IMG/VR virus record: IMGVR_UViG_3300031715_000019
Coordinates: 1 to 33,905 of that record
DNA: 33,905 bases
Source of the DNA: a virus
Strand: one strand, 5' to 3'
Both the position numbers and the translations under genes were made by a program. Each line of letters starts with the position of its first letter. Positions within the stretch are counted from its first letter, which is position 1. Of the stretch, positions 1 to 33,905 are shown in pieces. Under the pieces are notes generated by a model. It searched no databases. It worked only from the letters and a program-made list of their open reading frames with translations, and was not told where the DNA came from.

Positions 1-354
1 CAGCCGAACGATGCCGCACCGATAGACCGAGAAGACTACGCTGAAGCTGCGCAGATGCTCGCATCTGACGCCCACAAAATGAATAAAATACAATGGAACG
101 AGGCGGTATCAAAGCTGGCCCAAGAGATAAAGGTCAAACGCCTTGGCGGCTATGCTCCTAGCATTCCCCCATATGGTCACAACTTCGCGCGCGCGAGCGG
201 CAATACGCAGGCGCCTCCAATCCTCGGAGCGAAGATCTCAGAAATGGGCGAGCGTTTGCCCGGCCAGACGCGCTATGCAGAGGCGATTCCTGCCGCCCAC
301 GAGCCACCGCGGGTGCGCACCACAACCCCGCCAATGAACACGCCGGGCCGATAG
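1..354 (+). CDS. C-terminal part of unrecognised phage protein (5' end outside window)
   Basis: The frame is open from base 1 and stops at 354, so this is the 3' end of a gene that begins upstream; an internal ATG at 55 is only a possible start. The first visible part is hydrophilic and looks helical (DYAEAAQML, EAVSKLAQEIK). The last ~60 residues are rich in Pro, Gly and Arg and look disordered. I see no diagnostic motif. Its place directly ahead of decoration-like genes in a T7-like structural cluster suggests a head or scaffold-region protein, but that is inference from position only. The next gene starts 10 bases downstream behind a good AGGAG site. Confidence 0.6.
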   Translation, partial: QPNDAAPIDREDYAEAAQMLASDAHKMNKIQWNEAVSKLAQEIKVKRLGGYAPSIPPYGHNFARASGNTQAPPILGAKISEMGERLPGQTRYAEAIPAAHEPPRVRTTTPPMNTPGR

Positions 355-364
355 GAGATGAGTC

Positions 365-874
365 ATGCTGAAACACCTCAAGCGCCATTGGCTGATTGCT
401 GCCGCTGCGGCGAGCTGCCTGGCGGTCGGCGCGTTCGGCTATGCGTGGGCGCAGGGAATCCTCGCTCTGACGTCGCCGACAGGCACGGAACTGATCACGG
501 TGCTGCCGCTTCAGGCGAACGGACAGCCAGCGGCCACACAGGCAACGATCGCCCTCAATAACGCGCGCGCGACTACGTCCTCTCAATTGTCCACCGCGAC
601 GACCGGCACCGTAGTTGCAAACGCGCTCGCAAATCGGTTCATTTTTAATGGATCGGCGCCGGGAACGGTGACTGTTGATGGTCCGGCGACACCGCCAGAC
701 GGTTCGATGATAGAAATCGTCAACGGGAGCGCGGGCGCGGCGACGGCCATCACGTTCGCAACCACAGATTCTTCAACGATCGTTGGCACAGCGGCCTGCG
801 GGGCGCTGACGGTCGGAGGCAGCTGCGAATTTATGTACATCAGGTCGAATACGACTTGGTATCGATTGAGGTAA
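365..874 (+). CDS. Putative exported decoration/fibre-type protein with signal peptide
   Basis: This encodes 169 residues; the ATG follows an AGGAG ribosome-binding site. Residues 1-30 look like a Sec signal peptide: a basic start (KHLKRH), a long Ala/Leu core and an AWAQ cleavage region. The mature part is Thr/Ala/Gly/Ser rich with beta-strand character and ends in TTWYRLR. Short beta-rich phage decoration or fibre domains often have a conserved DG..IEIVNGS segment and a terminal TWYRL-type motif, and both are present here. The mature part has exactly two cysteines (AACGAL, GGSCEF), close enough to pair. The function is inferred: a virion surface or receptor-contact protein. It is the first of seven signal-peptide genes in the window. 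A cell-envelope protein made during infection is the alternative. Confidence 0.75.
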   Translation: MLKHLKRHWLIAAAAASCLAVGAFGYAWAQGILALTSPTGTELITVLPLQANGQPAATQATIALNNARATTSSQLSTATTGTVVANALANRFIFNGSAPGTVTVDGPATPPDGSMIEIVNGSAGAATAITFATTDSSTIVGTAACGALTVGGSCEFMYIRSNTTWYRLR

Positions 875-879
875 CCCTC

Positions 880-1263
880 ATGCACGCTATTCGTTTGATC
901 GGCCAGAACCACACCACACATCACGAGGGCGAGGTCTTGTCCATCGTTGATGAACGCACGGCGATGACCAATCGCAATACCGTGACGCTCGAGCATGCGC
1001 ACGTCCTCGTCGGGCGCGGTGAGGCGGAATGGATTGGTATGCCGCCGGACATTTTCGCAGAAATTGCCCGCAAACACGTTTACGAAGAGGGTACCAGAGA
1101 AGAGCCAAAAGCGGTGCTCAAGCCTGGCCACGTGAACTGGATTGGAGGTCCGCCGGAGAAACCCGACGAAGATAACGAAGACGACGACGAGGCAGACGGC
1201 GAGGACGACGATTTGCCGTCTGCCAGCGACGTGCGAGGCATTCTGCGGGAGAATAACGGATGA
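880..1263 (+). CDS. Hypothetical protein with acidic C-terminal tail
   Basis: This encodes 127 residues. I chose ATG 880 because a GAGG site sits just upstream, at the end of the previous gene; an in-frame GTG at 856 would overlap that gene. The N-terminal ~75 residues look like a small compact domain (MHAIRLIGQN, VTLEHAHVLVGRGEAEWIG). The end is a strongly acidic stretch (PDEDNEDDDEADGEDDD) followed by a short helix. Acidic tails of this kind occur in phage chaperones, scaffold-like proteins and DNA mimics, but nothing allows a choice. The stop overlaps the next start (ATGA at 1260), so the two are probably co-translated. Confidence 0.7.
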   Translation: MHAIRLIGQNHTTHHEGEVLSIVDERTAMTNRNTVTLEHAHVLVGRGEAEWIGMPPDIFAEIARKHVYEEGTREEPKAVLKPGHVNWIGGPPEKPDEDNEDDDEADGEDDDLPSASDVRGILRENNG

Positions 1264-1685
1264 AGCGCGTCGCCCTCGCCGCCTTCGCTTGGCTTGCGCT
1301 GTGGGCTGTGCCTGCGTCCGCGCAGGTCACGGGCGTCTCGCCCGCCCAGATGTTCGGCTGCACGAGGAGCGCGCAGACAAGCACCGTCGGCAGCAATGTC
1401 GTGCTCGCGGCGAGCACGGGGGCGACGGCGCAGATTTATGTGTGTGCCTTCACATTTGCGCCGGCCGGCACCACGCCGTCGGTGCATTTGTTTTGGGCGG
1501 CCACCGGCACCTCGTGCGCATCCTCTAATGGCAATGTCACGCCAGTGATGGCAGCCACTCAGCCGCTCGTTGACGGCCACTTCTATTATGCTGGGCTCCC
1601 GCCGGTGCCGAATGGTCAAGACCTATGCGCCGCTATTGTCGCCGGCACTGGCAGCACGTTGATCGTCTACTACACGCAATTCTGA
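1260..1685 (+). CDS. Small exported beta-rich protein with signal peptide
   Basis: This encodes 141 residues; its ATG overlaps the upstream stop. Residues 1-22 form a clear Sec signal peptide (MKRVALAAFAWLALW, then VPASAQ with an A-S-A cleavage site). The mature ~119 residues are beta-rich and contain four cysteines (FGCTRS, YVCAFT, TSCASS, DLCAAI), an even number consistent with two disulfides. No catalytic motif is visible. It lies between decoration-like genes, which suggests a virion surface accessory or an exported factor. The stop overlaps the next ATG (TGATG at 1683-1687). Confidence 0.72.
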   Translation: MKRVALAAFAWLALWAVPASAQVTGVSPAQMFGCTRSAQTSTVGSNVVLAASTGATAQIYVCAFTFAPAGTTPSVHLFWAATGTSCASSNGNVTPVMAATQPLVDGHFYYAGLPPVPNGQDLCAAIVAGTGSTLIVYYTQF

Positions 1686-1987
1686 TGGCGGCGATCTATG
1701 TCACTGAATGCTATCAAACCGGCGTAGCCGCTAACCAATGGATCATGTCGCCGGCGGTCCAATCGATACAAGCCGAATACAACGTTCCGATTAGTTCGTC
1801 CTCGACGCAGGGTCCGCCTTTCCAGCCTCTCACCAACTTCATCATGGTGAACACCGACAGCGCTTGCTCGCTTGCTTACGGATTGAACCCGACTGCGGTG
1901 CCGACGAAGCACCGTGTGAGCCCTAACGATACGCGGTTCTATATCGTCCTTCCGGGTTGGAAGATCGCCGTCATTGCGAACGTGTAA
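1685..1987 (+). CDS. Small hypothetical structural-region protein
   Basis: This encodes 100 residues. The TGATG overlap with the previous gene fixes the start at 1685; an in-frame ATG at 1625 would lie inside the previous gene. The protein begins MAAIYVTECYQTG and has a core that looks like a small beta-sandwich: NFIMVNTDSACSLAYG, then RFYIVLPGWKIAVIANV at the end. The final hydrophobic strand is typical of small phage decoration or fibre-tip domains. There is no signal peptide, unlike its two neighbours. The function is not recognised. Confidence 0.65.
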   Translation: MAAIYVTECYQTGVAANQWIMSPAVQSIQAEYNVPISSSSTQGPPFQPLTNFIMVNTDSACSLAYGLNPTAVPTKHRVSPNDTRFYIVLPGWKIAVIANV

Positions 1988-1996
1988 GCGGTGCCC

Positions 1997-2638
1997 ATGA
2001 GCAGGAGCCGCGCGTGGTTGATGATCAACTCGCCATCGCCACCGCCGCAAAGCGGAGGAGGAGGCGGCGGAAACTTAAGTGATATGAGCCTTCAGAAGAA
2101 CGTCGCCGGACAGAATACAACTTTCGTTGCCATCAACCCTTCGAACGGATTGCCAGCGACTGGACTGAGCTTTGTTGGTGCTGCATGGATATCGAAGGAT
2201 GGCGTGCAATTACCTGCTGGCGGAACATTTACTGAACTACCTCCTACAGGCAAGGGAATTTACAATTATAAATTCACCCAGAGCGAAACTAACGCGAACT
2301 GTGTATCACTGTTTGTTGCGCCGGTAGGCGCTTTCCCGCTAGATATGATTTTCCTAACCAGTGGACTTCATAGGAATAGCGCATCACCTCAGCAGCACAT
2401 CACGTTTGGAATGTCCTCGGTCTCTGGCGTTGCCGACCCAAGCGCTACTGTCACTGTCGAAGTGTGCCAAGACGGCGGTTCGTTATCAGCCGGTGGAGGC
2501 CCGACAGTCGCCAATCTCGGAAACGGTCAATTTGATTACCAGCCAACGGCGGGGGAGACCAACGGCGCGAACTGTAACTTTTCATTTTCCTCCCCTGGAG
2601 ATGTAACGCGAAACTTCTCCATTTATACGGTGCCATGA
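1997..2638 (+). CDS. Two-domain decoration/fibre protein with SLQKNVAGQ module
   Basis: This encodes about 213 residues from ATG 1997; GTG 1991 is an equally possible start. A Pro/Gly linker (SPSPPPQSGGGGGG) precedes two similar beta-sandwich modules. Module 1 (about residues 31-125) opens with SLQKNVAGQ and contains GIYNYKFTQSETNANCVSL. Module 2 (about 126-213) contains GQFDYQPTAGETNGANCNF. The shared G-x-[YF]-x-Y…[SG]ETN[AG]-x-[NQ]C pattern marks them as repeats of one fold. The same module opens the protein at 9702-10337. Such modules are widespread in phage head-fibre and decoration proteins, so a virion surface role is inferred. The stop overlaps the next start (ATGATGA). Confidence 0.75.
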   Translation: MSRSRAWLMINSPSPPPQSGGGGGGNLSDMSLQKNVAGQNTTFVAINPSNGLPATGLSFVGAAWISKDGVQLPAGGTFTELPPTGKGIYNYKFTQSETNANCVSLFVAPVGAFPLDMIFLTSGLHRNSASPQQHITFGMSSVSGVADPSATVTVEVCQDGGSLSAGGGPTVANLGNGQFDYQPTAGETNGANCNFSFSSPGDVTRNFSIYTVP

Positions 2639-4677
2639 TGAGCAGGAAAATAGGCGTTTTCCTTTTCGTCGTCGCTGCCATCCTCGCGACGATGTCCTCC
2701 CTCCGCTCTCAGCCAGTCGTTACTCCGGGGCCATTCGTGTCACCGTGCTCAGCCCTCCTTACCCCGGATCGAAACGCCTGCGCCAATTGGCGGATGGCGG
2801 GATTACAATCGATCGGAGGTATCCCAAACAGGGTCACGCAGTGCGGGTCAACGCTCAGTCCTCTCGGGTCCGGGATGGACGACACCAGCAGTATCAACAC
2901 GGCTATTGGCAACTGCACAGCAGGACAGGTTCTTCAATTATCTGCAGGCACATTCACGATTGCCGAGGGAAATTACATCCTGCTCAACAAGGGAGTATCG
3001 TTGCGCGGAATGGGTGCGGCGAACACGATTCTCCATAGACCAACCAGCGGGGTTTGTCCGCCAACGGCTGGATACGGCGCAACTATTAACTGCAGCAGTG
3101 GCGGCACTTCTCCATCAAACGTGATTTTGATAGCGCCGGTGGCTAGGTTCGTCGGGGACGCCATAACAGCGTGCGCCCTCACCTCAGACATCGCGGGAGG
3201 GTCGTACCAAGCGACCGTTACCAGCGGTTGCGCTACGAACTTTCATGTTGGGGATGTCGTGCTCCTAGACGAGTTGTCCGGTGCCGTCAATAACCTGATG
3301 CCGGACGCCCAGAACCCCAGCAACTCCATATGGGCGTCATCCGATTATCGAGTCGTCTATCACATCCATACGCCGACATGCTGCGGTGACGACGGCACGA
3401 ACGTCGAGAGCGATTACACCCTCAACACAGATCGTGTAACCAACGAACTAAAGCGAGTGGCGGCGGTCTCCGGCAACGTCGTCACGTTCGATTCTCCGTC
3501 AACAATCTCGTACCGTGTAAGCCATACGGCTGACCTTTGGAGCTTCGCGACGCCGTTCCTGCAGCAGGCTGGGCTTGAGGACGTCGCAGTCGAATATGGA
3601 GACGACGGCGCCATCCAGATGCAGTTCTGCGCGTACTGCTGGCTCTACAACGTCGAGGCGAGGTATTCGATAGGCCCGACGGTGCAGATGAACACGACCT
3701 TCCGAGCGCAGATCGATCGATCGTACATCCACGATGCGGCGTGGCCTGTCCCTGGAGGGGCCGGCTACCTCATCGATATGCGGTACGACACAGCCGAAAC
3801 CTACCTCGTGAACAGCATTTCTGTGCTCGGCAACAAGGCCATGACATCGCGCGGGTCGGGGGCTGGCTCGGTCATCGCCTACAACTACGTGGATAAGGCG
3901 TACATCAGCGGAGATTGTTGCTGGCAGGAAATCGGACTAAATGCCAGCCACCTTGTCGGTCCGCACCACGTCCTGATGGAAGGCAACTGGGCGTTCAATA
4001 TAGACAGCGATGCTACGCACGGCGGGTCAATCTACATGACTCACTTCCGTAATTGGGCGACAGCTATCAGGGGCTCATTCGTCGGCCTGAGCGGTCAGAC
4101 ATGGAACGATGCGGCGAACACCTGCGGGACGACCTCGTATAGCGGCAGCCCGCTGCGCGCTATCGGACCGCAAGCTTATAGCTATTGGTTCTCGTTTATC
4201 GGCAATGTGTTTGGAACAGCCGGCTGTACGACGCAGGCGAATGGCTTCCCGCTAACCAACTCGTACGGCGGATCCCAAAACAGCGACGGAATGTTCCTAA
4301 CCGGCTGGTGGAATCAGGGCGCCAGCATCAATGATCCTATGAGCGCGACTATCTATCCGAACGTCCCTGCCAACGTGAACGGTGTCGCGGGAGCCAATTG
4401 CACAACTTCCGGAACCAACTGCGCGACGATCATGAATGGCAATTATAATTATTGGAATGACGCGATCAGTTGGGCTTCGAATGACACCAACCACGCCTTG
4501 CCGAGCTCTCTTTACTTGAACGGCAAGCCAGCGTTCTTTAGCGGCGCAAGCTGCACATATGCATGGCCGTGGGTCGATCCTGTGGGCGGAACGCCTATCC
4601 ACAACAATAGCTGCGGCGGTTCTGGCAACCCGGCCAAGGCTAGATACGACGCCGGCACACCATTTGCGCAGCCATAG
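2635..4677 (+). CDS. Exported right-handed beta-helix tail-spike-like protein
   Basis: This encodes 680 residues; the ATG overlaps the upstream stop. Residues 1-26 form a signal peptide (MMSRKIGVFLFVVAAILA, then SSLRSQ). From about residue 82 (MDDTSSINTAIGNC) the pattern matches pectate-lyase-superfamily beta-helices, which often open with a DDT…I..AI segment followed by a LSAGTF turn and a LRGMG segment. Repeated N/G/S-rich rungs continue to about residue 600. The protein has 20 cysteines, including CC pairs (TCCGDD, DCCWQE), unusual for a cytoplasmically assembled spike. Likely role: host polysaccharide binding or depolymerisation. Catalytic residues cannot be assigned without a structure, and a secreted envelope enzyme is an alternative. 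Confidence 0.8.
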   Translation: MMSRKIGVFLFVVAAILATMSSLRSQPVVTPGPFVSPCSALLTPDRNACANWRMAGLQSIGGIPNRVTQCGSTLSPLGSGMDDTSSINTAIGNCTAGQVLQLSAGTFTIAEGNYILLNKGVSLRGMGAANTILHRPTSGVCPPTAGYGATINCSSGGTSPSNVILIAPVARFVGDAITACALTSDIAGGSYQATVTSGCATNFHVGDVVLLDELSGAVNNLMPDAQNPSNSIWASSDYRVVYHIHTPTCCGDDGTNVESDYTLNTDRVTNELKRVAAVSGNVVTFDSPSTISYRVSHTADLWSFATPFLQQAGLEDVAVEYGDDGAIQMQFCAYCWLYNVEARYSIGPTVQMNTTFRAQIDRSYIHDAAWPVPGGAGYLIDMRYDTAETYLVNSISVLGNKAMTSRGSGAGSVIAYNYVDKAYISGDCCWQEIGLNASHLVGPHHVLMEGNWAFNIDSDATHGGSIYMTHFRNWATAIRGSFVGLSGQTWNDAANTCGTTSYSGSPLRAIGPQAYSYWFSFIGNVFGTAGCTTQANGFPLTNSYGGSQNSDGMFLTGWWNQGASINDPMSATIYPNVPANVNGVAGANCTTSGTNCATIMNGNYNYWNDAISWASNDTNHALPSSLYLNGKPAFFSGASCTYAWPWVDPVGGTPIHNNSCGGSGNPAKARYDAGTPFAQP

Positions 4678-4688
4678 GCTAATTATTC

Positions 4689-6929
4689 ATGCGATGGATT
4701 AGCACGCCATCATCACCGGCAACTGTTTTCTTTGTCAGCCCATCAGGGAGCGATTCGAACGGAGGAACATCTACGAGTTCGCCATGGCAGACGATCGGAA
4801 AGGTAAATTCCGCGTCCCTCGCTTCTGGAAATACGGTATTATTTCAGGGCGGCCAGTCATTCAGCGGGTCGCTGACTGTACAGGCAGGCGTTACCTACGG
4901 CGTGTACGGTGGCGGGACCGCCACAATTAGTTCAGGATCGTCGGATGGGGCGGTCGCAACGAATGTTGGTGGCTGGACGCTCAACGGACTGACGTTCACC
5001 GGTAATGGAACGACAACCAACAGCGCTTATGGAATTCATGCTCACAACACCCAGACTGGCGGCATAAAATACAACAATATCACGGTTACAAGCTGTGTTG
5101 TGTCTCAATACGGAAACAGCGGAATTCTGTTTATCGGAGATAATGACACCTGCGGGTTCAACAATGTTACCATTTCCAATTCGACTGTCCACGATTGCAC
5201 GGGAAAGGCGGTAATACCCACAGGCTCCGAGGCTGGCGCAAGCGCTGGAATATTGTTCTCAGGAGTGGATGTCTCCGGGGTCGGAAATTATAATCATACC
5301 AATATCACCATAACCAACTGCGTCGTGCACGACTGCATTGGCATCAGCAACGCTGCTGGCGGCTTCGACACGTCAGGAAACGGCATCCTGATGCAGAGCA
5401 CGAACGGAGGCACGATCGAGTTCTGTGAAGTATTCACCTGCGGGTCGGCAAACGACAACACTTCTGGCCCAGCCGGTATCTGGTCGGCACTCAGCAACAA
5501 CGTGACGATCCAGTTCTGCGAAGCCTATAATATGCAGACCGGAAGCGATGATGCCGACGGATTCGACTTTGACGGCGGCATGACTAACTCGGTGATGCAG
5601 TACAACTATTCCCATGATAATCAGGGGACAGGAATTCTTGCTTTTGAGTTTAGTGCCTCAGGTATATGGAACAATAACACGTTTAGGTACAATATTTGCC
5701 AGAACAACGGGATAAGTGTCGGAGCGTCAGGCGAGTTCAGGTATGGTGGATCAATCACGCTTCCGCACCTAAAGTTTTATAATAACACGCTATATAACGT
5801 TAACTCCGGAAAGACCCTGATTAGAGGGCAAACTTCCCTTTCAAATGGGCAGGTCTCGAACAATATACTGTTTGCATCCGCAAACTACTTCAATCTTGAT
5901 TCCGGCACAACGGCTCCTTCGTTCACAGGGAACGACTACACGGGCGGCGCATCCTTTCTCTACCTCGGCACGACCTATACAAGTCTCTCATCATGGCAAA
6001 GCGCGACTGGTCAGGAAGAAATATCTAGCGTCAATGTTGGTCTAACGGTTAACCCAGCGTTTAATAACGGTGGCAACGGTGGCACGGTTCACGGCTATGC
6101 GCCGCAGAACTTGGCACAGTATCAATACAATAAAAACTCTCCGGTGATTGATGCTGGTGTGAATCTTGTATCTCAGTACGGTTTCCCTGTAGGGAGCCAA
6201 GATTTCTACGGGAATCCTATCCCTGACGCCAATGGGAAGTACGGAGTCGGGGCCTTCGAGTTTACGCCCGGTGCCTTTTTCAATTGGGTGCAGGGTGGAA
6301 ATCACCAAAATGGTGGAAGTTCAGTAACGACAGTTGCCCTGACGCTTCCGGCGAAAGTGGGCGTTGGCGATTTCCTTTGCATTTCCGTGTCGTTCGCAGG
6401 GTCCGTCAGCACTGACAACGTCACCATGAGTGATGATAAGGGTAACACCTATCCAGCAGCGGTCGATCAGATAGTAAATACTACGGTTCCTGGAGGTTAT
6501 GCCCTTTACACGTTCTATATCCTTAATGTTACGAACCAACCCCAGACGATTACGGCGACGAATAATTCGAACGCTCGTACTTTCATGACCATCTCAATCG
6601 ATGAATTTTCAGTCTCAACGTCAGTCTCTGGCCTAGATGGTCATTCGGCCCAACAACAGAATGGAGCGACGGGCGTCGATGGCGTATCGAGCGGAACTTA
6701 TACCACGACTGGTAATGGCGACTTGGTCTGGGGAACTCTCGTGTCCACCGGAAGTAATGGCATGCTAGTCGGGACGGGTTTTCAGGCTGGCTCGCAGAAC
6801 GATTTGATAGCGACCTTCACGACTGAATATCAAATTCAGGCCGCGGCCAGCTCAAGCACAGCTATTACCGGCACCCTGGGGTCCACCGATCACACGGTCG
6901 CCGGCTCTTTGGCATTTTCACACACATGA
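4689..6929 (+). CDS. Right-handed beta-helix protein with C-terminal beta module
   Basis: This encodes 746 residues and lacks a signal peptide. It opens with FFVSPSGSDSNGG…SPWQTI (residues 14-36), the entry motif of DUF1565/parallel beta-helix repeat proteins. Asn/Thr-rich helix rungs (NITVTSCVVS, NVTISNSTVHDC, NHTNITITNCVVHDC) run to about residue 520. Residues ~525-746 are a separate beta-sandwich module homologous to the next gene (GDFLCIS, GNTYPA, LNVTNQPQTITATN, GDLVWG, EYQIQAA). The likely role is a tail spike or glycan-binding fibre. The gene is visibly AT-richer than the tail genes: 5641-5700 has 22 G/C of 60, against 40 of 60 at 14281-14340. This suggests horizontal acquisition. Start ATG 4689 has a poor ribosome-binding site. 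Confidence 0.78.
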   Translation: MRWISTPSSPATVFFVSPSGSDSNGGTSTSSPWQTIGKVNSASLASGNTVLFQGGQSFSGSLTVQAGVTYGVYGGGTATISSGSSDGAVATNVGGWTLNGLTFTGNGTTTNSAYGIHAHNTQTGGIKYNNITVTSCVVSQYGNSGILFIGDNDTCGFNNVTISNSTVHDCTGKAVIPTGSEAGASAGILFSGVDVSGVGNYNHTNITITNCVVHDCIGISNAAGGFDTSGNGILMQSTNGGTIEFCEVFTCGSANDNTSGPAGIWSALSNNVTIQFCEAYNMQTGSDDADGFDFDGGMTNSVMQYNYSHDNQGTGILAFEFSASGIWNNNTFRYNICQNNGISVGASGEFRYGGSITLPHLKFYNNTLYNVNSGKTLIRGQTSLSNGQVSNNILFASANYFNLDSGTTAPSFTGNDYTGGASFLYLGTTYTSLSSWQSATGQEEISSVNVGLTVNPAFNNGGNGGTVHGYAPQNLAQYQYNKNSPVIDAGVNLVSQYGFPVGSQDFYGNPIPDANGKYGVGAFEFTPGAFFNWVQGGNHQNGGSSVTTVALTLPAKVGVGDFLCISVSFAGSVSTDNVTMSDDKGNTYPAAVDQIVNTTVPGGYALYTFYILNVTNQPQTITATNNSNARTFMTISIDEFSVSTSVSGLDGHSAQQQNGATGVDGVSSGTYTTTGNGDLVWGTLVSTGSNGMLVGTGFQAGSQNDLIATFTTEYQIQAAASSSTAITGTLGSTDHTVAGSLAFSHT

Positions 6930-7630
6930 CTATTGCTCTCGTATCTGGTCAAATTGCGCACGTGTCTGACGCGAGTGCCGTTGCAACGCGCAATGTGGTT
7001 CTGACAAATAATCCGACACCAGGTAATTTCGTAGTCGTGATTGGTGCATTTGGGTATGCGTCATCACCAACCTTCACTGTAAAAGATTCGGCAGCAACGC
7101 CTAATACATATACGGCAACAACAAGCACGCCGTTTCTTAACTCCACTACTACTGGCGGCGTAGGTGTATGGTATTTGCCAAACGTACCTTCTGGCGCTAC
7201 TAAGACAATCACGATAGCAAATAACAATAATACCGCTGGGGATTGGACTGTCGCTGAGTTCTCTGGTGTAGCGACGTCAACACCCCTTGAAACGGCCATC
7301 ACTGGCACGCAAACATCTACCACCACTATCAACACGCCATCGGTGACTACGACTAACGCCGGTGATTTGGTAGTTGGTGGGACAGCAACTGCCGGGGACG
7401 TAAGCGCCGTAGTAACGACCACCACTCCGTGGATCTCTTTTTATACTTTTCCCTCCACGCAGGGTGAAGGCGCGGAATACGTTATTCAAACGAGCGCAGG
7501 TGCAGCAACGACTGGCTATACGCAGTCTACAGCTGGGGCGTCAGCTACCTTAATGGCAGCATTTAAAGCCGCTGCATCCGCGAATGCATTTCCTACCCCA
7601 TCAATCGGCGCGATAATGATCGGAGCCTGA
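6926..7630 (+). CDS. Stand-alone beta-sandwich module protein (paralogue of upstream C-terminal domain)
   Basis: This encodes 234 residues; the ATGA overlap couples it to the upstream spike gene. The whole protein repeats the C-terminal domain of that gene. Shared landmarks in order are P-x-x-GDF/GNFVVVIGAFG, a KDS…NTYTA segment, WYLPNVPSGATKTITIANN, WTVAEFSGV, TTNAGDLVVGG, EYVIQTSAGAATTGY and a final ATLMAAFKAAA. Such domains occur in phage tail proteins and in bacterial surface proteins and probably bind carbohydrate or an adjacent subunit. The protein contains no cysteine and no signal peptide. I infer that it is a spike-associated accessory or adaptor. The sequence is AT-rich like its neighbour, suggesting the two moved together. 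Confidence 0.75.
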   Translation: MTIALVSGQIAHVSDASAVATRNVVLTNNPTPGNFVVVIGAFGYASSPTFTVKDSAATPNTYTATTSTPFLNSTTTGGVGVWYLPNVPSGATKTITIANNNNTAGDWTVAEFSGVATSTPLETAITGTQTSTTTINTPSVTTTNAGDLVVGGTATAGDVSAVVTTTTPWISFYTFPSTQGEGAEYVIQTSAGAATTGYTQSTAGASATLMAAFKAAASANAFPTPSIGAIMIGA

Positions 7631-7631
7631 A

Positions 7632-7898
7632 ATGAAGGTTGGCTATTTCCAGGCATGGAACACACCTAGCATTCGCGAGGCAGATGTCCTGGGCTGTAGC
7701 CATTGCGCGGCCGCGATCCTCAAGCCGCTTTGGCAAGTGCAAGGAGCTTACTGTCACTCTTGCGATGGTCCAATCTGCGCTGAGTGCGATAAGAAACCAG
7801 GCTGTGAGAAGGGTTCTCACAACTGGAAGCGAGACCTGGATCGTTCGATCCAGGATGCCTACCGGCGAGAACAAAACGCCAAAATCCTAGGAGTCTAA
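7632..7898 (+). CDS. Zinc-ribbon-like small protein
   Basis: This encodes 88 residues; ATG 7632 follows a GGAG site. It has three CxxC knuckles (CSHC, CHSC, CAEC) plus a Cys-x-Lys-Gly-Ser-His segment (GCEKGSH), arranged as two likely zinc-binding sites in residues ~22-63. A charged helical tail follows (RDLDRSIQDAYRREQN). The pattern indicates a structural zinc-ribbon protein, probably cytoplasmic and acting in nucleic-acid or protein binding. It is an odd item among spike and decoration genes; a role in late transcription, in assembly or as a minor virion protein would all fit. No family name is assigned. Confidence 0.72.
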   Translation: MKVGYFQAWNTPSIREADVLGCSHCAAAILKPLWQVQGAYCHSCDGPICAECDKKPGCEKGSHNWKRDLDRSIQDAYRREQNAKILGV

Positions 7899-7899
7899 A

Positions 7900-8373
7900 A
7901 TGCCGTCATTCAATGCAGGTAATGGCGCGTTCACGCCGTCTACCTCTCAGGACAACTTCACTCTGGATTCTCAGTCCACAACGGGCGTCTTTGCCCGTAT
8001 CACGCAAGTGAGCTGGGGCGGCTCGGGGACCTCGTCCATCGGGTACCGCACTCGATGGACGAGACCTTCCACGATCGGTTCATCGACATTCACCGCGATC
8101 ACGTTCGCGGCCAACAATATCAACTACACTTCGGCGGCCGCCCAATTCGGTACCTTCGCCACAGCGCCGACGCTGGTCGCTGATCCCGGTACCAACCTGT
8201 TCTCGATGGATTGGAACGTGCAGGGCGGCGGCGGCATCCTGATTCTTCCTCTCGCTCAGCCGTGGTGGATTGTCGGTGGCGGCACCAGCAACAAGCAGCA
8301 GCTTTCGTGCCGCAACACGAAAGGCACCGACGCGAATTTGTCCTCGTATTCGGTGACCTGGGAAGAAGACTGA
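7900..8373 (+). CDS. Putative virion decoration/minor structural protein
   Basis: This encodes 157 residues starting two bases after the previous stop, with AGGAG upstream. It is all-beta in appearance: MPSFNAGNGAFTPS at the start, repeated Trp-containing strands (ITQVSWGGSGTSSIGY, MDWNVQGGGGILILPL, PWWIVGGG) and a final YSVTWEED. Small proteins of this style sit between head and tail genes in many tailed phages and coat the capsid or form trimers. The assignment is by composition and position only. It has no signal peptide and one cysteine (LSCRN). Confidence 0.65.
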   Translation: MPSFNAGNGAFTPSTSQDNFTLDSQSTTGVFARITQVSWGGSGTSSIGYRTRWTRPSTIGSSTFTAITFAANNINYTSAAAQFGTFATAPTLVADPGTNLFSMDWNVQGGGGILILPLAQPWWIVGGGTSNKQQLSCRNTKGTDANLSSYSVTWEED

Positions 8374-8394
8374 TAGCGTCAGGAGTCCTAGCTT

Positions 8395-9705
8395 GTGTTC
8401 CTCGGCGGCACACATCAGGCACAGATCGAGCGGGAATCCCGTGGATACGTTCAAGTATTCAAGGTCCTTATCCCGCTCGTTGCTGCCGCCAACACGATCG
8501 AGTTTCCGGTCACCAGACAGGAAGCTCCGTTCCATCCGCCGAGTTCTGTCGTCCAGGCGCTGGTTGTCCCAACGGCGGCGCCCACTGTCGCGCCCGGCGT
8601 CACATACTTCACGACAACTCAGGAAACCCCGTTCCACCCAGGCCCGACAGTTATTGCCGCGCTGCCTAATGTTGCGCCGCCGAACGTCATTGAATTCCCG
8701 GTCACAACTCAGGAACAGCCTTTCCATCCTGGGTCAACTATCCGAGCGGCATTGCCGAACGTCGCATCGGCAGACGTCGTTCGGTACTTCCCCACAACTC
8801 AAGAGCAGCCTTTCCATCCCGGCTCTGTCGCCTGGCGGCCGTTGGTACCATTCTCGGCTCAGGCCGGTGTGGTCCGGTTCGCAAAGGCGAGCCAGGAACT
8901 GCCTGGGCATCCAGGTCCTTCAACCGCTCCGGCTTTCATTCCTGCAGCCGCACCGACGGTGCTCGGCCCAGTCACCTCGTTCTATGAGGTCGATCAGGAA
9001 TATCCGGATACTCCGAGTGCTTCCGGGGTTCGCCAAAGCCTCGTCACAGCTGTCGTCCATGTTCCTCCTGTACGCTATCTCACGACAGCACAGGAGAATC
9101 CGTATCACCCAGGGCCTTCGACAACCAGAGCCTTCGTCCCCGCTACGGCTCCTATCGTCATTGCCCCCGGTGTCAGATACTTCTCAACTACTCAGGAAGG
9201 CCCTTTCCACCCCGGCTCTATCGCATGGCGGCCGTTGGTACCATTCTCGGCTCAGGCCGGTGTGGTTAAATTCGTACGAGCAAGCCAAGAGGCGCCGAGT
9301 CATCCAGGACCCTCGACAACCCCAGCTCTCGCCATCTCTGCTGCGCCCGTTGTCCTCGGTCCGATCACTTCGTTCTATGAGGTCGATCAGGAATATCCGG
9401 ATACTCCGAGCGCGTCAAAGGTCCAACCCAGCCTCAACCCGATCGTTGGCGGACCGATCAATCTATTTTTCCAGACCCCGCAGGAAGAACCAGGCACTTC
9501 TATTCCAACCATTAGCCGCTCGTTAGTTACGCAACCTATTTTTGTCGTTCCTGGCGTTCGTTATTTCACGGTAACCCAAGAATCGCCTTACCATCCTGGT
9601 CCCAAGATGCTTGGTAATCCCTATTTGTTCGGCGGAGCGCCTGCAGGATTCAAAGTGGTATGGGGTATCCCCTTTAATAAGACCACAGGTGGCGGCACAT
9701 CATGA
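8395..9705 (+). CDS. Twelve-repeat QExPxHPG protein (putative fibrous virion protein)
   Basis: This encodes 436 residues from GTG 8395, nine bases after AGGAG (8381-8385). Nearly the whole protein is a tandem array of about 32 residues per unit. Each unit is a strand ending in Y/EF, then [TS]QExPxHPG, then a Pro/Ala/Val linker such as ALPNVAP. The QE dipeptides begin at residues 42, 76, 106, 136, 167, 201, 233, 267, 298, 332, 363 and 395 (spacing 30-34). Two units carry the variant DQEYPDTPSAS and one reads QEEPGTSIP. It has no cysteine, signal peptide or membrane segment. The regular Pro-rich pattern suggests an extended fibre or beta-solenoid; I do not recognise the family. Its stop overlaps the next ATG (ATGA). 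Confidence 0.78.
   Translation: MFLGGTHQAQIERESRGYVQVFKVLIPLVAAANTIEFPVTRQEAPFHPPSSVVQALVVPTAAPTVAPGVTYFTTTQETPFHPGPTVIAALPNVAPPNVIEFPVTTQEQPFHPGSTIRAALPNVASADVVRYFPTTQEQPFHPGSVAWRPLVPFSAQAGVVRFAKASQELPGHPGPSTAPAFIPAAAPTVLGPVTSFYEVDQEYPDTPSASGVRQSLVTAVVHVPPVRYLTTAQENPYHPGPSTTRAFVPATAPIVIAPGVRYFSTTQEGPFHPGSIAWRPLVPFSAQAGVVKFVRASQEAPSHPGPSTTPALAISAAPVVLGPITSFYEVDQEYPDTPSASKVQPSLNPIVGGPINLFFQTPQEEPGTSIPTISRSLVTQPIFVVPGVRYFTVTQESPYHPGPKMLGNPYLFGGAPAGFKVVWGIPFNKTTGGGTS
8800..9426 (+). repeat. 393-bp segmental duplication inside the QExPxHPG gene
   Basis: Within the repeat gene, the segment 8800-9033 (repeat units 4-6) recurs at 9193-9426 (units 8-10), exactly 393 bp (131 codons, four units) downstream. 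Two patches are almost unchanged at DNA level: the one starting at 8833 and 9226 (TGGCGGCCGTTGGTACCATT onward) and the one starting at 8981 and 9374 (TCTATGAGGTCGATCAGGAA onward). The protein copies share AWRPLVPFSAQAGVV and SFYEVDQEYPDTPSAS. This is direct evidence that the array grew by multi-unit duplication or unequal recombination. Confidence 0.85.
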
Positions 9706-10337
9706 GTAGCCTGCAGAAGAATGTGGCCGGGCAACACATCGGCTTCGTTCTGACGAACATCTCGACGGGTGCGCCCGTCACGGCGGGGGGCGCCGGGAAT
9801 GTTGTCATTGATGGCGGCGCGCAAAATCCATGCGCGGGCACATTCACACACAAGGGTAGTGGTCAATGGGATTACGCGCTGCTGCCAGCCGAAACCAACG
9901 GCACTCAGCTCAGTTTCGCGTTTACGGGAACGGGCGCGATCCAGATCGGCATGAATTTCTACACGCTTGGTTTCGATCCGACGCAGGCAAACTTGCCGGT
10001 CAACCTGATAGAGATCGTCGGGCAGACGGTTCCGACACCGTCGGTGACCGGCGTGCCGCATGTCGATGCGCAGGAGAACAACAACATCATCAGCGGCACA
10101 TGTTCGGGCGGATCGTTGACGACCGCGGTCTGCAGCTCGATCAGCAACCCGTCATCACTCGGAGCAGCGGGGCAACTGATCGGCCGTACGATCATCTTCG
10201 ACACCGCCACCGCCACGGCGAGCCTGCAGGGCCAAGCCTCGAATATCACCAACTCAACGACCGGCGCGACTCCGACCCTGACATTTACGGCCCTAACCAC
10301 GGCTCCTGCTAGTGGAGACACGTTCCGGGTGGTCTGA
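9702..10337 (+). CDS. Decoration/fibre protein with N-terminal SLQKNVAGQ module
   Basis: This encodes 211 residues; its ATG overlaps the preceding stop. Residues 2-90 form the same module as in the gene at 1997-2638: SSLQKNVAGQ, then GTFTHKGSGQWDYAL and LPAETNGTQLSFAFTGTG, closing with IGMNFYTLGF. The C-terminal half starts with VTGVPHVDAQ and runs through LIGRTIIFDTATATASLQGQ to ALTTAPASGDTFRVV. That GDTFRVV-type ending recurs in phage fibre and decoration proteins. The role is inferred as a virion surface protein, perhaps docking the neighbouring repeat proteins. It has three cysteines and no signal peptide. Confidence 0.78.
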   Translation: MSSLQKNVAGQHIGFVLTNISTGAPVTAGGAGNVVIDGGAQNPCAGTFTHKGSGQWDYALLPAETNGTQLSFAFTGTGAIQIGMNFYTLGFDPTQANLPVNLIEIVGQTVPTPSVTGVPHVDAQENNNIISGTCSGGSLTTAVCSSISNPSSLGAAGQLIGRTIIFDTATATASLQGQASNITNSTTGATPTLTFTALTTAPASGDTFRVV

Positions 10338-10735
10338 TGGCCGCCAGCGTCCTTTCTCCAGGTGGCTATCCGCGGTCTGCTTACGGAAGTTTCGCGGGTA
10401 AGCCAGCACTTAGCGGCAAGCCGCTCTGCTCCGTTCTTTCGCCCGGCGGCTATTCTCGCCCGCCTTACGGAAGCTTCGCCGGCAAACCTCCATTCGGCAG
10501 CCGGCCGCTCTGCACGGTTCTTTCGCCCGGCGGCTATTCGCGGCCGCCGTACGGCAGTTTCCACGGCAAGCCATCATCGACCGGCAAGCCGCTCTGTACC
10601 ATCCTTTCCCCAGGCGGCTACTCGATGCCGCCACGAGGGAGCTTCGGCGGCAAGACACCAGTCACGCCGGCCACAACGCACCCCCAGACTCGATTCATGT
10701 CGAATATGGGAACCTTCATGAACCGCCGCGTCTAG
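10337..10735 (+). CDS. Four-repeat LSPGGYSRPPYGSF protein
   Basis: This encodes 132 residues; TGATG overlaps the preceding stop. After MAAS there are four units of 28 residues (5-32, 33-60, 61-88 and a shorter one from 89), consensus VLSPGGYSRPPYGSFxGKP followed by xxxGKPLCT. The tail (TRFMSNMGTFMNRRV) is basic. The Gly/Tyr/Pro/Ser pattern resembles flexible, low-complexity structural proteins. Each of the first three units ends with one Cys, so inter-chain disulfides or metal contacts are possible. There is no signal peptide. It lies directly after a decoration protein and close to another repeat protein, suggesting a virion appendage or glue protein, but the function is unknown. Confidence 0.72.
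   Translation: MAASVLSPGGYPRSAYGSFAGKPALSGKPLCSVLSPGGYSRPPYGSFAGKPPFGSRPLCTVLSPGGYSRPPYGSFHGKPSSTGKPLCTILSPGGYSMPPRGSFGGKTPVTPATTHPQTRFMSNMGTFMNRRV
10349..10666 (+). repeat. 84-bp tandem coding repeat, about 3.8 copies
   Basis: Units begin at 10349, 10433, 10517 and 10601, each 84 bp in frame; the last is partial. The most conserved DNA is the CTTTC[GT]CC[CA]GG[CT]GGCTA core near the start of each unit and the GGCAAGCC segments near the end. Third-position differences between copies show that they are not a very recent duplication. Confidence 0.85.
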
Positions 10736-10745
10736 GAGCATCGAG

Positions 10746-10925
10746 ATGCCTCCAGTATCCCAAGCCCAACGGCGCTGGGCCTTCGCAAATCGCGACAAAG
10801 ACACGAAGGAAGGCAAAGCAGCGGCCGAGTTCGCCGCCGCCGATAAGGGCGGCAAACTGCCTGAGCATGTGAAAGATGGAGAGCCATCTAAGTCACGCGG
10901 CAAGAAATGGTACGACGGGAAATGA
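10746..10925 (+). CDS. Small basic phage protein (SxAQRR type)
   Basis: This 59-residue ORF starts at ATG 10746 a few bases after the previous stop, with TAGGAG at 10734-10739. The protein begins MPPVSQAQRRWAFANRDKD, continues EFAAADKGGKLPEHV and ends KSRGKKWYDGK. Small phage proteins with an S[KQ]AQ[RQ]R start and a GKLPE segment are common near head genes; the exact family cannot be confirmed here. It is highly charged, probably cytoplasmic or capsid-associated. The WYD ending recurs in the next gene and at the start of the one at 11368. Confidence 0.7.
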   Translation: MPPVSQAQRRWAFANRDKDTKEGKAAAEFAAADKGGKLPEHVKDGEPSKSRGKKWYDGK

Positions 10926-10928
10926 GCC

Positions 10929-11138
10929 ATGGCCAAGAAATGGATCGCTGGAGTTATCAAACACCCTGGGCGTGAGAAAAAACGCGCCGAGGAGCATGGC
11001 ATCTCGACGCACGAACAGATGGAGCGTGATGCACACAGTAGCAACCCATCGCTGCGCGGAGCCGGTAAGTTAGGTCTTCGTCTTTCGGCAATGCATCACG
11101 GAGCCAAGAAGCGCAATTGGTACGATCACAGCAAGTGA
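10929..11138 (+). CDS. Small basic protein, WYD-ending
   Basis: This encodes 69 residues starting three bases after the previous stop. The N-terminal IAGVIKHPGREKKRAEEHG is followed by a helix with EQMERDAHSSNP and then LRGAGKLGLRLSAMHHGAKK, ending RNWYDHSK. It is strongly basic with several His. It shares the K-[KR]-x-W-Y-D-x-x-K ending of the preceding gene, so the two may bind the same partner or be remnants of a duplication. No known domain is visible. The next gene's GTG overlaps its stop. Confidence 0.68.
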   Translation: MAKKWIAGVIKHPGREKKRAEEHGISTHEQMERDAHSSNPSLRGAGKLGLRLSAMHHGAKKRNWYDHSK

Positions 11139-11371
11139 TTGCGCTGCTGGAGTTCCGGGCGCCGATTCCCGTCGAGACGCCGTTAGGACGCGGCTATGCG
11201 CTTTTCGTCGAAGCGGATGCGTACGTGCAGTATTGGACTGTGGTTCTCGATGAGTCCGCAGCCTTTGTGACGTTTCGGCAGAGCCTGATCAGAGCGCAGA
11301 ATAGTTACACCCACGGCCGCGGAATCACGGACGACGACATGCGCGATATCGTCAAGCACAAGGAGAAATGA
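11135..11371 (+). CDS. Hypothetical small protein
   Basis: This encodes 78 residues. I chose GTG 11135 because it overlaps the upstream TGA (GTGA); an in-frame TTG at 11117 lies within the previous gene and is less likely. The protein looks compact: PVETPLGRGYALFVEADAY, then WTVVLDESAAFVTFRQ, suggesting beta strands with a GYA turn, and then an acidic-basic helical tail (DDDMRDIVKHKEK). The pattern VxTPLGxGYAxxVE resembles small SH3-like phage modifiers, but this is only an impression. The stop overlaps the next ATG. Confidence 0.6.
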   Translation: MIALLEFRAPIPVETPLGRGYALFVEADAYVQYWTVVLDESAAFVTFRQSLIRAQNSYTHGRGITDDDMRDIVKHKEK

Positions 11372-11691
11372 CAATGGCCGCTTCCTGGTACGATCGCGGA
11401 AAGAAAGACGGCAAGAAGGACGGCGGTAAGCCGGAAGGCATCCACGAGCGTCACGCCCGCGAGCGCGAGGAAACTCACTCGCGGCACCAAAAGGCGCGCG
11501 ACGGCATGCATAAGCAGCATCAAGAAGAACTCGCCATGATGGCCTCGCGCCACAACGATGAGCTCGCCAATGCGCCGGCTGAAGGCGGGGCGCCCGACGG
11601 TAGCGCAACGGCACCTGGCGCGATGAATACGGCAGGCGCTGGCGCCGCGGCCGGTACTCCGCCGGGCGTCTCCGGCGCGAATGCGGCATAG
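11368..11691 (+). CDS. Charged coiled-coil protein with Ala/Gly tail
   Basis: This encodes 107 residues; the ATGA overlap gives start 11368, with a second ATG two codons on. It begins MTMAASWYDRGKKDGKKDGG and continues as a long His/Glu/Arg/Lys helix (residues ~25-65, ERHAREREETHSRHQKAR … KQHQEELAMMASRHNDEL). The end is a disordered Ala/Gly/Pro tail. Such mixed-charge helices with floppy tails are typical of phage scaffold-like or head-filling proteins; that is inference. The start repeats the WYD motif of its two upstream neighbours. Confidence 0.65.
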   Translation: MTMAASWYDRGKKDGKKDGGKPEGIHERHAREREETHSRHQKARDGMHKQHQEELAMMASRHNDELANAPAEGGAPDGSATAPGAMNTAGAGAAAGTPPGVSGANAA

Positions 11692-11701
11692 GCGCCGCGC
11701 G

Positions 11702-12133
11702 ATGGCGCTTTATGGCGGCAGCGAAGCCGAGTGGCCGCACGGCAGAATGGTTAGCCTTGCCCGCAAGCCGCCGGAGCCGCGGCCGCTCGAGGCGTCACCG
11801 CAAATGCGGCCGGTCGAGTATCCATACGGTTGCTGCCTTTCGTTCGACGATGAAACGATGGCGGCACTCGGCCTTAATGGGGAGATGCCGTCCCCTGGCG
11901 ACGTGCTCGAGTTCTTCGCCACAGCCGTCATCACCTCGGCTAGCAAGGATCCCGTGACCGGCCACTGCCGCGTCGAGCTCCAGATCACCGAGATGCTTCC
12001 GCACGAGGAAGAGGCCGCCTACGAGGACGCGATGGAAGAATCCGCCGCGCGCCGCGAGCGCTGGTATCCCGGCGACGGCGAAAAAGCATTCGCTCCTTTC
12101 GATGGAAACCGCGAGGTGGAACCCCACCCATGA
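11702..12133 (+). CDS. Capsid-staple-like head stabilisation protein
   Basis: This encodes 143 residues from ATG 11702; ATG 11681 (overlapping the previous gene) and ATG 11747 (MVSLARKP) are alternatives, and none has a strong ribosome-binding site. The core PVEYPYGCCLSFDDETMAALGLNG, followed by PSPGDVLEFFATAVITSASK and RVELQITEMLPHEEE, matches a widespread small phage protein family of the pattern YPYGL.L.LddetL.kLG….G….a.a.VtsvS…..v.LQItdM. I recall this family being described as capsid staple or head-stabilising. The function is by family resemblance, not verified. The 3' end is duplicated 205 bp downstream. Confidence 0.65.
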   Translation: MALYGGSEAEWPHGRMVSLARKPPEPRPLEASPQMRPVEYPYGCCLSFDDETMAALGLNGEMPSPGDVLEFFATAVITSASKDPVTGHCRVELQITEMLPHEEEAAYEDAMEESAARRERWYPGDGEKAFAPFDGNREVEPHP

Positions 12134-12134
12134 C
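12077..12134 (+). repeat. 58-bp direct repeat, left copy
   Basis: This begins GGCGAAAAAGC and ends CCCATGAC. It covers the last 18 codons of the staple-like gene and its stop. It aligns without gaps to 12282-12339 with 48 of 58 identical bases by my count. Both copies end a gene in the same frame (GEKA…NRE.E..P then stop) and both carry an ATGA stop/start overlap. Confidence 0.85.
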
Positions 12135-12152
12135 AAGCCAGCGCGAGGCTAT

Positions 12153-12338
12153 ATGAAGTCGCATAACAAGCCAAAACGGGAACGCAAAACGACACGCGCT
12201 GAAGGTCAGGCTTTCGCCGATCGCAAACAACGCAATCGTAAAAGGCGTAAGGAAACGATCAGGTGGTTACTGGGGTGGCGCGGCGAAAAAGCGTCCCCTC
12301 GTTTCGAAGAAAACCGCGAGGCGGAGCTCAACCCATGA
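12153..12338 (+). CDS. Small very basic protein between direct repeats
   Basis: This encodes 61 residues from ATG 12153, which follows GAGG; an in-frame ATG at 12102 would overlap the previous gene by 32 bases. The protein is extremely Arg/Lys rich (HNKPKRERKTTRAEGQAF, RKQRNRKRRKETIRW), which suggests nucleic-acid binding or a nucleic-acid-associated internal protein. Its last ~18 residues (GEKASPRFEENREAELNP) duplicate the end of the preceding gene (GEKAFAPFDGNREVEPHP). The gene therefore seems to have been created or inserted together with a duplicated junction. Confidence 0.6.
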   Translation: MKSHNKPKRERKTTRAEGQAFADRKQRNRKRRKETIRWLLGWRGEKASPRFEENREAELNP

Positions 12339-12339
12339 C
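12282..12339 (+). repeat. 58-bp direct repeat, right copy
   Basis: This is the partner of 12077-12134, offset 205 bp. It codes for the C-terminus of the basic protein and overlaps the start of the next gene (ATGACC at 12335). The equivalent ATG in the left copy (12130) opens only a nine-codon reading frame, consistent with that copy being the one cut off from its original downstream gene. Confidence 0.85.
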
Positions 12340-12592
12340 CCAGAAATGTCGCTTGACCGCCCGCGCGCAAATAGGTGGTGAGATCCGCGAGCCTGGACAC
12401 GTGTTCGAGTTGCCAGACCGACAAATCGGCCCGCATCGCAGCAAAATGACCTCCCACGAGACGATCGACATCACCAACGATTCCCGCCGCGTGTTGCCCG
12501 ATTACGAGGACGAGCCCCTTTATGAAGTGTGGGACGGCGAGAATTGGGTGAAGCCGGGAAAGGCCGAGTCGGACCGTGACCGCACCCGTTGA
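12335..12592 (+). CDS. Hypothetical small protein upstream of tail tube gene
   Basis: This encodes 85 residues. ATG 12335 overlaps the upstream stop (ATGA), so I prefer it over the in-frame GTG at 12263. The N-terminal half reads like a small beta domain of the type seen in phage head-tail proteins (CRLTARAQIGGEIREPGHVFELPD), followed by a polar, acidic segment and DEPLYEVWDGENWVKPG. Phage proteins with a similar A…GG.iR.PG..FeL… pattern exist next to connector genes. The exact function is unknown. It overlaps the tail-tube start by 17 bases. Confidence 0.65.
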   Translation: MTQKCRLTARAQIGGEIREPGHVFELPDRQIGPHRSKMTSHETIDITNDSRRVLPDYEDEPLYEVWDGENWVKPGKAESDRDRTR

Positions 12593-13379
12593 CCTCTGCA
12601 ATCTGGCCCTAGACCAGATTTCAGCGCGGACCTCTATCACCAGCCTCAATCCCGCCTCGCCGCCGAATAACATCGCGGCGCAGGTGGCCTCGCGCACCTA
12701 TCAGCTTCAGGCCGACGCCGTATTCCGGGCCGCGCATTGGAATTCTGCCCGGCTGCAAGGACCGCTGACTCTTCTGCGGGCGGCGCGCGGCACTCCGGAG
12801 AATCCGGCCGGGACGACGCTGCCTGAGCCTCCGATTCCATGGCGGTACGAGTACGCATATCCTAGCGATGCCCTGCTGATTCGCTTCGTTATCCCGAAGG
12901 CGCCGAACGCCGTCGGCACCGTTCCGCTGATGACCAATGTGGGGTTCCTGCAGCGGCCCGTCGTGACGACGAGCCTGCCTTTCGTTCCAGCGATCGACTA
13001 CGACGCCAACGCAAATCAAATCAAGGTCATCCTGACCAATGCGCGCAATGCGGATGCGGTCTATACGGGGCGGATCGCCAACTGCGATCTTTGGGACGCG
13101 AGTCTCCAGAACGCCGTCATAGGCACGCTCGCCGCCTGGTTCACGCTGCCGGTCACCGGCGATAAGGCGATGTTGCAAGCACGCGTGCAGCTCGCCGTGG
13201 GCTTCATTAACGCCGCGCGGATCTCAGACGGCAACGAAGGGATCACGTCAGGCGATATCCCGGTTGACTGGATGCAGATCAGGAACGCGGGTGCCGGCTG
13301 GGGCGATGGGTTCTCCTTCGGACAACCCTATGTGGCCGGCTGGGATTCCATCGCGATGCCTAACGGCGTCAGCTATTGA
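12576..13379 (+). CDS. Tail tubular protein A (T7 gp11-like)
   Basis: This encodes 267 residues from GTG 12576. The start region, PVDLCNLALDQISA, is the hallmark of T7 gp11-type tail tubular protein A in alphaproteobacterial phages. Further features are VFRAAHWNSAR, then the long aromatic segment WRYEYAYPSDALLIRFV. Later come a nucleotide-independent packing core (AVYTGRIANCDLWDASLQNAVIGTLAAW) and a C-terminal loop (WGDGFSFGQPYVAGWD). Proteins of this family form the ring joining the portal to the nozzle and gate DNA passage; they act in the virion. The length is somewhat more than T7 gp11 (about 196 residues). It is followed by the nozzle gene, as expected. Confidence 0.88.
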   Translation: MTAPVDLCNLALDQISARTSITSLNPASPPNNIAAQVASRTYQLQADAVFRAAHWNSARLQGPLTLLRAARGTPENPAGTTLPEPPIPWRYEYAYPSDALLIRFVIPKAPNAVGTVPLMTNVGFLQRPVVTTSLPFVPAIDYDANANQIKVILTNARNADAVYTGRIANCDLWDASLQNAVIGTLAAWFTLPVTGDKAMLQARVQLAVGFINAARISDGNEGITSGDIPVDWMQIRNAGAGWGDGFSFGQPYVAGWDSIAMPNGVSY

Positions 13380-13585
13380 GCCATGCGCTCCAATTCAAAG
13401 AGATGGCACATCCGCGGTGTTTGGGTCGGAAGCCATTTATCGCGGTCTTCCCACTGCACGACCGTCCATAAATCGTGATCGATGTGCGTGCAAATTCCGG
13501 TTGGGCCGGACCGGCCTCGCATTCGGCAACGATCCCCCACGAGAGGAATGTTTGGCGGTGCCTTCTGTCTCTTTCTTGCGCTCAT
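13373..13585 (-). CDS. Small minus-strand hypothetical protein between tail genes
   Basis: On the minus strand this encodes 70 residues, ATG at 13585 and stop at 13373-13375, overlapping the tail-tube stop by seven bases. It fills the only sizeable gap between tubular proteins A and B, which supports it as real. The sequence looks like a folded small domain: VGDRCRMRGRSGPTGICTHID, then LWTVVQWEDRDK and CHLFELERM, a beta-strand pattern like SH3/KOW-type small regulators. It is basic at the N-terminus. It would need its own promoter, presumably inside the start of the nozzle gene; I found no convincing one. No homologue is recognised. Confidence 0.55.
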   Translation of the reverse strand: MSARKRQKAPPNIPLVGDRCRMRGRSGPTGICTHIDHDLWTVVQWEDRDKWLPTQTPRMCHLFELERMAQ

Positions 13586-13600
13586 GATCTTCTGTAAGCC

Positions 13601-16600
13601 ATGAGCCTCACCCTAATCAAGTCAGCATTCTCCAGCGGGGAGATCGCGCCGAGCGTCTGGGGGCGCGTGGACGCCCAGCGGGTGCAGATGGGCTGTTCCG
13701 TCATGCGGAATTGCTTCGTCTCATATCGCGGGCCCGGATCGTCCCGCGCCGGAACGCTATTTGTCGGCCAGTCGATGACGCCGGCAAGCCCATCATCTTC
13801 GCCGCCCGTGCTCGTGCGGTTTCAATTCAACATCTTCCAGTCCTTCATCCTGGAATTCGGAGTCGGCCCCCGCGGTCCCTATATGCGCGTTATCGCCAAT
13901 GGGGGCTACGTGACCGAGGCGGCCGTCACAGTCACGGGGGCGACGCAGAGCATTCCTTGCCAGATCACCGCTCCGCTCCATGGCTTTTCGAACGGTGACT
14001 GGGTGTTTGGCGCTGCCTTCGTCGGCATGACGCAGTTGAACGGACGGCTGTTCGTTGTTGAAGGTGTCACGACGAACACCTTCACGCTTACGGACACGTT
14101 CGGAATACCAGTCAACTCGCTAAACTTCGGAGCGTACATCTCAGGCGGAACATTCGCGCGTGTCTTCACGCTTTTCAATATTCCGTATGCAATCGAAGAC
14201 CTGCCTTCATTGAAATTCGTCCAGTCGGCCGATGTGATGACGCTGTGCTGCGTCAATCAGGCGACCGGCGCGGAATATCCGCCGGCCGACCTCTCGCGGC
14301 TTGGGCCGACAAACTGGCAATACGCGGTTACGACCTTCGCCAGCGCGATTGCGGCGCCCGCTGGCTGCACCGCAACTGCCACGACCACGGTCGGCGCGCT
14401 CCCGGCGCAGAGTTATGGAGCCGGCTACAACCCCGCGGCGCAATACGCCTATTGCGTTACAGCTGTAGATGTGAACGGGGAAGAGTCCGTCGCATCTCCG
14501 GTCGCTTACACTCTCAACAACACGTCCGCGAATTCCTCCGTCGATATAAGCCTGACGGCCGGCTCGATAAACGTGACCTGGAGCCCAGTTCAGACGGCCG
14601 TCTCCGACAACATCTATAAGGCGCCCGGCGCGCTCTGGAATAGCGGAGCAAATAACCTGGCGCCGACGCAATCGGTTCCGATCGGCACGGCCTTCGGCTT
14701 TGTCGGCTCCGCGGTCGGCACTCAATGGGTCGATCAGAATGTAGTGCAAGATTTCACTACGACGCCGCCGCTTCATCTTAATCCGTTCTCCCGCGGCCAG
14801 ATCCTCACCGCCAATCCGAGCGCCGGCGGGACAGGCTATGCGCAGAGCACAACGACAGTCTCGATCGCAACTTCAACCGGATCTGGCGCCATCATCCTGC
14901 CCGTCGTCGTGAACGGCAACGTCACCGGCTACATTATTCAGAACGGCGGCCAGAACTATCGGCCAAGCGATACCTTGGTGGTCTCCGGCGCCGGCACGGG
15001 CGCGACCGGAACGCTGGTGGTCGGCCCGCAGACCGGCACCTACCCATCAGTGCCCGGCTATTTCCAGTCGCGGCGAGCCTATGCGGCCACGCTCAACCAG
15101 CCCGATACGCTCTTTTTTTCCCAGACCGGCGCCTATACGAACATGGATGCCGCCAATCCGCCGATCGATTCCGACGCGATTACGATGACGCCGTTCGGTC
15201 AGCAGGTTAACACGGTGCAATGGCTATTGCCGATGCCGGGCGGCCTGATCACTTGCACGGGGCTCGATGCTTGGCAGATTGCCGGGACTTCCGGCGCGGG
15301 ATCGCCGCTCACGCCGTCTTCGGAGAGCGCGCAGCCCCAAGAGTCAAATGGCTTCTCCCCGTTCATTCCGCCGATCCGCGCGAGTTACGACATCCTCTAC
15401 GTTCAGGAACTCGGGTACACGGTGCGCGACTTCCAATACAATTTTTTCAGCAACGTCTATTCGGGCACCGATCTTTCCGTTCTCTCGAATCACCTGTTTG
15501 AGGGGTTCACACTACCTTCCTGGGCCTGGTCTCGCGTACCATGGAAGGTGGTCTGGGCGGTGCGCGATGACGGCAAGGCAGTCTCGCTCACCTATGATAA
15601 GGAGCTAGAGCTCGCAGGCTGGGGCCGCCACGACACGAATGGCCTCTTCCAGCGCGTAGCCGTCGCGACAGAGCCGCCGGTTGACGTGCCGTACTTTGTG
15701 GTCAAGCGATTCATCCCGGGCGCCGGCCAATGGGCCTACTACATCGAGCGGATGGATAACCATTTTTGGAATGGCCCAGAAGATCCGTGGTGCATCGATG
15801 CCGGCCTGGAGCTAGAACAGCCTACCCCGAACGCGACGCTCTCAGCGGCAGCCGCAGAGGGCCTGGGCAACATCACGGGCGGCTATATCGCGACCGGAGG
15901 TGAAGGCTATACTAACCCCTCCGGAATAGCGGTCGATCCGACCGGCGTCGGCTCCGGGTTCGTGATCGAATTCACGCAAACCGGTGGCGTGATCAACGGC
16001 TTTACGATCCTCGCGCAAGGCGAGGGCTATTCGCCTTCGACCTATGTCGTTATCAGTGATCCGACTGGGGCCGGCGCCACTTTCATCCCCTTTCCATCGC
16101 AGAATGTCTTGTTCACAGCTGACGCAGCCGTGTTCGGAGGCAATCAGCCTGGCGACGTGATCCGAATCGGCGGCGGTCAGGCCACCGTTACGAGCATCGT
16201 TTCTCTCAGCCAAGCGCTCGCCGCTATCACGGTGCCGATCGTCCAGACCATGCCGAACGACCCGAATAATCTCCCAGTGCCCGCGTCATCCGGAGAATGG
16301 TCGATCACGACGCCCGTTTCGGTGATCACCAATCTCGATCACCTCGAAGGGATGCAGGTGACCGGGCTCGCGGACGGCAACGTGATTCCAGTCACAACGG
16401 TCGTCGGCGGTCAGGTTACGTTGGCTCAACCCGCTTCCTCGGTGAAGATCGGTCTTCCTTTCATCGCTCAGTTGCAAGCCCTCCATGTCGAGGAACCGTC
16501 GCAAGGCACGATTCAAGGCAAGCGCAAGAAGGTCAACGGTGTGAACGTCCGCATGGAAAAAAGCCGGGGCGTTCAGGTCGGCGCTAACCAGCCGGTTGCG

Positions 16601-16855
16601 GCGGCGCTCGACTTCCAGCAGGAAATCCCATGGACGAATCTGACGGATTTGCCGGAAGTGCCCAACGCTAATATTCCCGCCGCGGCCTTGCCGCTCTTCT
16701 CTGGCGATAAATTCCAGCCGATCAACGATGATTGGCAAAATTTCAATGGCTTCGAGGCAGCGCCAGCAATGATCGCCGTCCAGCAAAGTCTGCCGCTCCC
16801 GATGAATATAACTGCACTCGTCCCAACATTTAATATTGGGGATACGCCGGGATGA
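13601..16855 (+). CDS. Tail tubular protein B / nozzle (T7 gp12-like)
   Basis: This encodes 1084 residues. The opening (SAFSSGEIAPSVWGRVDAQRVQMGCSVMRNCF, a GPGSSRAGT segment and FQFNIFQSFILEFG) is characteristic of T7 gp12-type tail nozzle proteins. Residues ~118-185 (APLHGFSNGDWVFGA, TNTFTLTDT) form the small domain often annotated in phages as ubiquitin-activating E1 FCCH-like. Two Gly-rich beta modules are inserted at about 409-475 (GGTGYAQSTTTVSIA … GQNYRPSDTLVV) and 760-830 (GGEGYTNPSGIAV … GEGYSPSTYVVI). T7 gp12 is about 794 residues, so this protein is enlarged by modules. Typical nozzle landmarks (RRAYAATLNQPDTLFFSQ, WLLPMPGGLITCTGLDAW) lie between them. It acts in the virion as the tail tip channel. 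Confidence 0.88.
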   Translation: MSLTLIKSAFSSGEIAPSVWGRVDAQRVQMGCSVMRNCFVSYRGPGSSRAGTLFVGQSMTPASPSSSPPVLVRFQFNIFQSFILEFGVGPRGPYMRVIANGGYVTEAAVTVTGATQSIPCQITAPLHGFSNGDWVFGAAFVGMTQLNGRLFVVEGVTTNTFTLTDTFGIPVNSLNFGAYISGGTFARVFTLFNIPYAIEDLPSLKFVQSADVMTLCCVNQATGAEYPPADLSRLGPTNWQYAVTTFASAIAAPAGCTATATTTVGALPAQSYGAGYNPAAQYAYCVTAVDVNGEESVASPVAYTLNNTSANSSVDISLTAGSINVTWSPVQTAVSDNIYKAPGALWNSGANNLAPTQSVPIGTAFGFVGSAVGTQWVDQNVVQDFTTTPPLHLNPFSRGQILTANPSAGGTGYAQSTTTVSIATSTGSGAIILPVVVNGNVTGYIIQNGGQNYRPSDTLVVSGAGTGATGTLVVGPQTGTYPSVPGYFQSRRAYAATLNQPDTLFFSQTGAYTNMDAANPPIDSDAITMTPFGQQVNTVQWLLPMPGGLITCTGLDAWQIAGTSGAGSPLTPSSESAQPQESNGFSPFIPPIRASYDILYVQELGYTVRDFQYNFFSNVYSGTDLSVLSNHLFEGFTLPSWAWSRVPWKVVWAVRDDGKAVSLTYDKELELAGWGRHDTNGLFQRVAVATEPPVDVPYFVVKRFIPGAGQWAYYIERMDNHFWNGPEDPWCIDAGLELEQPTPNATLSAAAAEGLGNITGGYIATGGEGYTNPSGIAVDPTGVGSGFVIEFTQTGGVINGFTILAQGEGYSPSTYVVISDPTGAGATFIPFPSQNVLFTADAAVFGGNQPGDVIRIGGGQATVTSIVSLSQALAAITVPIVQTMPNDPNNLPVPASSGEWSITTPVSVITNLDHLEGMQVTGLADGNVIPVTTVVGGQVTLAQPASSVKIGLPFIAQLQALHVEEPSQGTIQGKRKKVNGVNVRMEKSRGVQVGANQPVAAALDFQQEIPWTNLTDLPEVPNANIPAAALPLFSGDKFQPINDDWQNFNGFEAAPAMIAVQQSLPLPMNITALVPTFNIGDTPG

Positions 16856-16959
16856 CCATGTATAGCCGCACGCATATTTTGTGGTCATTTTGGGCGATTT
16901 GCGAAAAATACATGCCCATCTAATGACTTAGCGATACGGTTTGTTTGCAAGCGAAATGC
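16856..16959. other. Intergenic spacer with weak inverted repeat
   Basis: This 104-base spacer follows the nozzle gene and is AT-richer than its surroundings. A 7-bp inverted repeat (ATGACCA at 16852-16858, TGGTCAT at 16882-16888) with a 23-base loop is followed by TTT. It could be a weak terminator or a protein site; the loop is too long for a strong intrinsic terminator. It is the longest non-coding gap in the window and therefore the likeliest place for a late promoter, but no recognisable promoter was found. Confidence 0.25.
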
Positions 16960-17418
16960 ATGTACCTCATCCGCCCCGCTGAAATCTGCGATCTCTACAA
17001 GCTAGCCCGCAATCTTCGCGACGGTGACCGCCTCGAGGTGACAAGCCTGGGTCTCCATCCAGCCAAGGCGATCCGGGCCTCGTTCCGGCACGCGGTGTTC
17101 CGCACGACGGCTCTGATTGACGGCGAAGTGGCGGCGATGTGGGGCCTCGGGAGCGTGAGCATGCTCAGCGACGTCGGCCATCCCTGGCTTATGACCACGC
17201 CGGCCGTCGAGAAAGTACCAGTTTCGTTCCTGAAAGTGGGACAACGCGAAGTGACGAAGATGCTGCGCTCGCGTCGCCGGCTGGAAGGCAATGTCGCGGC
17301 TGATTACCGGATGGCCTGCCGGTTTCTTGAGGCGCTTGGCTTCGAACTCGGAGAGCCGGAAGAGTTCGGACCGCTCAAGGCAAAGTTTCGGAAATTCGCA
17401 ATGGAACGGTCGGCATAA
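16960..17418 (+). CDS. T7 gp13-like protein with GNAT-like fold
   Basis: This encodes 152 residues from ATG 16960; an in-frame TTG at 16945 is less likely. MYLIRPAEICDLYKLARNLRDGDRLEV at the start, FRTTALIDGEVAAMWGLGSVSML in the middle, and RMACRFLEALGFELGEPEEFGP near the end match phage proteins annotated as gp13-like or GNAT-related. T7 gp13 (internal virion protein A) occupies the same place, between the nozzle and gp14, and is needed for virion assembly. The acetyl-CoA loop is not clear here, so catalytic activity should not be assumed. Its stop is one base before the gp14-like gene. Confidence 0.75.
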   Translation: MYLIRPAEICDLYKLARNLRDGDRLEVTSLGLHPAKAIRASFRHAVFRTTALIDGEVAAMWGLGSVSMLSDVGHPWLMTTPAVEKVPVSFLKVGQREVTKMLRSRRRLEGNVAADYRMACRFLEALGFELGEPEEFGPLKAKFRKFAMERSA

Positions 17419-17419
17419 G

Positions 17420-17953
17420 ATGGGTCTTCCTGCGGCTATGCTAGGCGTTGGCGCCATCGGCGCCGGCGTTAGCGCCCTTGGCTCATACGAATCCGGCCAA
17501 GCGACCGCCGCTGCTGCCGCGTACCAGGCTCAAGTCGCAGCCAATAACGCCAAGGTCGCGCAGCAAAACGCCAGCTTCGAAAGCGCGGCCGGCGAGACCG
17601 CTTCCGTCAATAAGGGCCTTCAGACCCGTGCCACCGTGGGCAAGGAGAAAGCCTACGGAGGCGCATCAGGAATTGACGTGAACACCGGCTCTGCACCCGC
17701 GGTGCGCGCCGGAACGGAAGAGATGGGACTTCTCGATCAGCTGACCATCCGTTCCAACGCGGCCAAGAGTGCGTGGGCTCAAGAGGTCAAAGCGACAAGC
17801 GATACCGCGCAGTCGCAGCTCTACCGGTTCGAGGGAGAGCAGGCCAAGACCGCGGGCGATATCGGCGCGGCCGGCTCGCTGCTTTCGGGAGCCAGCACCG
17901 TCGGAGGGAACTACCTTAAGTGGAGCAACCAGTTCGGTGCATCGGGAAGCTAA
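17420..17953 (+). CDS. T7 gp14-like internal virion protein
   Basis: This encodes 177 residues; ATG 17420 follows the upstream TAA by one base. An N-terminal Gly/Ala hydrophobic helix (AMLGVGAIGAGVSALGSY) leads into a long Ala/Gln-rich coiled-coil region (QATAAAAAYQAQVAANNAKVAQQN). Next comes a GGASGIDVNTGSAPAV segment, and then further helix (SNAAKSAWAQEVKATSD). This architecture is that of gp14-type ejection proteins, which leave the head first and form a pore in the outer membrane. It contains no cysteine. The order gp13-like, gp14-like, then a large lysozyme protein supports the call. Confidence 0.82.
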   Translation: MGLPAAMLGVGAIGAGVSALGSYESGQATAAAAAYQAQVAANNAKVAQQNASFESAAGETASVNKGLQTRATVGKEKAYGGASGIDVNTGSAPAVRAGTEEMGLLDQLTIRSNAAKSAWAQEVKATSDTAQSQLYRFEGEQAKTAGDIGAAGSLLSGASTVGGNYLKWSNQFGASGS

Positions 17954-17954
17954 C

Positions 17955-20579
17955 ATGTTGAAGAGAATCATTCTCGCTGTCGCTCTCATCGCCGCCGCTG
18001 CATCGACGGCATCGGCGCAGATTCAAATGCGCTCGGTGGCCAACGGCACCGACGTTTTCATTATGTACGATGCGTTTGGCGGAAATTACGGGATCACCGT
18101 CCAAACACTGATGAACTATATCGGAGGTGGCGGAGGATCGCCGGGCGGATCAAGCGGACAGGTACAATACAATAACGCTGGGGCATTCGGCGGCCTGACA
18201 AACACCCAGCTTACGGCGCTGATCAATCCATTCACGTCCGCGCTGAGTGGCGCCGTCCCTGCTTCCGGAGCGGACAACACATCTGGATTTTATCTTGGCG
18301 GCGATGGCGCGTTTCATGCGGTAACGAGCGGGGGGACCGTCACATCCGTAGGGGCAAGCGTGCCCACGGGACTCTCTGTTAGTGGATCCCCGGTTACGAC
18401 AAGCGGCACGCTCGCACTCAGCTGGTCTGGCACAATACCTAATGCGCAGATTCCTTCGCCGACCGTTAGCACGCGCGGCGGCGTGGAGGCGGTTACGTGC
18501 ACATCTGGTCAGTTCGTGAACGCCGTCCCCACCAGCGGCATCCCAGGTTGCGGGACGCCTCCCGGCGGCGGTAACGTCAGCACTTCGGGAACGATCACGA
18601 GCGGAGACTGCGCGCAGTTCAACAGTACAACCACCGTCATTTCCACTGGTGTGCCCTGCGCTGGTAACTCCCCGGGCGGCTCAAGTGGTCAAGTGCAATA
18701 CAACAATGCCGGCGCATTCGGCGGGTTGACGAATACGCAGCTCACGGCGCTGATCAATCCATTTACCTCGACGTTGAGCGGCGTGGTGCCGGCATCAGGA
18801 GGAAATGCTAACACATACCTGAACGGGGCCGGAGCGTTCACTACGCCTCCCGGCGGCGGCAACGTCAGCACTTCGGGCACCATCACAAGCGGCAACTGCG
18901 CTCAGTTCAACAGCACGACAACCGTCGTTTCAACCGGCGCACCCTGCGGTAGCGGTAGCGGCAGCGGCGATGTGCTCACTGTTTATAACGTGAAAAATCA
19001 CGGCTGCGTCGGCAACGGCGTTGCTGACGACAATGCCTGCATAATTTCGGCGATGAATGCCGCAATGGCCGCGGGTGGGGGCATCATCTTTTTCCCGCCC
19101 GGCAATTACAACGTCGGCGTGACGTCCGGCATGGGTCTCGTGATTGAGATATATAGCGGAACGACGTCCTACAATCATCTGATTTTCCAGGGCTCAGGTG
19201 TCGGTGTCACCAACATAATCCCCGGCAACGCCGGCATCACCATCGGCATGGAGATGACCGGTGGTTTCACCAATTGGGATACGATGAACACAACCTATCC
19301 GGCGACTAGTGCGGGGCTGGGTAGCAAGACGGTCACCACGACAACACCTGGCAATGCCAGCAATTTTGCTCCTGGTAATTTGATTCTCGTTTCTGGAGGC
19401 TTGCGCGGCGGCACGTGCACAATGTGCATGCTGACCGATTTCTGGTTCCCGAGCTGGTTCACTACCGTCGTTAGTGCCAACGCCTCGACTGGCGTTATCA
19501 CGCTAGCCGAATCCATACCAATGCGCGGGACTGACATCACGACCGTGCAGAAAATCATTTCTATGCCGAATCATCTAACATTTAGGGATATGACTATCGG
19601 TGTTCCATATACCAATTCCACGATCAGTGGGTGCGGACTCACGGACACCTGGGGTGTGTTCGGCGGAGATTACATCACGGTAGAGAATGTCGAGACGCTG
19701 CCGGGGTGCGGGCCTGGCGGTATGTTCTTCGATAATGTGCGCCATAGCGGCTGTCGGGCGTGTGTGATGCAGTCGGGTTCCGGGCCGATAGAATTCTTCG
19801 GTGCGGCGGACTCCTGGGTGGTCGATTCATGGTTGAATGGCGGACCAGCCAATGAAACGGCGGTGCTTCTCGATGGAGGGTCGTTTGATGTCACCGTCAT
19901 GAACAACCACTTCAAAGACCCGTCTGGAAATGTGATTTCAATTTCCGACTACACCGAACGCGCTATCGTTATGGGCAACGCGATTATTGGCCTGCCGGAT
20001 GGTGGGTTCTACGGCGTGGTTGATGGTAGTCCGCCAGCGGGTGCGCGCCCGCAAAAAAACAATGTCATCGTGGGCAATACCTTTACGGGCATCGATACAT
20101 CCAGCACGATCGCTATGGCGGTCAGTGATGACTCGACGGTCGCCAATACTGTGACCAATGTGCAACTGGGAATATTTGGTGGGTCGGACGGCGGCGGGGC
20201 GATCAGCGCCAACACATTTGACCCAACGGTTTCCAACCCGTTGCAGGGTGGGGGCCAGGTCGGTACGACACCCTATCGGTTCCAGGAACCTCCGGGTGTG
20301 AGAACGTTCCCGGCAGGAACGGCGACGCCGAATTTGCCGGATGCTGGCTACTATTTGGAGTTCCAGAGTGGAGCTCAGAACGTCACCAATTTTCTTGGCG
20401 GGCAGGTAGGAGACGAAGTCACCATTACTTTTGCGGATTCTCTCACGACGCTGGTCAACGGCAACATCATCCTAAAAGGTGGGACGAACTATACTCCGCT
20501 GGGTGGTGGCACAAACGCGATTACAATGAAGTTCGTCAAGGGACCAAGCCAATGGTACGAAGTATCGCGTACGCAATAG
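17955..20579 (+). CDS. Exported tail-spike with pectate-lyase-like beta-helix
   Basis: This encodes 874 residues; ATG 17955 follows the previous stop immediately. Residues 1-21 are a textbook signal peptide (MLKRIILAVALIAAAASTAS, then A-Q). Residues ~63-330 contain Gly/Ser/Asn-rich fibre modules repeated twice: PGGSSGQVQYNNAGAFGGL at 63 and 240, and GGGNVSTSGTITSG at about 203 and 299. From about 338 (LTVYNVKNHGCVGNGVADDN) a pectate-lyase-superfamily beta-helix starts, with the FPPGNYNV turn. The C-terminus (VTITFADSLTTLVNGNIIL) is a beta domain of the kind often found at spike ends. There are 14 cysteines, all after the signal peptide. The inferred role is polysaccharide recognition or degradation. 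The gene sits between two internal-protein genes. Confidence 0.82.
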   Translation: MLKRIILAVALIAAAASTASAQIQMRSVANGTDVFIMYDAFGGNYGITVQTLMNYIGGGGGSPGGSSGQVQYNNAGAFGGLTNTQLTALINPFTSALSGAVPASGADNTSGFYLGGDGAFHAVTSGGTVTSVGASVPTGLSVSGSPVTTSGTLALSWSGTIPNAQIPSPTVSTRGGVEAVTCTSGQFVNAVPTSGIPGCGTPPGGGNVSTSGTITSGDCAQFNSTTTVISTGVPCAGNSPGGSSGQVQYNNAGAFGGLTNTQLTALINPFTSTLSGVVPASGGNANTYLNGAGAFTTPPGGGNVSTSGTITSGNCAQFNSTTTVVSTGAPCGSGSGSGDVLTVYNVKNHGCVGNGVADDNACIISAMNAAMAAGGGIIFFPPGNYNVGVTSGMGLVIEIYSGTTSYNHLIFQGSGVGVTNIIPGNAGITIGMEMTGGFTNWDTMNTTYPATSAGLGSKTVTTTTPGNASNFAPGNLILVSGGLRGGTCTMCMLTDFWFPSWFTTVVSANASTGVITLAESIPMRGTDITTVQKIISMPNHLTFRDMTIGVPYTNSTISGCGLTDTWGVFGGDYITVENVETLPGCGPGGMFFDNVRHSGCRACVMQSGSGPIEFFGAADSWVVDSWLNGGPANETAVLLDGGSFDVTVMNNHFKDPSGNVISISDYTERAIVMGNAIIGLPDGGFYGVVDGSPPAGARPQKNNVIVGNTFTGIDTSSTIAMAVSDDSTVANTVTNVQLGIFGGSDGGGAISANTFDPTVSNPLQGGGQVGTTPYRFQEPPGVRTFPAGTATPNLPDAGYYLEFQSGAQNVTNFLGGQVGDEVTITFADSLTTLVNGNIILKGGTNYTPLGGGTNAITMKFVKGPSQWYEVSRTQ
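18141..18800 (+). repeat. Two-copy coding repeat in spike N-terminal region (531-bp offset)
   Basis: 18141-18269 and 18672-18800 encode nearly the same 43 residues (PGGSSGQVQYNNAGAFGG… to …VPASG, with only two changes). At DNA level they differ at many third positions. A second pair (about 18561-18660 and 18849-18948) encodes GGGNVSTSGTITSG and its continuation. The amino-acid conservation with silent divergence points to selection on the protein, not to a recent copy. Confidence 0.8.
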
Positions 20580-20824
20580 CGATTGCCTGCACCTTGGTTG
20601 CCGGCGCGTCTCGGGCGCAGGAGCCTACTCTTGAGGAAAGGGTGGGCGCTCTGGAAAGCCGATTGGCGCAGATCGCCAAAGACCTCGACCTGATCAAGGT
20701 GCAGCCACAGCAGCCGCGAGTTATGCCTGATGGCATACGCCCGTCCATGCTGCAAGACGCGCCCGTGTTCCACGAAAAGCTTCCCGGAGTGTCGCCGCGG
20801 CATCTGCCGAGGCCTTCCAACTAG
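20552..20824 (+). CDS. Small exported coiled-coil protein
   Basis: This encodes 90 residues, overlapping the spike gene by 28 bases. It starts with a signal peptide (MVRSIAYAIAIACTLVAG, then ASRAQ). A short acidic coiled coil follows (LEERVGALESRLAQIAKDLDLIKVQ, heptad pattern V/L…L…I…L…I). The end is Pro-rich (PQQPRVMPDG … RHLPRPSN). The only cysteine is in the signal peptide. The layout resembles a periplasmic trimerising partner, such as a spike chaperone, or a spanin-like accessory, although it lacks a lipobox or membrane anchor. Its overlap with the spike suggests that the two work together. The specific function is unknown. Confidence 0.68.
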   Translation: MVRSIAYAIAIACTLVAGASRAQEPTLEERVGALESRLAQIAKDLDLIKVQPQQPRVMPDGIRPSMLQDAPVFHEKLPGVSPRHLPRPSN

Positions 20825-20844
20825 AGGAACCGGAAGACAGATCA

Positions 20845-23613
20845 ATGCCCGGCTATTCTCTCGACATCAATCCTCTGCCGACAGTTAATCCGATCGGTGC
20901 TCCGAGCGGAGACTTCGAACATATTCAGGCCAACCCTGACATGTTCGGGGGCGCGATAGCGCGCGCGCTGCAAGGATTCGGCGGAGCGGTCGAGAAGGCA
21001 AGCGATACGGGGTTTGATGTTGCTAGCCAGAAGCAGAGGCTCACCCAAGAGATAAGTGCAAGCGAGACCAACACATGGCTCGCCAAGGCCGTGACCGACA
21101 AGTTTAACGACTTCGGCCGCCTTCAGGGTAGAGCGGCGCAAGATAAACTGCCGCAGTTCAAAAACGATATCGAAGACCTGTACAATCAGTCGTTGAAAAA
21201 CGCCGGCGATAGCCTTTTTATGAAGGCGGCACTTGCGAAATCAGGCCGCTATATAACCGATGCCTACTATCGCTACGGAACCCAACACGCGGATTCGCAG
21301 TGGCGGCAGTGGCAAACTAAGACTGCCGACGATCGAGCCTCGGAGCTTGGTAGCCAAGCCGGCATTGCTGCGCAGCACGGCACATGGGATAACGTCGGAA
21401 CATTTCTCCACGCGTCCGATGATGAGGTGGCGAAAAAATTCGAGGCGCAGGGCTGGAAGGCGGAGGATTACGCCGCTGAAGTACAGAAGAACCGCGGAAA
21501 GAATGTCAGGACCATAGTCGAGACACTTGCGGCAAATGGCGACGTGCGGACCGCACAAGCGGTTTTGGAGAAATACCAGACCGGCATGGATGCGACCTCA
21601 CGGCTCTCCGCGATGTCGCATATTAAAGGGCAAGTCGCTCAGATACAGGGGCGCGATGACGCCGATGAGGCCAGCGGCCATAAGTGGCGATCTGCGGACG
21701 TAGTCGGCTCAACTGTCTCCGCCTGGAAAAACCAGGGTATGTCCCCCAACGGGGTTGCCGGTATTCTTTTTAACATCAAGGAGGAATCTGGATTTTATCC
21801 AGCGCTTCGCCACCCCGATCAACCCAATTGGAGCGGAGAGGCGCATTATGCGCACGGGCTCTATCAGGAGGGCGGTGAAGAATGGAATCGTTATGAGGGC
21901 TGGCTAAGGAAAAACCACGCCGGAGCTGACTGGCGCGACCCGCAACTGCAGTCTGAATTTGCTGCGTGGAACCTCAAGACAAACTATCCAGATACCTGGG
22001 CAAGAATGAATGCCGCGGCGACGCCGCAAGATGCTGCGGCGATCTACGCGAAAGAATACCTCAAGCCGTCAGAGGCCAATCTGCAAAGCCGGCTGATGAA
22101 GATTTACGGAGGCCGCGGTCTAGGGCCGCCTGAGAGTTACGGAAATATTCGCGCTCCGCTTGTCCCCAAGGACGAGGCCTACGAACGCATTCTTGCGAGC
22201 AACAATGACGATCCCGTCAGGCAGAACGCCGGTATCGCTAGGCTGAATCTGCTCTATTCACTAGACCGAAGTGAGCAGACCCAAAACCGCGTGCTTTTCA
22301 ATCAGCGCGTTAACGATACGACCACCGAGGCGATGACGCGGGGCACGGCGACCAATCCGCTCACCGAAGACGATTTTCTAAGGCAGGGCAAAACTTCTGC
22401 GGACTATGATGACTACCAGGATGCATTGACGCTCGGGGCGGACCTCCAGGGCGCTGCTTCGCTGGCTCCCGCGCAGCGCGCCGCGCTTGTCCCTCCGATG
22501 CCTGAGCCCGGCCCCGGATATGCCAGGGCTTTCAAAAGGCGCGAGCAGTTCATTCGCAGCATTGATGGATTGGAGAAGGAATTTCGGGAAGACCCGGCAG
22601 CCTACGCCGTGAGGAGGTTGCCGGATGTCCAAGCCGCAGCGCAGGGAATGGCCACCGCAGAGAGCGGCCCGCAGACCAATCCTGAAGCTGTGAAGGCTGC
22701 CCGTGCTAACTTTGCGGACGTGATGCGTGACGAACAGGTCCGTCTTGGTGCTGATCCGAGCAGCGTGCAAATTCTATCCAAGGATGCCGTGCAAGCAATT
22801 AACAAGCGGTTCGGAACCATCGCCGACAACGATGATCCGAACGTCCGGAAAAGTTTGATCGACAACATTGTTCGCGAGTCCAATCTTTGGGGCAACGCGT
22901 GGCCCGATATTGTACGCCAGCTCGCCCCCCAGACTCAGCCCATCGTGCGCGCGATTGCGGCGGGTGCTGACCCGGCAGCGATGACGAGGTTGCTTGACAT
23001 GCCGAAGGACGAAAACCCCGTCAAAATTCTGAAGGAGCAGAGCGAGACAAAATATGGCGATGTTCAACGTGAGCTTAATGATGCTTTCACGCCGCTTCGG
23101 CGTAGCATGGTCGGCAGGCAGATGGATCGTGATTATCCCGGCTATTACGGTTTGGCGGAGAAGCTTTCGGCGCTTTATGTGCGGGATGGAGATGGCGCGA
23201 GCGCTGCCGCAACAAAGGCGTTCAATGCGCTGATCGGTAATCAATTTGAATTTCGTGATACTTATCGCATTCCGAAATCTGTTAATGTTCCAGCCGACGC
23301 CGTACAGGCTGGTGTGGTGGCCGCGAGAGACGCAATCCGCGGCGGTGGTCTCAACGTGGCCCCGTTCGCCGATGACATCGCGTTGGGCGCCGGCAATCGC
23401 GCAGATTCGTTTTCGAAATTTGCGCGCGACGGGCGTTGGGTGACCTCGCCCCGTAACGATGGGCTTAACCTCATTTATGATGGGAGTAGCGGAGCGCGAC
23501 CGGTGCGCACCTCCAACGGGTCGGTATTCTTCCTGAGTTGGCAACAACTGGCTGCGTTGGGCACGAAACACGGCGACGCGAATGCCCCAGATTGGGGGCA
23601 GATGCTCCGATGA
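20845..23613 (+). CDS. Large internal virion protein with tail-lysozyme domain (T7 gp15/gp16-type)
   Basis: This encodes 922 residues, with no cysteine. Residues ~1-285 are mostly helical (QKQRLTQEISASETNTWL, DDRASELGSQAGIAAQHG), as in ejection proteins. Residues ~290-415 form a phage tail lysozyme (Phage_lysozyme2-like) domain: GMSPNGVAGILFNIKEESGF with E313/E314 at the usual catalytic Glu position, then AHGLYQEGGEEWNRYEGWL and a closing AAIYAKEYLKPSEANLQSRL. The C-terminal half is helical with no membrane segment. It probably opens the peptidoglycan during DNA entry. The domain combination differs from T7, where gp16 carries the transglycosylase. The stop overlaps the next ATG. Confidence 0.84.
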   Translation: MPGYSLDINPLPTVNPIGAPSGDFEHIQANPDMFGGAIARALQGFGGAVEKASDTGFDVASQKQRLTQEISASETNTWLAKAVTDKFNDFGRLQGRAAQDKLPQFKNDIEDLYNQSLKNAGDSLFMKAALAKSGRYITDAYYRYGTQHADSQWRQWQTKTADDRASELGSQAGIAAQHGTWDNVGTFLHASDDEVAKKFEAQGWKAEDYAAEVQKNRGKNVRTIVETLAANGDVRTAQAVLEKYQTGMDATSRLSAMSHIKGQVAQIQGRDDADEASGHKWRSADVVGSTVSAWKNQGMSPNGVAGILFNIKEESGFYPALRHPDQPNWSGEAHYAHGLYQEGGEEWNRYEGWLRKNHAGADWRDPQLQSEFAAWNLKTNYPDTWARMNAAATPQDAAAIYAKEYLKPSEANLQSRLMKIYGGRGLGPPESYGNIRAPLVPKDEAYERILASNNDDPVRQNAGIARLNLLYSLDRSEQTQNRVLFNQRVNDTTTEAMTRGTATNPLTEDDFLRQGKTSADYDDYQDALTLGADLQGAASLAPAQRAALVPPMPEPGPGYARAFKRREQFIRSIDGLEKEFREDPAAYAVRRLPDVQAAAQGMATAESGPQTNPEAVKAARANFADVMRDEQVRLGADPSSVQILSKDAVQAINKRFGTIADNDDPNVRKSLIDNIVRESNLWGNAWPDIVRQLAPQTQPIVRAIAAGADPAAMTRLLDMPKDENPVKILKEQSETKYGDVQRELNDAFTPLRRSMVGRQMDRDYPGYYGLAEKLSALYVRDGDGASAAATKAFNALIGNQFEFRDTYRIPKSVNVPADAVQAGVVAARDAIRGGGLNVAPFADDIALGAGNRADSFSKFARDGRWVTSPRNDGLNLIYDGSSGARPVRTSNGSVFFLSWQQLAALGTKHGDANAPDWGQMLR

Positions 23614-26072
23614 CCGACACGTTTGCGACGCCGGACGAATACGGCCTCGAAGGACGCGCTTCTGACCTGCACTCATCGCTTGGAGAAAGCCTCTTCGCGC
23701 AGGCCGGCGAAGCCTTCATGGGCGGCACGCGAACCCTGCACCGTCTATTTGAGTACGGGCAGGCAGCGGGCGCCCTACCGCCCGTTGAGGCGCCTTATCT
23801 GGGCGAATTGACCCAGTCGCAAGCCCCTATTCCGGAAGTTCCGATCGCGGACGCCAAGGCGCGCATAAAGCAGGAGGGCCTTGAACAGCACGTAAAGCTT
23901 CCCGATCAGGAGTCGATCAAGCAGCCCGTGCTCGACCTCATGGTTCAGCATGGCCGTGAGCGTGCGGACTATGACGCAGCAGTGTCCCGTGGTCCCCATG
24001 GATTCTGGACTGGCGCGCTGGGCTTCATGACCGAGATCGGCGCCGGAATGATCGACCCGGTGAATGCCGCGGCGTTCTCGATTCCGGTAATTGGCGAGGC
24101 GCGCTACGGGCAGATTTTAGCGAGGGCTGGAGAAGGCCTCGCCGCGCGCGCCGCCGTCCGCGGTGCAGTCGGCGCGGCACAGGGCGCAGTTGGGTCGGCC
24201 GCCACGGTGCCGGCAGACTGGTGGCTGCATACCCTCGACGGCCAAGATTATACGATGGCGGATGCCCTGCGTTCTGTCGTTGTGGGCGCCGGCATGGGCG
24301 GAGCATTCCATGCTGGAGCGGGAGCTATCGGCGATATCGTTGCGCGCTCCGGCGGGGCGCATGTTCCTGGTGCTGCGCTTGGTGAAGGCGGTGTTACCGC
24401 TGAAGAAGCGCTGGGGATAATCGCGCCAACTCCGGCTCCAGTGCATCCCGCCAAGGTGTTTGCTGATCTGCCGACGCGCGCGCGCGAAGATGTGGTCAAG
24501 GCGGCGATCGCCGATGTAATCCAAGATCAGCCTGTCCGCGCTGCGGAGATGCTTCAAGAGGCCGCGAAGATCGATCCGCGGATTGCCGAATCGGTTGGGA
24601 TTACCGCCTACCACGGCAGCCCGCATGACTTCGAGAATTTTGACATATCTAAGATCGGCACTGGAGAGGGCGCGCAAGCTTACGGCCATGGGCTTTATTT
24701 TGCGGAACGGCCTGGTGTTGCCGAAGAGTACAAACGCAAACTAGCAGGCTTGGACGCGGCGCAGGTGGCCTCACATCAAGAGGCCATTGATGCCTTACGA
24801 TCGGGAAGAGAACCCACTGCGCGTTCTGCAAAAGATATTGCCGCCGCTCGAGAGGACTTTAAACATTTCGAAAATAGGGAGCCGACGAATGCGGAGATAG
24901 CTGATTACCTTGAGAAGGGTTTGCAGGCCAACCGCGGCCGCCTCTACCAAGTCGCCATCAAGGCCGATCCCGAGCACTTCCTGGATTGGGACAAGCCTCT
25001 GAGTGAGCAGAGCGAGCATGTCAAAGAAGCCATCCAAGGTATTGAAAATAATATCAAGAACAAATCTTTTTGGAGGATTACAGAGAACGATCTGCAAGAC
25101 ATTCGCCGCCAGATAGCGAGAGAGGCGACAACAGTTAGAGATCTGGAATCTGCTTTGCGCCGTGGAATTGGTGATCCCCAGAAGACAATGGACGCATTCC
25201 GTCAGGCCGGCATTCCCGGCATCCGATACATGGATCAGGGGTCGCGCGGCGGCGGTGAGGGAACCCACAACTACGTCGTTTTTGATGACAAGCTGATCGA
25301 AATAACCCACAAGGACGGAACGCCAGTCAGTCGAGAGGAGCTTCGCGCAGAATTACAGCGGGCCGCGTCAGGCATAGCGAACGATCGTGAGCCTTTGCCA
25401 GAAGGTGCAGTGGAGAGAGCTGGTGGGTACCGAATTCCCATTACAGGCAATGAAGGAAAGCAAGTCGGATCAATTGATATTGAGATGCGCGATCCTACAG
25501 GACGTAGAAAGGCAAGCCAAGTTCGTGGCGCTCAAATTGATGCCGACGAGCGCGGTAAGGGATTGGGTGTTGACGCTTATCAAAAACTCGCCGATTTCGC
25601 TCTGGCGCAAGGGAAAGAATTGTGGAGCGATAGGACGGTTGAGCCAGAAGCTCAGCGTATTTATGAGGCTTTGAAGCGCCGTGGCTATACGGTCGTCGAG
25701 CAGGACCCTAATGCGAGGCCTTTTGATGCGCAATTCAAGGTTACGAATGGTCCTAGCGTCGCTCAGCCAGCCGAACCCGATTGGAAAGGCCTTGCCGCCG
25801 CAGCTCGCCCTCCCGATCAAGACATAGCCGAAGCATCGAAAATAGCGGAGAAAGCTCCGGAGGTTCCGTCTACTGATCCAGCGAAGTCTCTGTCAGCCTT
25901 GGAGAAGGCTGCCGCTGAAGCGGAACAGCTCTGGAGAGAGATTGAGCCGCTACTTCCCCCAGAGCAGCGCGGCAAGTTTAATGAACTACTCGGCAACATC
26001 GATCTGGATGCCGCGGAGCGCGAGCAGATCATTCGCGACGGCGCGGCCTGTTTGATGGCGGCCGGCCTTTAG
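23610..26072 (+). CDS. Large internal virion protein with ADP-ribosyltransferase-like and GNAT-like domains
   Basis: This encodes 820 residues; ATGA at 23610 overlaps the upstream stop. Residues ~131-250 contain Gly/Ala hydrophobic helices (WTGALGFMTEIGAGMIDPV, SVVVGAGMGGAFHAGAGA) suited to membrane insertion. Residues ~331-570 form an ART-like domain of the kind seen in polyvalent phage proteins: ITAYHGSPHDFENFDISKIG with His335, YGHGLYFAE (358-366), and a closing HNYVVFDDKLIEI (~553-565), giving a plausible H-Y-D/E set. Residues ~606-705 look like a GNAT domain, with a V-G-S-I-D-I strand and the DADERGKGLGV acetyl-CoA loop, ending ALKRRGYTVV. Only one cysteine (C-terminal). Inferred role: channel component that injects modifying enzymes. 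Confidence 0.78.
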   Translation: MTDTFATPDEYGLEGRASDLHSSLGESLFAQAGEAFMGGTRTLHRLFEYGQAAGALPPVEAPYLGELTQSQAPIPEVPIADAKARIKQEGLEQHVKLPDQESIKQPVLDLMVQHGRERADYDAAVSRGPHGFWTGALGFMTEIGAGMIDPVNAAAFSIPVIGEARYGQILARAGEGLAARAAVRGAVGAAQGAVGSAATVPADWWLHTLDGQDYTMADALRSVVVGAGMGGAFHAGAGAIGDIVARSGGAHVPGAALGEGGVTAEEALGIIAPTPAPVHPAKVFADLPTRAREDVVKAAIADVIQDQPVRAAEMLQEAAKIDPRIAESVGITAYHGSPHDFENFDISKIGTGEGAQAYGHGLYFAERPGVAEEYKRKLAGLDAAQVASHQEAIDALRSGREPTARSAKDIAAAREDFKHFENREPTNAEIADYLEKGLQANRGRLYQVAIKADPEHFLDWDKPLSEQSEHVKEAIQGIENNIKNKSFWRITENDLQDIRRQIAREATTVRDLESALRRGIGDPQKTMDAFRQAGIPGIRYMDQGSRGGGEGTHNYVVFDDKLIEITHKDGTPVSREELRAELQRAASGIANDREPLPEGAVERAGGYRIPITGNEGKQVGSIDIEMRDPTGRRKASQVRGAQIDADERGKGLGVDAYQKLADFALAQGKELWSDRTVEPEAQRIYEALKRRGYTVVEQDPNARPFDAQFKVTNGPSVAQPAEPDWKGLAAAARPPDQDIAEASKIAEKAPEVPSTDPAKSLSALEKAAAEAEQLWREIEPLLPPEQRGKFNELLGNIDLDAAEREQIIRDGAACLMAAGL

Positions 26073-26081
26073 GAGAACGCT

Positions 26082-29000
26082 GTGGTAACGCGCAAAGACT
26101 GCATCGACGAGATAGCGGCGCGCGCCGGGCGCAAGCGGCAGGAAGTGGAGGATGAGCTCGACGACATGTTCGAGCGCGCCAAAAGCTTCCAGGAAACCGG
26201 TCTCCCGTTAGATATGGCCTATGCTAAGGCGCGCGATCAAAGGCTGCTCGAGGAGGCCGATCGCAAAGCCCGCGCTCGTCGAGCTCAGATCATGGACCTC
26301 CGCAAGGAGGCTTCGCGTCATCGCTATTATGGCGACACCGAATCCCAGATCAAGGAGAAGGCGCCCAAGTATCTCGGTCAGGCACCGCGACTTGCCATGG
26401 AGGCTAAACTTGTCGGCGTGAACCTGCCGTTCTTCAAGAACCGGCAGTCAGTTGACGCGCAATACGTGGCGCTGCGCCGGCTATGGGTTGGCGGATTTGC
26501 CAAGGACCTCGAAGACAAGAACCTTTTGAAAATCTTCGCCTCGCGCCAGATCCAGGACAATTGGACCGATGAGCTGTTCGAGCTGAACAAGGGCAATGAT
26601 GGCAACCCAGGCGTCACCACGGACGCACAAGCGCTTGAGATCGCCAAGACGATCCAGAAGTGGCAGCGCCAGTCAATGGATGCGCTCAACCGCGAGGGGG
26701 CGTGGGTCCGGAGCTATTCCGGTTATATAACAAGGACATCGCACGATCCTTACAAGATCGGCAAAGCCGGCCCCGAGAAGTGGGTCGCCGATACGTTGCC
26801 CAAGCTCAATCTTCCGAAGACATTCGGCACCATGGACAAGGCGCGCGTCGTCGAGGCCCTGACGAAGATGTGGGAGCCGATGAGGACCGGCGATCACTTC
26901 GACTATGGCAAGCCGCTCGACGAACCTATCTTCCCCAACGTTGCGGCCAAGGCCTCAGCGGAAAGGGAACTGCATTTCAAATCAGGGGCGGATTGGCGGG
27001 CGTACAATGCGCAATACGGCGTCAGCGATGCCACCAAGACGGTGGTCGATGCGCTCGCCCGCGGCGCGCGCCGCGTCGCTCTGATGAAGGAATTCGGAAC
27101 CAAGCCGGCCGAAGCCTTCGAGGGCGATATGAACTACATCAAGGCGCGCCTGCAAAGCGAGGCCAGCGAACGGCTGGGAAAGCTGGCAACTCTGAGCGAG
27201 GAGCCGGAGACGAATGCCGAAGCAATCTCGGCTCTCAACAAGGAGATAGAAGCCAATCAGGGCAAGTTTCCCGACTTTCAGAATTGGGAGCAGAAGCTGC
27301 GGAACAGGTTCGCGCAGATCGATGGCTCATCACAGCGGCCGGTCAACAGTCTCAGTGCGAATCTTGCGGCCAACGTCATGGCCGTCCAGCGCATGTCGAA
27401 GCTTGGCCGCGTGGCGTTGACGCATTTCGCCTCCTTGCCGACGAAGGCTGCCGAGGCCCGCTATTGGGGCATCCCGTTTGCCGAGCGATACAGCTCGCTG
27501 TTCCGTGGGCTCACTCAAGGAATGGAGGGGTCGGCTAAACGTGAGGCGCTGGACGCCACGCTCGTGGCCTTCGAAAACCGTCTCGGCCACATGATGTCCA
27601 CCTACGACGTGGCTGATGCTCCGGCGGGGGTGCTTGCGCATTGGGAATCGCTATTTTTCAGGATGACCGGCGTCTCGTCCGTGGTTGATAACCAGCGCGG
27701 TGATGCGGAGGCAATGTTTGCGGCTCACGTCGGCGGCAAGCGGGGCCAGGCGTGGGCGGAGATCGGTCCGAAGGAACAGCGCGTGCTCCGGGGGTTCGGT
27801 ATCGGAGAAACCGAATGGAAGGCGCTGCATGGCGTCGAGTGGTCGAAGTTCGGCGACCGGACCTATTTGACGCCGGCGGATGCCATGAAGCTCTCTGACG
27901 AGCAGGTGGCGGCCTATATCGCCGATACCGATCCGTTGCGGGCGCGCCTTGCTGGGTTGCCGCCACGCATTCCGCCCGTGCCGAAAGGTAGCGTTCGTTT
28001 CTTCCATGGCGGTGCGCCTGAAGGTGGCGAGCCGCCGACGACCGGCGGCGGTCGATGGGCGACGCCTCATTTTGAATATGCCCGCGACTATCGAGCAACA
28101 GAAGGAAAGCCAGGACAAGTTTGGTACGTTGACGTTCCCAAGGGGGAATTCCTAACTCGGCCTGAGTTGGCCAGCGGCTTTGACGAAATCAATGACGTCT
28201 ACCGCCATGTGGAGTTACCTGAAGACATCGCGAAACAGATGCAGTCATACCGTCCAGGCGCGCGATCTTCCGGCATATCCGCCTCCGATCTCGCGCAGGC
28301 CCGTGAGAACCTCGCCCTGCAGCTCGCCACGGCCTATTCGGATCGCGCCGGCTATGCGATTCCAATGCCCTCGGCCCGTATCAGAGCCAGTCTGTTTCAG
28401 AAGAACTTCGAGCCCGGCACTCCCATAAATACCGCTCTGAAATTGCTTTTGCAGTTCAAAATCTGGCCGGCTGACATGATCGTCCGGGCATGGGGCCGCG
28501 ATGTGTACGGCACTATCGGAGATGGCCGGCTCGATAGACTCGCTGGCCTGACCGAGACGCTAGTTGCGATGACGATATTCGGCGTCGCATCGGAGGCGGT
28601 GCGCGAGGCGATCCAGGGTAAAGACCCGCTCGACAAGCTCGTTAAACATCCGTTTGCAGCCATAGCGGAGGGCATGCAGCGCTCCGGCGTAGGCTCGCTG
28701 TTCGGGGACTACCTCCTCGGGCAATACGATCGGCACGGATTCTCTGCGGTCGCCAGTGCAGCCGGCCCGACCTTTGGCCAGATCGACACGCTCATGGACC
28801 TTCTGCATGCCGGCGGTGAAACCAAAGAAGGAATGTGGAGCCCGGCGGCGAACCGGCAGCGTGAGGCGGATCTCATCAAACTGGCGCGGGACAACCTTCC
28901 ATTTCAAAATCTTTGGTTCAACAGCTTGGCGTTGAATACCTTGGTATGGCATCGACTCCAGGAGTGGATCAACCCGGGCTACCTTCAGAGATCGGAACGC

Positions 29001-29090
29001 CGCCAAGCCGATCAGAATGGCACGAAATTCTGGATTTCGCCGGCCAAGACAGATCGGTGGGTTACAGGCCGTGCGGCGTCGCCGTTTTAA
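26082..29090 (+). CDS. Very large internal virion protein (gp16-like) with inserted ART-like domain
   Basis: This encodes 1002 residues from GTG 26082, seven bases after AGGAG. The N-terminus (RKDCIDEIAARAGRKRQEVE … RRAQIMDLRKEAS) is charged and helical. A long helical body follows (LSANLAANVMAVQRMSKLG, GHMMSTYDVADAPAGV, HWESLFFRMTGVSSVVDNQ). Near residues 638-735, between that body and its continuation, lies an ART-like insert: VRFFHGGAPEGG with His642, then GGRWATPHFEYARDY and GQVWYVDVPKGEF. The C-terminus has helical and hydrophobic parts (ALKLLLQFKIWPADMIVRAWG, VAMTIFGVASEAV) as in gp16-type ejection proteins. One cysteine only. Role: periplasm- and inner-membrane-spanning part of the DNA entry channel, inferred. 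Confidence 0.78.
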   Translation: MVTRKDCIDEIAARAGRKRQEVEDELDDMFERAKSFQETGLPLDMAYAKARDQRLLEEADRKARARRAQIMDLRKEASRHRYYGDTESQIKEKAPKYLGQAPRLAMEAKLVGVNLPFFKNRQSVDAQYVALRRLWVGGFAKDLEDKNLLKIFASRQIQDNWTDELFELNKGNDGNPGVTTDAQALEIAKTIQKWQRQSMDALNREGAWVRSYSGYITRTSHDPYKIGKAGPEKWVADTLPKLNLPKTFGTMDKARVVEALTKMWEPMRTGDHFDYGKPLDEPIFPNVAAKASAERELHFKSGADWRAYNAQYGVSDATKTVVDALARGARRVALMKEFGTKPAEAFEGDMNYIKARLQSEASERLGKLATLSEEPETNAEAISALNKEIEANQGKFPDFQNWEQKLRNRFAQIDGSSQRPVNSLSANLAANVMAVQRMSKLGRVALTHFASLPTKAAEARYWGIPFAERYSSLFRGLTQGMEGSAKREALDATLVAFENRLGHMMSTYDVADAPAGVLAHWESLFFRMTGVSSVVDNQRGDAEAMFAAHVGGKRGQAWAEIGPKEQRVLRGFGIGETEWKALHGVEWSKFGDRTYLTPADAMKLSDEQVAAYIADTDPLRARLAGLPPRIPPVPKGSVRFFHGGAPEGGEPPTTGGGRWATPHFEYARDYRATEGKPGQVWYVDVPKGEFLTRPELASGFDEINDVYRHVELPEDIAKQMQSYRPGARSSGISASDLAQARENLALQLATAYSDRAGYAIPMPSARIRASLFQKNFEPGTPINTALKLLLQFKIWPADMIVRAWGRDVYGTIGDGRLDRLAGLTETLVAMTIFGVASEAVREAIQGKDPLDKLVKHPFAAIAEGMQRSGVGSLFGDYLLGQYDRHGFSAVASAAGPTFGQIDTLMDLLHAGGETKEGMWSPAANRQREADLIKLARDNLPFQNLWFNSLALNTLVWHRLQEWINPGYLQRSERRQADQNGTKFWISPAKTDRWVTGRAASPF

Positions 29091-29215
29091 AATGGATATG
29101 GCGATCCGCTCAAGATGTAGCCGAGGAACCAACCTCCCCATACTGCGCCCCAGGCGATCTTCATAAAAAGATCAAACGCATCATCAGACTTCAGCCAGGC
29201 CCAAGCCCGCTTCAT
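29087..29215 (-). CDS. 42-residue minus-strand membrane miniprotein
   Basis: On the minus strand this 42-residue protein starts at ATG 29215, six bases after a GGGAG site, and stops at 29087-29089, overlapping the upstream plus-strand stop. Another ATG two codons earlier (29221) is too close to the ribosome-binding site. The sequence begins MKRAWAWLKSDDAFDLF, continues MKIAWGAVWGGWFLGYIL and ends SGSPYPF: a charged amphipathic start, one Trp/Gly-rich transmembrane helix (~residues 16-35) and a short tail. The good ribosome-binding site and gene-filling position support it. It could be a holin-like or membrane accessory protein, but no family is recognised. Confidence 0.62.
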   Translation of the reverse strand: MKRAWAWLKSDDAFDLFMKIAWGAVWGGWFLGYILSGSPYPF

Positions 29216-29259
29216 TTGCATCTCCCGTTAAAGTTGAATGAAAAGACCTAGCAAACCGC

Positions 29260-29499
29260 ATGGCCAAAAACAAGCAATCTGTTCCGCCGGCGAGCGTGGC
29301 TCCGGCGCAACCGGCGCCCGCGGGCGGCCCTCCTCTTCCTCCTCCTCATCCGCCTCAGCAAGCCAAGGCGTCTCCGAAGCGCCGGCCGAGCCCGCACCTC
29401 AAGCATGACCAGCTCATAAAGCGGCCAGGCGAGAAAATGCACATCGCCAAACACGCGCTCCTGCCGCACCAGCAGCAGCCCAAGCTTCCGCAAAAGTAA
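29260..29499 (+). CDS. Proline-rich small basic protein
   Basis: This encodes 79 residues. After MAKNKQSVPPASVAP the sequence is dominated by Pro (GGPPLPPPHPPQQAKAS), then Lys/His/Pro (KRRPSPHLKHDQLIK, HQQQPKLPQK). It is probably disordered and basic. There is no domain or signal peptide, and the ribosome-binding site is weak. It lies between the internal proteins and the tail fibre, where small linker or decoration proteins are plausible. Reading-frame bias from GC-rich repeats could also create such an ORF, so confidence is moderate. Confidence 0.5.
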   Translation: MAKNKQSVPPASVAPAQPAPAGGPPLPPPHPPQQAKASPKRRPSPHLKHDQLIKRPGEKMHIAKHALLPHQQQPKLPQK

Positions 29500-29529
29500 A
29501 CTCTACCCCGTCCACCGGAGATTCACGTA

Positions 29530-31407
29530 ATGTTCCGCCGCATTCTTGCGGGCGCATTCCTTTTGCTTGCGCTCATGGCCCCGGCCGCCGCGACCGTCAA
29601 CAGCTCCGCCAACAAGACCATTGTTGCCGGCAACGGCTCGCAGACGGTCTTTGCCTTCAGCTTCATCGGCGTTGCGGCGCAATACATCAGCGTGATCTAC
29701 ACGGACGCGTCGGGCAACCAGACGACGCTATCCCAGGGCAGCGGAACGACCCAATATCAGATCAGCCTCAATGCGCCGGTTCAGGGCGCCATCTGGGGCC
29801 TCGGCGGGACCGTTACTTACAATCCGAGCGGGACGCCGATCGCCGCCGGCACTACATTGACGATCGTTCGCACGCTACCCCTGACGCAGGCGATCACGCT
29901 GCAGAATCAGTCATCGGTGCAGACGCTCGGCAAAGGCTCGGAACAGGCGGTCGATACCGCGGTGATGCAGGACCAACAGACTGCCGAGCAGATCGGCCGT
30001 GCGTTGCAAATGAACATCGCGAACACGGCTCCGCCCAATCCGTTGCCGCCCGCTGCGCAAGTCGCCGGACTTGGCCTTTGCTTCGATAGTACCGGCAATA
30101 ACGTAATCGGCTGCTTGAACGTGCCGAGCGGTGTCATATCGAGCGCGATGGTTCCCGTCGTGGGCGCAGCAACGATTGGCGTTGCTCAAAATCTTCTCGG
30201 CGTCCCCCAAAGCGTCAAGACTTTCGGAGCGCAGGGCAATAGCAATGGAACCCATGGCAACGGGGCGGACGACACGGCGGCCGTTTCTGCAGCGATGGAC
30301 GCCTCCTCCGACGTATATTTTCCATGCGGCGTCTATCGCATAACCACAACTATCACGAAGACGAGCACGACCAACCACTATTATCTTCATGGCGACGGGC
30401 CATGTTCACAAATTTATCTCGACAATAGCGTGACCCAGCCGCTCTTTCAGTTTACCCCCGCTTCAATATGCAGCGCTTGCGTTAGAATTGAATACCTTAA
30501 TTTCATTCCGCCGACCACGCTTGGCAATTCAACGGCGACGGTTTCGCTCACCAACGAGACATTGTCGGAGTACAACCACAATTCTATTTTAGGATATCAG
30601 GTCGGAATTGCCTACATATCCGGAGCGTTCGCCCCCCATGTCGAGGGCAACTTCTCGATCAGCCTGGCGACCGGATTTATTTTCGTCGGCGGCATCGATG
30701 CCACTTTGAACGGCGCTAGGATATGGCGCAATATCGTCCTCGCTTCTGGGCTGGTGTCTTCTACTGCGGCGCTGACGCTGAACTGTGGGACAGGCTCTAA
30801 TAACATCTCGCTGATCGGCAACGACCTCGAAGGCAACTACGGAAATATACTGCTTTCTAATGGATGCACATCTGTAGATATCCTAGACAATTATATCGAC
30901 GCCACGGTAGCGGGAGATGCATTCAACTTTAGCGGAACGGGAAACTCCGGTGTCGTCGTCCGTGGAAACTGGCTCGGGGCGCAACCGTCGCAAAACCTCG
31001 TTGCCAACGTAAGCAAACTGGTGTTCGGCACAAATACCGTTTATAACCATTCCAATAATTGGGCCTCCACAGCGCAGGCCGTCCAGATCGAACACACAAA
31101 CGTAATCGCCGGAACCGGATCGATAGGCGCTCTGCAAAGTATGCCGGCGCCGTCTGCGTGCGGAGCCTCTCCCGTCATAAATGGTAATCGATGGCATGGC
31201 CTGGTTGAGGTTGGCGGCGGCACTGTAACGAGTTGCACGGTGACCTTCGATGTTCCCTTCGATGCCAACCCAGCGTGTGCGGCCTCTGCGGTGGGACCCG
31301 GCATAACAATCGCCAATTTTTCATCGCTTGTTTCGACGGGGTTCACGTTGGTGCTTTCCACCTCGGCCTCTGGTCTCTTCAGCTATCTATGTGATCAGCA
31401 CGATTGA
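29530..31407 (+). CDS. T7-type tail fibre/spike with signal peptide and beta-helix
   Basis: This encodes 625 residues; a GGAG site lies upstream of ATG 29530. Residues 1-22 look like a signal peptide (MFRRILAGAFLLLALMAPAA, then A-T). Residues ~24-160 match the T7 tail-fibre N-terminal attachment domain: NKTIVAGNGSQTVFAFSF, YISVIYTDASG, TTLTIVRTLPLTQ, and EQAVDTAVMQDQQTAEQIGRAL. From ~227 (KTFGAQGN … GADDTAAVSAAMDAS, VYFPCGVYRI) a pectate-lyase-like beta-helix runs to ~530. A C-terminal module (538-625, SCTVTF and SYLCDQHD) is shared with the last spike. There are 12 cysteines. Role: receptor-binding spike attached to the tail. The signal peptide is unexpected because T7 fibres assemble in the cytoplasm. 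Confidence 0.84.
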   Translation: MFRRILAGAFLLLALMAPAAATVNSSANKTIVAGNGSQTVFAFSFIGVAAQYISVIYTDASGNQTTLSQGSGTTQYQISLNAPVQGAIWGLGGTVTYNPSGTPIAAGTTLTIVRTLPLTQAITLQNQSSVQTLGKGSEQAVDTAVMQDQQTAEQIGRALQMNIANTAPPNPLPPAAQVAGLGLCFDSTGNNVIGCLNVPSGVISSAMVPVVGAATIGVAQNLLGVPQSVKTFGAQGNSNGTHGNGADDTAAVSAAMDASSDVYFPCGVYRITTTITKTSTTNHYYLHGDGPCSQIYLDNSVTQPLFQFTPASICSACVRIEYLNFIPPTTLGNSTATVSLTNETLSEYNHNSILGYQVGIAYISGAFAPHVEGNFSISLATGFIFVGGIDATLNGARIWRNIVLASGLVSSTAALTLNCGTGSNNISLIGNDLEGNYGNILLSNGCTSVDILDNYIDATVAGDAFNFSGTGNSGVVVRGNWLGAQPSQNLVANVSKLVFGTNTVYNHSNNWASTAQAVQIEHTNVIAGTGSIGALQSMPAPSACGASPVINGNRWHGLVEVGGGTVTSCTVTFDVPFDANPACAASAVGPGITIANFSSLVSTGFTLVLSTSASGLFSYLCDQHD

Positions 31408-31439
31408 TCGTCGCCGCCAATCCAAGGAAGCCTTGACAA

Positions 31440-31790
31440 ATGTCCAACGCGAACGCGCCTCTTCCCACAGCGCAGCTGCGCCTCAATGTGCCGATCACCT
31501 CGCCGAACGGCTCGCTCGTGATCGTGAACAGCTCCTCTCAGGTGACGGCGATCGGTTCCAATCAAAACCGACGCGGCGTGATCTTCGTCAATCCGGTGAC
31601 CAATACCGCGAAGATTACGATCGTCCCGTCAAATCAGAATGCAGTCTCCGGATCTGGCGTCGTCATCCTGCCCGGCGCGCAGCAGCCGTTCATCGCCGAT
31701 CCGAGCAGGAACATTGCCTATAACTGCGGCTGGAACGCCATTTGCGACACGGGCTCGAACGTCCCGCTAGAGGTCCTGGAGCTGTTGTGA
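31440..31790 (+). CDS. Small beta-rich structural protein
   Basis: This encodes 116 residues from ATG 31440. The body has a typical phage beta-sandwich pattern: GSLVIVNSSSQVTAIGSNQNRRGVIFVNP, then KITIVPSNQNAV, SGVVILPGAQQPFI and YNCGWNAICDTGSNVPLEVLEL. The R-G-[VI]-[IF]-F-x-N-P plus I-x-P-G pattern occurs in small decoration or fibre-associated proteins. No signal peptide; two cysteines close together (NCGWNAIC). It lies between two spikes with a TGATG overlap to the second, so it is probably an adaptor or cap for them. No specific family is assigned. Confidence 0.68.
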   Translation: MSNANAPLPTAQLRLNVPITSPNGSLVIVNSSSQVTAIGSNQNRRGVIFVNPVTNTAKITIVPSNQNAVSGSGVVILPGAQQPFIADPSRNIAYNCGWNAICDTGSNVPLEVLELL

Positions 31791-33229
31791 TGCGTCGGAT
31801 TTTCCTCTCTCTATGGATGTTGCTTGCGCTCGCGGTTGGAGTCGCCGCGCAAGGATGCGGCGATCAGAATCCGAATTGCATCGTCCCCACGGCGCCGCCC
31901 GGGACGAGCAACAATCAGGCGGCTTCCACAGCATTCGTACAACAGAATATCCTCAATGTATCCGCCGTCGCTCTTGGCGCCGACCCTACGGAAGTCAGCG
32001 ACAGCACGTCGGCAATCAATAACTGCCTGAGCTTCAAGACCACGGGAAATCTAATTTGCTGGCTAGCGCCTGGCAACTACGCTGTCTCTGGACAGCTGAA
32101 CATCGGAAACGGCAACGGAACAACCTCGTTCTCAACGATCAACGGCGTCAAGCTGGCCTGCACCGTCCCGACGCGCCCAGGCCTCAACGGGATATCCGGA
32201 GAGCCCTCGGCGGGGCCTTGCAATATCAATTCGTCCTTTGCCGGTGTTACGATTTCCGTCAATGGCCCCATCAACGGATGGTCCATCGAGGGCATTTCGC
32301 TGACACTCAGCTCCAGCAACAGCGCGGCCGGATGTCTGGTTGTGAGTTCTGGATCATTCGGCCGTGTTGAAAGCTTTCTGTGTAATGATGTTCCCGGCAT
32401 CGGTATCCTGGAGTTCGTGAATTCTGGCGGTGGTCAGCCGAGCTATTTCAATGCCTGGCGCAATATACAAATTCGTGCGCTCCCGGCATCGACGACATTC
32501 CAAGGCATTCACATCGGAAGCAATCAAGCGAGCACCGACAACTTTGGCGACAGTTGGGAAAATACAAACATAATACCTTCTACCTCGTCTGCGTCACAGG
32601 CGATCTATCTTGGCAGCGCGGATTCGATGGTGTTCAATCGAACAACCATAAACCCTGGCACCGGCAGCGCGCTAACCTTCAATTATGCGGAGGCTGGCGG
32701 AAGCAATAACAATTGGCCTTCGGGCATCACCTTTATCAATTTCGACGCCGGCAGCGGCAACTCCATCGGCAACAGCGGCACGCCAAGCGCAAGCGCGAAG
32801 CCGAATGTGCTGATGCTCAATACAGTCAACAATGGAACTATTCCAAATCTGTCCAATCTTACAGTCCTCGGACCGAACGATATAATCATGTCGTCCGGTG
32901 CGAACAGGGTCAACGGGCATATCTTCGCGGATAATGCCGGCCATTTTGGCGTCAGGCAGTCCGGACCGACGATAACATCCGGATGCAATGGAACCGGATC
33001 GGTCGTCAATGGGAACGATAATGACGGCCAAGTGGCAGGCCAGACGGCGAATGCTACCACGTGTGTCGTTACTTTCGCTAATGCCTACACCTCTCCACAG
33101 GCCTGCATTGCGGCCGGAGCCAGCCCGCCCTTGACGAGTTTCACTTACACGCAAAGCACCATGACCGTGACATTTCCCAGTACCGCGGCCTATTTCTGGT
33201 CCTATCATTGCGCGGCTTTGGCGCCGTGA
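31790..33229 (+). CDS. Exported beta-helix spike with fibre-type C-terminal module
   Basis: This encodes 479 residues; ATG 31790 overlaps the upstream TGA. Residues 1-21 form a signal peptide (MRRIFLSLWMLLALAVGVAA, then Q). A lipoprotein site is unlikely: the AQGC segment is a poor lipobox. After SNNQAASTAFVQQNI (a common fibre motif) a beta-helix begins near residue 60 (ADPTEVSDSTSAINNCL, WLAPGNYAVSG) and continues to ~385. Residues ~390-479 (GPTITSGCNGTGSVVNG, TTCVVTFANAYTSPQACIAAG, YFWSYHCAALAP) form a module also found at the end of the tail fibre gene. There are 12 cysteines. Probably a second spike with alternative receptor specificity. It ends the plus-strand module. Confidence 0.82.
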   Translation: MRRIFLSLWMLLALAVGVAAQGCGDQNPNCIVPTAPPGTSNNQAASTAFVQQNILNVSAVALGADPTEVSDSTSAINNCLSFKTTGNLICWLAPGNYAVSGQLNIGNGNGTTSFSTINGVKLACTVPTRPGLNGISGEPSAGPCNINSSFAGVTISVNGPINGWSIEGISLTLSSSNSAAGCLVVSSGSFGRVESFLCNDVPGIGILEFVNSGGGQPSYFNAWRNIQIRALPASTTFQGIHIGSNQASTDNFGDSWENTNIIPSTSSASQAIYLGSADSMVFNRTTINPGTGSALTFNYAEAGGSNNNWPSGITFINFDAGSGNSIGNSGTPSASAKPNVLMLNTVNNGTIPNLSNLTVLGPNDIIMSSGANRVNGHIFADNAGHFGVRQSGPTITSGCNGTGSVVNGNDNDGQVAGQTANATTCVVTFANAYTSPQACIAAGASPPLTSFTYTQSTMTVTFPSTAAYFWSYHCAALAP

Positions 33230-33255
33230 GCCCCGCCGCATAAACACGGCGGGGC
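33230..33255. terminator. GC hairpin between convergent genes (putative bidirectional terminator)
   Basis: GCCCCGCCG (33230-33238) and CGGCGGGGC (33247-33255) form a perfect 9-bp stem with an 8-base loop (CATAAACA), starting at the first base after the spike stop. No T-run follows on either strand, so it is not a textbook intrinsic terminator. It lies exactly between two convergent genes, 10 bases before the end of the minus-strand gene, and could end transcripts from both sides or protect 3' ends. Confidence 0.65.
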
Positions 33256-33265
33256 AGAAATGCCG

Positions 33266-33905
33266 TCAGGATACAAGATCGACGTAGGTTGGTTCAGCCG
33301 CCCCGTTAAGCTTCCGGCGGTCAAGAAAATCGGGGATCGCGTCATTCATGGCAACCGCAAGGGGGTCTTGGTGATAGCGTGAATGCTTGCCCTCCAGAGT
33401 AAAATGAAGGGTGTCGTAGCCCCTCCGCAGGCGCTCCAACGGCATCACGGTTTCGATTTCTGTCCACGATGCCTCGAAGTGAATGCGAAGAAGTTCAAGC
33501 TTACGTTTCTTTTCTGCCGCAGCCTGCCCCGGATAGTGAAGAACGATCAGGCTTTCGATCTCATCCAGAACGATCTTTCGCTGCGTCGACCGGTTATCCC
33601 GAATATCGGAAGGTATCATCGCAACGGAATTCCGCGAGGTGTCCACGCCGAGTTGCCGGCCGCCAAGATTGAGGCACTGGATATGCGGTAGGAAGTTCTC
33701 AAAGGTCGGGTCAGGAAATTCCTTGCCGTCCAGCAGCGTCGAGCGATCCTTGAGCACCTTTGCGAAGTGCCGATTAGTCTTCGTCGCCATCTCCATCTCG
33801 CGCTCCATCAGGACAAGTAGCGAAGGTTCGTATCCCATTTCGCCCTCGGCCTTCATCTTGATTCCCGTTTTTTCGAGGTTCTTTTTGCCAGTCTCCTCGT
33901 CGGTC
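33266..33905 (-). CDS. C-terminal part of phage AAA-type ATPase (Sak4/AAA_24-like), 5' end outside window
   Basis: The minus-strand frame is open to the window edge, so this is the 3' part of a longer gene; about 212 residues are visible. KTGIKMKAEGEMGYEPSLLVLMER, then FAKVLKDRSTLLDGKEFPDPTF and ENFLPHIQCLNLG resemble the downstream part of phage RecA-like nucleotide-binding proteins (AAA_24/Sak4 type). In such proteins a GYEPSLL.E.ER segment and a VLKDR…LdG..F..PTF segment follow the Walker motifs; those motifs are outside the window. The C-terminal third (AAAEKKRKLELLRIHFEASW … LERLRRGYDTL) is helical. The role is likely recombination or replication support. It is convergent with the structural genes. 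Confidence 0.55.
   Translation of the reverse strand, partial: TDEETGKKNLEKTGIKMKAEGEMGYEPSLLVLMEREMEMATKTNRHFAKVLKDRSTLLDGKEFPDPTFENFLPHIQCLNLGGRQLGVDTSRNSVAMIPSDIRDNRSTQRKIVLDEIESLIVLHYPGQAAAEKKRKLELLRIHFEASWTEIETVMPLERLRRGYDTLHFTLEGKHSRYHQDPLAVAMNDAIPDFLDRRKLNGAAEPTYVDLVS

Follow-up and report, generated by a model that had tools for sequence, protein, structure and literature searches.

The outer appendages of a group of uncultured short-tailed phages, probably of soil origin, are very probably exported by the Sec pathway, to judge from the window analysed here (the whole 33,905-nucleotide stretch of the virus record IMGVR_UViG_3300031715_000019) and from related loci. The spikes of tailed phages are assumed to fold, and to join the particle, in the reducing environment of the cytoplasm. 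In the best model, which we favour without regarding it as secure, the appendages of the window phage would instead be exported to the periplasm, where they would be cleaved and acquire disulfide bonds before docking onto the particle at lysis. The features on which this reading is built are listed in Table 1.

Table 1. Leader-bearing features of the window, with leader-less neighbours and contrasting genes.
Feature	Coordinates	Strand	Leader and predicted cleavage	Score	Mature Cys	Remarks
Predicted capsid (head) spike-like protein	365..874	+	Sec leader, residues 1-29 (365-451), AWA^QG	8.0	2	
Predicted small exported protein	1260..1685	+	residues 1-21, ASA^QV	7.7	4	
Cys-rich spike-like protein	2635..4677	+	Sec leader, cleavage after residue 18 or 26	7.5	20	
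Tail tubular protein A-like (contrast)	12576..13379	+	none			PHROG 394; 0/58 homologues with a leader
Tail nozzle / tail tubular protein B-like (contrast)	13601..16855	+	none			PHROG 376, E=1e-133; 0/32 homologues with a leader
Tail-spike-type protein	17955..20579	+	Sec leader, residues 1-21 (17955-18017), ASA^QI	9.6	14	
Predicted small exported protein	20552..20824	+	residues ~1-22, SRA^QE	7.4	0	
Sec leader of tail fibre	29530..29592	+	PAAA^TVNSS	8.5		-3/-1 rule fits in 16/16 leader-bearing homologues
Tail-fibre N-terminal adaptor (Dpo31 / epsilon15-phiV10 type)	29593..30012	+				Profile A1 against PDB Dpo31
Fibre linker and C-terminal pectate-lyase-like domain	30013..31407	+			12	Pfam PF12708, sub-threshold (E=3e-4)
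Small leader-less protein between fibre and second spike	31440..31790	+	none			PHROG 692, weak; conserved gene order
Second spike	31790..33229	+	Sec leader, residues 1-20, VAA^QGCGDQNPNC	7.7	12	

Leaders were scored with a home-made Sec scorer (not SignalP), which recovers nine of ten known E. coli signal peptides, PhoA being missed, and for which internal pseudo-starts served as the null. All seven Sec leaders claimed in the earlier note were found, with scores of 7.4–9.6 against 2.5 at most, or no parse, for the remaining 23 genes of the window at their annotated starts. When alternative starts were permitted, just two of these 23 genes rose, to 4.1–4.3. The leader starts at 17955 and 31790 are nested in longer mechanical open reading frames (17769–20579 and 31742–33229). 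The hallmarks of signal peptidase I substrates, namely a basic n-region, a hydrophobic core and small residues at -3 and -1, are present in all seven leaders, and a lipobox ([LVI][ASTVI][GAS]C) is found at the cleavage site of none (0/7); gene 5913 of the related locus L104, by contrast, has the lipobox LAGC. Scoring of the relatives, which were gathered with the nozzle gene, extended the pattern past the window: leaders were called in 126 of 952 genes across 93 related podovirus loci, compared with 0.09–0.19% of internal pseudo-starts. This is strong evidence that the window leaders are genuine Sec signal peptides, for which cleavage is predicted.

The leaders are not spread over the virion genes at large. 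Among 189 homologues of core virion proteins a single one was called leader-bearing, spuriously, as against most of the appendages. Eight podoviruses served as controls. None of their annotated tail or capsid genes scored at its own start; scores came from annotated lysis or other non-structural genes, those for lysis being the only ones of known function. Phage lysis proteins such as spanins and SAR endolysins also carry Sec leaders, but they act in lysis and are not structural appendages. There is thus a strong case, on comparative grounds, that virion leaders are confined to the appendages, that is, the fibre, the second spike and the predicted capsid-spike-like protein encoded at 365.

The junction between leader and adaptor in the fibre encoded at 29530 supplies what we regard as the decisive evidence for a cleavable export leader. 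Positions 1–140 of profile A1 align with residues 2–130 of the chain of Dpo31 (E=2e-19), a tailspike with EPS-depolymerase activity from Cobetia phage Carin1 (PDB 28lx, 28mg, 8ck1), and the same N-terminal adaptor is found in tailspikes of the epsilon15/phiV10 type; a tblastn search with it matched 54 phage records. The genes of Dpo31-type tailspikes and of the window fibre both follow those of internal virion proteins, and the C-terminal part is of depolymerase type in both. In Carin1, phiV10, HTVC035P and ctCJ8213 the adaptor comes directly after Met, its T being residue 2, and there is no leader, whereas in the window fibre the Sec leader comes first and the mature cysteines are numerous and paired. 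In the window fibre and 15 relatives the primary product does not have its adaptor start there; only the predicted mature product does. A signal peptidase site of the form [AVT]-x-[ASG] stands exactly before the adaptor T (V in one homologue, L118) in 16/16 leader-bearing homologues; the strict form [AV]xA occurs at the junction in 13/16, and at any other offset in three or fewer. Colinear homologues without the hydrophobic N-terminus, which the earlier note took to speak against its reading, do occur (15 of 31 fibre homologues). They do not refute it: their first residue is the one at which the leader-bearing fibres would be cleaved, and they therefore support a cleavable add-on. Sequencing error was considered as the cause of the leader-less fibres and rejected, as no out-of-frame leader was found upstream of them.

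A comparable arrangement is found in the second spike, all 13 called homologues of which carry a leader. The mature protein would bear a Cys pair at its new N-terminus, and the motif A^QGCGxxNPNC is present in 12 leader-bearing homologues; no leader-less homologue was found. In the small protein encoded just before it, at 31440, the leader is absent from all six close homologues.

The mature cysteine counts are exactly those given earlier, every non-zero one being even. The caution that six even counts in a row may arise by luck with a chance of 1 in 64 was justified as far as the window goes; the excess of even counts persists in loci outside it. With a single representative per cluster of leader-bearing proteins, 48 of 62 clusters had even counts (p=9e-6), and 43 of 57 when clusters found only in the window were left out (p=8e-5). 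Against a fitted negative binomial, p was 2e-6 to 1e-5. Leader-less clusters agreed with their own fit (66/182 observed, a fraction of 0.38 expected). Cysteine makes up 1.7% of mature leader-bearing proteins and 0.5% of leader-less ones, a 3.4-fold difference. Within the fibre family, 13 of 16 leader-bearing members have even counts (the other three having 5, 9 and 9 Cys) as against 3 of 11 leader-less ones. This association is not significant in tree-aware tests, because the leader was gained or lost independently just 4–6 times on the tree, which leaves too few independent pairs. Cysteines at fibre alignment columns 163/174 (mature positions 162/173 in the window fibre) are both present in six sequences, both absent in seven and single in none. 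A second pair also never occurs as a lone Cys; at its positions the leader-less fibre of locus L116 has A and G, where relatives have Cys. The leader-less fibre of L112, close to that of the window, is still Cys-rich (11 Cys), and window gene 4689 encodes a leader-less beta-helix with 10 Cys. Counts and pairing fit exported proteins that would be disulfide-bonded, and comparative data from the related loci strongly support the earlier proposal of Sec export with periplasmic disulfides for tail-spike-type proteins.

Three explanations had been offered for such leaders: exported depolymerases, a periplasmic spike-assembly route and a virion anchor. The first would have the spikes and fibres be secreted soluble enzymes acting on polysaccharide around the lysing cell, outside the virion, the adaptor being a relic. 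Pectate-lyase or beta-helix features are present in several of the proteins, and Sec export by itself would account for leader, cleavage and disulfides. Conceivable as it is, we consider it unlikely, as it leaves the adaptor unexplained: this domain is under purifying selection similar to that in leader-less relatives (pN/pS 0.09–0.32), and in all 13 records searched it is present as a single copy, no second adaptor-bearing fibre being found. The leader is also carried by the capsid-spike-like protein, and predicted cleavage coincides exactly with the beginning of the adaptor. Dual localisation, in which an inefficient leader would leave part of the fibre in the cytoplasm to be built in normally and send the rest out, would require no new assembly step, and some proteins are known to be exported only in part. 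It is less probable still. Were the leader left uncut, it would stand ahead of an adaptor residue that forms the N-terminus in virion homologues; near the fibre junction no internal start preceded by a Shine-Dalgarno sequence, from which a cytoplasmic form could be made, was found; and cysteine counts and pairing appear tuned to oxidation.

It is very improbable that the genes are morons, that is, host-derived exported hydrolases carried by the phage and unconnected with particle assembly. Some C-terminal domains are pectate-lyase-like, and searches of the phage collections covered here turned up no relative of the protein encoded at 2635; but the domains to which the leader is joined are phage-specific adaptor and appendage domains, encoded at conserved positions among capsid, tail and fibre genes, and a scan of genome contigs with the adaptor gave one weak partial match (a Lachnospiraceae contig) and no prophage of this kind. 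The anchor, in which the hydrophobic segment stays uncleaved in a membrane or as a hydrophobic part of the virion, has next to no likelihood, even though a hydrophobic N-terminus alone might insert into a membrane, because the signal peptidase I sites sit exactly at the adaptor boundary, the -3/-1 motif keeping a single offset in all 16 fibres and standing before QGCG in all 12 second spikes, and leader-less homologues start with the same residue.

The periplasmic spike-assembly route is the best fit of the three, refined here to periplasmic folding and late docking. Leaders found on outer parts only, and predicted to be cut exactly where the virion-binding part begins, point to probable folding in the periplasm and late attachment. 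The fibre, the second spike, and probably also the spike encoded at 17955 and the capsid-spike-like protein would be exported to the periplasm, where signal peptidase I would cut them exactly at the start of the virion-binding domain, and where they would fold and form disulfide bonds. The proteins of the head, portal and nozzle and the internal proteins would remain in the cytoplasm and build the particle there as in other podoviruses; once the inner membrane opens at lysis, the appendages would dock onto it. Docking at or after lysis is presumed, with somewhat better than even confidence, because the logic of the compartments requires it; P22 tailspikes attach to heads in vitro, which would make it feasible. 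In its full form, which we rate as evenly balanced, the proposal is of a two-compartment virion, with a cytoplasmic capsid and nozzle joined only at lysis by periplasmic, disulfide-bonded head and tail spikes, the docking end of the fibre being made by signal peptidase I, and with several gains or losses of the leader at one and the same residue.

The coat proteins of filamentous phages, such as pIII and pVIII, are exported by Sec and made with a cleavable signal peptide; in some of them disulfides form outside the cytoplasm. The window appendages resemble them in being virion proteins with cleavable signal peptides, but filamentous particles leave the cell by extrusion across the membrane, whereas the window group consists of T7-like tailed podoviruses with leader-less core proteins. 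For tailed phages no description of a Sec-export route for outer parts was found; full-text searches of open-licence papers returned no Sec-exported tail spike or fibre, and phage DGR target proteins are stated to lack signal peptides (PMC6199706). If the model holds, some phages depend additionally on the export and disulfide machinery of the host for virion assembly, disulfides can stabilise fibres, and particles in a lysate could share or exchange receptor-binding parts. Annotation pipelines may mistake exported virion proteins for secreted host enzymes. The model makes a sharp prediction, namely that the mature fibre starts with TVNSS.

The earlier description of all seven leader-bearing genes as virion-type holds by homology for the fibre, while fold suggests it for 365 and a PHROG match for 17955; for 1260, 2635, 20552 and 31790 it can be argued from position at most. 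No match to 17955, 365, 1260, 2635 or 31790 was found by tblastn in annotated phages. The 365 protein may resemble a capsid spike: its AF2 model (pLDDT 86.5) has as best PDB match the capsid spike of Pseudomonas phage Pa223 (9ny6_C, E=5e-4), a partial match with a TMq of 0.49 over 96 columns. The place of the gene, after MCP and ahead of tail tubular A, is also comparable; in the relative L106 the 365-family gene follows MCP, where Carin1 carries the head spike base gp40. In the 365 family a Sec leader is present in each of the 11 called members, which have 0 or 2 Cys; no structural gene of Carin1 was called leader-bearing. Residues 342–404 of the 17955 protein match PHROG 2234 (tail spike, E=1e-11), and a scan of viral contigs with this protein gave weak, mostly short matches only. 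For 2635, tailspike Pfam matches are sub-threshold only, and no relatives were found in viral contigs. Every member of the 1260 family carries a leader, and four Cys are invariant in its alignment (A3); the AF2 model is all-beta (pLDDT 78), with no significant PDB match. The mature part of the 20552 protein is charged and possibly forms a coiled coil.

The 33,905-base window, an IMG/VR virus record, contains podovirus genes. Seven of its genes had been proposed in the earlier note to carry Sec signal peptides (leaders). They were examined with a home-made scorer combining n-region charge, an uncharged hydrophobic core and the −3/−1 rule, which recovered 9 of 10 known E. coli leaders. All seven were confirmed, with scores of 7.4–9.6, and a recount agreed with the mature cysteine numbers. 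At their annotated starts, the remaining window genes scored at most 2.5 or gave no parse; only two rose, to 4.1–4.3, when alternative starts were allowed. Internal starts in the same proteins, taken as the null, passed a cut-off of 6 in 0.09–0.19% of cases.

Features of the window, with mature cysteine counts for the seven genes with predicted leaders
Position	Product or feature	Mature Cys	Match or remark
365	predicted capsid spike-like protein	2	
1260	small, predicted exported protein	4	
2635	Cys-rich spike-like protein	20	
17955–20579	tail-spike-type protein	14	segment GGSSGQVQYNNAGAFGGLTNTQLTALINPFTS duplicated internally
20552	small, predicted exported protein	0	
29530	tail fibre	12	
31790	second spike	12	
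12576	tail tubular A		
13601	nozzle/tail tubular B		PHROG 376, E=1e-133
	internal proteins, gp13- and gp14-like		
20845	internal protein with tail lysozyme		PF18013
1991–2638 and 9702–10337	look like paralogues		common LQKNVAGQ start region
8395–9705	436-residue protein		repeated FxTTQExPFHPG-like units; no family match
10414–10632	tandem repeat within ORF 10337–10735		84-base unit, 2.6 copies; units VLSPGGYSRPPYGSFAGKP
11681–12133	candidate head decoration protein		Gp10-like (PF21628), barely over Pfam cut-off
23538–26072	internal virion-type protein, possibly polyvalent and injected		weakly matches ADP-ribosyltransferase (ART-PolyVal); also a stretch resembling acetyltransferases; neither reaches its Pfam cut-off

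Related podovirus loci were retrieved by tail tubular B (49 loci) and further ones by the fibre adaptor, giving 952 called genes in 93 loci, some of which overlap. With a cut-off of 6.5, 126 of these genes scored as leader-bearing, and 73 of 414 protein clusters held at least one such gene. The leader pattern is thus general in this clade. The predicted leaders are restricted to appendages: they were found in 13 of 13 second spikes, 13 of 30 fibres, 4 of 4 members of the 1260 family and all 11 called members of the 365 family. Of 189 core homologues (tail tubular A and B, gp13, gp14, internal proteins, portal, scaffold, capsid and neighbouring head genes) one scored; this was a spurious case, a gp14-like gene whose start had been called upstream. 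Against the PDB, the AlphaFold model of the mature 365 protein (pLDDT 86.5) matched the Pa223 phage capsid spike best (E=5e-4, partial), and the family lies after the capsid gene, like the head spike base of Cobetia phage Carin1. In eight reference podoviruses, no annotated tail or capsid gene scored at its own start; where a scoring annotated gene had a known function, it was a lysis gene, for example a spanin or a lysozyme. The other hits were a few small hypothetical genes and overlapping or internal ORFs. In related locus L130, genes 6344–6712 and 6709–7086 are adjacent, alike in sequence and related to window gene 31440; a Sec leader has been acquired by the second, which makes it another phage protein with a grafted leader.

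Directly behind its leader, fibre 29530 has an adaptor domain of about 140 residues. A profile of 12 such domains matched the Dpo31 tailspike of Carin1 in the PDB (E=2e-19), with profile position 1 aligned to chain residue 2. The fibre is thereby a member of the Dpo31/epsilon15-type family, but its primary product does not start at the adaptor, whereas the annotated genes of Carin1, phiV10, HTVC035P and ctCJ8213 encode Met and then the adaptor at once. Of 31 adaptor-bearing loci, 16 have a Sec leader and 15 have none. All 16 leader-bearing fibres have residues suited to signal peptidase I at −3 and −1 relative to the conserved start of the domain, and offset 0 is the only one where all 16 fit; strict [AV]xA occurs there in 13 of 16 and in at most three at every other offset from −12 to +12. 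In the leader-less homologues, a start codon or its equivalent (ATG, GTG, TTG or, in one case, ATA) immediately precedes the same residue, so that leader cleavage and Met removal would yield identical N-termini. No leader hidden in another frame of these homologues was found. The leader state of the fibres changed at least four times (six on the best tree). In fibre leaders of a subgroup of four loci (L122, L123, L129 and L130), the stretch from hydrophobic core to cleavage site, GEIVDLAWLGYVRA^T, is unusually long, partly acidic and conserved across the subgroup.

The main rival explanation is that the appendages are purely soluble exported enzymes. Judged from its sequence conservation, the fibre adaptor is probably still in use: pN/pS was 0.27–0.32 between leader-bearing and leader-less fibres and likewise 0.09–0.29 in leader-bearing pairs. 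Each of 13 matching records, which may be fragments, holds one adaptor copy, and a search of the fibre gene for Shine-Dalgarno-preceded internal starts, from which a cytoplasmic form could be made, found none.

The cysteines of the fibres and spikes appear to behave like disulfide pairs. Of 13 aligned fibres, six have Cys at both column 163 and column 174 and seven at neither; a second pair, in three alternative placements, is present whole or not at all. In place of this second pair, seen in its leader-bearing relatives, the leader-less fibre of locus L116 has Ala and Gly. Members of the 365 family have no Cys or two, which appear together, and all 12 of 12 second spikes start with [AS]^QGCGxxNxNC. 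Even counts were found in 13 of 16 fibres with a leader vs 3 of 11 without (Fisher p=0.008), and Cys density was 1.29% vs 0.50% (p=5e-4), although neither contrast is significant in a tree-aware test, the tree holding only 4–6 independent pairs. Across the loci, parity was scored for one representative with a non-zero count per majority-leader cluster. Even counts made up 48 of 62 (p=9e-6), or 43 of 57 without window-only clusters (p=8e-5), exceeding the 48% expected from a fitted negative binomial (p=2e-6), whereas the 66 of 182 in leader-less clusters are in line with their own expectation of 38%. Cys content was 1.7% in mature leader-bearing proteins vs 0.5% in the leader-less comparison. 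An exception to this association is window gene 4689–6929, a beta-helix protein (PF13229) with 10 Cys and no leader.

The sequences show Sec leaders on external parts only, with an exactly placed cleavage site, a conserved virion adaptor and paired cysteines. We infer that appendages would be exported, cleaved and oxidised in the cell. Capsids and nozzles, having no leaders, should be cytoplasmic, so that appendages would have to reach them upon opening of the inner membrane; we further infer docking at or after lysis. As inner parts could not be added later, late docking predicts leaders on outer parts only. In the open-access literature, no description was found of a tailed phage that exports fibres or spikes through Sec. 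Filamentous phages export their coat proteins by Sec, but follow a different assembly route.
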